The notes beneath the pieces are model-generated. The model ran no database searches. It was not told the origin of the DNA and saw only the letters and a list, made by a program, of their open reading frames with translations. 64,000 nt of DNA, from positions 808,501 through 872,500 of the forward strand of contig OX637290.1 in NCBI GenBank assembly GCA_951799445.1. The letters run 5' to 3'. The position numbers and the translations under genes are program-made. The stretch's first letter is position 1. Every line of letters starts with the position of its first letter. Origin of the DNA: Pseudisothecium myosuroides (taxonomy: Eukaryota; Streptophyta; Bryopsida; Hypnales; Lembophyllaceae). Positions 1 through 64,000 of this stretch are shown here, piece by piece.

Positions 1-866
1 TTCTTAAAATTGAATTTTTTTCAATCTGACGTGGCACCGACGTGGCACAAAAGTGCCACATCATTTTTTTATTTTTCCAAAAAAAAATATTTTTTCTTTT
101 TTTCTTTTTTTTCCTAAATGCACTAGGGGTGTGCAAGACTTGCGGCCTTCTTGAGGGCTGAAATTTTTTCTAATGGTTGAGAGTAAAAGGAAACGTGTAC
201 AGTTTGCAACTCTATTTCAATTGTTGTCTGATGGACGTCCAATGGTTGAATTTGAGTCTAGATTTACCTTGTATAAGCTTTTAGAAGTTCCGACTTTACC
301 AACAGTTCATTGGAGCGATGGATCTGGTTGGTTGATGGCCACTCACATGTATGACTTTGTGAAAACCAGAATGAGGGAAATTATAGGTGCTGCAACTTAT
401 GTGGCTCTTACATGTGATGAAACGTCAACTGTAGATAATACATCATGGATGGCAATTCACATGTATGTCATGCAGAATTGGGCTAGAGTCCCAATGCTTG
501 TACACTTGCAGAAGCTTGACACAACTGGAGCTACAGCAGAAGCGCTCCTAGGGGTGATTTTGATAGCTTTGCAGAACAAAATGGGCCTAGATGCAGCTGC
601 AATTGCATCCAAGCTTGTATGTTTTGGAGCTGACGGTGTCAGTGCATTCCATGGCTGCAAAAATGGAGTAACAACAAAATTGGTGGATTTGTGGGCACCA
701 TTTATGGTAGTAGTGCATTGTTATGGGCATATACTCAATCTGGCTATTCAAACCTTGAGTGAACTCATGATCATACATGTGATTGAAGAGTTATTGAGGA
801 GTTGTCACAACTATTTTGCCCAAAGTCCAAAGAAGTTTGCCAAATTCCATACTCTTGCCATTTTAA

Positions 867-1797
867 CCCCTAAAGTTCCGAGGCCTATTTTCTGCCAAAA
901 AACACTCAAAACTGCCATTTCTATAGCAAAGAGTAAAAAAAAAATTTAATTGTTTTTTTTTCACATCTGACCATAGGATCTTACACCTAATTAGTATGAG
1001 AATGTGTGGAAAAAATTTCAGAATTTTTGACCGCACAGATTGCAAGATATCTGCGTTTAAAGTGGAAAGAGCAAGTTTTTCAGCACATTGCGGGACCAGA
1101 TTTTTTTACTTTAAACATTTTTAATTTAAAATTTTTGCACTACAGCGTTTTGAGCTTTAAATCTTTACAATGGAGAATTGAGTTGAGAGTCTAGGAAAAA
1201 AAAAAAGATTCAAAAAAACTTAATTATCATTCTTAAGAAAATTGTTAAGTAGAAGTAGGTACAAGATAGAAGGAAAATCTAAAATATTCATATATTTTAG
1301 ATGAAATTAAAATGCACTAATCCCAATGGTGAGATTGTTCTAGCAAGTAAACTAAACCATTACAAAAAAAAAAAACTGAAAAATTACAAAAATTGCATTC
1401 CGAAATGAATCCTACAAGTTATTTTTTTCAAGAAGATGTTCTAACTGCCCGAAAAAACAAGAATGTCCATAACTTCCTCATAATGAATCCAAATGAGATG
1501 AATCAAAGCTTTCCAGATAGACAAAAATATAATCTATGAGAAAAAAAATATTAAAAAAAAATTAAAAATTTTGCAAAATTTTTTTGCTGCCCCCCGTCCC
1601 CACGCATTCCAAGAAATGGCATAATTTCTCGCTCAAAGGTCCGATTTCAAATTTTTTTTTTTGCCACATACCTCTCTCAATTCTTCATGTTCACAAAAAG
1701 TTTCAAAAAATTCGGAGAAAATTTCAGCCCGTAGGTACCTGCCCCAAGTCCCACTTGTCCCCCGAACGGACAATGGTCCTTTAGGGGTTAATGGACA
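867..1797. mobile_element. piggyBac-like MITE inside hAT gene
   Basis: Ends are CCCCTAAAG at 867 and CTTTAGGGG at 1797, flanked on both sides by TTAA (863-866 and 1798-1801). Removing 867-1797 with one TTAA gives GCC ATT TTA ATG GAC, which restores the hAT frame exactly (HTLAIL into MDTKG). TTAA duplication and a CCC-initial inverted repeat are the hallmarks of piggyBac-type transposition. No transposase is encoded; the interior is AT-rich with poly-A tracts. Confidence 0.85.
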
Positions 1798-1986
1798 CGA
1801 AGGGCTTGAAGCTGCTGAAGAATGTGAAGATCCATTGGTGCAACATGATTGCTCCCCTTTATCATGTCATAGCCGAGTATAAAAGCTTAATAGCAAAGAT
1901 GGATGCAGACAAAACCGCAAGAAATGGGGTCCTCGAGCAAGAGTAAGCTTTTAGTTTTATTCATGCTTACGTATATTTCTTTTTAG

Positions 1987-2397
1987 TATTGATTAGGCTT
2001 CTCTTTGTGTTCTATGTTGTTTTTTATTTTTTGAAATTATTAATAGGCTTCCCTTCATGTTCTATGTTGTCCTCTATTTTTTTAATTATTAAAAGGCTTC
2101 TCTTCGTGTTCTATATTGTCTTCTATTTTTTGAAATTAGTAATAGGCTTCCCTTCATGTTCTATGTTGTCCTCTATTTTTTTAATTACTAAAAGGCTTCT
2201 CTTCGTATTCTATGTTGTCTTCAGGGTTTTTAAAGTATTAATAGGCTTCCCTTCATGTTCAATGTTGATTTCTATTTTTTTTAATTATTAAAAGGCTTCT
2301 CTTTGTGTTCTATATTGTCTTCTATTTTTTGAAATTATCAATAGGCTTCCCTTCATGTTCAATGTTATTTTCTATTTTTTTTAACTATTAATAGGCT
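1987..2397 (+). repeat. Tandem repeat in hAT intron, about 50-bp alternating units
   Basis: About eight units alternate between a form with TTAGGCTTCTCTTTGTGTTC and one with ATAGGCTTCCCTTCATGTTC, each followed by a T-rich tail. The composite unit is about 100 bp. It lies between the GTAAGC donor at 1943 and the next hAT coding block, so it is probably an expanded intron. Confidence 0.8.
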
Positions 2398-3739
2398 TTG
2401 GCTTGGATGTGTGTTGGTACAGTTTGTGCTGGTCCAGTTGCTTGATCCTTACCTATTGTTTGTATGGCTATGTTGCTGCCGCTCTTGGAGACTATGAATG
2501 TCTTGGTGAATGCAGCTCAAAAAAGAGATATTTTTATCCAAGACTTCACGGCAGCTATGACAGAGTGCCAGTTGAAGTTGTACAAGTTGTTCTTAAATCC
2601 TAATATAGCATTCTCTGGACCATCTTTCGTTGTGTTTAATCAACTTTGATTGTTTAATCATGAGAGTATCAAGTTGACATTTCAGATTGACATACACGAG
2701 CCTACACCAACTTTGGTGTTCTTGTTGGGTGATAAGAGCTTGCCGGCTCGTCATGAGGGAGAAAGGCTCACACAACTAGATTTCACAATCTTACTAGAGC
2801 GCATTAAATCAGACGTGATAGGTGCATATCTCTCCCCTATTTGTTGCCTTTTCATTTTGTAAGTTCACATTTCGTGTATAGTTTGGGACTAGGAACGCCA
2901 TATTTGTTGAATTGAAGCTTTCACTTGAATTTGAGCTTTTAAAACAATAAAGGATTTTTAGAACCACTTCACACTATTGCAAAAAGTTGAGAGTCTATTG
3001 AATTCTATCAATTGCTTTGTGGTTGATTGTAGGAATGGAGCTTAGTTTTGTAACAAGTGAAATTTCAATCTAACAAATGAAATTTTTGGCTTCCTTCTAT
3101 GCAGAAGCGGCTGTTCAAATGCTTGACGAAGTCAAATCCCGCTTCCCCTCCCATAACCTCATGGATGCACTTGGTGTGTTGTACCCACAGTATTGGCAAC
3201 AAGAGAATGCCAAGGTTCATTTTAGAAAGCACCTGACTATTCTAGAGGACTTCTATTGCATGTCAAAGTGGATTGGCACAGAAGCTGATGGTAATCAAAG
3301 GCTCATCCCCCCACTCTTTGATCGTTGTCAGTTGGAAGAACAACAAATCATCTTCAAGTGTGCCATGATCCATAACTGTGATCATGCAATGGAGTTACCC
3401 CCCATGGGTAGTAGCAAAGGTCAGGTGGTTAACCTACTAGCCAAGCTTTGGAGGTCGCTAGATGCAAATCCAGTTTTGTCAAAGACCATGGATGAGTATG
3501 TGAAGTTAGCGCAACTTGCAAAGGTTCACGTCCTTGGATCAATGGAAGATGAAAGGTGCTTCTCCTCCCTCACTTTTCTTAAGGATAAAGTCCAAAACAG
3601 GCTTGATGGTGACCACTTGTCTCTTGTAGTGGGTATGAAAGCCCAAGAAGTATACACGTGGGAGAATTTTCCTTATGACGCATGTTTCAAACAGTGGGTC
3701 CATTCAGCTGAGAGATATCGCTATGGCACAAATGCCTAG

Positions 3740-4185
3740 TTCAGTAGAGTGCTTTCACATCTTAACCTTTGATTGCAACCGCGCATGATGCAATCTTATT
3801 TGAACCTTAAGAATTGAATTGTATTTTGCACAAACAATTCATGTGAATCACATTTGAGTCATTGTATTGGACATGCTTGTCGTTTCAAAGTTTTATATTT
3901 TTTATCCTTTGATCTATTCTCACTAGGGCGTTGAAGTGTCACTTATAGTTTTGTAGGTCCATTGCTCATGTTCAAGTTTTTTTGTTATATTCCTGGTGGG
4001 TGTGAGCATAGTGCCATATTAGATACATTGTTTGAAATGGTACAATCAATATAATGCCAAATTTGTAGAAATTTAGTTAACAATATGCTAGATTAATTTT
4101 TGTGTTTCAATGTTTGTAGCCAACTGTGAGTACATGTTTGTTTGCTAGTTGCCAAATCTTGGATAGTAGGATAAATATGTATTGC
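3740..4185. other. AT-rich sequence after hAT gene, no gene seen
   Basis: No coding frame, RNA or clear repeat is recognised. It may include the 3' untranslated region and right end of the hAT element; I could not define the hAT terminal repeats. Confidence 0.5.
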
Positions 4186-5905
4186 TGTGAGCTCCCAATT
4201 TGTCACTTGGGACTCGTAGAATTATTTTTTTAGAAATTTGCAATTTAAAGTTGATAAAAGTATACAAAAACCCATAAAAAGAGTGTAGAACCAAAATAGG
4301 GTTGTGTCATACCCATTATAGTATTTGGTCTAGATTTGTGTTTTTACTTAGAATTCCCCAACCCTTGCCTAAGAAGAGTATAAAAATAACGAAAAGGTCA
4401 GATTTGGAGTATTTGAGTCACACAGTCCCAAGAGGGCTAATTTCCACCATGAATGTGGCGATTCATGGCTAGGTCGGTCCGAGGGATCCACAGCAAGGCC
4501 ACTAGGTCGAGTCCTAGAGTTGGATTTAGAATTCCCCATTAGATCGACGAATTCCCAAAATCCCGATTGTTAGCATGCAGGAGCCACTAACGCAAGACCG
4601 GGCCCGTGGAGGAATCTACAGCCCAAGGATGGTGTTCTAGGGTGAATCCCATGCCAGGAGTACAACGGCGAAAGCGATTTGCCAAGATTCCTCCACTTGC
4701 AGAAGATTCCCGCACCGTCGCTAATTTGAGGAGATGGCCAATTTTAATCTCCATTGACCAATTGTGCCAGGTACGGAAACACATCCGCACGTCTTTCATG
4801 CAACTCCCTGAGAGGTCACGTGAAAAATCCCGACATCTTCCGACTAGCAGAAGAACCTTTTTCGGGTGGTCAACCTTCCTAACCTCCAACGGGAATTTCA
4901 TGTAAATTACCCAGGTTACAATAAAATCTCACTAAAAATTAGACTAGCTTGTTTTATGTTAATAATGCGCTCCGTGAAGTTTCACAACATTCCAATAGCG
5001 GCAAGTACCCGAACCGGCGAGATTCCTTGGGAATTAACCACGTGGCGGGGTCCCCGCCACGTTGACCGGCATTCCGGGACCATACGATGGCGAAACGAAG
5101 TCAACCAAAAGTCCTTCCCGACTCTCTCGCACCTACCGGAGACCCTAGGCTATTCACATTTCTCAAAATAGGAGACCCCCAAGATCTAGGATTTTACCAC
5201 GATTTGGTTTTTAAACTAAATTAGTCTACGATGGGTTTTTGGCCTCGGTACGAGGGGTAGAGGGGTCAAGGACTAAACACGGCGATCTGAATCCAACGGC
5301 GCAATCCGTTCGGCGATTGGAATTAATCTGCAAAAGTTAGGATGTTGGTCCAGCATAGATGGTAGAAGTAGATTTTTAGGATTTAGGATGAAAATCTTTG
5401 AGGATGAGGATGAAAATCCCCGTTGATAAGGTTACCTTAGAGCTTTAGAGAGAGGGATGAGCCCTTGGAAACCTATATAAGGGCCCCATTTCTCTCTCTA
5501 GAACACCCCCTCACTTTTGTTTGGGTCCGTAGGTTCAATTTGCTTTGGATATTTTGGCGTTTGAAGCCAAAAATCTCTACGGTGTTTTTGGAGCACTTTT
5601 TGCTCTATTGTTGCTGGATTTCAAGCTTTGAAGGTCCTTGGGGGTCCTTCTATCTTGCCTTGTGTACTTCTCGTGCGTTGTTATACCCTTGTTACGAGTT
5701 AAGAGTCCTTGTTTCTCTCTTGTTGTACCTTTGTGAGCTAACTTGTGAGTTTAGGAGTCTTTTGGTGTCTTGTCCTAATCCTAAAGTCACCCCCCACCGT
5801 ACCTTGGCGATGCCGCTTTAGAGGGCCTTTAGCTTGTGAAGTTATGTGTCTTTATGTGTCCTAACCGTGTTGTTTTTCCTCACTTGTGTATTCTCACCCT
5901 CTTCT
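4186..5905 (+). repeat. Left arm of long inverted repeat
   Basis: Pairs with 14190-16944 and 8930-9290 on the other strand. Landmarks shared in inverse orientation are the AAATCTCACTAAAAATTAGA block (4924 and about 15550), the CCGAACCGG block (5008 and about 15470) and the CCTATATAAGGG promoter block (5472 and 14240). Divergence by eye is roughly 10-20 percent, so the pair is old. Confidence 0.75.
5474..5480 (+). promoter_or_regulatory. TATA box (TATATAA), left arm, inward
   Basis: The CCTATATAAGGG context is conserved in the opposite arm (14239-14245, minus strand) and, more diverged, at 10876-10882. Conservation in three copies of a drifting repeat supports a real core promoter. Confidence 0.6.
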
Positions 5906-5940
5906 AATCTTTCCCTTGTTGTGTGGACCCCCCCTCGAGA

Positions 5941-6345
5941 CGGCGAAGCTTTGGCTTTGTTACGTGGGTTTCTTGAGTTTGTCTTTTTATCTTCTTCTAA
6001 TATTCCCCTCGTTGTGTGGAACCCCCCCACGATGGCGAAGCTTTGAACTAGTGACCACGTCAAGTCCTGTAGTGTGTGTTAAAATAGTCTTAGACGGCGG
6101 AGCTTTGAACCTGTGAAGTGTCACAAATCCTAAAGTTGGTGTTAAACCCAATTTTGCGGCGAAGCCTTGAACCTCCATAGCTTTAGATTCCAAAATCTAG
6201 TTTTTAAGACCTTCTTGGAAAAGTCCAGAGTTTAGCTTCCAAGATTGGTCACGAGTTCTAGGAAGCGAGTGACCATCCCGTAATACTTAGCTTAGGTGAC
6301 GGTTCTAAAAATTTGGGGCCTAATCCCCCGGACGGCGAAGCTTCG
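5941..6345 (+). repeat. Repeated leader motif GGCGAAGCTTTGAAC
   Basis: Variants of CGGCGAAGCTTTGAACC occur at about 5941, 6033, 6094, 6156 and 6333, spaced 60-180 bp, all downstream of the TATA box at 5474. One further copy lies at about 11489 in the second cassette. They share the strand of the presumed transcript and no open frame, so they resemble a noncoding leader element rather than coding repeats. Confidence 0.6.
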
Positions 6346-6444
6346 ATCCTGGCCCTAACCCCCTACTAAAAATCCAATTTAAGTTGTGTTAGTGGATTCC
6401 CCTAAGGGAACCCGGTTGTGTGGATTTTTGGGAAGGGCAGCTAG

Positions 6445-6545
6445 TACCCCGGACCAGCATACAGCTAGCATACAACCAGCATATCGGACCAGTATACCGG
6501 CCAGCATACAGCAGCATACCGGACCGGTAGCCAGCCATACAGCCA
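6445..6545 (+). repeat. Degenerate short repeat (CAGCATAC-type)
   Basis: Imperfect direct copies of ACCAGCATACAG and ACCGGACCAG-type units in a GC-richer patch. A related run (AAATACCAGAACC) lies at 11900-12000 in the second cassette. Confidence 0.5.
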
Positions 6546-7230
6546 ACATACTTCGGGCAGTCAACTTAACTGAACTGAACATCAGCCATCGGGCTAGTCA
6601 GCTTGGCTAAACTGAATCTATACTACTGGATTTCCAAAACTAAACGGGACGATGCCCTGTGGGGCCCCAACCACCCTTTTTTTTAATTGTTTGATCTTTT
6701 AAAGTCTGAAATTTGGGAATCCAGTTGGGAAGAGGAAAAAACTCAAATTGGAACTTCAAAAACACAAGAGAAAGGGGGGAAGAAATAGAGGTTTCCACTC
6801 CACGCGCCACCTACACAAAAACATCCTATCCAACCTGCATCACCACTCACACCTACATACAATGGAAGGAGATTAGGAATGGAGGAGAAGAAGTAGGCAA
6901 GAAAAGGAGAGAGACGATAAATAGTGCCTAGCTAGGAGATTAGGTAGGAAATCTAGAAGAACTCCTTGCAACCGTTGGGAGGAGGATTAGGATGACACAA
7001 AGCAAAGTTGCGTAAGAGGGTAGGAGGCTTATTAAAATTTCACGAAGTTTGAGACTAGAAGCGTAAGACCACCATTACAATGGTTGGTGGAATAGTTCAA
7101 GAGTAGAAGGAAGAGGAGGAAAGAAAAGAAAGGAGGAAGGGAAAGAGGGAGTTTAGATCATCAAAAATTGTAATATTTTCTAAATAAACGGTGAGCTTGG
7201 AAAAAATTCAAAACGAAGCCAAAGACTATC

Positions 7231-7293
7231 ATGGAGCGTGAGGATATATACGTGGACGTGGACGAAGTTATTTCCGACACCGGTAGTGAAGAG
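7231..7293 (+). CDS. Small acidic first exon, cassette 1
   Basis: ATG at 7231 opens 21 codons (MEREDIYVDVDEV, ending SDTGSEE) and ends at GAG followed by the donor GTGAGT at 7294. The layout is TATA box, long leader, ATG exon and donor, matching the exon at 13237 in the related cassette. A phase-compatible second exon lies at 8622-8747. The peptide is acidic, has no recognisable domain, and would be about 62 residues if joined. I do not know its function. Confidence 0.35.
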
Positions 7294-8621
7294 GTGAGTT
7301 TTTGATTTAATCTTTGATGTTTCTCCCTAATTAGCATTTATTTTCCTAATCAGCCTTTAGAGCGTGATTAGCATCCGAGATTAGTGCAAATTAGAAGTTT
7401 AGATTCAAAAAGTTTTAGATTAGGAATAGAGGTTTCCAAAAACATATTACACTTAGGATTTGGCTTTAAATCGACCGTGTTAGGCTAAGTTAAGCGGTAG
7501 GGGGTAGGACGGAGGAATTTTGAGTAAAATTCATACAAAAAGAACCATGGACAGAACTTAGGGGTTTAGATTAGGAAGAGAATTTAGGATTAAAATTAGG
7601 GATTAATTAGCGGTTAGAATTAGAGTCAATTTACATTTTTATTTCTTAAAGTTAAAATTCTAAGGTTGAAATCTAGAGTTAACTTTGGGAAGTTAAAAAA
7701 TAGAATTAATTTGGAAGTTTAACTTAGGGGGTTAAAAATTCCAAGTGAAACCTTAGGGTAGTTAGAAAAGGAAGTTAGGGTTAATTAGGAGTAAAAAATC
7801 CGAGTAAGAAGTAGAAATTAAAAAGTGAAAATTTTAGACCAAATTTAGGAGGTAGAATTTACGAGTAGATTTTTGAGTAAGGAATAGAGTTAAAATTAGA
7901 AGCCAAAACTCAGAGTAAATTGTGGAAGTAAGTTTAGAAGTTAAACCCTAGAGTTAAAAGTTGGAATTAAATTTAGGAACATAACATTTAGAGTTAATCT
8001 AGGATTAAAACGATAGGAGTAAAGTTGGAAGTAGAAAGTCAAAAGTCAAAAGTCAAAAGTTAAGGTTAAATTTAAACGTTAAATTTTAGAGTCAATCGGG
8101 AAGTAAAAAGTTATAGTGAAAAGCTGAAAGTAGAAGTTAAAAGTCAAAGGTAAAAGTTAAACTTTAGAGTTAGTTGGAAGTAGAAAAAATCTAGAGTCAA
8201 AGTGAAAACGTAGAGTCAAATCTAGAGGTTAAAATTTGGGATTAATTTTAGAAGTAAAAACCTAGAGTTAAAAGTCAAAACATAGAGTAAAAATTCAAGG
8301 GTAAATCTAGAATTACATGTAGAGGTTGGAAATTAGAGTAAGAGTTTAATTTTAGGATTAGTCTTTGAAAGTAGAATTTCTAGGTGGAGCGTCAAACCAC
8401 AAAGATAGCCTTAGGGGTTCATGGAAGGAAAATAGGGGTTCCCTTTTTTACGTAGTTAGGGACGTTAGAAATGACGCCAACTACCCAATCTACCCTCGAC
8501 ATAGGATAGATAGTTAGGGAGTCAGAATTTCACCATCACCCTGAACATTGCAGTTAACTTGTGAGTTACTACATGCATTACTAATTATTCGCTGCCATCC
8601 ACGACCTTTAGGAAACGTTAG
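7294..8621 (+). other. Low-complexity purine-rich intron-like stretch
   Basis: Dominated by irregular repeats of TTAGAGTTAAAA and AAAGTCAAAAGT. No reading frame of note. Its position between a donor and an acceptor suggests an intron. Confidence 0.4.
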
Positions 8622-8747
8622 CAAAAAAGATCCATTGCTTGGAAGGCACAGTGGACCGCGCTCACAACACCCCTATATATTAAAAAAGTGGATAAAGGTA
8701 TAGAACCTGGTCGGTGTTTGCTCTATTACCAAGGGTGGGTAATCTAG
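8622..8747 (+). CDS. Putative second exon, cassette 1
   Basis: After a TTAG acceptor at 8621 a phase-0 frame of 41 codons begins QKRSIAWKA and ends QGWVI with TAG. The second cassette has the same CCATTGCTTGGAAGGC block at 14069 in the same phase after a CAG (SQKVSIAWKA), then a stop. Conservation of phase and peptide start in two diverged copies is the only support. Confidence 0.3.
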   Translation, partial: QKRSIAWKAQWTALTTPLYIKKVDKGIEPGRCLLYYQGWVI

Positions 8748-8929
8748 CGCCCACAATTGCCAGCTATTCCCCATTACAACTTGATTTTTTTTTCTAAAAG
8801 GCCATGAAAAAAATAAATGGAAAAATAAAAACCGAAAAGAAACAAATTTAAATCGCCACATCAAACATAGAATTTTCAAATAAGTAGCCACATAAGCGTT
8901 TGGCCCAAAATAAATAAAAAATCACTAAC

Positions 8930-9290
8930 ACAACTCTCTCTAGTTAGTACAAACTTAGCACACACAAATTAGGATGAATGTAGTAATACAAAAACTCACA
9001 CACTAAGATCCCTCCAAAGCAACATTGTCAAGGTATAGTGGGGGGTGACTCTAGGATTAGTACAAAACACCAAGAAGACGTCCAAGATACACAAGTTAGT
9101 TAACAAGAATACACGAAGGATAGAAAGACTCTCAACTCACAACTTAGTACACAAGAGTACACAAGAACAAGATGGAAGGACCCCCAAGGACTTCCAAAAG
9201 CTCAAAATATAACAACAATGGAGCCAAAAGTACTCTGAAAATACCTTAGAGTTTTTTGGCTTCAAATGCCAAAATTTACAATATAACTTG
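8930..9290 (-). repeat. Inner part of right inverted arm
   Basis: Reverse complement of about 5540-5900, including the segment with GGAAGGACCCCCAAGGACTT and the GGGGGGTGACTCTAGGATTAG block. It marks the far side of cassette 1. Confidence 0.65.
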
Positions 9291-10875
9291 GATCCATGGA
9301 CCCTGTGAGCCTTCAAGTTAGCACTTGGAGCTCTGGGTTTATTTTTCGCGATTTATTGTTAGTTTTTAGTATAAATTCATGCAAAATAGTATGAATTAGT
9401 AGTTGAGAGGAGTTTGGTAGAAGTCCCTACCAGATTAGTAAGGGATTGTCCTAAAATCATGGAAAGCACAAAATACTCTACTTTTCTATATTTAGGTCTT
9501 AGTTTAGTGTCTTAGAGTCCATATTTACATTTCGAGAGATGTGAGGATGTGAGAATTAGGCAGTTCTAGTGTCCTGTCCATGTAAAACTTGACTTGTGAG
9601 CACATGTGACAGCCTGGCTGAATCATAAGAGTCTATGATCAGGTTTAGAAGTATCTAGATCCAATTCATGTAAAATTTGGACTAGTTATGTGAAAACCTA
9701 CAAATGTTGAAGAATACGAACCAGAATGCAAAGTAGAAGAAGGGCGAGGTGATTGGAGCTTACAGAAAGGTGCTTTCACCCTAAAAGTATGCCAAGAGGT
9801 CAACAACGAAACTAATCATCCACGACAAACCCCGGTACCAGATTAATTTCCCCCTCGGGCGGAAATTATTAAGGAACTGCTAAATTTAGCAACCTTATTA
9901 GAGGTTTGGTTTTGCCCTTAGCTTTTAGACACTTCCTAGAAGATTGCCCAAAAGATTCGAGATTTTACAAAACTCCACAATGACTCTATGGGAAGTCAAC
10001 CGCCTTTGAAACTGATAGTAATTTCATAGAATTTACCTAGAGTGCGAAAAAATCTCACTAAAAATTAGATTAGAGTTTTATATATAAAATAAGCGACCAG
10101 TCAAATTTGAAGACTTTCTGACAGTCAGAAGTACCAGAATCGGCAACGACATCGAATTTAACAATAATTTACAACATGGCGGTGGGTTGACCGGCAAACC
10201 AGGAGCTGGCGGTGTCCAAATGTCGCGAACAAGGAATGTTTTCTTACTCTCATGAACCTTCCAGGCAACTCTAGCCAGTCAGTTTTCTCGGGAAATTCAA
10301 ATTCCATTAGTCGGGATTTTGACTTTTCTTTGAAGTTACCGTTAGTGGTTTTTACAAGTATTTACAACTTGGAAGTGGGAGGTAGGGAGTTTCTTAGACT
10401 AATTGGGGTCTTCCGAACGCGATGGCGCAATCGGTTTTCAATTTGAAGTTGTTCTCAAGAAGATAGGAAGAGTTCAGCCGTAAGTTTGATTTTTTTAGAG
10501 TAATTAGCGGTAATTCAAGGTTCATTGACAAAATATCTTGGTGAAAGTCCAAGATTGGATTTAGTTAAGATTTCAAATCTTTCCTTTAAAAGCCAATTTA
10601 GATTAAACTAAGGAAATTTGGAAATATCCTAGGGTTGTTTGCAAAATATCTCAAGGTCAAAATAATTAAATTCCTAAATATCTTTGGAAAAATCTTAGAT
10701 TTTATTTTGGACAAGATTTCCTTTCTAATTAAGGCTTGTTCTAGAAAATTCTAAAGATTAAACAAAGATTATTTAGGAAATATCTTAAGGTAGTTTAGAA
10801 TTTAGTTTAGGGTAGTTTTTGAGTAAAAAGACCAAATATCTCATGGTAAACTAAGTGGTGGGGCCTTCTAGCAAA

Positions 10876-10882
10876 TATATAA
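10876..10882 (+). promoter_or_regulatory. TATA box (TATATAA) of second cassette
   Basis: The context is AAATATATAAGGCC, followed by a T-rich leader like that after 5480. It drives the cassette that contains the exon at 13237. Confidence 0.5.
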
Positions 10883-13236
10883 GGCCTCCCCGCGAAGTTT
10901 CTCATACCCCATTACACCATTATCTGCCTATCAACACTCTGTTGGAGTGTAGAGACTCTGTTGTTCATTTTTGCTTACCGGCTTAGTCAGGAGCATTTTA
11001 GTTAGACCAAATTTGGTCATCTTTTGCTCATTTTGCTTTCTTTACCTTTTTTTAGTGGAGGAATTGGTTAGAGGACTCGGGGTTCCCTTTTCAACCATCA
11101 AAACCACACTAAAAATCATACTTTTGGAAGGTTTCATCCTCCAAATTTGCATACCATCTTTTGCGTACTAATTTTGTATTTTGTAACAGCCTTTGAGTCA
11201 GAATTCTTAAAGCGGTGAAGCTAGTCTTTACCAAAAGATTCTAATACTCAAAACACTAGCCAACTTCGTTGTATAACAAAGTTTGGTTTGAATTAATTCC
11301 TAATTTTGGGTTTAAACACTTTCATGTGTACCTCATTTGGGAATTAAAACTATTGGAGACCTTGAGAATTCTTTTAAATCCTTAATGTTCGGTTTAAACA
11401 CTTTCATGTGTATCTCCTTTAAGAATTGAAATATTCCTGCAGCCACTTGGGACTATAATCTACAAGTTTTGTCTAGGGTTGCTCCCACACGGCGAAGCTT
11501 TGACCTTAAAACAATTTACCTTGAAGGGGGAAAATTTGAAAAAAACTTTGGTCATTGGCTACTTAAGCCAAAACACCACATCAAGTAGTTCCTTTTCTTC
11601 CGCCATACTTTGCTCACCTTGTTTTGTTTTGCTTCCATTGCCAAATTGTGAATTTAGTGATAATTTAGTCTTTGCCATAGTTAGTTTCTCCTTGCTTAAG
11701 TTTAGTTTCTCCTGGTTTTAGTAGAGCTCACTTGTTTTGTTTGTTATCCCAAAAACCTCAAAAATACCTTAGTTTAGTTTGTTTTGTTGTTATTCCAAAA
11801 ACCTCAAAAATACCTTAGTTTAGTTTGTTTTATTTGTTATCCCAAAAACCTCAAAAAATACCTTAGTTTAGTTTGTTTTGTTGTTATTCCAAAAACCTCA
11901 AAAATACCAGAACCAGCAACCAGTTGTCTAAAATACCAGAGCCGAATCAGTTTTTTCTGAAATACCAGAACTGGACTAGTTTTCTGAAATACCAAAACCG
12001 GTGATCAGCCCGGCAAAGGCTAGGGCGGTAAGATCGGGCTACGGGCTGAAAGCAGCAAGATCAGGCCACGGGAACGGGAGAGAACGGGTCAAGGGAACGG
12101 CCAATCACGGCCTGCCACATGGCAGCGGCACGGAGGCTGAGTGAGAGGACTGTCCAAGCAGACAAGGAGGTTAGCATTCAAAACTCCAAGCTCTGGTTTG
12201 AAAATTTCGGAACTCCAACTCTGGTCTGAAAATTGGAAACTCCAAAGCTCTGGTCTGAAAATTGGAAACTCAACCAATATTTAATTTGCTCAATCTCAAC
12301 CATAACTTTAATAAAAAATTTGGAAACACTCCAAACAAGGTTAAATTTTGCTTGAAACCCCGTATGAGTTCTATCTAAAACTCGCAACTCTTACAAACTC
12401 CATAGCCACAACAACAAATGACAACGGAACGTGAAGCAAAAAACACTTAAGAAGACGAAGTGGCGGCTTGGGAATGAATTAGATTAAAAAACTAATTTTT
12501 CCTAGAGAATCTAACTATTCACGTGTGCTTGTTGTTTTGTTTTTTACTATTCATTTTAGATTTGGCGTGGTTTTTTTATTATTTTTCTATTCATTTTGTT
12601 TTGTTTTGTTGTGCTTTTACTATTCAATTTAGATTTGTTTTGGTTTTTATTCCATTACTATTCATCTACTATTCATTCAAGACAAATTGTTTTTGTTTTT
12701 ATTCTTTCTTTATTATTCATCTATTATTCATTTGGAATAGTTCTTCGGTTTTATTCCTTTTACTATTGCAGAATTTGTTTTTTTCTATCAATTAGTATTT
12801 TTGAAAGGAATTAGTTGGTCTTGTTGACTTAGGTTTTGTTTTAATGGCCTAATAAGCCAAATAGGAAAAGACAAAAAGTCAACAAAAACAATAGATTAAT
12901 CCAAGCAAAATAATAAACTAATGAATAACAAATAAAATTGACTATTCATTCGAATATTATTAAATTGAAAGATATTAATCTTTTAAATTAATTCTTAATT
13001 AAAACAAATATTCAAGGTGGTTGGAAATAGGGCCTTGAAGTTTATTTTAATTCAAAGAGTTATTTTAAAATCAACTAAAAACCATTAGAATTTAACGTAA
13101 ATTCCTAAACTAAAAGGAATTCAGTTAAAAAACTTACACTAACCCTTATAATTGTAGGAAATTAGCTAGAGAGGATGTAGGAAAGAGATTTCCACACATT
13201 TTGACACCAAACTCTCATCCAGCAGAAGAAACACAC

Positions 13237-13317
13237 ATGATGGAGGACGACGGCTATTTGGAGTCCATTATGCTAGTAATCTGCGATGACGGGACTATGG
13301 CCACGATGGACACAGAG
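13237..13317 (+). CDS. Small acidic first exon, cassette 2
   Basis: ATGATG at 13237 opens 27 codons (MMEDDGYLESIM, ending ATMDTE) to GAG followed by donor GTATGT at 13318. It parallels the 21-codon exon at 7231 in position, acidity, final glutamate and phase. The putative next exon (14056-14094) gives only 12 residues before TAA, so this copy may be truncated. Function unknown. Confidence 0.3.
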
Positions 13318-14238
13318 GTATGTTAATTTAACCCTTTTCTTTTGCTTTGTTTTTGTTTTCAAATTGAAGTTAGAATCTTTGCTATTAGAAGTTAGTTTTT
13401 AGATTAAAATTTTAGAATTTAAGTTAGATTTAGAACCTAATAAGTAAATTAGAGGTTATAAAACCAAATCATACTTAAAATTTAACCCAACAACAAAAAT
13501 TACTAATAATTAACCATAACCACACAATTGGATGATAATTTAAGATTTTTATCCAAAGGAATCTTTAAAGAATCTTTTTAGGTAGGAATCAGACGAGGAA
13601 TTGATAAAGATTTCAAAATACCTTTTTACTTTTGAAAATACTTTATTTTTGAAGGATAAAAGGTTGGATGAAGTTTGAGACCAAATTCGGATGAAAATCA
13701 TCTAATTAGGTCAAAATTCCAATTAAACTTAAAAATCCGTAACTTAAAGGAACTAATAACTTAACCTTAGAATTTAGAATTATTTTGGATTAATTTGCTA
13801 TTTTAGATTAGTGGATGAAAGTTAGCACAAGTAAGGGGCCAAACTTTCCCCGTGATAACTTTTGGTAGGAATCTTGGAATCTAGTTTTCTTTACCATTCT
13901 GGAAAGGAAAAATTACATTCTAAAAGGCTACTTAGATACAATTTTAGTTAGATTAGATTTTGTTTTCTCTTGCTCTTTTTTACCTAACCATAACATTTTA
14001 ACTAGTTAATCAATAGTTTTTTCTTAGAATTAGTGGAATTTTACAAGATTATCAGTCACAAAAAGTGTCCATTGCTTGGAAGGCGAACACTTAATTAGAA
14101 ACCACCCGATCAGGAGTAAATCTCCAACAAAACAGCCGCTAGAGCCCGTGTATAACTTTCTGACTCAAGGGTGGAGTTAGAAACACTCACAAACCCAAAA
14201 CAAGTATGGGGATGATTTTAGAGAGGAAAATGGAGCCC

Positions 14239-14245
14239 TTATATA
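14239..14245 (-). promoter_or_regulatory. TATA box of right arm, inward
   Basis: Reverse complement reads CCTATATAAGGGC, the mirror of the left-arm box. Confidence 0.5.
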
Positions 14246-15774
14246 GGTTTTCAAGGACCCACTCCCCTCCCTAAATTCCTACTAGTAGCCTTATTGATTT
14301 GGATTTTCATCTCATCCTCAAAGATTTTCATCCTAATCCCTAAATTTTGACTATCTATTATCTATGCTAGACCAACATCCTAAGTTTTGGAGATCAATTA
14401 CAATTTACAAATATCAAACGAATTGCGCCGTTGGCTCTAGATCGCCATGTTTGGTCGAGGACTAACCTATCCCCCTACCGGGACCAAAAACCTATTGTAA
14501 GCTAGCCTAGATTAAAAACCAAGTTAAAGTAACATTCTAATTCTTGGTGGTCTCCTGTTTTGAGAAAAATAATTAGCCTAGGACCTCCGATAGGTGCAAA
14601 AGAGAAGTAAAAGACTCCTTGTAAGTAATTGCAAGAAACACTTCATGTATTTCAGTCAAAATTGCGTTTTTTGGCTATAGGACTGGTAGTACTATGCAAT
14701 ACTACCAATACTACGTTTTAGAAGCGCCCCGGCATCTCTGAACCATTGATTCAAGGCGCTTATAGATCTGGACCGTTGATTTAGTACTATGCAGTACTGC
14801 GGACTACTGCGAAGTACTACAAAAGTGACTAGAAGCAGAAAATAGCAGAAAGGGGGTCTAAGGAGATTTTCATTTTTAGTAGTTCAAAAAAATTCAGAAA
14901 AATTTCATAAAAAAAAGATTTTGCTAGAGAAGACTGTGCTCACATTGCACCAAAAAATTCATGGAGGAAATTTTTTCCTCTTTGTAGCTTTCGCGCAAAG
15001 GAGGTCACTTTGACCCCATGTGTGCAACCGACATGTTGCTATTTTCATAAAAACTCATTGTTAGCCCTTGTAATGTTAGTAGACCTCCAGCATGTCTAAC
15101 TTGTGGCTTCAAATTTGCATTTTTGGATCAAAAATAGGACTTACCCCCCCCCCCCCAAATGGCAAAGGTAGACACTAGACACCCAATCGGGGGCAAGTTA
15201 AAAATAGTAAATAATTTTAAATTTTTTTAAAAATTACTCAATGTCTGAAACTATAGCATCTACCTTCATTCCAAATTTGATGCCAAATGGACAAACAATG
15301 CAAAAATTACGAACAAAAAGCCAATTTTTGAAGGCAAGGGGACAAGAAATAGGATAAGTGTTTCTTGCAATCACCCTTGTTGACTTCGTTTCGCCGTTTT
15401 ATGCCCTCGGAACGCTGGTCAACGTCATGGAGACCCCGCCACGAGATTAATTCCCAAGGAATTTGGCCGGTTCGGGTATTTGCTGCTATTGGAATGTCGT
15501 GAAACTTATTGGAGTGCTTTACTAACATAAAAAAAACTAATCTAATTTTTAGTGAGATTTTACCGCAACTTGGATAATTTCCAAAAAATCCCCGTTGGAG
15601 GTTAGAACGATTGATCGCCTAGAAAAGGTTCTTCTGCCAGTCGGAAGTTGCTAGGAATTTTCATGAGACCTTTCAAGGAGTCCCACGAAAGATGTGCAGG
15701 TGCGTTTCCTTACCTCGCACAATTGGTCACTAGAGATTCAAATTGGCCGTCTCCCTGAACTGTTGATAGGATGG

Positions 15775-16404
15775 ATGCATGGTTGAGTGGCTCATTTTTG
15801 GCAAAAGTCCAAGTCCAAAAATTTCTTTTTTGTGAGTAAAATGTTTGAGAGTGAAATGCTTGGGAATGAATTCTATAAGAAACAAATTCTTAAAAAAATC
15901 TAAAATTAAATACCTAGCTTTTGGGGCACCCTTAGACCTTGAAAATTATTATACTTTAGAAGAATCATTTTTGGAAAAAAAATACTGGCTAAGAGAAAAT
16001 AACTTTGTAAAATTCAGTGTTTGAAGAGTCATTAAAAAGTCCCTAGCAAACACATAAAGAAGATCTACATTATAAGCCATTGTTTTTTAGAAACATTAGT
16101 TTGAACTCTATTATAAACAAAATACTTATAATTCATTTGGTTAAGGCAAAGGAGTTTAAAAAGTCCTTTTTAATCTTGTTGATAACAAATTTGTTACAAC
16201 CACTTTTTTTCAAAAGTTTTTAGCATTACATACTATACACAAAAAAAATTAAAAAATCATAGAGCTATTGGACATCAAGTTAATTTACCTAAATCAAGTT
16301 GTTTCATAGAAAAAATAAATTAAATGACCTGTAGATCAATTTGAAAATGAGTTGTTTGCAGTTTTCAAGAGTGTAACAAGAAATTTAGTCACTCAACCAT
16401 GCAT
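15775..16404. mobile_element. MITE-like insertion in right arm
   Basis: Inverted termini ATGCATGGTTGAGTGGCT (15775-15792) and its near-perfect reverse complement at 16387-16404 (one mismatch). The segment is absent from the corresponding position of the left arm near 4740. It is AT-rich with no reading frame. Target duplication is unclear. Confidence 0.7.
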
Positions 16405-17255
16405 TTGTCTGATGGCGTGGAAATCTTTTATAGATGAAAGAATCTTGGCAAATCAATTTTGCCGTTGGATTCGTAGCATAGAATTTACTCTAGAACACCA
16501 TTCTTGAATAGTAGATTCCTCCATGGGCTTGTTTTAAGTTAGTGGCTTTTACATGCTAACAATTGAGTTTTTTGGAGAATTCATCGATCTAATGGGGAAT
16601 TCAAAATCTAACTCTAGGACCCAACCTAGTGGCCTCGTTGTGGATCCCTCGGACCAACTTAGCCATGAATTTCCACATTCATGGTGGAATTTAGCCTTTT
16701 TGGAGCTATGTGACTCAAATCCAACAAATCCCGCTATTTTATGGTTTCTACTCTATTTCTAAGCGAGGTTTGAGAAAATTCTATGTATCAAATCAAAACT
16801 AGACCAAATACTATAATGGATATGACACAACCGTATTTTGGTTCTACACTCTTTTTATGGCTTTTTGTATATTTTTATCAACTTTAATTTGCAAAACTAA
16901 AAAAAAAAATCTATGAGTCTCAAGTGACGAATTGAGAGCTCACACATAGGCCTTTAGGGGTTAAAACCAAGAAACAAATAACTTTTTGAAAATAATGCAA
17001 AAACTTAGTAATGTAGACCATATACGAAAGTGATTTTTGATTGTATTCCAAAAAATTGATTACATACTTTTTGTAGTTATCAAAGCATTCATTCATCCTT
17101 CTATTAAACCAATTGTTTTTCTAATGATCATCATCAATATTATAAGCATGTTATATAAATCAATGATAATATAAAAAATATCTCATTTATCTATTATTCT
17201 AAAAATTATCAATTTTTACATGTCATATTTATATTGTTCACTTGTATGATATTTT

Positions 17256-17996
17256 TCATTCCCCAAGCAATGCAAGTACATTTGATAGAAGTTCCGTAAG
17301 ATGTTCACTATTGAATTTTGATGCAAAAGGAATGTCATCATCACCTATCAATCCGTAATCTTGTACTGCGTCCAAACAATCGCCATGAAAAGTAAAAGCG
17401 GCACTTATATATTGATTTAAGTCGTTCAATTGTGTAAGTGGTAGTTTTATGTTGGAATCTTGGACAATGACAAGTGAGTTTTTGATAGTGCTTTGAGCAC
17501 TTTCATAATCTTCAACACATTGTTGGATGGTTGAACATTGAATTCTATTTTTAATAGGCATTGCATTAAGACTAGCCTTCCACCCTGTATGTGCATCTTC
17601 AATGTCAAGAAGAGATGCTTTCAATGTCATGTTCATGTAAGACAGCCATGACAAATCCTTCAAACCTTCAATAGTCGAAGAACATACATTTGGATATGTA
17701 GTAATGCTACATACATCTTAAATGGAGGAAGCACCGTGTGAAGTTAGTTCATAGAGAGATTTAGAAGGTGGTCTTGTATCTTGAGGAATTGTCTTGGCCA
17801 CATTTGGAAGAAAATACATAATTATAAATATAATTAGTCCCAGATATGCTAATGCCAATCAAATTTCAAGAACTATTAATATCCAAATAAAAAATTCTTT
17901 CTTTTTTCCTTGTGAATTAGAAGTCCACTCAACTTTTGCATGATTAAAATTGGGACCTTGACCAAATTCCAAACCATCAGACCTAATTGGTGCCAT
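17256..17996 (-). pseudogene. PMEI-domain protein, decayed
   Basis: A single 247-codon frame from ATG (17996) to TAA (17256), broken by TGA at 17859-17861 and TAA at 17718-17720. The predicted protein has a short polar N-terminus, a membrane segment (about residues 36-62), and an invertase/pectin-methylesterase inhibitor domain. Its diagnostic features are VCSITTYPNVC near residue 95, LSWLSYMNMTL, then QCVEDYESAQ and GDCLDAV, giving the usual cysteine pairs. PMEI domains bind pectin methylesterase or invertase in the cell wall. The membrane-anchored layout matches the pro-region of group-2 pectin methylesterases, and no catalytic domain follows, so this could be a truncated PME or a PMEI. This is host-type, not transposon, sequence. 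Confidence 0.75.
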
Positions 17997-17999
17997 TCT

Positions 18000-18600
18000 T
18001 AGAATCACTATTAAATACAAACGTCTACATAGATTAAATTTTATACTTTTAAAAATAAAAATTGTGAAACAAAATTCAATTTTTTTATTATGTTTTATAT
18101 ATATATATATATATAAAATTATGCAAAAGCATATCCTAGATCATTAAAAAATTAAAAAAACAAAGAACATTATATATAGCCAAATGGATTTGGTCAAATA
18201 AAAAAAAATTTAATGTAAAAGCTTGAGAAGAAGGCTTATAATAATTCAATTTAGCTTAAAAATTTAATGTGTAATATTAATATAGGGTTCAAAGTAAAAA
18301 ACTCAAAGCAAAAGGTTTAGAGAAACTAAATTTTAAAAGTAAAAGTTAGAATTATACACATATCTAATTTTACATTTCTAAATTTGTTTTAACTCTTGTA
18401 TTCCAAAAGCTAGATGTGCCTTGGTCAAATTTATTTTTAGCTTTGAAAATGTCTATTTTTGAAATTTGATTTGAAAACAATTGAAACATCTATCTTAACA
18501 ACTTCTATTTTTACTTATGCCTTGGGAGGTTTGAAAAATCATCATTGCAAAGTAGTAATAATAATTTTTTAAGAACCTCGTTTCTAATGTAGAGAACTTT
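18000..18600. other. AT-rich intergenic, no gene seen
   Basis: Contains an (AT)n run near 18099-18115 and poly-A tracts. No feature beyond simple sequence. Confidence 0.5.
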
Positions 18601-18979
18601 GGAGATATCGCGGGAACGCAGGAACGTTGAGTTTGGGAAACTCGTTGTGCAGATTCGCACTTGGAAGCAACAGTTCCTTTCAGGCATTCAACAAAGCTTA
18701 ACCAAATGCAAGAATTTTGCAAGGTCGGTCTAACAATCTTGACTCAATTGATGTGAAATTTGCTTCTAACCCAATGAGTTTTATGCAATTAGGAAGCGTT
18801 TTTGTTCTCCTTTGTGATTATGACATTGTGTCAACTTTGACCCTGTCTGATCCTTTTGCATGTGATGTGTGTTGAAAATTGTGGATTCTTGTTGGGATTT
18901 TTGCAGCTTGAGATTGCTTGTGAGCTCGATTAGGGCTTTGTATGGTAGCGCTCTGAGTCTTTCAAAGGTTTAGGGTTTA

Positions 18980-19060
18980 ATGCAGCAACACTGTGGAGGT
19001 ATGAGCAAGGATCATGCTCTCTGGCAATGCCTGGCCAAAATCAAATTCATTTTGGAAAAG
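18980..19060 (+). CDS. Orphan 5' coding exon of host-type gene
   Basis: ATG at 18980 opens 27 codons (MQQHCGGMSKDHALWQCLAK then IKFILEK) ending at AAG with a strong donor GTAAGA at 19061. An upstream noncoding exon is suggested by TTTTGCAG at about 18905 and by the GC-richer patch at 18600-18720. No later exon is recognised before element A at 19830, so the gene may be split or truncated by that insertion. The peptide is not recognised. Confidence 0.4.
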
Positions 19061-19829
19061 GTAAGAATTTTAGGCTTTCACTCAATTTTTGTTTGGATTC
19101 TTAATGAAGAATTTGAATTGTAAGTTTTGTGTTAATTTTATGAATTCAAGTAAAGATTCGCCTTGTAGACAAGAAATTGGTAGTAGTTGAAAGTTGATAG
19201 TTATCGAAGTGCACACACTCAGATCTGTATTTATTGCTTCTGAAAAAAACTTGAAATTTGGTTTCTATTGAAGCAAGGCTCTGGAAACCAGCACTAGTTC
19301 ACCTCCTCAATTGAGAACCTCAAATTGATTTTACCTTGTCAAATACCAAAATGAGAAATCACAATTGTTAACATAATCAAAGACCTGCTTGAATGTTCGG
19401 TAGTATAATGGTTACCATATCATTAGGTTTTCAATTGGCAGTATTGATAATTGATGTTGTTGATTGCACACATATATCTGATGGTTATCTGAATGTGGGA
19501 GGTACCAATTTTTTAGATGATGTTAGCAACTAGAGTCATTTTAGTTGAATATAATGAGAGCATGTTGGTTTTAATGCAAGTGAATGCTGCTTGGCTAGAT
19601 TGCTTACCTCATTAGTTTTCCCGAATCCACATTCACAGTTCATTTGCGCAATTCCACTCTTGAATAGTCAATTAGGTCTGAGGCGAAGATTTCCCAGATA
19701 TTGTCTTTTTTTCCATTCTCTTGCATTTGCATATGTGGATCAAATAATCTGGAAGCAATGTTTTTTGTTATTTTCATCTAATCTTCACTTCCTTACAATT
19801 CTATGTGACTTGTTTTTCAATTCAAACGT

Positions 19830-19849
19830 TATATTCATTAAAATGAGAG
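19830..19849 (+). repeat. Element A left terminal inverted repeat
   Basis: TATATTCATTAAAATGAGAG; matches the right end of element B (reverse complement from 55636), including the following TTTTCCA. Confidence 0.8.
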
Positions 19850-20222
19850 TTTTCCACCGAATTAGGAGTCGTCGAGGTCAACATTTTGGCCCAAGTTTCA
19901 TCCCAAAGCACCCACAACCCGTATAAGTTGAACACAACATAAGCATATAATACTAAAATTGCAAGAAATCATCTCAGAAGCATCGACCAAATTGAAATAC
20001 ATCCCAAAAATTGTTGTATTTATAGTGAAGTATGAATGTTTCATACAATGGGTATACATATTTGCACTTAGATTCACAAAAAGACCATGAAAATGTATGT
20101 AACTGCCGTGAGTGTGATTCACTCTAGCGTTGAGCTCTATATAATCCCTGCACAATGCTATCATGTATGTATAGACTCTGAATCTACAATATGAACAGAC
20201 ACTATATGTGCGATTTACTCTT

Positions 20223-20633
20223 CTACAACTCCCTTGCCCTTAGCATCTCCAGTCCACAACTGTACCCAGTATTATTTCCCCCCTTGCATTCTCGAAACCA
20301 TTGGAGCCTCTGCAATTCTAGGAACTTTCGGTCCCACATATTGTGAATAGAAGGAGGACATGGTCTCAGCGGATTTTTTTCGTGCGTCTTGGTCTTCCGC
20401 ACACCTAGAGACCGGACACGATTACGAGGGACTGGCGGAGGCATAGAGGGGCCTACAGCGAGTCCATCACTTGATGGGGGCTCCGACATCACCCTAGTCA
20501 TAGAGATTGGAGTTTCAGCAACCTCATAAAGTCTCCGTTGCATGACTCTCTCCGAGGCCGAAGGCGACATTCGCGAATATGATGGATAACAGGGACCCAA
20601 ATACAAGGAACATGAATAAATGATCCGGATATT
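20223..20633 (-). CDS. Last exon of gene 2 homologue, element A
   Basis: Homologous to the final exon of gene 2 in element B (54637-55272). The shared features are RRLYEVAE against RRLYQDAAD, and a C-terminal block with MWDRKFLELQRLQ against MWDQKFLELQRLQ, followed by a Y(S)RG-E-L pattern. The reading frame starts after a CTAG acceptor at 20634. The upstream intron holds a palindrome (20658-20672). All other gene-2 exons are absent from element A, so this cannot give a full protein. Its survival next to the terminus may reflect required terminal DNA, not protein function. It is arginine- and proline-rich, and the fold is unknown. Confidence 0.6.
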   Translation of the reverse strand, partial: NIRIIYSCSLYLGPCYPSYSRMSPSASERVMQRRLYEVAETPISMTRVMSEPPSSDGLAVGPSMPPPVPRNRVRSLGVRKTKTHEKNPLRPCPPSIHNMWDRKFLELQRLQWFRECKGGNNTGYSCGLEMLRAREL

Positions 20634-20657
20634 CTAGCGGAAGAAGAAACTTGTTTT

Positions 20658-21222
20658 AGGTCGGGTCGACCTGTTTCATAAGCTGTCGAATGAGTTCTTG
20701 TAAAAAGTCTTCTCCATCTACTGGTTGAATTGTTAGTGTCTGAAAGAAAGTGTTGTATATAATGTATTTTTCTCTGAGCATAACCATTCAGGTCGAGTTG
20801 ACCTGAATGGTGTGTTTTGTCATCTTAGTCCGTGAGTAGTTTTATGATTATTTACAAGTGGGCACAACCTCCTAAGATAGTTAAAGATTTCTCTCTTCGT
20901 TTCCCCATACCTACATTCATCGTCGTTGATGCGTTTATTCCGGACTGGCACATTCATGTACCCAATCTCTTTTTATGTAAAGAACGAAGAGTGTTTATCT
21001 AATGAACAAAGAGTCTTTATGTAATGAACAAAGAACCTTTATGTTTCAGGTCGATTCGACCTAAATGAAAGATTGACGTTTTCTATGTTAGAGAGGCAAT
21101 GATATATGTGATGTATTTTGAACTGATCCTAAGTACAGATGACTTTTCTTGGCGGAGATGAATCTTGAAATGCAAATGATTCACATTGTGCTCAATGTTC
21201 TGCATTTAGGTCGAGTCAACCT
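20658..21222. repeat. Four AGGTCGANTCGACCT palindromes of element A
   Basis: At 20658-20672, 20790-20804, 21048-21062 and 21208-21222, each with at most one change from AGGTCGANTCGACCT. The flanks tend to extend the symmetry (CAGGT...ACCTG). They sit between the two divergent genes, in noncoding sequence. Element B has the same arrangement with AGCTCGANTCGAGCT. Confidence 0.9.
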
Positions 21223-21314
21223 GATATTCAGCACCTGTAATCTTACCGGAGGGTTGTCACCATTCTTTTACCTTTTACTTACCTTCGGTGGTGTTGTGGA
21301 TGTGTACAAATACG

Positions 21315-24178
21315 ATGGATCTCTCCTCCACACTTCACAAGATTATAGATGCAGCCAACGATGAGGTTCAAATTCTTGAGGTAATGAATGTTGATGTTCT
21401 AGAGTGTGAGGGACTTCCGCGTTGCCTCTGGAATACAATGGTTGTCACTCTTTATAATGAGGCGGGAGTACTTGTTGGTGAAGGTACTTGCCATAGCGTT
21501 AACTGTGACTTGGTGCTTGGTGCCAACGGTCCGTTGGGAGACACTCATGTAGCTGTCCACATTTCAAAGACACATTCTGTTGAGCACCTGCCGCAAGAGA
21601 GGGTGTGCTCCTTACTAGCATGGCCTATTCATCTAATCCATTGCCGTGGTGCAAGCCTTCGTGACCATGAGGCCCGTGACAAGTTTAACATTCATCAAGC
21701 GGTTCTCCTGAACCCGCCGTCTATGACGTCTTCTTGACCATTTACAAGTGCCGTTCGGAATCCTCCTCAACAAACTGCTCTCAAAACTAAGGATCTCCTT
21801 ACTCAGGACTCCATCAATACGGTGTCTAGCAAAATCTGTTGCACCCAAAATTGCGTTCAGCCATTTCCGAGGGAGAAGATTCGAGCATTTTGCAACCGTA
21901 TGTACCGGAATTCGATGTTCAAGCATAGAGCCTTCATGAAGACTAAAGTGCACAGGCAGGTTCATCGTGATGTACGCGGGAGAAGGATGGTGACATTTGA
22001 AGAAATACTTGTGTGCATGCAAGCATGGATGCATATTTCCGGGGTCCCAGAGTCCACATTCTTCCGCTATCAAGTACACATGAAGGATCGTCGAGAAGCA
22101 ATGGATCACGGGAATACGGGATTGCTGAAGCCAAGGAAATACACTCAACAAGCTACTGCTACGTTGAAGTGCATCCTTGACAAGGAGGCCAATCACATGC
22201 CACATCGTATGCAAACCATGGAGTCTGGAGAGAAGGTTGTGTCCATGTGTCTGCCTCCTACCTTTCAATGGAAGGGAAGAATGAAGGAAATCAATGATGC
22301 CAATGCTGCCAATGCTGCCTTCGGATTGGCTGTAGTGTCAACTTCGAACTTAAGCAAAATCAGATCTTCTAGGTTCTCAGAGTATGAGGTGAAGAAGCTA
22401 GGAGACAACTTTGCTCGTTGCGCAAAATGTGACACATTGCAAGAGCTGAGGAAGGGTGCTCTTGCTGGCTCTGAAACTGCTCTAATGTATTCACGGCAGT
22501 TGGACAAACATTTGGCTGTTGCTCGTGCTCATCGGGAGTTATACTATGCAAACCGTTATCGGTCGCATACATTTCCACACGAGTGCCTTACAATCATGCA
22601 CGACAAGATGGATCATTCCAAAACCGCTTGTCCGGTTTTTTCCCACAAGAGTAAAGACACTGATGGCGTGACAAAGTGCCGGTGACTATTGTTGGCATGA
22701 TTGCGCATGGGCATATTGATGTGCGGTATGTATATTATGGTTTGGATCTATTTCCCCATGATTTGAACTATACCATTGGTTCGATGGCGAAGTTGCTGCG
22801 AGATTTAGAATTGCCACCGAAGTCGTCTTCTCGGAAGTTGTTTGTGGGGTCTAGGTCGACAAATTTGTTTAAGGCCGTGTTGAAGGGTGTAGAGATGTGC
22901 AAAGCATCGCTTCCTCCACCGCCGATTACTTTAGTTCCAGCGACACCATTGCCACCCATTCTCAATGTGCAGATGGACAATGCCACCGGGGACAACAAGA
23001 ATAGATTTGTTTTTTGTTTCTAGTCTCTACTGGTTGCAAATAAGATCTTTCGTGAAGTGTATGTAAACTTCATGATTGTGGGTCATACACACGACGACAT
23101 TGATGCATTATTTGGGAGATGGAGCATGCAATTGAAGAAAGAGAATTTCTCTACAGTTCCTGCACTTATGAAGTCATTCATGGATGTCGAATCCATCCCC
23201 ACTATCCCTCACCTTATAGAAGAGGTGCCTGATTTCAAGGGTTTCATTGAAGGTGCGTTAGTGGACGGTGTAGACACCCTCGTTGGACATACAATACCAC
23301 AACAAGTGAAGTTCTACCTAGATTCAACGGGGTGTCCAGTCATGAAGTACAAATTGAAATGCACTGATGTAGACTGGTTAGGGGCGAACGGTAGAGGCCT
23401 TAAGTTGTGGAAAGAAGATGCTGAAGGGCAAAGTTTGTGGCCGCGTAGTGTACCCTTACCAATTCCGCAGAGGGCAATGAAAGGCGAGCAGGACATTGTG
23501 AAAGGTTTATCTGCTTTTATGAAGTACTGGGAGAATTTGTGCAATGCAGACGTCACTGGAGAATGCCGACGGCGCTACGAGCATGTGGTGCACTACTGGC
23601 GTGATGTGAAAATGGCTTTGTAGGAACCACTACCTGAAACTACTATTTTGAAAGATGGTTTCTTGCCGACTACCCGAGTTCAAGCGACTGAAGCTGATCA
23701 GTTTAATGAGCACGGCAATGACCGTGAGGAGTTTGGGCAAGATGATGCATATGTCGGGCCATTACGGGGTCGCCCACCACCATCCTTCAGGGTGGGTCGA
23801 GATCTCTTCAAAGACTATTTTGTTGTGCTTTTTCCCGCAGACAACGACTTGCATCCAATTTGGATTGCAAGGGCGTTGTCTGATCCTTTCGTTGATCCGC
23901 AAAATCCGAATTGCGTGCTCATTTAATACTTTCGTCCAACAATAAGAAATCAGGATGTTTAAGACTTCTATACTGGATGGGACAACAAAGGAGGTTTATT
24001 TTGGAAAATTGATGCTGAAGAATTGGCAATTTGGCAACACAATGATGCTATTATGACAGCGTGGAAGTCTCAGACCCAAAAAACTACGGAAGAGTGCACA
24101 ATTTTGATTCCTGCTACTCAAATTGAAGTCATCAAGTAGAGTTTGGCAAACGAGGCTTCGTCTTCAACACAACGGTAG
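21315..24178 (+). pseudogene. Element A gene 1: transposase-like protein, decayed
   Basis: Homologue of element B gene 1 along its whole length. Start at 21315 (MDLSSTLHK); the conserved PLGDTHVAV and WPI-HC-GASLRDHE motifs of the N-terminal part follow. Defects seen by alignment with B are TGA for Trp near 21735, a one-base deletion near 22678, and TAG for Trp near 23021. Further defects are TAG for Glu near 23621, TAA for Gln near 23924 and 23958, and TAG for Gln near 24137. Core motifs HDKMDHSKT, VQMDNATGDNKN and GHTHDDIDALFGRWS are intact as sequence. The protein would be inactive as it stands, so element A probably depended on a relative for movement. Confidence 0.85.
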
Positions 24179-24671
24179 ACCGGTGGTTTTACAAGAGTCG
24201 AAGTACGTTGTTAGCTATATGTTATAGAGTGCTATTTGGTTTTTATATGTCTACAATATGCTTTCACATGATTGTAAGGGAAGCATTATATTTTGTTTTC
24301 TCATATAGATGAGAGGTTGTTGTTTTAGGGTTATAAATGTTTTGGTAATGATTTTTATAGGTACAACTAGAGTTATACATGTCTAGTGGAGAATACATAT
24401 TTTCTTGATGTATTTGCAAACTCCCTATTGCAATGCAATATGTAGACCATATTAATGTATTTGGTATTACATTTAATGTTCGCTTCGTTGTGGAGTATAT
24501 GAAATTTTTGACAAAAAACGATGCAATATTTAGTTCAAGACACATATTGTTTGAAAGACTCTCATTTTAATGGAAATTGCTACTTTGAATTCATTATAAT
24601 ATGTGATTATGGAGCTAAAGTGAAGCCCATTTTGATTCACTCATCGAGCCTTTGAAGGCCTAATATTAATT

Positions 24672-24706
24672 TGGGAGGGTCCCACCCTCCCATTTTAATG
24701 AATATA
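24672..24706 (-). repeat. Element A right terminus with hairpin
   Basis: CATTTTAATGAATATA terminus preceded by the perfect hairpin GGGAGGGT-CCC-ACCCTCCC. The left end of element B has the same arrangement (29636-29653), so the hairpin marks the transposase-side end in both. Confidence 0.8.
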
Positions 24707-26460
24707 ATGTTTTCAATCTTTTTTGCAACAAGTATATAGCAACAATCATGCTTGTTTTCTTCTTATTTCATCCGAATTGTGAAAGCAACCCTCACTTTGA
24801 ATGTTATTCCCTCAAAATTGGCCTCAAGACGCTTACAAGGACCTTGAGCTAATTTTGAAACAGAAGAGAGGCCTAGCAAAACAGATGGCAATGGTAGGGT
24901 TGTAGGGGTCTCAACAAACTAGACAATTGCGTATACTTTCTTCCTTCGACAATCTATTGTTTGCTCCAAAACATGCAAGCAAAGGTAATAAAACATTTAA
25001 GAATCTTCAATGATACTTTCAGTGTCACTAAAAGTAGCACAATGTTTGCTGAGTTGTCCTTTAGAACATCTTGTATCTTCTTGTTAGTTTCACACTTCGT
25101 AGGTGAATGAATGCGAGACATCTAACTCAACAACGTTTTAAAATTTAAAATGTTTTGTTCAGATACATTTCGCAGTGACTTTTGTATGATTGTTAGTTTA
25201 ACCTTATAAAGATGGATTGGTCTCCGCGAAAATCATCCTTTCTGAAACCGTGGGAATCAATGACTTAGAAAAATGGAAAAGCACTCATTGGAAATCGAAG
25301 CACTATAGAAGACCTTTGACTTTTCACAACAAAATTTCAAGGATGAATAGTTGCACTTGTGTCTTATACAGAAGGATTCTCTGTCATCCATCGAACACTT
25401 AGTGTCCGCGGCAGCGTTACATGGTTAAGTGTTTTATGAGGCAAATGTTACAAGAAACGAGGAGAAGCCGCTAAGGGAAGCATACAAGAAAGTGGATTGG
25501 CCTGTATTCGGAGATGGTTTCTTGTTGTATATTAGAGTAGGCTTGGTACTCTTGATGATTTTAAACAACATTTAATTTAGAATTTTTGAGGACCACCCGT
25601 CTTTAGTAGAAAGATCCAATCTCAGGATACTAGAGCACCTCAAGTTTCTCGAGAGCGACTAGAGTGGTATAAGTTGCGAAGCTATAATGATCTTGAATAG
25701 TTACTTTGAAAATGCACCAATGAGCCTCTTGTGAATATACTCTAAATTTTTTTCACTACTTATGTTCTTTAGCATCCAAGTGATTTGGTTTTGTTTCCTT
25801 TTCCTACTCAATTTACATTGACTTAGAATTTTCAAGTATTTAAATCTTTTGTGAACATCGTAATTTTCCTTGAGTCATTATAAATTGTGCAAATAAGTGG
25901 CGCTCGGTATACTTGATCGTTGTTATGTTGTGATACTTTGTTACCATAACTTTTTTGTAGATGAGGGGCAGAATCTGAACAATTTAGAGTATAACTGATC
26001 CAGTATTTGTAAGAAGCACCATGCCATCATAAACCTCAAAAAGAAACCAAAACTATTATAGTATTGGATTAATGCTACTTTATATATTGACGCATACGAT
26101 CTATATAAAGACGAGAATATCAATGTTGAATAGAAGATTAAGGCAAAAGATGCTTGTTACGTCTATAAAGGTATTCAAAGAACAGCAACTCCATCAAGAC
26201 ATGCTTGGCCTGCTGAAACATGTATTTCATTGAGAGCATTTTGGAGTCTTGTGTCTTGACACTCTCTATCAACAATGTCTTGCACAAACACATCGTGCCA
26301 AGATCATATCGAGCCAACATGAGAGCAAGCGTGCCATAAGTAACAATAGACCTTGTAATTGGCTAGCAACCTAACCACACCAAAGTCCAATAGCTCCTAA
26401 CCAGCGGTGAATACCGTGGTTATAGGAAAAACGCCTTGTGACTTGTGATGTATATCACAA
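24707..26460. other. No gene recognised between element A and the retrotransposon
   Basis: Short frames only. It may hold the 3' long terminal repeat and flank of the minus-strand retrotransposon, but I could not define LTR ends because the partner LTR lies outside the window. Confidence 0.4.
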
Positions 26461-26725
26461 TCACGGCAAATCCTGCAAGTAATGAAAGAAATGCGAAAAA
26501 CATCCTATCATCACAAACACTAACCACCAGCGACATCCATAGCAAAGTAAAGAAATTAAACACCCATGATACAAGAGTACACCAGATGTAGCAAGTAGTT
26601 TGATAACCACTCCTTTACTCGCCCTCTTCGCCGGTGTCGAAGCCCCTTTCACACTGGCAAACTCAGTGGCCTTCTCCAAAGAACCAACGAGAACCCAATG
26701 GAAAACCCTACAAAGATGAAGATGC

Positions 26726-27110
26726 TTATCCATGCCCCGGCACACATTTGGGACAAACCCACCGACTTGCCGGAATTTCTTGCAATGGCGGTGTCAAACA
26801 ATCCATGTGCCACCCAGTCGAACAAACATCGCACAATACCATAGTGGCAGTGCTTTTGGCACTTCCACACAACACGCATTTCAGCCCAGTCGAAATCCGT
26901 GACCCGCTGGAATCAATACGTCCATCAATGTGTGGCAAATGACATGGCGCACAATTGCACGTGTGATCTTTCCAGATCTTGCCATCACGACCCTCCAAGA
27001 GCAAAACTCCCGACTTAAGCACCTCACGCACTCGTAGAATAATACGCCCTGCAGTCACGTCAAAGGTGGTAGGCGCCGTTTGTTGCAAATAGACATAATC
27101 ACCAGGCAGA
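26726..27110 (-). CDS. PHD finger at integrase C-terminus (retrotransposon)
   Basis: A complete C4HC3 zinc-finger pattern is visible: CVLC, CDVC, H-MDC and CPKC, with the typical W before the last pair (RWVCPKC). PHD fingers read histone H3 tails. Just upstream is the integrase tail GDYVYLQQ and a smaller Cys/His cluster (CNCAPCH). The frame joins the integrase frame by a one-base shift near 27105-27115. Many Ty3/gypsy elements have a chromodomain in this place that steers integration; here a PHD finger occupies it. Role in target choice is inference. Confidence 0.8.
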
Positions 27111-28000
27111 AACGTCGCACTTGAGGTCTACAGCCTCCTCCTCGTATCGTGGCATAACGTAGAGTGTCTCTATGCTGTGCAATAGAAAGGTTCTCCAAAG
27201 CCATGGGCATCACCCTCTTGTATAATTCCGCACGTTGCTTGCATATTCGAGCCCACGTGTCTGGATCATCTATGTGATCCAATATCTTGTCTGCATCTTG
27301 TTTGATTGCCATCGGTAAAACCGGATGGCGACCAAACAACAAATAATAGGGTGAGAAAGAAGCCAAAGATGCTTGCTTACTAAACCGATAGCCTATTGCT
27401 ATCCACGGTAGTTGTAAATCCCAATCTCTATGATGGCCCTTCTTCAAACTATACTTGCGAAGTCCCCTCTTGACGGTTTGCACCATGCGCTCCGCCAATC
27501 CATCTGCTTCGGGATGATCCCGTGAAGTAGTGCGGTGATCAATCATCGCTTGTTTGCACAAGGCTTGAAATTCTCCAAGAAACTCACGCCCTTGGTCAAT
27601 CAACACCTCGGCTGGAACTCCAAAGCGACTCAACAGTCGGTCTAAGAATAAGTAAGCGACCCCTTCACTGAACTTGTCAGGCAATGCCACCAACTCTATC
27701 CATTTGGAGAAGTGCTCAATCATCACCAATACATACTTGTTATGTCGTGGTGTTACTAGCAATGGTCCTGTAAAGTCCAAACTCCACCTATAGCCCAATC
27801 CCATGATTGACAATGGTTGTAGTTGAGGCATCGGGGCATTAAATGATGCCCGTACTCAATCACAAACCGTGCATCTGGCTATCAACTGTTGGACTTACGT
27901 TTACATGCTTCGCCACCAATAGTGAATCTGCAGCAAGCTGTGAGTTCTTCGCACTCCAAAGTGCCCCAAGTCCTCGTGTGCATGCATAACTAACTTCACT
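27055..28000 (-). pseudogene. Ty3/gypsy integrase, decayed
   Basis: The zinc-binding HHCC region is split by stops: H-DLGHFGVRRTHSLL at about 27960, then TAA, TAA and TGA around 27890-27860, and RCTVCD. The catalytic core reads WSLDFTGPL (first Asp), LIDQGREF (second Asp) and GLAERMVQ (Glu), with about 34 residues between the last two. The tail FGRHPVLPM is typical of gypsy integrases. TGA in VCD-stop-VRASF fits a CGA to TGA change at an Arg codon. Acts on cDNA ends in the nucleus when intact. Confidence 0.9.
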
Positions 28001-28781
28001 CTCTCATGAGGCGTCGGTACCACCCTTTTGTTGCCATCTGGCCATATACGAAGTAAGTGATCCCCTTCCCATACAAACCTCTTGGCTTGTTGTAGGATCC
28101 GGTCCTTCTCCTTGGCTGACACTGTAGGTGTCAATTCACCAAGCTTCAAATACTTCATCACATCTCCATCCTCGAAAATGTCCTTGGCGCCCCCAGACTT
28201 TTCACCACCATCCGCATCCATCTTGGCCACAATGGCTTCCTCGGTGACGTCTTCAGTCATTGCCAACAAACTCAAATAGGCGGCAGCATGCCACCCTGGT
28301 AACGAATCTTCTCCCTCCTCCACGTGCCAACAAGCCTCAGTGGAGTCCACTTGGCTAAGACTTGGATTGCGACTCAAGCCGTCCGCATCCATGTTCACCA
28401 AACCGGCACAGTGTACAACTTTGAAGTCATACTCCATCAACATCAAGGCCCATCGTGCAAGCTTATTAGTAAGCTTGTCAGACTCCATGAGCCACTTCAA
28501 CGGTTGGTGGTCTGTCACCAATAGAAATTTGTTGCCATATAAATAACAACAAAAGTGAACAATGGCCCAAATCGCTGCTAAACACTCTCCCTCGTATGAG
28601 CTGTACTATGCCTCCGCATTGTTGTTGGAGCGACTGGCATAAGCTACTACAAACTCCCTGCCATCATCGTCCATTTGTGTCAACACTGCGCTAATCCCCA
28701 GTGAGCTCTAATCTGTGTGCAACTGGTAAGTTCTACCAGGAATCGGCCTCCTCAAGATGCGTGCCGATGATAAACGCTCCT
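27901..28781 (-). pseudogene. RNase H domain of gypsy polyprotein, decayed
   Basis: Reads LHTD-stop-SSLGISAVLTQ, VVAYASRSNNNAEA-stop-YSSYEGECLA, then VTDHQPLKWL and a long connection to the integrase zinc region. The first stop (TAG) replaces the usual Trp of TDWS, consistent with a TGG to TAG change. RNase H removes RNA from the RNA-DNA hybrid in reverse transcription. Confidence 0.85.
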
Positions 28782-29621
28782 TCAATTGCGTGAAGGCGGC
28801 CCTTGCTCATCTCCCCACATCCAAAGTTGATCATTCCTTGTCAGCATGGTCAATGGCTTTGCAATGGCACTGAACGTTTTCACAAACTTCCGATAGTAGT
28901 TGCACAACTCTAAAAACGTCCGCAGTCTACTCACATCCTTCGGCCTTGGTATAGAAACCATCACTTCCACTTTACTAGCTACCACACCCAATTCACCAGG
29001 GTATATCATGTGGCCCAAGTACTCTACACGGTTATAATAAAACTTGCATTTATTCGGATGCAATTTTAAGCCATGGAGTCTCAGTTTAGCAAAAACCTCC
29101 TTCAAGTGAACTCTATGTTGGTTCTGATTCATGCTATAGACAATGATGTCATCAATGTAGCATTTCACAAACTCCAAGTTCGCAAAGATACGGTCCATGA
29201 CCCTTTGAAACTCAGCGGGTGCGTTTTTCAACCCAAAGGAAAGGAACCTCCACTGATACAAGCGGTCCTTTCCATCCTCATCAATCCTCCAAAACGCTGT
29301 CTTTCCTTTATCACCTTCTCAAATGCCAAGTTGGTGATATCTCGACCGGAGATCCAAAGTACTAAATACTTATGCGTGGCCAATGGCGTCAAAGTTCTCC
29401 TCCGGTGTTGGCATCGCATAACGGTCGGACTTTGTGAACTTATTGATTCTCCGATAATCCCCACACATCCTCTTCTCGGTCCAATTACCGAAAATATCCT
29501 TTTTGGATGGCATAACCGTTGCTGATGCATACTCACAGTCCGAAGGCGCTAACTCCACCAACCCGGACTCCAACAACTCCTTAGTTTGGTCTTGGATCAT
29601 CTTACGCTCTGCCTCAAATAT
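28782..29621 (-). pseudogene. Reverse transcriptase, downstream part
   Basis: Begins directly at the edge of element B with EAERKMIQDQTKELLESGL, continuing the frame that ends at 55639 (DAPIYRKPYKYSEN) on the far side. Further motifs are ATVMPSKKD, CGDYRRIN, RFLSFGLKNAPAEFQRVMD and the catalytic YIDDI. Frameshifts near 29370 and 29260 break it. The family is clear from the residue pattern; the enzyme is inactive because of the insertion and indels. Confidence 0.9.
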
Positions 29622-29653
29622 TATATTCATTAAAATGGAGGGTGGCCGCCCTC
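29622..29653 (+). repeat. Element B left terminal repeat and hairpin
   Basis: TATATTCATTAAAATGGAG followed by the imperfect hairpin GGAGGGTGGCCGCCCTCTC, matching the transposase-side end of element A. Confidence 0.85.
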
Positions 29654-30159
29654 TCAAAATAGTCTTAGGTATTTGAAGGCACAACTAGTGAATTGCATGG
29701 GCTCTACTTTAGTTCGGCAATCTCTCAATTAATTGGTCTAAAGTAGCAATTTCCATTAAAATGAGAGTCATGCAAACAATGAACGCCTTCCAACAAATGT
29801 TGTTATGTTCCATGTCAAACATTCCATGTATTCAAGAAACAAATCGAAAATAAAACACAATAGCAAATACTTTAATATGATATTTAAATTGCACTTCCGA
29901 TATGAATATGGGAAATGCGTCACCAAAACATGTATTATCCACTAGAAATCTATATTTATGAGTTCTATTTTATGAAAATGAACTGTTTACCGTTAAAGAA
30001 AACAAAATCCAGATGTCCACATTCATGAGAACACAAAATGATGTCTTCTACGTATACGCAAAAGCATATTCTAGGCATAGAAATGACAAATAATACACTA
30101 TCATATAGACCTAAGAACATAATAAGGGAGCTTCCCTCCTGCAACCGTTGTACTTAAGA
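29654..30159. other. Subterminal noncoding region of element B
   Basis: Contains an internal copy of the terminal motif (CCATTAAAATGAGAGT at about 29753) that is also present in element A (about 24560-24575). It is otherwise AT-rich and probably the gene 1 3' region. Confidence 0.5.
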
Positions 30160-33000
30160 CTAACGATTTGCAGCCAAACTTTGCTTGATGATTTCAATTT
30201 GAGCAGGAGGAATCTTGATCTTGCAGTGTGCAGTATCTTTCTTGGTCCTACACTTCCACGCTGTCATAACAGCATCCGTGTGCTGCCAAAGTAGTAGTTC
30301 CTTTGCATCAATCTCCCAACATAGACCTCTGCCGTTGTCCCATCCAGTGTAGAATTTTTGAATATTGTCATCTATAGCTGTTGGACGGAAGTACTGAATG
30401 CGCACAGAATTTGGATGTAGTGGATCAACAAAAGGATCAGACAACGCCCTTGCAATCCACACTGGTTGCAACTCATTTTCCGCGGGAGTAATCGCAACAA
30501 AATAGCCTTCGAAGAGATCTCGAGCCACCCTGAAGGACGGTTGTGGGCGACCACTCAATGGCCCGACGTACACATCATCTTCCCCAAACTCTTCACGATC
30601 CTCTCCATCGCTATCTAATTGATCAACCCGAGTCGCCTGAACACGAGTAGTCGGCCAGAAGCCATCCTTCAAAACAGTAGAGTCAGGTAGTGGTTCTTCA
30701 AGTGCTACCTTCACACCACGCCAATAGTGCACTATATGCTCCAGTCGTCTTCGGCATTTCCCAGTGCGGTCTTGGTTGCACAAGTTCTCCCAGTACTTAA
30801 TAAACACGGATATACCCTTCACAATGTCTGCCTCAGCTTTCATTGGGACTGGCAGAACTGCCTGTGGTACTCCACGGGGCCATAAACTTTGCCCCTCCGA
30901 ATCCTCATGCCATAATTTAATTCCGCCACCTGCGCCTGAGGGCAACCAATCTAGGTCAGTGCACAACAATTTGTACTTCATGACAGGACAACCCGTGGAA
31001 TCAAGGTACAACTTCACTTGTTGGGACTTTGTGTGCCCAATCATGATATGGCTGCCAGCCAAAAATTTGCCTGCAATGAAAGCCTTGAAATCAGGCACTT
31101 CTTCTATAAGATGGGGGATAGTAGGAATGGTTTCTACATCCATGAACAACTTCATAAGCGCATGAATTGTCAGGAAATTTTCCTTCTTCAACAATATGCT
31201 CCATCTTCCAAAGAGCGCATCAATGTCGTCATGAGTATGACCCACAATCATGAAGTTCACATACACTTCACGAAAAATCTTGTTTGCAACCAGTAGAGAC
31301 CAGTAGCAAAAAACGTATCTGTTCTTGTTGTCCCCAGCGGCATTGTCCATTTGCACATTCAAAATGGGCGGCAAAGGCGTTGCTGGAACTAAGGTCTCCG
31401 GTGGCAAGGGGAGTGAGGCTTCACACATTTCCGCGCCCTTCAGAAGCGCCTTTGACAAATTTGTCGACCTTGCCCCCACAAACAATTGTCGAGAAGAAGA
31501 CTTTGGCGGCAATTCCAAATCTCGCAATAACTTTGCCATGGAGCCAACGGTGTAGTTCGAATCTTTAGGAAACATTTCCAAGCCATAATGCGCGTACCGA
31601 ACATCACCATGACCATGCGCAATCATGCTGGTGACAGCAACAGGCAATTTCGTGAGCCCGTCTAGTTCTTTAGTCTTGTGAGAGAAGACCGGGGATGCAG
31701 TTTTAGAATGGTCCATCTTGTCATGCATGATTGTCAAACACTCGTGTGAAAAACTGTGCAACTGGTAACGGTTTGCATAATACAGCTCCCTATGCGCCCG
31801 AGCAATAGCCAAGTGTCTATCTAGCCTCCTTGTCCATTTCAGAGCGCTTTCAGATCCGACAAAACAACTCTTCCGTATCTCTTGTAATCTATCACACTCC
31901 GAACACTGAGCAAAGTTATCTCCAGGCTTCTTGACCTCGTACTCCGGGAACTTTGAGGACCTAATCTTGCTCAAGTTTGAAGTTGAAACGTCCGGCAATC
32001 CGAAGGCCGCATTCACTTTGTTGATTTCTTTCATTTTACCCTTCCATTGAAAGGTAGCGGGGAGACACATGGAGACAACTTTGTCCCCTGACTTCAGAGT
32101 TCGGGTACAATGTGGCATGTGATCCGCCTCCTTGTCGAGGATGCACTTCAACGTTGCCGTGGCTTGTTCAGTATGCTTCCTTGGCTTCGACAAGCCCGTA
32201 TTACCGTGTGCACGCGCCTCTCGATCGTCCTTCCAGTATTTCAGGTAACGATAAAATGTTGCCTCCGGGACAGCAGCAATATGCATCCATGCTCGCAAGT
32301 ACACACTAATGCTTTCAATGGTCACCATCTTCCTCCCACGTGCATCAAGATGAACTGATCTGTGCACATCAGTCTTCATGTGGGACCTGAACTTAAATGA
32401 TGAGCTCTGGTTCATGCGTTCTCTGAAGGCTCGAATTTTCTCTCTTGGAAACGGCTGAACACAATTTTTGCTGCAGCAGATTTTGCTGGAAACGAGGTTG
32501 ATGGACTCTTGAGTGAGGAGCTCTTTAGACTTGAGGGCCGTCACGCGAGGTGGATTTTGAAGTAGACTTGAATAAGGCCAGGCAAAAGTTCGTGTAGGAG
32601 GATTCAGAAGAAGGGCCTACTGAGTTCTGAAATTATCCCGTAGTTCATGGTCGCGAAGACTTGCCCCAGAGCAGTGGACTCTGTCAATGGGCCAAGCCAT
32701 CAAATAGTAGATTCTCTCCTCCGGGATGTCCACTTCAGAATGAGTCCTCTTAATGTACACAGCGACGTGGGTATCCCCGAGAGGTCCATTCGCACCGAGC
32801 ACGAGGTCCGAATTGACGCTATGGCAAGTATCTTCGCCAACGAGTAGACCGCCATCGTTGTACAAAGTCACGGTTCTAGTATTCCAGAGACGACGTGGAA
32901 TTCCTTCGCATTCTGGAATTTCAACATTCACACTTTCAACCGCAGGATTTTCCTCGTCTGAATACTCCATAGGGTCAGTTGCAATGTCAGAGGAACTCAT
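30160..33000 (-). CDS. Element B gene 1: large transposase-like protein (D-D-D type)
   Basis: One frame of 946 codons from ATG at 33000 (MSSSDIATD) to TAG at 30160, open except for an in-frame TAG at 32617-32619. Element A has CAA (Gln) at that aligned codon. Numbered from 32544, the protein has a Cys-rich start (CCSKNC, residues 23-28), a CSECD pair near 214, and a core with HDKMDHSKT (about 274), NVQMDNAAGDNKNRY (about 400) and VGHTHDDIDALFGRWS (about 435). These carboxylates look like an RNase H-fold nuclease triad. The pattern resembles the DUF7869-type proteins found in many eukaryotes; that assignment is from memory. Position next to the left terminus and presence in both A and B make it the likely transposase. 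An acceptor (CAG) just upstream at 33010-33012 implies a 5' noncoding exon. Confidence 0.75.
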
Positions 33001-33009
33001 GACAGATAT

Positions 33010-33850
33010 CTGCAGAACAGGAAGCCAACATTTTGTAAGTGCTCGTCATAACGTTCATCATTTCTCTATTCAGCTCGAATCGAGCTGAATGGGATAACCA
33101 ATAGATATCAGAAGTCAACATAAAATGTTCACATACTTTTTTAAGGTAGGATCCCTGTTCAACTGCGTAAAATACTACTCGTTCAGGGGAAAGGTAATAG
33201 ATTGACCCTTAATGTAAAGGAGAGAAAATAGTATTTTATACTGTATAATGGTCAGAACCACAATTGTTGACATGAAAATATTTTGTGAAATCATTCTGAA
33301 CAACCGCAGAAATGAGAATAATATGGTCAACCCCTAAAACTGACAAGATCGGATCAGCTCGATTTGAGCTAAACGACAGCCTCTGAAGAAGTCATAGAGT
33401 CTTTTACATCTCTGTGTATTATAATGAGCTCAATTTGAGCTCCTTGCACCTGACAGTCCTTTCGTCTTTATATATACTAAATTCATTACTTTTGCTAAAA
33501 CAGGAAGAACTATAGATTTCTATTTTTCATAAATCATGTTACGCAAGCTTCTAGAATCAGCTCGAATCGAGCTGACCCATAGATGTGAGCTCGTGATGTA
33601 CTCTTAATTCTGTGAATTCAGAATAATTCATTGGAAGTATATTAAGCTCGACTCGAGCTAAATCACATTTAGAAATTTCCAGAGGTTCATGATTATGTGA
33701 TCGTCATTAAATTATAGTAGTTTCTCTAGGACACATTCAGCTCGATTTGAGCTGCCTCCTCAAGTACAAGAATTCAGAGTGGTGAGTCAATCAGCTCGAT
33801 TCGAGCTGATTAATCCCGTAAATTGCAGGACATTAAAATTATGTTCACGA
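33010..33850 (-). other. 5' intron region of gene 1
   Basis: On minus, TTCTGCAG precedes the exon that carries the ATG, so the region up to at least 33810 is probably an intron in the 5' untranslated part. The donor is not identified. All seven palindromes of cluster 1 lie here. Confidence 0.45.
33072..33807. repeat. AGCTCGANTCGAGCT palindromes, cluster 1 (7 copies)
   Basis: At 33072, 33356, 33427, 33559, 33655, 33739 and 33793 (15 bp each). Perfect or one to two changes. Most are embedded in longer symmetry such as TTCAGCTCGAATCGAGCTGAA. They lie upstream of the gene 1 start. Confidence 0.95.
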
Positions 33851-33859
33851 TTTTGTAAT

Positions 33860-34500
33860 TTCCGGCGCCAACATCAGAGGAACCATCACCTCCACTTCCA
33901 CAAACAATTCCAGAGACGGGGACATGAGATGCAGGATGTCTCATTCAATTGTACACCATACTATACAACACAAACTACAATTTCTATGGCACTCTCTCTA
34001 TAGTGGACCCGTTTCTTGAACGCAATCTTTTCTCAGGACTGCACGCAGAGTCAAACGTAATCTGCAATCAATTCAAAAACAGAAATGGAGCCCGCAATGT
34101 GATGACAATAACTACATATGTTTACCGCGAGCGCTTGTGCAAATCGGAGATCCTCCTTCCAGGAATCGCCGGCCACGAAATCTATCAATGACAAATACAC
34201 TCAATAATTGGACTACACCTGCAACTCAAATTGATCTGCTCGACCACAGAAAGGAAGAAGCCGACGCGCACACGAGTTGATCCAGACAACAAGAAAGAGT
34301 GAAGAAGAATTTCGGAATAGTGGATGACGGCGTACAACCGGCTCACTCGCGGGAACTCGTGGGCGGGAACTCGTGGGCGGGAACTGCATTGGAGTAATTT
34401 AATTTTGAACGCTCATATTCCGATGGCGGCAGAAAATAGAAAATCACCGGATTCAGGGATGACTTTGTACTTGCACAGCCAAAAAAAAGGAATCCAATGC
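33860..34500. other. Central region of element B, upstream of gene 1
   Basis: Possible promoter and leader of gene 1. A short direct repeat (GGGAACTCGTGGGC) is present at 34350-34385. No convincing reading frame. Confidence 0.35.
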
Positions 34501-34672
34501 CGTAGGTTGTAATTATGTCACTGACATTTTTGGGTAATATTAGTTGGGCGCATTCCCCTCGCTTTTTCCTCAGAAAGGGTGATAACAACGGTTTCGGATT
34601 ATATTTCAAACATGAATTTCGGATTTACAGGATACCGAAAATCATGACATTTAGTTCCGATTTTGTACGGTA

Positions 34673-34700
34673 TTAGGGTTTAGGGTTTAGGGTTTAGGGT
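34673..34700 (+). repeat. Telomere-type TTTAGGG repeat, about four units
   Basis: Consecutive perfect TTAGGGT units between GTACGGTA and ACCAAGC. TTTAGGG is the plant-type telomere repeat. It lies inside element B, so this is an interstitial copy. Confidence 0.9.
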
Positions 34701-34751
34701 ACCAAGCACACCCTCGCGGGATGCACGGTCCAAGAGATCTGAACGTGACAT

Positions 34752-34812
34752 ACAAACAAAACAAACAAACAAACAAACAAACAAACAAACAAACAGCCAG
34801 CCAGCCAGCCAA
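34752..34812 (+). repeat. (ACAA)n then (CCAG)n microsatellite
   Basis: About ten AACA-type units followed by four GCCA units. Confidence 0.9.
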
Positions 34813-34814
34813 AC

Positions 34815-36580
34815 TAAAGGTATGGATTGTAAAATACAGTACCTCTTCATCCCCTAAATGCCCAAGGCCTCTGTGTAGCTTCTTGAAGTTTGCTCTGAAT
34901 TGAACAAAAAATCAGCATTTCATAAGTTGTACCAATTTCTTCTGAATTGTAACCTTACATATTGAAACTAGAATGTTACAGATCACAGAGGGGGAAAAAA
35001 CATAACAATATCACGTACAAATTGAAAGATTATAATGTTTGATCATGAGGGTGTTAAAACTAAGAAAAATTTTCAATTCTATTTAAACATGTCAACTCTA
35101 AAAAGATCGTCACTCCAAAAATATGAGGTTGAAGTGCGTAGCATGCACAACCACAATCAATTCATGGTTTTTCAAAATGTAGTCTACAATTTTTTTAAAT
35201 AAATTTCGAAGGTCATTTTTCCTCAAACATCTACTGTATTTGAGGCTCATTTCGAAGAGCCTTCAACACTACGGGAAGTCAATATTGCAACGAGTATGCT
35301 TGCACAAAATCTTGAATAGCAAAATCATAATCCTTCATTAATTTTTAGGATCAGCTCCTTGATCCTAAAACTAGATTTCAAAAAGAGTAATTTTAAAATT
35401 TTAAACTACTAAAAATAGCAACTTCATTGGCTTTCACTTGACTTCAAAGTTCTCGAAATACCAGAAACTGGTGACTCGGGCATGTAGGGGATAAAAAAAA
35501 ATCTGTCATGTACATTAAATAAATCCAATCCCATTAGTCACTATTGTGTCCTGTGATGTCGCCACAACCAAATAAAGGGGGACAAGTCAATTTTAAAACA
35601 AAAAAAGGCCTCAGAAGTCTATAACTTCCCTACTATGATAAGTCTACGCACTACAAAACAAAGCCCGTGCTCCCCTCCTTGTCAAGGGCTTTCAAATGGT
35701 ATTCTTTATGTGTCCTAAAAAATATTTTGTCTAACTTCGGCCTTATTAATGTGACCCAAACATACGGTATGTGTATAAAATAATATAACTCATATTCTAT
35801 TGAAGGTGATGTCTTTGATCTTCTTTGACAACATTGTTAAAAAAATTTACCGCTGTGAAAAGAAAATATATACAATTTAAATGAAAGATAAGCAAGTTCA
35901 AAATTCATATGAAAAATGACATGTTCAGGATCTCTACGTGAGAGATCACTACTATGGATAAACTCTATCAAGACGTGCGCCCTGGCCATAAAAAAAATTG
36001 AGTGTGTACATATTTGGAATGTTAACAAACAATCAGTATGCCCTGATGTGTTGTTTTTTGAAGTCAATAGAAATATGAATTCATGAGAATTATTTCAATG
36101 AGCACTTTCAAATTCAATAACTTTCACACCATACGTACAAACATCAAGAGACAAATTTAGTGCACCCCTCAGGCCTTGCAAATAGTTTTCAAAAAATACC
36201 CTCTACAATACAATCCGCACATGGTCCAGAAATTGAAGTTCACAAAGCCTTACAATTGAAATACAAATAAATAGCTTCAATATTTTTTGAGATAATTAAT
36301 ATAAGTATTACTGAGTTAGATACATATCATCTACAAATCCGGAATTTTATTGCTTTCCACTTTCTTTGCATTGTACTTTACGTTTGGGTCAGATTCGTTA
36401 AAAATTAATTCAATATATAATTATACATGGCATGCAATGAATTTTTCAAAAATTACAAATAATATGGAATATTTGAAATGTGGAAAATGTTGAAGACAAT
36501 ATTCTAAATCCTCAACAAAAGAAACTATGAAAATGAAAAATGAAATAAAAAACAAATACCCATCCGGCTTTGCTGTACTT
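34815..36580. other. AT-rich, no gene seen
   Basis: Only short frames without codon structure. No repeat beyond simple sequence was recognised. Confidence 0.5.
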
Positions 36581-37590
36581 TAAATTAAATAGAACTCTAA
36601 AGTCATGAAATTGGAACGAGGAGGAAATATAAAAATATGTAGAAGTTGCAAATGTGGAAAACATTTGAAACCCATGAGTTCCTCCAATTTTCCCCTTTTT
36701 TTCTTAAATTAAAGAGGAAAACAGAAAACAAATGCCGATCACCCTTCGCTGTACTTTAAATTAAATAGAACTTTAAAGTCATGAAATTGGAACGAGGAGG
36801 AAATATAAAAATATGTAGAAGTTGCAAATGTGGGAAACATTTGAAACCCATGAGCTCCTCCAATTTGGACCTCCACTTCTAAAATTAAAAAGGAAAACAA
36901 AAAACAAATACCGGTCATTTCTGCTGTACTTTAAATTAAATAAAAGTTTAAAGTCAAGAAATTGGAACGAGGAGGAAATATAAAAATATGTAGAAGTTGC
37001 AAATGTGGGAAACATTTGAAACCCATGAGCTCCTCCAATTTGGACCTCCACTTCTAAAATAAAAAGGAAAACAAAAAACAAATACCGGTCATCCTTTGTT
37101 GTACTTTAAATTAAATAGAACTTTAAAGTCATGAAATTGGAACGAGGAGGAAATATAAAAATATGTAGAAGTTGCAAATGTGGGAAACTTTTGAAACCCA
37201 TGAACTCCTCCAATTTGCCCCTTTTTTTCTTAAATTAAAGAGGAAAACAGAAAACAAATGCCGATCACCCTTCGCTGTACTTTAATTTAAATAAAAGTTT
37301 AAAGTCATGAAATTGGAACGAGGAGGAAATATAAAAATATGTAGAAGTTGCAAATGTGGGAAACATTTGAAATCCATGAGCTCCTCCAATTTGCCCCTTT
37401 TTTTCTTAAATTAAAGAGGAAAACAGAAAACAAATACCGGTCATCCTTTGCTGTACTTTAAATTAAATAAAAGTTTAAAGTCAAGAAATTGGAACGAGGA
37501 GGAAATATAAAAATATGTAGAAGTTGCAAATGTGGGAAACTTTTGAAACCCATGAGCTCCTCGAATTTGGACCTCCACTTCAAAAATTGG
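36580..37590 (+). repeat. Tandem array, about 180-bp unit, about 5-6 copies
   Basis: Each unit contains GCTGTACTTTAAATTAAATA, GAAATTGGAACGAGGAGGAA, AAATATGTAGAAGTTGCAAA and CATGAGCTCCTCCAATTT. Copies start near 36570, 36748, 36924, 37100, 37276 and 37451. It is satellite-like, and sits in the middle of element B. Confidence 0.9.
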
Positions 37591-37599
37591 AATGAGGAG

Positions 37600-39350
37600 C
37601 AAAAAAAAATACCGCTAAGTAAAGACATCCGCTGCTGTAGGTTGAATAACTAAAAACTGTAGAGCCATTAAACATGAAATATGACAACTTTTATGCTATG
37701 AAATATAATATTTTCCTTTTGAATCCATTTGAACTTCTTCTGTCCGCAACAAAAAATTGGGAATGAAATGTGTCTTATATTTTAGTCGCCTTGAATATAA
37801 GTTGTAATGGATTCGTTTATGTGAATGCTTTATTTTTATTTTGAAGGAAATTTTACCCAATCATTAGAATTTCTGTAAATTAAAAAATAAAGACCATGAT
37901 ATATTACTATATTCATGAATCCTACATGAATGTTTATATCATTTTGAACTTCTATATTTTTTCCTTACACAACCCTATCATTCTCAAATTTATCACTTCT
38001 TGCTCTTAAATTTTTTGAAATACAACAGAAGGTCAATTGTTTATTAGACTCTTTTTGTAAATTAAGAAATGTAGCCAATGATTATAGTGTGCTTTTACAA
38101 CTACACTCAATCTATGAATAATTTCCAACTTCTATATTCTATTTTGAACACTGAAGCCTACAAACTTAATGATTTGTTTATTAGTTCTTTCAAATACAAC
38201 ACTTTCATTAGATTAAATTTATTTTTGCTTCCTCTTATAAATGAAAAAAATTAATACCATGCACATACTACATATAATAAAAATGGTTATTCATGGTTGT
38301 TTTTATAATTGGAACGCCTCTGTACTATACAAGTAACTCTAGGAATTACCAATTGGGTCTCCTTTTGCATGTATTATGGAAGACAAACAATTTTAAATTT
38401 AGGCCACTACTGTTATTCAATGTGTATTCTTGCAATTCTATCCCAAATGTGTTTAATGTGCAAAGTACTTTTACATCAAATAAATTAGCATTAGTTGTTT
38501 TCAAGAAATTAGTGGATAGTGTCACTCATTATCAGTAAACAAACTTTCTACGGTCAACAAGTAGGTGTTCAAGGGTGAGAGATTGACATTCGGATCCCTA
38601 TCAAATTTACTAGGGATTTGAATGTGCTCCATACAGTACATTGTTAAATTAGATTCAATAAGTCATGAGAATTAGGGTGCCTTATACCAAGAAATATATA
38701 CTTTTCCAAGCCATTGACGTGAATACAGAATACTGTAGATACTTCAATTTCTGTGGCTGCAGGTTTATGATATAATTACATCAATATTTAATTCAAAAGT
38801 ACTTATATATAATAATATTGACCTATTTATGGAATGTCAATTTCAAGAAGAAAAACTAGCTCGCTTGTGTAGGATGAACTACACAAAATAGTGAAACTAA
38901 ATTGCCTTGACCATTAGGTTGCCGTACTTCCAGAAAATTACTTTACAAGAAATTAGAGTCAACAAATCTTTCTACAAATCTTTTTGTTTGTATATTATAT
39001 AGAGGTTCATCAGTCCCAATTACAACAATACTTAATTCCGAAGTAATCTATTCTTGTGGAGGAACAATAAATGTTTATATAGTGTAGACGGTCAAGAAAT
39101 TTGTAATGGGCAACCTAATTTCACTATTTTGTGTAGTAGGGTGAAGGTACTAGAGTTTAGGGCAACGTTTGGGCTTGGTGTGGTTCAGGGCCGGTTATCA
39201 ATTATGGAGAAGGCGGGTATTGAGAACCGGTTACAAGTAGGGGATCAATCATGGTCGGGCGGGTATCAACCGGATATCTGGTGTGAATCCGGAAGAGGGC
39301 TAGGGTTTTGTAGAATCGTGGTTAGGGTTTGGCGCTCACTTTCTTCAGCG
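37600..39350. other. AT-rich, no gene seen
   Basis: No coding frame of note. GC content rises after 39100, where the presumed gene 2 promoter and leader begin. Confidence 0.45.
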
Positions 39351-39479
39351 TAATTTTCTCCAATCTGTGCTTAGCGTTTCTTCAGATTCCGTTTTTGTTT
39401 GTCGTTTCTCCCTGTTTGCGCGCGCGCCTGAGATATTGAGGAGCGTGGATTCCGTTCGATTTTGGAAACCTGCAGCGCC

Positions 39480-39690
39480 AGTGCGACGACGGAGGTTTAG
39501 GCGCGATTTAAGCTTCTCAGCTGACGACGGAGGTTTAGGCACGATTTAAGCTTCTCAGCTGACGACGGAGCTTCTTCCTCGCGTTGACAGCCTGGTGCGT
39601 GGAAGCTTCTTCCTCGTGTTGACAGACTTGTGCGTCGAATTTGCAGTGGGACGACGGAGGTTCTTCCTCGCGGTGACAGCTTGGTGAGGG
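39480..39690 (+). repeat. Short GC-rich direct repeats near presumed gene 2 start
   Basis: The block with GACGACGGAGGTTTAGGC and GATTTAAGCTTCTCAGCT occurs twice at about 39485-39560. CTTCTTCCTCG-GTTGACAG units follow at about 39570, 39608 and 39662. It is the most GC-rich noncoding patch upstream of gene 2 and probably its 5' leader. Confidence 0.6.
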
Positions 39691-40083
39691 GCTTCCCATC
39701 TTCATTTTTTTCCTCTTGTTTCCTCTATTATTCTTCTATCCAGTACTTGCTATTTTGTATTAGAGTTTGTTTTGGGTAAAGGTTGTGGTGGCGGGAGGTT
39801 GAGCATGCATTCAGCAAGTTATGAGTGGGGATGTGTTTCTAGGGTTAAGTGCGATCTTCTTTATTTTGCTTTTCCAGTTGTTGCAATTGTAAAATCGAGG
39901 GGTCTGAGTGAGTCCAGCAGCATGTTCCAGTGAGCCTTCGTCTGGCTGAGGTTTGCTTACCCTGAATGTGGGAGTTCCCTGTCAGTCACAACTTTAGAGC
40001 CATGTTGACGACCTCATTAGAAGCGGTGTATTTTGGTTCCATTTTGCAATGACTAACTTTCTGTTTGGTGTTGTAGCCTGCAG

Positions 40084-40172
40084 TGACGACTACTGGATTT
40101 GTATCCGACCTTGGATCTCGTGAAGCCGTCTCGTGAAGCCGGGTCGAGGGAAGAAGTATCGTCGAGTTCACG
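40084..40172 (+). other. Presumed 5' noncoding exon of gene 2
   Basis: Flanked by CCTGCAG (acceptor to 40083) and GTGAGTTT (donor at 40173). It contains the direct repeat GATCTCGTGAAGCCGTCTCG-like segments and no long frame. It would lead by a 1.5-kb intron to the ATG exon at 41717. Confidence 0.45.
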
Positions 40173-40811
40173 GTGAGTTTGTTCTCATCAATTGTGAATT
40201 GCTCTTGAATTGTGCTTTGCTTGATTGGCTTCTTGAAGATTGTTTGTCATTGTCTGTTGGAAATGCATTTACAAGTTCTAGAGTTTGCAGTTGGCTAAGT
40301 TTGTTGTTGAAAAGTATACGGTTCTTAGGGTTTCCACAGTTTCATGTTGCTGGAATTGCTTGCAATTAGTAGGCTTCATAAGGAATGTAGGTGATTAGGG
40401 CTTGAGGGCTTAGTAAAGGCTGCATTTGAAGACATTTCAGTTGTCATGTGTGATAATGCCATAGATCTGTGTGATTGTGGGTTCTATTAGTACCTAAATC
40501 TTTGAATTTGAGCCTAGTTCAGTTCTTTAGATCCAAATGAAAACGTGAATGTAATAGTGGTGGTGCTATGATTTTAAATTTTCGCCTACAGAAGGATTTG
40601 GGCATGTGCTTGGATTACAGAAGTTGTGGTTAGGATTCACAGTGAGGATTGTGCTGGGGTTCTGGTTTGTCATGTCTGTAGGGTCTGGTTAGGGTTGGGG
40701 TTAATTGTGCTTCAAGTCTGTAGGGTCTGTGCAGGGTCTGTGTAGGGTTTGTGCCGATACCCCTGTTCTAGGACCCCCCCTGCTTCAAAGAGTGTAGCTC
40801 GAAGCTTATTT

Positions 40812-41675
40812 AGCTCGAGCCGAGCTAAATTTCATTAACCTAATTTATGAAATTAGCTCGACTCGAGCTAAAATCAACAAAACCTGGCATGAAAACACAG
40901 AACACGCCCATATAAAAGCCAGGACACCCTGAAAATCAGCTCGAATCGAGCTAATTTGAAGCAAATCTATAAGAAACCACCCATTAAGCTCGACTTGAGC
41001 TAAAAGAAAAAAAGATTATAAATAATAAACAGTAAAAGAACCAAAATAAGTAAGCTCGAATCGAGCTGGGAGTACAACACTGTAAAATATTAACAAAATA
41101 TAAGTTGCGGAGATGAAGTCAGCAGAGTGCTGAACATAAAACGAAGCAAAAAAGAGCCAAACGAACAAATGCAGGCCGAGGGACACGGAGAGATTTAGCT
41201 CGACTCAAGCTGAAGAGGAAAATAACTTGAGTTAAGGGATAAACAGAAACAAATCAATTAAAAAGAATGAAGAACTAACTAAACAAGAAGTAAGCAGGTG
41301 GCTATGAACCTCGACCAGTAGTTAAATCAAAAGAGCATACCCTGTCAGCTCGATTCGAGCTAAATACATGAAATGGGATGAACGTGAAAACAAAAGAAGA
41401 GTTGAACACGGAAGCTCGAATCGAACTGAAAAAATCATATTCTCAGAAAAAAGATACAGAAAAAAAGGTGAAATCCGTAACAAACTAAATGACAAGGCGA
41501 ATGCGAAAGATAGACATGAATAGGGCAGCTAGAAAGAAGTCAGCTCGATTCGAGCTAACGGGACGGCAGGGTAGAAGCAAGTGCAGAATGAGGGGTCTGG
41601 CATTCAAGAAACTGGAAATTTATGAGGAACAATGTGTGGCAACTATGAGGTTGAATATTCAGCTCGATTCGAGCT
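40812..41675. repeat. AGCTCGANTCGAGCT palindromes, cluster 2 (10 copies)
   Basis: At 40812, 40855, 40938, 40987, 41053, 41197, 41347, 41413, 41542 and 41661. All lie inside the intron inferred between 40173 and 41716, directly before the first coding exon of gene 2. The central base varies freely (A, C, T), while the half-sites are strongly kept. Confidence 0.95.
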
Positions 41676-41716
41676 AGCATCGTCTTTGAAGCTAAGCAAT
41701 GGTTGTCATGCTGCAG

Positions 41717-42117
41717 GATGGAGAGTCAGGTCGAGAAACTCGCGCACTACTATAAGAAGTCCGAGGTCCAGCAAGTGGAAGACAAAGGGGAAGGAGATGA
41801 CTATCTCAATGACGGAGAATACTGGGAGTTCGTGTATCCAGAGAAGGTGGATAGCTGGACTCTCCTGATGATCCCATGCTCTGAGCAAATCTGCTTCGCC
41901 GTGAAATATAAAGGGATGGGCACCTACCTCCCTCTCTCATACGACGAACGAATAAAAGACGTTGTGGAGGACGTCTTCCCCACCATCAAGGTCCACTGTG
42001 TAACAACCCAGAACGACCTTCCAGCAGACAAGCAGTACAACTTTACGCTGCACTTCGACTCTCGTTTGATTCCCTTCCACGTGACCCAATTCATGGAGTC
42101 CCTGTCGACGACGTCGT
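41717..42117 (+). CDS. Element B gene 2, N-terminal coding exon (first part)
   Basis: Begins after GCTGCAG at 41716, with ATG at 41718 (MESQVEKLAHYYKKS). It is open to 42117, where a TG...CA element is inserted. The frame resumes at 49085, giving SLSTTSF then TAG (49087) DKIKELEEKVNEK, a likely coiled-coil stretch. The segment is about 133 residues, rich in acidic and aromatic residues (YWEFVYPEKVDSWTLL), with no domain I recognise. Confidence 0.6.
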
Positions 42118-43158
42118 TGTGGGAGTACGTATCATCCGGAAAGTCCCAATTAGCAATTTAGTGGAGATAAAAGTAGCAGAACTTTTTCAATTTTTGCATT
42201 TAAATACAAAGTTAGGACTTAGATATTAGAAATAGAAATTAGTTTCTACGTAGAAAAGATAAAACTCTAAATAGGTTACGCAGTCTACCGGAAACCGTAG
42301 CCGGAAATCCGGAAAGTTCTGGAAAGTTCCGGATCGTAGGGACCTACCGCCTAGGTTCTGGCTAGGGAACTTACGGGAACGTTTTTGGCGGCGGGAACTT
42401 AGGGTTCCGACAGGTACTTAAACCCCACCGCCAGCCTCATTCAGTCTCTTTTACCCGTGCTCTTCCACGGTGCGTTAGAAGAGAGAAAGAGTGGTGAGTT
42501 AGGGCGTGTTAGGGAGAGAAAGGGAGGAAGGTGCCGATTGCACCGGATTGTCCTAGCAGTCGGTGAGATGGCGGAAGCAAGTCGATCCCGGAGGTCGGTA
42601 GTGACAGCCCGGGGCGTACGTCCGGTTGTCCCATCGGATCCGGAGCGCCTGAAGGAGTTAGAAGAGGACCTAGAAATCATGGGGTGTTTAGGATTGGTAA
42701 AACGTCCATGGAACGTCCGGAGTGAAGAGATGATTGATGAGCTGGTTTCCGGAGTGGGTAATCAGTTCGATTTGACGATTAGGGGTCGATCTAGGGCCTG
42801 GACTTCGGAGTTGTGGGCGAAGGCATACTTTACGCCGAGCAGGGGTTCCGGAATGGCGTCCCGGACGGACACTTACGCCGTGGAGGTATTCCGGAGTCAT
42901 GCGGATTCCAAGGAAGGGAACAGCGCGAGTGATTGTAAGAGTCCCCGGGATGGGCAGTTGTTAGCATTCCTCATCCCTATCTTGTATCCGGAAAAGCCCA
43001 CCCGGATTACAATGACCGTGGCAAACACTATTTTTGGAGCACTGGGAGATAGAGAGAATCCGGCTCCCAGGCCGGTCAGCTGGGGAGTGATCATTCACTC
43101 CGTAGTGGAAAAGTTAGCGGTCAATATCGCGAATAAGAAGTCAAGTCCAATTAGCCCT

Positions 43159-46100
43159 TGTCGCAGCACAGAGTAAGCGAATTCCCTGTTATACTCCCAA
43201 AAACCACTTTAAAGCATAACAAAATGACTCTAAAGATCGAACCCACGAGATTCTGTGAAGTGTCTAGCCTTATTCCCAACTTAAGCTCAGCCAGTATCCA
43301 ATTTCTCCTTTCCGGTCCTAGATCTAAAACCGGAAACAACAACACACCGAAAACAACGACCAGACCTCTCTCTATTTCTTCCAGTCTGTCAAGCTATTCG
43401 GTCCCGTAAAACTTCCACGACCCAGGATCCTAACACTTCTGATCCTGGAACTCCTCTGGACCGATCCGATCCGGTCCTCACACACGTACTCTCACTCCAC
43501 TCCGGTTTAGTTTAGCCTCTGTTTCACCATCAGAGGGTTCGCCGCTTGCTTTTGAGAGTGGCAGGCCCGCCACTCCTTCCGTGACTTATAGTGGCTGAAG
43601 ACCCACTTCTCTAATCCACTACTTCCTACACTAGCGCGGATCCGGTTTGATCTCTCACAGCCCCCCGGACAGCGATCCGGTTGGCAGGTCACACAAAGAC
43701 CCCCCGTACGATCCTCTCATACTACAACGACCTTGATGCCAAGTTCCCTCCGTGCGGAGTTAGGTGGTTACAAGCGAACTCGTCCGTTCCAACATCAACT
43801 AAAGTTCTTCCGTTTACCAACTAGGGCAGCGAGACCTCACGGGAGATCGGGCACTCAACCGGATTTCCTATCCAGGAGTTCTAGCGCGTTTAAGGACTCC
43901 TTCCCTATCCGCCTAGCCTAACAACGGTTTTCTCGCCCGGAATCGTGAACTGTAGAGGCGCTGAGGAACTGAAATACGCTCCCAACACTTAGAAAACCCA
44001 CTCACATGCACATAAGAGCAAAACAAACACACCAAGGGGAGAAATCTCTCTAGAATCTGCACACATTTTCCTAACTCCTCACCAAAACAGCCCTGCCACG
44101 CGAGGGAGAGACGTACAACAAGCAATCAATAGAAAATGCACAAAAACTCAAGGGAAAAGATTCCCAGTCTCCTTCGCAGAGACTGACTATATACATTTTA
44201 AAACTCAAAAAGTCAACAAAAAGCGGCCCGGAAAGTCCGCGCGGAACTTTCGGTCCCCGCCGAGCCGGCCAGACCGGAAAACATCCGATCCAGACCAGGC
44301 ACATCCGGATCAAATCCGGTCCGGTCCTAACTAACAAATATTTACAACTAAAATCCTAACTATCCTACCATAACCGGATCTACTCCTTGATCCGTTCCTT
44401 CGTCCATGACTTGGTCTTCGCCTTGGTCCACGCTCTGATCTTGATCCTCACCCTGATCTGGGGTCAGATCCATACTTTGATCTTTCCCCGGGTTCAGTGT
44501 GGGACTTCTCGGCGGTTCCGTTCCAAGCTGCTCGAAAACGTCCGTCAGGTTCCGGTTCCGCTCCCCTGTTTCACGTTCTGGGAGATCCGGTGACGAATCC
44601 AGGTTGATGGTGTGCGCGAGTTTCCTCCCACTCTTCTTCGACTGGGGAGTCCGATCCTTTCCTTCCGTTGGAATGCCCACGTTCGGAAAAGATCCGGGCA
44701 TTGAAAGGTCGGACAGATGGAACGACCGTGACAACGTCACTCCGTTCAGCTTCCTGCTGCTCTCCTCCATCCGGTTTGCAGCCTCTCGCGCGTCCATCAT
44801 GACTAACTCCACCTTTTCGGAGTAGTCTGTCAAAATCCGGACCAACCTGGTCCCGGATATCTTTTTCTCCTTGAGGACTCCTTCGTCAAACAACTTTGAC
44901 TTGGTGAAAGCCTCTTCGGTCGCTCCGAATGTGGCCTTCACATCCTCCGCTACTTTCCGGGTAGCCTCTGCCATCTCCCGGGTGGTAGCCATGTCCTCCT
45001 TGAGGAGCAACATTTCCGTCTTCAACGACTCGTTCTCCTCCTGGAGTCGTCGGATCTCCGCCTCTTGCTTCCGGATCTCATCCGGGCTGGAGATAAAATC
45101 TGCAACCACTCCTGCCAGGTTGCTGTTTACTGGTGCTCCCACCAGCTCGCTGATCTGATTCAGAATCAGCTTCTTCACCGTCCAGTCTGCTCGCACATCA
45201 CTCAGGATGTTGACCAGCTGGTTGAACGGATCCGTCGGATCCGATCCGGAAGGACCCGGTTCTTCAGAAACCGGTTTCTTCCCTGGACTGGAGGTCTCAA
45301 CCGGAGGGGTTGGGGTTCCTCTCCGGTTAGGAGGTGTCGTCTTCTGCCGCTTGTGCTGCGGCCGGTGTAGCTCCTCCTCTTCCTCTTCTTCCTCCTCGGA
45401 ACCGGATACTTCTTCCTGTTCTTCTTCTTCCGATTCCGATTCTCCATATTTCAGGAGTGACTCATGCATCTTCCACTCCTTCTCCTCCGTATCCGTGAGG
45501 AGTTGATGGTGCTTGTACAGATGGACGAGGTAGGGACTCAACGGAGTCGGTCTACTTCCTCCGATCTTCGGAATGAGCCGGTTGACCAGGTCAAACAAAA
45601 CCCTGGCCCAGTCCACTTTCCGTTCCCCGTTCAGGGCTCCGAAAATGAGGTTCCCGATGGCGATGGTCACCCTCGTCGGCTTCTCCGGGTGGATGATCGG
45701 AACCAGGAACTGGAGATGGTTCCGATGCCGGTCGTCCAGACAGTCTGCCACCGCGTGCCCATCCTTGGAGTCCACGTCGCACCGGAATTTCCCCCGAGTG
45801 TAACCCTCCTTCGAGGAGGCCATCCCTCGACCTCCAGACCGGAATTCATACACGGCCTTCCACATCTCCTCCGTCCAGTTGCCCGGACTTCCGCGGAGAG
45901 TTCTCTCAAACTGGTTGGAGAGCTTTCCGAGTAACTCTCGAATCATCTGCTCCTCCCTAAACCCCCAGGGTTTATCGATCAATCCTCCGCAGCCCATCTT
46001 GGCCAAATCCTCCATCAGGTTGTCCTTTTCCTTCTCGTCCGTTGGAATAACCGGACACACCATCCGGAGTTTTACTTCTGCTGCGGAGGAACTGGACGGC

Positions 46101-46646
46101 CCTGCTCTACTCTTACGGAGCTGAGGCATGGACACGAACTGTGCTAACCGGATCCTGACTGTGGCTACCTTTCCCTCTCCTAGCCGCACGTCCCGTTTCT
46201 CACCTTCGCTCTTCCGATCTCAACCGGAATACCTCTAAACTTGCAACGCACACTAAAGCGCTGCGCGCTCTAACTCACTAACACGCACATACAAACCAAC
46301 TCACAAAACAAGAAAGCAAAACGCTGGGAAGAGAGGCTAAGTATGCGCTGGAGCGAGATTTCCGCAAATGAAGATTGAAAAAGAGTGGCCACTGGATTGG
46401 TCAGCCCATATATAGTCTGATCTGTCATCATGACCAAATCCGTTCCTGACCCATTCCGATCCAACTCAGATCCGTTCTAACTGTAATCCGGTTCAGATTC
46501 AGATCAAATCCGGATTGTCATCTATTCCGTTCCATTAGTTAATTTCCGGTTATCGGTTACCTCCTACTTGAATCCGGATCCCAGATCACGATTTCCGTTC
46601 CAAGATTTAGATAACTTACAAAAAACCAAAAATTTACCTTGCGACA
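43159..46646 (-). mobile_element. TG...CA element copy ii, nested in copy i
   Basis: On minus it begins TGTCGCAAGG (46646) and ends GCTGCGACA (43159). Flanks are GCCCT (43154-43158) and GCCCC (46647-46651), a 5-bp duplication with one change. Length is 3488 bp. Excision rejoins the gag-like frame of copy i (ISP-YLFHLYH). Confidence 0.8.
44360..46129 (-). CDS. Intact gag-like protein of copy ii
   Basis: 589 residues from ATG at 46129 (MPQLRKSRAGPSSSS); a longer start with non-ATG codons is possible. It has the family core GCGGLIDKPWGF, NQFERTLRGSPGNWT, YEFRSGGRGMASS, HPEKPTRVTIAIGNLIFGAL and LSPYLVHLYKHHQLL (residues about 60-210). An acidic run (ESESEEEEQEE...) follows, then a proline-rich linker, a coiled coil (about 340-440) and an acidic C-terminal tail with DQGEDQ repeats. 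No polymerase, integrase, zinc knuckle or nuclease motif is seen. It is the only uninterrupted member of this family in the window. Confidence 0.7.
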   Translation of the reverse strand: MPQLRKSRAGPSSSSAAEVKLRMVCPVIPTDEKEKDNLMEDLAKMGCGGLIDKPWGFREEQMIRELLGKLSNQFERTLRGSPGNWTEEMWKAVYEFRSGGRGMASSKEGYTRGKFRCDVDSKDGHAVADCLDDRHRNHLQFLVPIIHPEKPTRVTIAIGNLIFGALNGERKVDWARVLFDLVNRLIPKIGGSRPTPLSPYLVHLYKHHQLLTDTEEKEWKMHESLLKYGESESEEEEQEEVSGSEEEEEEEEELHRPQHKRQKTTPPNRRGTPTPPVETSSPGKKPVSEEPGPSGSDPTDPFNQLVNILSDVRADWTVKKLILNQISELVGAPVNSNLAGVVADFISSPDEIRKQEAEIRRLQEENESLKTEMLLLKEDMATTREMAEATRKVAEDVKATFGATEEAFTKSKLFDEGVLKEKKISGTRLVRILTDYSEKVELVMMDAREAANRMEESSRKLNGVTLSRSFHLSDLSMPGSFPNVGIPTEGKDRTPQSKKSGRKLAHTINLDSSPDLPERETGERNRNLTDVFEQLGTEPPRSPTLNPGKDQSMDLTPDQGEDQDQSVDQGEDQVMDEGTDQGVDPVMVG

Positions 46647-49079
46647 GCCCCTATCTTTTCCATCTGTATCACTCCGAGGATGCACTGGCCGGACCGTAAA
46701 TGACCATATACCGGAAGGGCGAGAATTTGTTGAGGTATGGACTTCCCGCAGAAGATGAACCGGATGAGCTCGAGCCGGAAGAAGAGGAACCAGAACCGGA
46801 GCAGGCATCACCAAATGTTGGAGGGACGCGCCGGAAATCGACTGATTGGGGTGGACGGGGGAAGCAAGAAGCCGAGGAGGTAGAGAAGCCCCGAGAACCG
46901 CTTCCGGAAACAGATCAGCTAGAGGCCACCATCAAATGGCTGTTAGCTACCCGGGCACAGAATGAGCGGATGTCGGCACTGATCCGGCAAATGTGCGAGA
47001 AATTGGGTGTGAAGGAAGAAACCCAAATCCTGGTGGCGTTGGCGGAAAGGCCAAATCCGGAAGCGGTGAAGCAGCTGGAGGACCGGATTCTGACCTTGGA
47101 GCAAGAACGGGACCGGTTTCGAGAACAAGCTGCGTGGGCGGAGAAAGAGAGGATGGCCGCTGAAACAAAGGAGGGAGAAGCCCTCGATCTAGTCCGGAAT
47201 GTCAGAAGTCTGTTTGACACTCCGGCGGATATTCTTGCCAGAGCTACACTCTGGAATAATCACATGGTGAAGGATGGTCACGTGGCGGGATCGAAGGTGG
47301 TGAGCATCCTTGTGGATTTTGAAGTCCGGATTGAGGGAATGCTCAAGGAAGTCCGGCAACTGTTGGGAAACTTGGATCCGCTTGAGGGGTTAGACCAAGG
47401 CCTTTTTGACCTGGGTCAGGATCTCCAAGAAGGAGGGGCACAGAACCAGCCTTCTCCGGCAAAGAGCAGGACAATCGCCGGAACGTCGCAAGCCGGAACA
47501 GCATCGGCCCAGAAGAGGAGGTCGTTGGTAAAGCAGTTTGCGGCCTCCACTCCAGTAAAAGATGTTGTCTTAGGCGTCCCAGCCGGAAGAACTGCGTCCG
47601 TAGCAAATCTGTTCCCCGACAGACCGGTGGGTTCTACTTTCCGGGAACCACCTTTACCCGGAACGGTGTTGAATCCAGCCCGGACGGATCCGGTGAGTTT
47701 CACTCACATGCTCCAGCCCTTTCTCCAGACACCGCCACCGTCCCAGCTCATCGATCTTACTGTTCCGAAACCAAGGGGACGACGGCTACTGAGCGAGACG
47801 GACCCGGAATCGGAAGAGGGGGAGACAACTCAATCGGAGGAGGAAGAGTTGCAGCCTCCCCGGACCAGGTCGAAGACGAAGAACACCCCACCCCAGAAGA
47901 CAAGTGGATCGCCAGCTCAGGGTGGCACGTCTGTAAAGAAGGCTAAGAGGAATAAATGACTATCTAGGATAGCAGTAATTATAGTTAGGATTCTTACCAG
48001 GATGGTAGTTCCGGAACCGGATTTTCCGGATGTGGGTCCAGTAGTTCCGGACTTTTAGGAGTTAAACGATTTTGCAGTTTTCCCGGAACGGTCTTCAAGG
48101 CTGTTGCCTTTTTGTTTTTTTTGTTTGGCTGTTGGCCGGTTTTTCTGGTGGCCGTTTGGGCTGCCTTTTTGTGGGTTTTTAAGGGCAGGCCGGTTTGTTG
48201 GCCTGTCATTCCTTTTCCTTGTTCATTTAATCTGAAGCATTCAGGAAAGCACTCGTTGGATTATTCTCTTGCGTATCGCGTCTATAGTCACTTGTGTGGA
48301 TGTGTAAGTGAGAGTGTGCAAGGGGGGGGGAGTCCGGATTCGTGGACTGCCGGATTAGGCTAAGTGTGTCTTGCAGATGAGTTTTTAGACTTGCGCAGTG
48401 AGAAAGTGGCGCCTTTAAAACGCTGGTACGGTAATCCAGTGGAGACCAAGGAGTGGTCCGGAAGCTAGTCCGGAATTCGCAGGGGCGGTTCCATGCGGAG
48501 ATAGGCAACCGCCAGAGGAATATTTCCACCCGTCCGGAAGGCTAGTCAACCTCATGAGCGGTCGAGAGCTAGGAAGTCATTCCCTTAGTTCCGGAAGTCC
48601 GGTATCCGTCGTTGTAGTAAGAAGGACCTAACGCTACCCTGTGTGACCAACTTTCCGGATAGGCCATCCGGGATGTTGTGAGGATGCCACCCTGTTTACT
48701 CAACTAGATCTATTCTTGGGTTGTGTTTTGTTTTATGTTTATGTCAGATACGGAGTGGTGCAGTTCCCTACCCCTCGGAAAGAGCAAGTGAGGAACCCTC
48801 TGAGGGTAAAACAGAGGTATTGAAAACCAACTTGTTAAAAAGACGGAACCGGAAGATTGGATAGAGCCGGATCCGGAAGAGAATCCGGAAAGGAAGTAGT
48901 TCCGGAAAAGTGTTTGTGTGTTGAAAGGACCCCTCTCAAGGTGGTCAAAGTCCGGAAACTTAGAGGTCTCAAGAAACTAATTTTGAAGCAACGTCTGGAA
49001 TCTCCTGGGACGATAATTTGTGTCATCTTAGCACGTTTTTGTTGTTAAAGATACTTACGCCTAGATTACGCGCACGATA

Positions 49080-49303
49080 GTCGTTCTAGGATAAGATTAA
49101 GGAATTGGAAGAGAAGGTGAACGAGAAGTACTTCCAGAAACCTAATGGAGAGCCTCTCAATAGTCGGAGGCTATGTGCTAAAATCCGAGGTCTCTTCCAG
49201 GACTTTGCGGTGCTCAAAACGAAAATCCAGATCGATCGTTAGAGCAAGGCTGCTAGGAGCGTCTCACTGAACGCTGGAAGCCAGGGGCCCAGTCAGGTGT
49301 CTA
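49080..49303 (+). CDS. Element B gene 2, continuation after copy i
   Basis: Restores the frame broken at 42117. It contains TAG at 49087-49089 and 49240-49242, both in otherwise open frame, with the coiled-coil-like DKIKELEEKVNEKYF and LCAKIRGLFQDFAVL. Around 49304-49399 the frame must shift by one to continue into the ParB-like exon, so there is an indel or a missed small intron. Confidence 0.5.
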
Positions 49304-50129
49304 TTGACAACCAGACCCAAGGGCAGACATCTCGAAGGGGCACGCGCAACAAGCCGCCGTCGGAAAACTCTGAATGTTCCAGTTGCGAAGAGCAATTTGG
49401 CTAGCACATCAGCGGCAAAAACAGCTGAGAAAATTGGAGAGCACTCTGCTGTGGACGATATAAGCCAGGACATGAGTATCGTCCCAGAGTCGCTAATGAC
49501 AAACCGAAACCCGGACTACGAGGAGTCCAACGAGGCGTATAAGAATTTCTGGAAGACCTGCGCTGATGTGTTTCTCTACAAGATGGAGAAGAAGGAGCTC
49601 ACAATCGACAAGCTGATCCAGGCTCCGGCATCATTAAATATCTGGAGCAAGGAACAGACAATCATTGAGGGCTTGATGCACTACCTGTGCAATATGCCCG
49701 ACCACAGTCACCGGCAAACGCTCTGCGTCATGCCGACGAAGAAGCCAACCAGAGAAGGAGACGACTCGTGGTCCGAGATCAAGGACGGGGAATTCTACAT
49801 CATCAACGGCCAGCACAGTGTTTGGGCCAGAAAGCTAATGGAGGACCCAAAGTTCAACATTGACCCGGCCACGATCAAAGACATCAAAACCTGGAATTGC
49901 TACATTGCATGGACGGAGGACAAGGAGACACTCCGTTCTATTTCGGCCTACTTCAACAGAGTGAACCATTTCCAAGCGATTCAGCCGTCGTGGGCCACTA
50001 ACATACTGGGCGCCCGAAATGTCTGGGAGGAGATGGGGTCACCGCACAACCCGAAAGAGGACACAGAAGCCGGAGCTGTCAGCAACGCGAGGCGCACTAA
50101 AGCTGCATTCGAGAATAAGAAGAAGTGGA
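49304..50129 (+). CDS. Element B gene 2, ParB-like domain exon
   Basis: Basic linker (RRRKTLNVPVAK), then a segment with IIEGLMHYLCNM and GEFYIINGQHSVWARKLM, which matches the ParB/sulfiredoxin-like motif (dG-hHR-A type). It continues as WNCYIAWTEDKETLRSISAYFN. ParB-like domains bind DNA or nucleotides, and are often fused to DNA methyltransferases in prokaryotes and phages. The exon ends at ACG with donor GTAAGT at 50130. The intron (50130-50278) contains two palindromes (50143, 50224) and reads through in frame by chance. The domain call rests on motif likeness only. Confidence 0.55.
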
Positions 50130-50278
50130 CGGTAAGTGATTTAGCTCGACTCGAGCTGAACTACGCTATGCTGGCTACTCTTAAGTTGTTGTTGACTGCA
50201 CGGTCATTACCTTGTCGCAGATCAGCCCGAATCGAGCTAACAAGGATCCTGACGTTGGTTTTCTTGTTCTGGATGCAG

Positions 50279-51630
50279 GAATTCACTAAGGCCATGTAGA
50301 TGCGTTTCTCTATGATTGACGTTGCGAAATCGCATCAGAAGTCCAAAGCCAAGGACTCAAAAGGCAACACCTCCATCACAAATGAGATTAGGCTCATCAC
50401 TGCTCCTGCAGAGGTGTTCAATCTCTGGAGCGAGGTCATCTCCAGTGCTGCGCATGGCGAGCTCATTGACGCGGACTCCTTGAAGAAATTCAATGTCAAA
50501 TCGTCCTGGAAAACCGAGAACGGGATGCTGAACAAGGAATTCTTCAAGTTCTTCGGAAATCTCACGAATGAAGACCTCATTGTGCTCGCCAACCACATTC
50601 TGTTTAGAGATGGTGATAAGAGGATGTATCCGCACCCGAAGGTGACAATTAAGAAGTCATCGTCAGTTCTCGAAAGCTGTTACGTTGCGAAGGATTGGAT
50701 TGAGAGGCGCAAACGAAAGGCATTCGTGAAGAAGGAGTTGAACAAGATTGATCCGTCGTTGGGTCTGCTGAACGCGGTGGAGGAGCCTGTCCAGGACAAG
50801 TGGAAGGACTTCAAGAAGAAGTACAACGTCACCTCCGCAACGCTGAATGTACTCTTGGAGCGGCCCGAGGAGGCCTTCTTCTCCGAAGTGAAGCAGAAGA
50901 AATCGAAGAACAAGTCCACGGAACAAATTTCGGACCAGGCAGCCGAGTTCTTCAAAGTCTTCCTAAGTCAACGGAAGAATTTCGTCCCACCATCGGCAGT
51001 GGCGCACTACGCACCATACGACATCGCAAAAGACCACCACGCTCAGTGGCCAAGGGGTGCGTGGACAGTTGACAGCCCTGTAGATCTCGGGCTGGGTGTT
51101 ATCGATTTCCGATACATTCCGGGGGTGCTTTCGAAGAAGGACGGGACAATCGCAATTCCGTACTTCAACACCGTCATCGTGTCTTTGAGAAGGAAGCAGC
51201 AGCCAAAATTTGAGGACGTCCCGGCTTGGCTTTTTATATGTGCGGACATGCAGGAGCAGACGCAGGTGATTGCCTTCGTCGAGAACAATGACGTCCTCAG
51301 CACGTACAAGTGCACGTTCGAGGACTACATACCGGGACAGTACGAGCGGATGGGGGACATGGCCTCTGCCAAGGCGAAGTCGCACGACAAAGTGCTGTTG
51401 ACGTTTTTGACGAGTCCGTCATGTACGAGGGGTGGCGACATTCCGGAGTTTTTTCTGGCTTCGGACAATGATACTTTCAATAAGCCCCGGGGGTACAACG
51501 AGTTGGAATTCCATCTCTACAACACGGAGCTTCGCATGGATTTTACCTGTGGGTGATAAAGAAGTTCTGCTCTCCCGGAATGAGCGTGTTCTCTGTCTTT
51601 GCAGGAGGAAAAGTGACCTGTGCAGCAGTG
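50279..51630 (+). CDS. Element B gene 2, long exon ending in methyltransferase-like motif
   Basis: Begins EFTKAM then TAG (50297-50299), then MRFSMIDVAKSHQ in the same frame. About 420 residues follow with charged helical regions (FVKKELNKIDPSLG, EVKQKKSKNKST). The frame stops at TGA near 51556. One base added in the T-run at 51541-51544 would give YLWVIKKFCSPGMSVFSVFA, closely like the motif I region of DNA N4/N6 methyltransferases (PGD-VLD-FAG-GTT). The exon then ends at a GTGAGT donor (51631). No clear DPPW/DPPY motif is seen, so catalytic function is doubtful; a degenerate or permuted methyltransferase is my best reading. Confidence 0.45.
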
Positions 51631-51852
51631 GTGAGTTCCCTACAGCTCAATCAGCTCAAATCGAGCTGATGTACCACATCCGTTTGTTGTGTTTCCTTTT
51701 GTTGCGATAAGTGTGACTCCTGCATGATCCGATTCGTTATGGAACGAATTAGCTGGACTCGTCCTGAATCACCGAGGGATTTAGCTCGAATCGAGCTGAA
51801 GCCACTCTGTGTTCTCGAAACTGACGTCGTGTGTTAATTTCTTAACGTACAG

Positions 51853-52812
51853 ATGAGTTCTGTGAACGTCTGGGCGGTTGGAGTTGCCAACGATACGGGG
51901 TTCTGGAATGACATTTCCCTGGCGGCCATGAAACTAGACAGGGCCGACTTTCTGGAGGGGGGGTATAAGGTGCCGACGTCTTCGCGCAAGAAGCCTCCGG
52001 TGTCTCAAACGACTCCATCGTTGTCGCGCAAGAGGAAACACTCACCCTGGGATTCGCCATCCACTGGGCGGCGCGAGAAGGCGCCTACTGCAGAGCCCGA
52101 GGTCCTCTCTGACGACGAAGGCGACGAGCAGGACTACTATGTCTAGGAGGTGCTGGACGAGCAACTTGTGCTGAACGCCAGCAATCCGGTTCCTCCCACT
52201 CCGACGGAACATCGGGGGTCGTCGGCCTCGAGCGGTCACGTGCAAGAGGAGCAGCCCTCAAGCACGCCTTTATCTGCCATCACTCCGAAGAAAAGGAAGT
52301 TGTCGAAGCGGGACGAATACATAGAGCAGAGGTTCGCGGAGCTGGAGCGGAGACAACTGGAGGATCGCGCGGCGAATCTACAATTCTAGTACCAACAGAA
52401 CACGAGGATGGATAAAATGCAGACGTTCATGTTGGTGGATTCTGCAAACAACACCGACAAGCTGGACTTGATTATCAATCACTTGAGGGGGGCGAGACCA
52501 CTCTCCTCATTTGAGCCCCCGACGCCGAGGCCGCAGCTGCTGCTTGAAGGTCTGCCTCCCTTATCAGGCGATGTGGCTCCATCGGAACCACTGGGTCTCC
52601 CTGAGTTTGCTGTTCCGGCACTTCCTTTGCACCCACATCCTATTTCCCCTCCGCCCCACCATCATCAGCTGACGCAGAGGCGGCTCCTGCCGACGCACAG
52701 GCAACTCCAATCCTTCCAGTCGCGGAAGGTGCTGACGAGCAGCATCCGGTCGAACAGCCGGCGCAGTTAGATCTGCAAAGTCTTGCGGTGCCTAGCCAGG
52801 ACTTGGGCGCAG
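51853..52812 (+). CDS. Element B gene 2, exon with low-complexity linker
   Basis: Begins at an ACAG acceptor with MSSVNVWAVGVANDTGFWND, which would follow methyltransferase motif I in the joined product. A basic, Ser/Pro-rich linker with a nuclear-localisation-like SRKRKH follows, then KKRKLSKRDEYIEQRFAELE (possible coiled coil), then a Pro-rich tail. In-frame TAG codons stand at 52144-52146 and 52387-52389. A one-base shift near 52650 (C-rich run) is needed to reach the exon end at 52812, where the phase fits the next exon (G-TAN). Confidence 0.5.
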
Positions 52813-53072
52813 GTGCTCCTCAATAATCACTCGATGTCGCTTGTACAGTTTAGCTCGACTCGAGCTGATTTTTGCCATAGGTTGTATGTAGTTGTATGTA
52901 GTTGTAGTCGTTTTGGAGAGACTACAATCATTTTGCTCAAACGGAACTTCCAGTGGACTGAACCATGGATTTCACACATTTTGCAGTTCATTCATGTATT
53001 TATATCTCATTTTATGAGGCTCTAATATACGGATTTCTCACCAATATTTTCTTGTACATTTGTGGCATGCAG

Positions 53073-53350
53073 GCACTGCAAATATTGTAGATTCTGTTTC
53101 TCCTCCCGTCCTTGATCTTGTGAATACTAGTGCTCACCCTGTGCTTGGTCCGGTGGAAAGTGATCAGACTATTCCCATTGAATGCAATGTCCTCGTGGCC
53201 GTCCTTGAGCCTGGACCGTCCACATCTCTTAGACCGGTCGCAGATGACGTTGTCATCTCAGATGCGGACCTGCTGGAGATTCGCATTCCAGAGCCGGACG
53301 TCGTGGCTACAGACGCTTCCGTAGAGACTACAGAGGCATCGCACTAGAAG
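53073..53350 (+). CDS. Element B gene 2, acidic exon
   Basis: Between CATGCAG (53072) and donor GTATAA (53351). Encodes TANIVDSVSPPVLDLVNTSA, then an acidic, Val/Pro-rich stretch ending EASH, TAG (53345-53347), K. No domain recognised. The phase joins both neighbours. Confidence 0.45.
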
Positions 53351-53525
53351 GTATAAATCATGCTGCTCATTTGGAACCTTTTGGGGTACTCTTTTTCTAT
53401 GTTCATTTTTGTTTTAAGAATGATTTAGTCAACTCGAAAATGAGCGTCCCTGTCATTATGCGTGAAGTTCCAAATGTGCCATTACAGGGTAATAACTGGC
53501 TGCACATTTGTCTATTGTCTAGCAG

Positions 53526-54383
53526 GAATCCGATCCTTCTTGTGATGTAGGAGGAACTTCGGAGGCAGTCCATTGTCCATTGACGTCCAGGGTGGTGGAG
53601 AAGTGGATCAACGTCGTCCTGGACCTCAATGGGATATTATGTGTCTGCGAAGATTTGAAGTTTAAGGGTTGGTCAAAACGCATCCCCGATGCCGTTCAGC
53701 CGCACTCGGCTATCAATCCCGCCGTAGTGGGACCCAAGCTAGTTTACGTTCGCCCGGGATGTTCGGAGTTCCTACGTCAATTAGGCAGGATTGCATCCAT
53801 TTCTGTGTGGAGCTCGATGAAGAAGTCCACCACCAAAGAGGTGGCGAAGTATCTTTTCGACAGACTGGATAGGCCTTTGCTGATTCTCGGACAAGACTCC
53901 TGTAAGACGCTTAAGTGCAGAGATAGGACGGGAAGACCGTCGACGTACAAGGAGCCAGGCACGGAGAAGGAGTTGTTTCTTAAGAACCTTAATAACCTGT
54001 TCACTGGCATCCGAGGTAGATTCAGTGCTGAGAACACAATCATCGTGGACGATAGTCCAAATAAACACATTCTCAACAGCTCTGAGAACGTCGTTTTGCC
54101 TGAAACGTGGACGAATAGGGGACATGGTCCAAAGGACACATTTCTCCTAGAAGTCCTGCTGCCTTGGTTTCAGGGCCTGCACCTAGCTCAAGAGGAAGGA
54201 CTGAAGGCGTTTAGGGGAACGGCGGTTGCTAGAATTGGTCGACGGATGCTCTGCGACGAGAGAAACCATCGGGAATACGACAAGCTGATGGAGATCGTCA
54301 CAGCGTCGCCATTTATTCGCTAGAGCTAGAGTGAGGAGTTCGTAGCTTAGGACGTACGGATCTGCGGGTATTTAGATTCTCAT
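53526..54383 (+). CDS. Element B gene 2, FCP1/NIF-type phosphatase domain
   Basis: After GCAG at 53525 the frame reads ESDPSCDVGG and leads to a HAD phosphatase domain of the CTD-phosphatase type. It has VVLDLNGILCV (catalytic Asp of DxDx, here DLNG as in a known plant subfamily), YVRPGCSEFLRQL, ISVWSSMKKST, LILGQDSC and IIVDDSPNKHILNSSENVVL (DDS-K motif). The second Asp of DxD is Asn, so activity on phospho-Ser is uncertain. TAG codons at 54321, 54327 and 54348 follow in frame. If they were sense, the exon would run to a donor GTAATT at 54384 in phase with the last exon; otherwise the protein ends at 54321. Confidence 0.7.
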
Positions 54384-54636
54384 GTAATTCAGCTCGAATC
54401 GACCTGATTTGCACATTTGGAACTGCCTGATGGGTTGCTTTTTTCTTAATCCAGAAAATAAAAATATTATTCTAAAATTTTGCGTCGTGAACTCTGTGCC
54501 TCAATTTAGCTCGGATCGAGCTGATTTGTTTGTTGTTTTTGGCTACGTGATTTCTGCATGTACGAATGGTTGCTGCTTAGAATTTATGGCGTTACTTGTG
54601 CTTTGTTAATATGTTTTACCTGATACTTGATTCTAG

Positions 54637-55272
54637 ATTGTGCGCACATCAATTTCGCATGATGAGGATGCTCATCTGCCATGCGCCGCGTCCGTGGACT
54701 CCATAATGGACTACGGGCAATACAAAATCTTGAGCAGAGGAAACTTCCTCTGCTTGGCGGCCACGGCAAACTCCACTATGGACTTCTCCTCCAGGCCCTT
54801 AGAAGATGGAGTGGTCGACAGCCCGCCAAGTGGAGTTTCGCGTCAACTGGCCTCTCGATCCCCTTTTCCGCCGAGGACCCAGGAACCCCTTGCTTCTCAT
54901 TTGTCGCCGGCTATCTCGGACAAGGCGACACAGAGAAGGCTGTACCAAGACGCTGCAGATACGTTATCCGCGCCAGTGTTGATGGCCGCGTTTCCGGTTG
55001 GCTCGCCTGCCTTACAAGGAGGGACTCCGTATCGTAGGAGAGTACTTCCACGTCGAAGCGTCTCATCTGGAGGTGTGCAGAAGTTCAAAGCACCTCATAG
55101 AGTCCAGCCAAGTGGATGCGTTCCTCCAGTGCATGATATGTGGGACCAAAAGTTCCTAGAATTGCAGAGGCTTCAGAGCAGGCGGGAGTACAATGAGACT
55201 AATACTAGGTACAGTCGGGGACCCGAGATTCTGAAAGCGATGGAGATGCAAAAGTGTAAATCGCACATGTAG
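54637..55272 (+). CDS. Element B gene 2, last exon
   Basis: Starts after TTCTAG (54636) in phase 0 (IVRTSISHDEDAHLPC) and ends with TAG at 55272. The C-terminal half is basic and proline-rich, with RRLYQDAAD and MWDQKFLELQRLQ, both conserved in element A (20223-20633). It could be the last exon of gene 2 or a separate short gene; a single gene is favoured by phase and by the palindrome-bearing intron 54384-54636. Fold unknown. Confidence 0.55.
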   Translation: MVRTSISHDEDAHLPCAASVDSIMDYGQYKILSRGNFLCLAATANSTMDFSSRPLEDGVVDSPPSGVSRQLASRSPFPPRTQEPLASHLSPAISDKATQRRLYQDAADTLSAPVLMAAFPVGSPALQGGTPYRRRVLPRRSVSSGGVQKFKAPHRVQPSGCVPPVHDMWDQKFLELQRLQSRREYNETNTRYSRGPEILKAMEMQKCKSHM

Positions 55273-55616
55273 GGTCTATTCATATTTTAGATTGAGTGTC
55301 TATAGGTACATACATGATAGCATTGTGTAGATATTATGTAGAACTCAAGTGCTAGAGTGAATCACACTCATGACAATTATATACATTTCTCTAGTCTTTT
55401 AAGGATCGGAAAGGAATTGCCCTACAATTTTATATTGGTCCAAAAATTTACTATAAATAGATGACCTTTTCATAATGAATGTTGTACTCCTGTCCATGTT
55501 TCAGCAAACACTCCTTGTTGTTGGTATTCTTCTCTTCTATTCTGATAGTTTTGATACGATATTTGTCCATTATTTCTCTAAAAGTTAGCTCTCGCAACTT
55601 TCATTTCACTGGAAAA
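55273..55616. other. 3' subterminal region of element B
   Basis: AT-rich 3' untranslated region and subterminal DNA. GTGAATCACACTCATGACA (55356) resembles a segment near 20100 in element A (GTGAGTGTGATTCACTCTAG, inverse orientation), so it is conserved terminal DNA. Confidence 0.55.
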
Positions 55617-55636
55617 CCCTCATTTTAATGAATATA
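55617..55636 (-). repeat. Element B right terminal inverted repeat
   Basis: Reverse complement reads TATATTCATTAAAATGAGGG followed by TTTTCCA, as at the left end of element A. Confidence 0.85.
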
Positions 55637-55638
55637 AT

Positions 55639-55880
55639 GTTCTCACTGTACTTGTACGGTTTGCGATAAATTGGCGCATCATTCGTCAAGTTTATACGGA
55701 TCTGTTGTCCCCTAAGGACTCCCAAGTCCTTCAAACTAAATGCAAAGCAATCCACATAACTCTTGAGGAACTCTTGTTCATGTTCCCTCTCTGTTTCATC
55801 CTCCAGGCCTACTAATGGTTTTCAGGTTTTCTTAGTTACCACTTCCTTCCGTTCTTCCTTTGAAACAGCTCTCTCTACCC
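55639..55880 (-). pseudogene. Polyprotein segment between methyltransferase and reverse transcriptase
   Basis: On minus reads KEEVVTKKT, TGA, KPLVGLEDETEREHEQEFLK, SYVDCFAFSLKDLGVLRG and DAPIYRKPYKYSEN. This is the conserved start of the gypsy reverse transcriptase region (YRKPYK type). It is cut by element B directly after GAGAAC. Confidence 0.8.
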
Positions 55881-55887
55881 TTGGTTG

Positions 55888-57189
55888 CTATTGCACACTA
55901 GTTGGAGCAACTTCATCTTGTTCCACACCCATCATGCCATATCGTTCTTCCATTTGGCTCAAGCGCCATAGCTCCTCTGTTTGATCCGATATGTGCTCCT
56001 CCAAGAAAAGCTTCCCCACGTCTTCCTCCAACTCCATCCTTGGTTTAGCCAATTGCTCCCAACTGCTTGAACTTGGCCTTGGAGTTGTGAAAAATGTGTT
56101 GCTTTTCCATATGTCCCATGGATGAGCTGCACAGGCGTCTACGCCCCCAACCATCAAGTGTAGACTCCCAGAACTTAATGGTTTCATAGCCTCTTGCAGC
56201 TCGTGGAAACCCAAGTGACCATCCAATGTGGAAGCTAATCGCTTCTGCTCGGTAGTCACAAGGGACACAACCCACGACAGACAATTTAAATCCATGGCCT
56301 GACCAATGAGATATTGCCTTTGAAACTTGGTAATGTCAGGTGCCTGAGTGATGCCCGTTTGAAATCCCATGGCCCGCTCTCGCTCATCCGCATTGGGTTC
56401 CACCATCTCTTCAGTGCGGGCATCCCACACCAGCCCAGGCCTATTGTCCTTGAAGGCATAGGACCTGGAAAAGCTTACCAATGTTGGTAAAGCTCTTCGT
56501 GGCTCACTCTTGCGATTCACCACCGCAAGTGGTGCTTGGTCGTCGTGATAAACACGCCGTGGTGACCGGTGAGGGTCTAAGATATTTTTCACGTATACGT
56601 CAGGCCGCTCAATCCGTGGAATTGCTGCATGTAGTAGCTCAGGCGGCGCCAAATTGGTCCACCACAATCGTGGTCTGTGAGCTCTCGACCCGACCGCAGC
56701 TGCATCTATCAATACAGGAATCCCAAACACACTGTGCACATGATGAAGACTTTCAAGCGTGCGGGTCCGAGATGTACCAACCACTGGTACATTCTCAATA
56801 ATGTACCCCGGCGGTCGCCGCTGAGATGTCTGCACATATCACAATATCTTCACCATGTCATGGAATTTTGAAGAACGCTTGTCCTTTAATCCATTCTGGT
56901 TGCCAGCCATGGACATACCTTGGCATGGCCATCCCGCGATAACTAGATCCACTGACCCCAATTTAACAATGTCTTAGAGTGATATTAATGAAATATCGCT
57001 TGGCAATGCAGAAAATGCGGTCATGATAGCGCCCGTGTTCAACAACAATGGAAATGCACGGCATAACCGCCGAGCATGGCGCTTGGCTACTTGCCGTGCC
57101 ATATCATCGTTATCCACATAGACATAACGCTTCACCTTTATGCCCGCCTGTAATACAGTCGCCAACCCGGTGCCAATGCCACCAAACAA
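55888..57189 (-). pseudogene. C5-cytosine DNA methyltransferase in retrotransposon
   Basis: Motifs in order: MFGGIGTGLATVL (motif I, SAM site), YVYVDND (II), LVIAGWPCQGMSMAG (IV, with the catalytic PCQ Cys), YIIENVPVVG (VI, ENV), RPRLWWTN (VIII-like), ERERAMGFQ (IX) and YLIGQAMDLNCLSWVV (X). The short PCQ-ENV spacing and motif order fit DNMT3/DRM-like or general C5 enzymes; the exact class needs a tree. Two stops break it: TAA in ISL-stop-DIVKL and TGA in KIL-stop-YVQT, both near 56840-56990. It lies between protease and reverse transcriptase, so it is part of the element. Transposon-borne DNMTs could methylate the element DNA or interfere with host marks. Confidence 0.9.
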
Positions 57190-57627
57190 CTCTAAAAGAG
57201 TTATTCCTTCTTCTAGTGGTTTCTATCGGACTATTGAAGTGTCCAAAGGAGGACCTTCATTGCCCTCGCCTGCAACCACTTCATCTTCTTTTGGCAACAA
57301 CGATTGTTGCCACACCTCTTGGATAACTTTGCTGGCAGCGTCTTGCAAACCCACGATAGTCTTCCATGCAGCTTCTATGCTGGGTTGGTACAACTCGCCC
57401 CCAGCATCTTTTTCCTCCTGATGATGTGGTTTGGTGAAATCTGTTGAAGCTGCAACAAGAGGATCTTCGAAATCCTCCTTAAACCATGGTTGCTTCTCAC
57501 CCTCAAGTCCAGCAAAACAATAGAAATCAGCCAAATTGCCGGTAAGAACTCGTATAAAACGAACTGGCAGCTGAGCTCTAGGCCCATCTCCTGCTTGCCA
57601 TCCCGGTCTATAGTATGCTGTCTCTTC

Positions 57628-58542
57628 TCAGAAGTCCAAGGTGAAGCCCATAGGGTATAACACCATAGCCCCAACCAAGACGTCATACGACTTGGCCTCC
57701 GTAACTATGGCCTTCACCTTCATGAAGCTAGCATTCTCCACATCATCATGGCGCAGACGTAATGTCATTTCGCCCCTCGTGATGCCACTTACTTGCTCCG
57801 TCCCTCCCATAGAGGTACTAATCGTCCACGGACAAGTTTTCAACGTATCCTCGGTCAAATCCAAGCCTTCAATTGCTGACTCTCCCGGCATCAAGGGTTG
57901 TACATCGGAATCTAATAGTACCCGGCGAGGCGCAAAAACTCTCCCTTTGGGCTCAACCAATTGGAAAATGCCTTGAGAGTTGTCCAATACCACTACTCCT
58001 GGGGTAATGGAGGACCGCTCTATTGCCGGGCGCGCTGGCATGGTCTTCACACGAGCAGCGGCTGCCAAGAGCTCGTCTGCATCAGCCCAATTACTGCCAA
58101 TCGTCGCCTGTGGCTTAAGCACAACTTCCATGGAATCTACCGATGCTGAGGCGCCGTCCTCACACATGGTAGCAGCCAATTTGAAAATTGTAGCAGCACT
58201 AAATTGTGCCTGAGAGATCATGGATGCCGTGAACAAAGGAGCCTGATAAATGGCGGTACCTGCGTCAAAGAGAACACTTTTACCTTGTCCATCCCCACGT
58301 AGAGCCCGGGCAGCCCGTCGACTGCTTGAATTCCGTTGTGGTGGAATCATGGACATAATAGGCACCAAATTCTCCAACGCAAATGACTCTGGTAGTCTAG
58401 CTTGGCGGTTGGCTTCACCTCTCTCTGGATCCAACCCTGAACTCGCTCCTCGTGGCGGGTCTTGCACCACGGTCTTGCCTCTAGTCAAGGCATAGGCGTC
58501 TGTGGACGTGCCTTGAGCATCTGTCATGCCACACAACATATG
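57628..58542 (-). CDS. Aspartic protease region of retrotransposon
   Basis: Retropepsin-like: RRVLLDSDVQPLMPGESAIE carries the active-site Asp, with DSD in place of the usual DSG, and the family tail SYDVLVGAMVLYPMGFTLDF. A long N-terminal region precedes it. The frame joins gag at 62055 once the TG...CA element is removed (AEGSD-HMLCGMTDAQG). The Gly to Asp change at the active site suggests inactivity. Normally it cuts the polyprotein. Confidence 0.8.
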   Translation of the reverse strand, partial: HMLCGMTDAQGTSTDAYALTRGKTVVQDPPRGASSGLDPERGEANRQARLPESFALENLVPIMSMIPPQRNSSSRRAARALRGDGQGKSVLFDAGTAIYQAPLFTASMISQAQFSAATIFKLAATMCEDGASASVDSMEVVLKPQATIGSNWADADELLAAAARVKTMPARPAIERSSITPGVVVLDNSQGIFQLVEPKGRVFAPRRVLLDSDVQPLMPGESAIEGLDLTEDTLKTCPWTISTSMGGTEQVSGITRGEMTLRLRHDDVENASFMKVKAIVTEAKSYDVLVGAMVLYPMGFTLDF

Positions 58543-58547
58543 GTCAC

Positions 58548-61500
58548 TGTCGTACGTGCAATCTAGGCGTAAGTACCCTTAACACCAAAATGATGATAAG
58601 ATAACACGAAATATCGTCCCAGGAGATTCTAGTATGTTTCAGCAAGCTAAGGAGTTTCCGAGTCATAATCCAAACAACAAAACCCCAAGCAACACCTCTT
58701 TTTCCTATTTCTTACACAATGGTCTTCCGGATCCCAATCCGGATTTATTTTTTTCCGGTTTCCGATTTGATCCGGATTTCGGGTCTCACTTCTCAACTTC
58801 AACTGGTTTTCTATCCCCCTGTTTTACCCTCAAGGTGTCCGCATTTGATCTTTAGAGGGGTAGGAACGCACCACTCATAAACATCTATTTCTCTGCACAA
58901 AACTTCACACAAAACAATCCTAACCGAGTTTTTATTGTAGAATAGAGAAAGTAATAATCCTCACAATTCCCCGGATAGCTTGCCCGGAAAACAGGTCACT
59001 CAGAATTGCATCCTTCCACTTCTACTACAACGACAGATCAAGACAACCAGAATTGAAAGAGATTCGTGTATCTATCTACCAGACTGATCCTGTGGTTGGC
59101 AAACCTTCCGGTGAGTGGGGATTTTCCGTTGGCGGTCGCTTATCTCTGCTCGGAACCCTCCCTGGATTTCGGACTCGCATCCGCACCACTCCTTAGAACC
59201 GGATCACCGTTAGGGCAATTTAAAGGTACCACGCACAAGTCCTTACTCACAAGTCTAGTAAAGTTTTCTCACAAACTTACTCGCTCAAATCAGGTCCAAC
59301 TAATTCTCAACCCGGATTCCCCCTCATTCGCCCTCTCTCACACTTTCACCATTCATAAACGACTCAAGAAAACGCACACATAGCAAGAAATCCGAATGTC
59401 CACTTAGTGGCTCAGATTAGAGAAAAGAGAATATGAACATAAACTAATGCACACAAAATGGGCAAGGCTGGAATGAAAGGGCAACAAGCTGCCCTCCACT
59501 TAAAAAGCCCAAACAAAACGCCAAAAAAAGAACACCTGAAAATCCAGGTGACCAATCAGTAACCAACCGTAATATCCGGAAAGTTCAAAGTCAACTACTC
59601 CTAAAAATCCGGAACCGGGCCCCACGCACGGAAAATCCGCTCCAGATTAAAAATCCTAATACTGCAAACATACTAACTACTTTTCCCGCTTTGATTTCTT
59701 CGTGCTGCTACTTGGCCCTGCTGGTGGTTTCCTGCTCCCTTTTGGTGGAGTGGACTTCGTTGCAGCCCGAGTCGGAATCTTCCGCTGGATCAGCGGTGGG
59801 TCGTCATCCGAGGCCGTCTCATCCCCGGAAGTGAATTCTTCCTTCTCGGACTCCTGGATCATCTCCACTCTAGTCTCTCTCTCTGGTGAATCGTCCAGCT
59901 GAATCGGTGTTGTATTCTTCTTGGGCGATGCCTTCTGTATATGAGTAAAGCCGACCGGATTGGTCCGAGCCGGGTTTGATAAGGCCCCCATCCGGTGGAT
60001 TAAATCGCTCCAGACGGATGTTCCGGATGTCGGAACGGTACTCCCTGCTACTACCGAAATCGACTGGATACTCCTCGTCTGGCCGAATTTAGTGGTCTTC
60101 GTCTGGATCCGTGTCTGACTTGGAGTAGGTCTTGGGGATGACTGTAGAGTGATCCCTGCCCCCGGCTTCTAGGACGTCTTCAACAAGTCGACGTTGGGCA
60201 GCTCCGGAAAGTGGGTGAAGTCCAAGGGCTTGTTTGGGTCGAGGTGCCCCAACAGTTGCGCCATCTCCTTCAAAATTCCTTCCATCCGGGCCTGGAAGTC
60301 CACCAAGATCGTTACCACCTTGGACCCAGATAAGTGGCCTATGCCACTCAGCTGATTGCTGAAGAGTCGGGATTTGACAACAGCTTCCGCGGGCTGCTCC
60401 ACCAACGCGGTCAAATTGTGGACGAGTTGGAAAGCTTCCGTCTCCTTTTGCCGTGCAACTGCGGCATCCGTCTCCGCCCAGTTCACCCGACCTAACAGGT
60501 CATCCCTTTCCTTCTCCAAGCTCTTGATCCGCTCGTCCTTCTCACGAATCAGATCCGGGCTCGGTAGTTTCCGGATCTGATTTATGATATCTTCCGGCTC
60601 CACCTTGAGCTCCGCAGCAATCCCCAGGATCATATCCGACATGCCGAAATACATGTGCTTGACCTCCTCCATCCACTGCGTTCCGGCATCGAAGAAGTCC
60701 GACTGCATTTCCGGTTCCGGGGGTTGACTCGGCTCTCCTTTTTCCGGGGTCAACTGTTCCACCCTCGAGTTCGGATTGGTCGACTTCCTTCTCTTCTCCC
60801 GTTTGTCGACCAGGTCCTGTTGCTGCGGTTCTTCTTCCTCGTCCTCGTCTTCTTCTTCTTCCTCCTCCTCTCCCTCGATTGGAGTATCCGGTGGAATTTC
60901 GTGCGTGAGACCGTACTTTACTATTTCCAATCCGGTGTTGTAAATCACCACCTCTTCACTAGTCAGCACCTCCTGATGGTGGTACAGGTGAAACAGGTAC
61001 GGACTGAGAAGACTCGGCTTCCCCTTCCCTACGTGCGACACAAGTTTCTTTACTATACCGGCTAGGACTTTCCCCTAGTAGACTACCTTATCTTCTAAAG
61101 CCCCAAAGATAGTGTTGGCCACCGTAACCGTAACTCGGGTGGGCTTTTCCGGATACATGATCGGAATCAAAAATTCCAACACCCGTTTCTGCCTAGCGTC
61201 CTTACAGTCACTTACGGGGTATCCGTCCTTAGTGCTAACCGGATTACGGAACTTTCCAATCCCGTACGTCTCTACCCGAGAACCTAATCCGGACCCGTTC
61301 TTCTCAAACCCGTATACGTCAGTCCATACATCCGCTGTCCATGCTCCGAGTTGGCCTCTTACAGTCAATTCAAACTGATTTGGGACCCCTGAGATCAGCT
61401 GCTCCAGCATTTGCGTGTCCTTAACATTCCACGGTCGGTGGATCAAACCTACGCACCCCATCCGGATCAGATCTGTCTCTAACTCCTTCCGGTGCGTTGG

Positions 61501-62049
61501 GTCGGTGGGAATAGCCGGTCTAACTATCCAAGCTGTGATAGAAGGTCGACGCGCTACCGGTTTGCTGGACTCCGCCATAGTTTACCGACACCGACTACTA
61601 AACCCGGTGCAATCGGCACCGACCTCACCCGTCTCTCCCTGTCGCGATCTCTAACTCACCACTCTTTCTCTCAGCTAAGTGCGCAAGACAATCAGCAAAG
61701 TGAAGAATGAGGAAGATTAGGTCTAGCGATGGTTTAAGTACTAGTCAAGCTGCCGACCGTTCCCCTTAGCAAACGGAAAGAGGTCCGTTCCCATAACGGT
61801 TCCCTAGCAGCGTAGGTCGGATACCTATTCCGTAGCTCGTTCCGATCCGACCTAACTCGGATTTAAGATCCGTTCCTGCTCTTGAAAGAACCCGGTTTAA
61901 AGGATCTGAAATCTCGGATTCTAACTATCCGGAATCTATCTGTATCCGGATCTAATTTCTTATTTCTTACCAAAGTTTTGAAATTTTTAACTAACTCCTA
62001 ACCTATTTCTATGCTATCTTCCTTTATTCTAAGTTTTCATGCTCCCACA
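58548..62049 (-). mobile_element. TG...CA element copy iii, inserted between gag and protease
   Basis: On minus it starts TGTGGGAGCATG (62049) and ends GCACGTACGACA (58548). Perfect 5-bp duplication GTCAC on plus (58543-58547 and 62050-62054). Length 3502 bp. Excision gives GGA AGT GAC CAT ATG, rejoining gag and protease in frame. Ends are shared with copy i (TGTGGGAG start; ACTTACGCCTAGATT near the end). Confidence 0.85.
59677..61578 (-). pseudogene. Gag-like protein of copy iii, with two TAG codons
   Basis: One frame of 634 codons from ATG at 61578 (MAESSKPVARR) to TAG at 59677, broken only by TAG at 61075-61077 and 60169-60171. It has the family core GCVGLIHRPWNV, NQFELTVRGQLGAWT, YPEKPTRVTVTVANTIFGAL and LSPYLFHLYHHQEVL. 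An acidic run, coiled coil (DLIREKDERIKSLEKERDDL) and basic tail (KKSKREK) follow. Aligned with copy ii, the first TAG falls near a Trp (VDWARVL). The C-terminus aligns with copy i, which ends in TGA. Confidence 0.7.
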
Positions 62050-62054
62050 GTCAC

Positions 62055-63468
62055 TTCCCTCCGCGTAAAATGAAGTAGCCCCCGTGGTGGTGGTTGAGCT
62101 CATGGCCGCCATTTTAGCTTCCAACTCTGTAAAGCGTGCCTTCCATGACTTTTTCTCTCCTCCTGTAGACTTGGCCTCTTTGGAATCACCTCCCTTCGCC
62201 TCCTTCGTGTTCTTAGGCTTCAACTCGGGATGAACCTTCCAACAATTGGCCTCATCGTGGCCCTTGATTCCACAACCAGAGCAAAATGCTCCAGACTTGG
62301 CAGCTTCCTTGGTGGATTTTTTCTTACAATCCCGCCGTCTGTGGCCAACGCCCCCACAGTTAAAGCATACCATGTCAATGTCTCCGGTATTAGTTGGAAT
62401 ACTGGCCTTAGCCATCTTGGTTTTCTCTTGCGGTTTCTCCTCCTTATGCAAGAACCCCATGGCTGTCTTTTCCTCTAAGAGGTTGATCTCAGTCCTCTCG
62501 GAGGTCTCGAAAACGTACCTCAAGGTTGGTGGAACACCTAACCTCAAGGCCTCACCTCGGACAAGAGTTTTTAGCTCTTTATCCAAGATGCTATACCAAT
62601 GTTGAATAGCTTGTTGCTCCGTCACTCCTTGGGTGGCGGATATCAACCGTCTGAGCCTTGAATGCGCCTCTCGCAACAACTCATCACTGCCACGTGCAAA
62701 CGTGCGAAGTGATTTCATTTTGTCGACCCTCTGCCCATAGTAATCTCGCTGCAGCTGCAAAAAGAATTGAGCCGTAGGGTTGAAGGGAGGCGGATTTGCC
62801 ACTAGCACTGGGCTTATGGTCACGGTGGCCTCTTGACCTTCCGCGCTTGCGCCCCCTTCCTCCTTCTTTCCTCTACTAGCAGATATTATGGCGATGGTTC
62901 CTCCTCCCCAAACGTCTGCATAGTTTGGAGCGTAGTATTCCCGCCAAGCCAAGATCTCCGTGGAATGAGCAAGCTCAAATTCCCCGTAATCTACCAATGG
63001 GGCTCCTTCAAGGCACCCAAACAGCGCCCTCCATACCATGTATGGGTTGAAGCTGGCATTTCGTGACTTTTGAAGTTCACACCACATGGTGAACTCCCTA
63101 CGGAAGTCGTCCACTTCCATGGTGCCATTAGCACCGGAAAACCGCCTGACTCCCCGATCCACGTCCCCATATGGCGAAGTCATCTTGTCCCAAGCGAAGA
63201 TAGATTCATTTTGAACAAATCTCACCCCGTGGTCAATTATAATGACTGGTAATTCTCCTCCCTTACCACGCTTAGTATCTTCCACCCAATTTGCTTGTTC
63301 TTCGCTTGATTCTTGGACGAAATCACTTTGATTCTTCTCACCCAAGAAATGTCTTTGACTTCGAGATTGCACCGGCTCGACACCGCTAGTTAACTCTGAA
63401 ACGGTGTCACTGGCAAATGGAGTACCACTCCTAGTGTAATCCGGTCTCTTAAGTGAATCCAGTTTCAC
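62055..63468 (-). CDS. Gag of retrotransposon with two CCHC zinc knuckles
   Basis: The capsid-like region ALFGCLEGAPLVDYGEFELA, FFLQLQRDYYGQRVDKM and LRRLISATQGVTEQQ is followed by two zinc knuckles, CFNCGGVGHRRRDC and CSGCGIKGHDEANC (C-x2-C-x4-H-x4-C). A Lys-rich tail then continues into protease across copy iii. Gag packages RNA into particles. The first residue is uncertain: the frame is open upstream to TAG just before 63468, with no ATG at that point. Confidence 0.85.
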
Positions 63469-63495
63469 CTACGAGTCAACTTACACATAAAGTTG

Positions 63496-63960
63496 TCATG
63501 CTTCATGAGTTCCCTCTACAGCCTCACAGTAAATCGTAGGTGGTATCTCCGTGTCAAGGACACGTAGAGTCAATGAATCCCACAAACTCGATGCCTTTTC
63601 CAGCCACCATCCTTGTTCCCACTGCCACGTGGTGTGAAACAAGTAATCTCCCGCTCGAAACTTGGTGAAGATCAACGAGAAGTTTGGCAACTGAATTGCC
63701 CCTCCAAAAGTGTGTCTCACCACTTCTCGGCGTTGTCCCTCGTTCTTCAACACCACCGCCACTTGTAGAATCACCAAGTTGTCTTCCTCCACTCGTCCCC
63801 TTGTTCGGCTCAACGGTGCTCCTATCACGGGCACCTCCGATCTCAAGTCTCGAATAAGGCCCACCCCACGTTGTTGAGTCCAAAACTTGATGGCTTTTGG
63901 ACCCAACACTTTGGTGCCTGGATGCTTAAACGATTGAACTCCTAAACGGTCACGGGCCAA
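63496..63960 (-). CDS. Upstream reading frame of retrotransposon
   Basis: 154 codons in the same frame as gag, separated from it by TGA, TAA and TAG within 30 bases. The protein contains GAGDYLFHTTWQWEQGW-like aromatic residues and no zinc finger. It may be an N-terminal gag extension or a separate leader protein. The window edge hides its context. Confidence 0.4.
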   Translation of the reverse strand: MARDRLGVQSFKHPGTKVLGPKAIKFWTQQRGVGLIRDLRSEVPVIGAPLSRTRGRVEEDNLVILQVAVVLKNEGQRREVVRHTFGGAIQLPNFSLIFTKFRAGDYLFHTTWQWEQGWWLEKASSLWDSLTLRVLDTEIPPTIYCEAVEGTHEA

Positions 63961-64000
63961 CGATACAAGAACAAATGGTGAAGCCGCTTTTTGAGGCTGA

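Follow-up and report, generated by a model that had tools for sequence, protein, structure and literature searches.

What kind of element interrupts a retrotransposon on contig OX637290.1 of the moss Pseudisothecium myosuroides, where exactly does it end, and what might its two large genes do for it? The locus lies within a stretch of 64,000 nt (positions 808,501 to 872,500 of the contig; hereafter the window), which also contains a smaller element, A, with the same inverted ends. The larger element, B, had been described from its letters alone as a single plant transposon of the DNA class with a net length of some 19 kb, precise ends and an AT target duplication. Using copies elsewhere in the genome, we find that element B belongs to a family of giant cut-and-paste DNA transposons that is present in many copies and has 21-bp ends and a 4-bp target duplication.

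Genome-wide copies define the ends of element B

As the sequence-only reading had it, element B has 16-bp inverted ends, at 29622 and 55636, that are common to elements A and B. This motif has 175 exact matches in the genome (94 forward and 81 reverse), and the reversed pattern, serving as a control, has none in either orientation (0 + 0), which places the real motif above chance. Among the 100 listed places, 72 fall into 36 pairs facing inward, whose median span is 20.6 kb. The same reading had suggested a search for further copies with such ends, and these exist: 32 of the 36 pairs from the 100 listed places span 17–33 kb.

In all 30 genome pairs examined, the five bases beyond the 16-mer are AACAT or AACGT at the low end and, at the high end, ATGTT, ACGTT or GCGTT. 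They belong to the inverted repeat, which measures 21 bp in total. Immediately outside it, a 4-bp sequence is duplicated without mismatch in 28 of 30 genome pairs as well as in both window elements (the 36 pairs comprise the two window elements, the 30 tested and four left out). Pairs L084 and L088 failed this test; L088, with a span of 61.8 kb, may be a false pairing.

Because the genome copies give a 21-bp inverted repeat and a 4-bp duplication, element B occupies 29617..55641 (minus strand, that of gene 1) between duplicated CTCA at 29613..29616 and 55642..55645. Its terminal inverted repeats lie at 29617..29637 on the gene-1 side (plus strand), where a G+C-rich inverted repeat comes next, and at 55621..55641 on the gene-2 side (minus strand). 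The junctions read CTCA-AATAT at the low end, with AATAT as the outer five bases, and ATGTT-CTCA at the high end. The ends thus sit 5 bp further out on each side than first claimed, and the genome copies rule out AT as the target duplication. Joining the flanks with one AT does leave the reverse-transcriptase frame open, as had been argued; this reading-frame test is blind to the end error, because the two alternative cuts differ by 12 bp, or four codons.

Element B contains a nested insertion of 6.96 kb (42119..49079) that carries gag-like frames and has GTCGTT on both sides; it is missing from another copy, in which the empty site is seen. The net length is therefore ~19.06 kb, and the description as a single contiguous DNA transposon of this size with two large genes is supported. 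The central non-coding region contains a 176-bp tandem array (36530..37614) that is longer in another copy. We also considered a second insertion at 34–40.8 kb and rejected it: coding evidence is absent, and another copy, with ~1 kb more tandem repeat there, aligns over most of the region.

Each of the ten copies read over all or almost all of its length has two oppositely oriented genes. For two of these ten, string matching gave no end type; they were placed in type A, C1:24149743 by its ends and C6:1006318 by its hairpin. Four were read without the final 0.25–1.2 kb, and a gene-1 frame can be shortened at such a cut (C3:4298924).

Gene 1 encodes a predicted transposase

Gene 1 (30163..33000, minus strand, 946 codons) encodes a DUF7869 protein (PF25273), and its copy in element B has one in-frame TAG at 32617–32619. 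The structural model predicts an RNase H core in which three Asp positions are conserved, consistent with a DDD/E transposase. DUF7869 matched 50 of 50 members, and none of the other Pfam families listed at E ≤ 1 (17 with DUF7869) is a transposase catalytic family. The nearest named relatives are in Physcomitrium and Ceratodon. Searches with gene 1 returned no match in the PDB at E ≤ 1 or in BFVD at E ≤ 0.001, and we found no mention of DUF7869 in a literature search that covered few subscription papers. Transposase is a suggested function for this domain.

Gene 2 combines ParB-like, methyltransferase-like and phosphatase-like domains

Gene 2 lies on the plus strand. Its first coding exon runs up to the nested insertion (41718..42113, limits inferred from relatives), followed by a ParB-like domain containing INGQHSV (49500..50098) and a domain resembling β-class N6-adenine methyltransferases (50900..51648), both with approximate limits, and by a NIF (CTD-phosphatase-like) domain (PF03031; 53523..54320). 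An open frame on the 3′ side (54637..55269, plus strand) has its tail retained in element A.

Both the ParB N-terminal fold and the β-class N6-adenine DNA methyltransferase fold are predicted for the gene-2 protein. ParB proteins are marked by a GERR-type box; at this place, 14 of 14 gene-2 members have NGQH(S/N)V. β-class N6-adenine DNA methyltransferases carry a catalytic (D/N/S)PP(Y/F/W) motif and a SAM-binding FxGxG motif. The former is replaced by D(L/F)RxxP in the 11 of 11 members covering that part, and motif I is degenerate, its final G being K in all 10 that cover it, so that the catalytic motifs are lost. The NIF domain scores 61 bits (cut-off 21.8) and reads DLNGI at the position of the catalytic DxDx motif of NIF/CTD phosphatases. 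A PDB sequence search with gene 2 gave a single, chance-like match (E 0.62).

No locus related to gene 1 or gene 2 was found in viral contigs, which speaks against viral relatives. The end motif, when RRRG comes directly after it, occurs in two viral contigs, neither similar to the window; the 19-bp palindrome has no match among the viral contigs, and an Rfam search at the gathering score gave none.

Palindromes distinguish two families

The ten copies read at full or near-full length contain 14–24 palindromes each, of the form AGCTCGANTCGAGCT in B-type and AGGTCGANTCGACCT in A-type copies; the two differ by C to G on one arm and G to C on the other. In element B, seven palindromes (≤2 mismatches) lie upstream of gene 1 (33072..33807) and ten upstream of gene 2 (40812..41675). 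Two more are in a gene-2 intron (GTAAGT...GCAG; 50143..50238), two in the next one together with a third bearing three mismatches (51653..51797), one at 52852..52866, and two in the gap that separates the NIF frame from the final open frame (54391..54522). Every one of these 15-bp sites lies outside the inferred exons. GANTC, the CcrM site, was considered as a fixed core; it is kept in 17/24 window, 69/90 B-type and 47/88 A-type sites and is therefore unsupported as a rule.

Element A (19825..24711, plus strand), with corrected ends, is flanked by TTCA (junctions TTCA-AACGT at the low end and ATGTT-TTCA at the high end). It is 90.4–91.2% identical to six A-type copies, whereas its identity is 74.0–75.7% with four copies of the B type and 74.0% with element B. 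Rather than a small relative of B, it represents a second family, the A type, as a 4.9-kb copy with an internal deletion. Most of gene 2 is gone from it, and four A-type palindromes (≤1 mismatch) remain upstream of its gene 1 (20658..21222). The gene-2 architecture and the co-diverged palindromes look new.

Probable classification as Sola1

Sola elements are defined by a 4-bp target duplication and a DDD transposase, and Sola1 was reportedly described by Bao et al. in 2009. Together with the predicted DDD/E core and a ParB-methyltransferase-like gene encoded by the opposite strand, the 4-bp duplication (28/30 genome pairs and 2/2 window elements) points to Sola1. Judged by descriptions of Sola1, this is most likely the family of element B. 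The superfamily is thus probably already known, and the earlier view that the element matches no named family is doubtful. The moss-like host would also fit: Physcomitrella Sola1 appears in a review table (PMC9033089). A text find in PMC7466625 gave no mention of Sola.

We regard it as rather unlikely that DUF7869 transposases with 4-bp duplications form a superfamily of their own. The match of DUF7869 to 50/50 members, with no other transposase catalytic family among the 17 listed at E ≤ 1, and its absence from the literature searched would favor such a group, but the duplication, the predicted core, the moss-like host and the opposite-strand gene all fit Sola1 as described.

Proposed role of gene 2 and alternatives

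Besides its predicted mover enzyme, the element encodes a bacterial-looking, putative DNA-binding protein and carries family-specific palindromes, and this suggests a control system of its own. On balance we favor, as reasonably probable, a Sola1-like giant transposon in which gene 1 supplies the transposase and the gene-2 protein binds the palindromes to regulate the element. The DDD/E transposase would pair the 21-bp ends and insert with a 4-bp stagger. The gene-2 protein, in which a ParB-like domain is joined to a CTD-phosphatase-like domain and to a methyltransferase fold that lacks its catalytic motifs, would most likely bind the family-specific palindromes, those near both promoters as well as those in its own introns, and may act on element expression or silencing as VANC does in Arabidopsis VANDAL elements.

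Alternatively, the palindromes could be transposase-binding sites unrelated to gene 2, like the subterminal repeats of CACTA elements. Element A, in which palindromes persist next to gene 1 and most of gene 2 is lost, is in line with this, as is the 4.3-kb contig L001, which has gene 1 and palindromes and is too short to judge gene 2. The element B palindromes, however, are not terminal: their distances to the nearest ends are 3.4 kb and 1.1 kb, with clusters upstream of both genes and further sites in gene-2 introns; we hold this alternative to be unlikely. A more specific scheme also seems improbable to us, namely a partition-like system in which the ParB-fold protein loads on the palindromes as parS analogues and spreads along the element, the dead methyltransferase and the phosphatase keep its promoters open, and protein and palindrome co-diverge so that each family acts only on itself.

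It is quite improbable that gene 2 is a chance capture of no use to the element. NIF phosphatases are host-type proteins. Among giant algal elements there are also some whose genes have no known use (PMC12477816). Against this, gene 2 is retained in 10/10 copies read, across two diverged families, shows dN/dS of 0.18–0.23 in the four segments that allowed computation, and has relatives in Physcomitrium. An assembly artefact joining unlinked ends is very improbable: nothing was found in its favor, the 36 inward pairs from the 100 listed places each lie in a separate place, 33 of them spanning 4.9–32.3 kb, and 28 of 30 tested pairs have matching 4-bp duplications.

The palindromes offer a concrete candidate binding site for accessory proteins of the ParB-methyltransferase type; we found no such site described in the literature searched. 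The difference between A-type and B-type palindromes would represent a natural specificity swap between families. The role of ParB-type proteins in eukaryotic transposons thereby becomes directly testable.

Comparison with known systems

We found no description of element B itself in a literature search that covered few subscription papers. ISL2EU elements duplicate 2 bp of target, unlike the 4 bp of the family described here. Like it, ISL2EU of the PHIS group has two genes, one of them accessory, but that accessory has a YqaJ exonuclease domain (PMC4482050).

CcrM-type β-class N6-adenine DNA methyltransferases differ from gene 2, which has no DPPY-type motif (11/11) and a degenerate motif I (10/10). 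Bacterial ParB-parS differs too, in that the present protein, predicted to be ParB-like, has NGQH(S/N)V (14/14) and belongs to a eukaryotic transposon.

VANDALs are Mutator-like elements. In VANDAL21, anti-silencing by VANC involves short motifs upstream of VANA and in VANB and VANC introns (PMC5735166). The likeness lies in an element-encoded protein and in motifs that differ between related families; the motif there is YAGTATTAY, whereas here it is a 15-bp palindrome, and VANC is another protein.

Close parallels are giant DNA transposons with ParB-methyltransferase genes from algae, among them Ectocarpus Sola1-1_Ec32, which at 21.5 kb shares the giant size and has its ParB-methyltransferase gene on the opposite strand (PMC12477816). 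Element B departs from Sola1 in the missing methyltransferase catalytic motifs and the NIF domain of its gene 2, and in the family-specific palindromes described here. The present family extends a similar giant arrangement to a moss-like genome of a land plant, in which the end motif has 175 exact matches, the ends are exact and two families occur together.

Paired ends, corrected termini and target-site duplication

The 16-bp end motif TATATTCATTAAAATG bounds both transposons in the window, on the + strand at 19830-19845 and 29622-29637 and on the − strand at 24691-24706 and 55621-55636, confirming the inverted ends that the sequence-only reading had ascribed to the large two-gene element B and the 4.9-kb internally deleted element A alike. 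At ≤3 mismatches the window holds 6 sites, compared with a shuffled mean of 1.17. Across the 387.9-Mb assembly (window, G000:C4:808501-872500) the motif occurred at 175 places (94 forward, 81 reverse), while its reversed control yielded 0 forward and 0 reverse matches. We analyzed pairing for 100 places listed among the 175. Forward-reverse neighbours less than 90 kb apart formed 36 pairs, using 72 of these 100 places; 33 of the 36 spanned 4.9 to 32.3 kb, with a median over all 36 of 20.6 kb. Among the same 100, reverse-forward neighbours within 40 kb were found twice (one being the A-B gap) and same-strand neighbours once.

Other copies with these ends, for which the sequence-only reading had proposed a search, exist among the places listed. 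The exact ends lie 5 bp further out than first drawn. In 400 bp taken at each end of 30 of the 36 pairs, the five bases just outside the 16-mer read AACAT or AACGT at all 30 low ends and ATGTT, ACGTT or GCGTT at all 30 high ends, and the 4 bases beyond were identical on both sides in 28 of the 30. The terminal inverted repeat is therefore 21 bp and the target duplication 4 bp (CTCA at B, 29617-55641; TTCA at A, 19825-24711); the AT previously taken for the duplication is the innermost part of the repeat's five outer bases. Joining the B flanks with one AT does restore the reverse-transcriptase frame as proposed, with a single stop well upstream, versus at least 3 stops even in the best frame of four other registers. 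Since the two cuts differ by 12 bp, the frame is open with either.

One pair (L074/L075, G000:C7:27257652-27281996) has one B-type and one A-type end with an exact CTAA duplication, possibly a recombinant that transposed. An imperfect second end motif, perhaps a second transposase site, lies ~130 bp inside the gene-1 end (24563-24578 in A, 29748-29763 in B), in a stretch of sequence that is conserved in both elements.

Gene content, families and size

We read ten genome copies, four of which were covered except for the final 0.25-1.2 kb. All ten carry gene 1 (DUF7869, a transposase by structural prediction) and gene 2 including its NIF part, oppositely oriented and pointing outward from a central non-coding region, which bears out the two large genes noted in B. 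The repeat family, its ends, duplication and gene content are established. Across 12 elements, a total that includes A and B, gene 1 is uninterrupted in 3, with a frame of 946-956 codons. B's central region contains four tandem TTAGGGT units (34673-34700); such units resemble the telo boxes of plant promoters.

Over summed alignments of ≥200 bases, identity was 93.1-97.5% within A-type copies, and 92.1-95.0% within B-type copies. A-type and B-type copies matched each other at 72.6-77.6%, apart from a single pair at 84.5%. Element A, which lacks most of gene 2, was 90.4-91.2% identical to six A-type copies.

A second B-type copy aligns with B end to end (main blocks, 94.3-96.5%) and lacks 42119-49079, which is flanked on both sides by GTCGTT. 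B therefore measures 26,025 bp with this insertion and ~19,058 bp once it and one GTCGTT are subtracted, in agreement with the net ~19 kb estimated earlier. The insertion contains gag-like frames at 42403-43173 and 46700-47956 (+) and 44363-46219 (−), perhaps one element inside another, and has GTCGTT as its 6-bp duplication.

In the retrotransposon hit by B, 55891-56838 (−), upstream of the reverse transcriptase, showed weak DNMT3A similarity (E 0.012) and no Pfam match at E ≤ 0.01; it is possibly a cytosine methyltransferase domain within a plant retrotransposon. Tandem arrays outside the elements occupy 1994-2398 (~50/99 bp) and 11732-11908 (46/94 bp).

Type-specific palindromes

B contains 24 sites within 2 mismatches of AGCTCGANTCGAGCT (30 shuffles: mean 0.17, maximum 2): 7 upstream of gene 1, 10 upstream of gene 2 and 7 in gene-2 introns or between its exons. 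None of the 24 falls in the gene exons, whose limits are inferred from relatives and which account for 42% of the net element. A contains 4 sites within 1 mismatch of AGGTCGANTCGACCT (0 in 300 shuffles). At ≤1 mismatch, B-type sites number 21-24 in each of four B-type copies, and A-type sites 14-16 in each of six A-type copies. Both patterns are matched by a single site in every A-type copy and in three of the four B-type copies. Exact matches were confined to the copy's own type in 10/10, so the third base changed on both arms together. Over the 24 window palindromes 12 bases have changed, 7 of them by C-to-T or G-to-A transitions in the two CpG steps.

No palindromes at ≤1 mismatch occurred in four arbitrarily chosen 10-kb genome stretches or in the 33 kb of window sequence not occupied by A or B, where a lone two-mismatch site lies at 18923. 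Contig CADCWO010000071.1 (L001) has 4 palindromes at ≤1 mismatch together with an intact gene 1; filed under a cyanobacterial metagenome bin, it is probably misplaced moss DNA.

Relation to known transposons

B is probably, though not provenly, a Sola1 element, given the gene layout of Ectocarpus Sola1-1 and the definition of Sola by DDD transposases and 4-bp duplications. In Ectocarpus, Sola1-1 is 21.5 kb long and carries, opposite its transposase, a gene for a ParB-methyltransferase; proteins of this kind are suggested there to bind to the element that encodes them and to modify it (PMC12477816). To judge from the position and co-divergence of the palindromes and from the analogy with VANC, the Arabidopsis VANDAL anti-silencing protein, gene 2 may bind these sites and affect expression or silencing: VANC motifs likewise occupy introns as well as upstream regions, and vary from family to family (PMC5735166).
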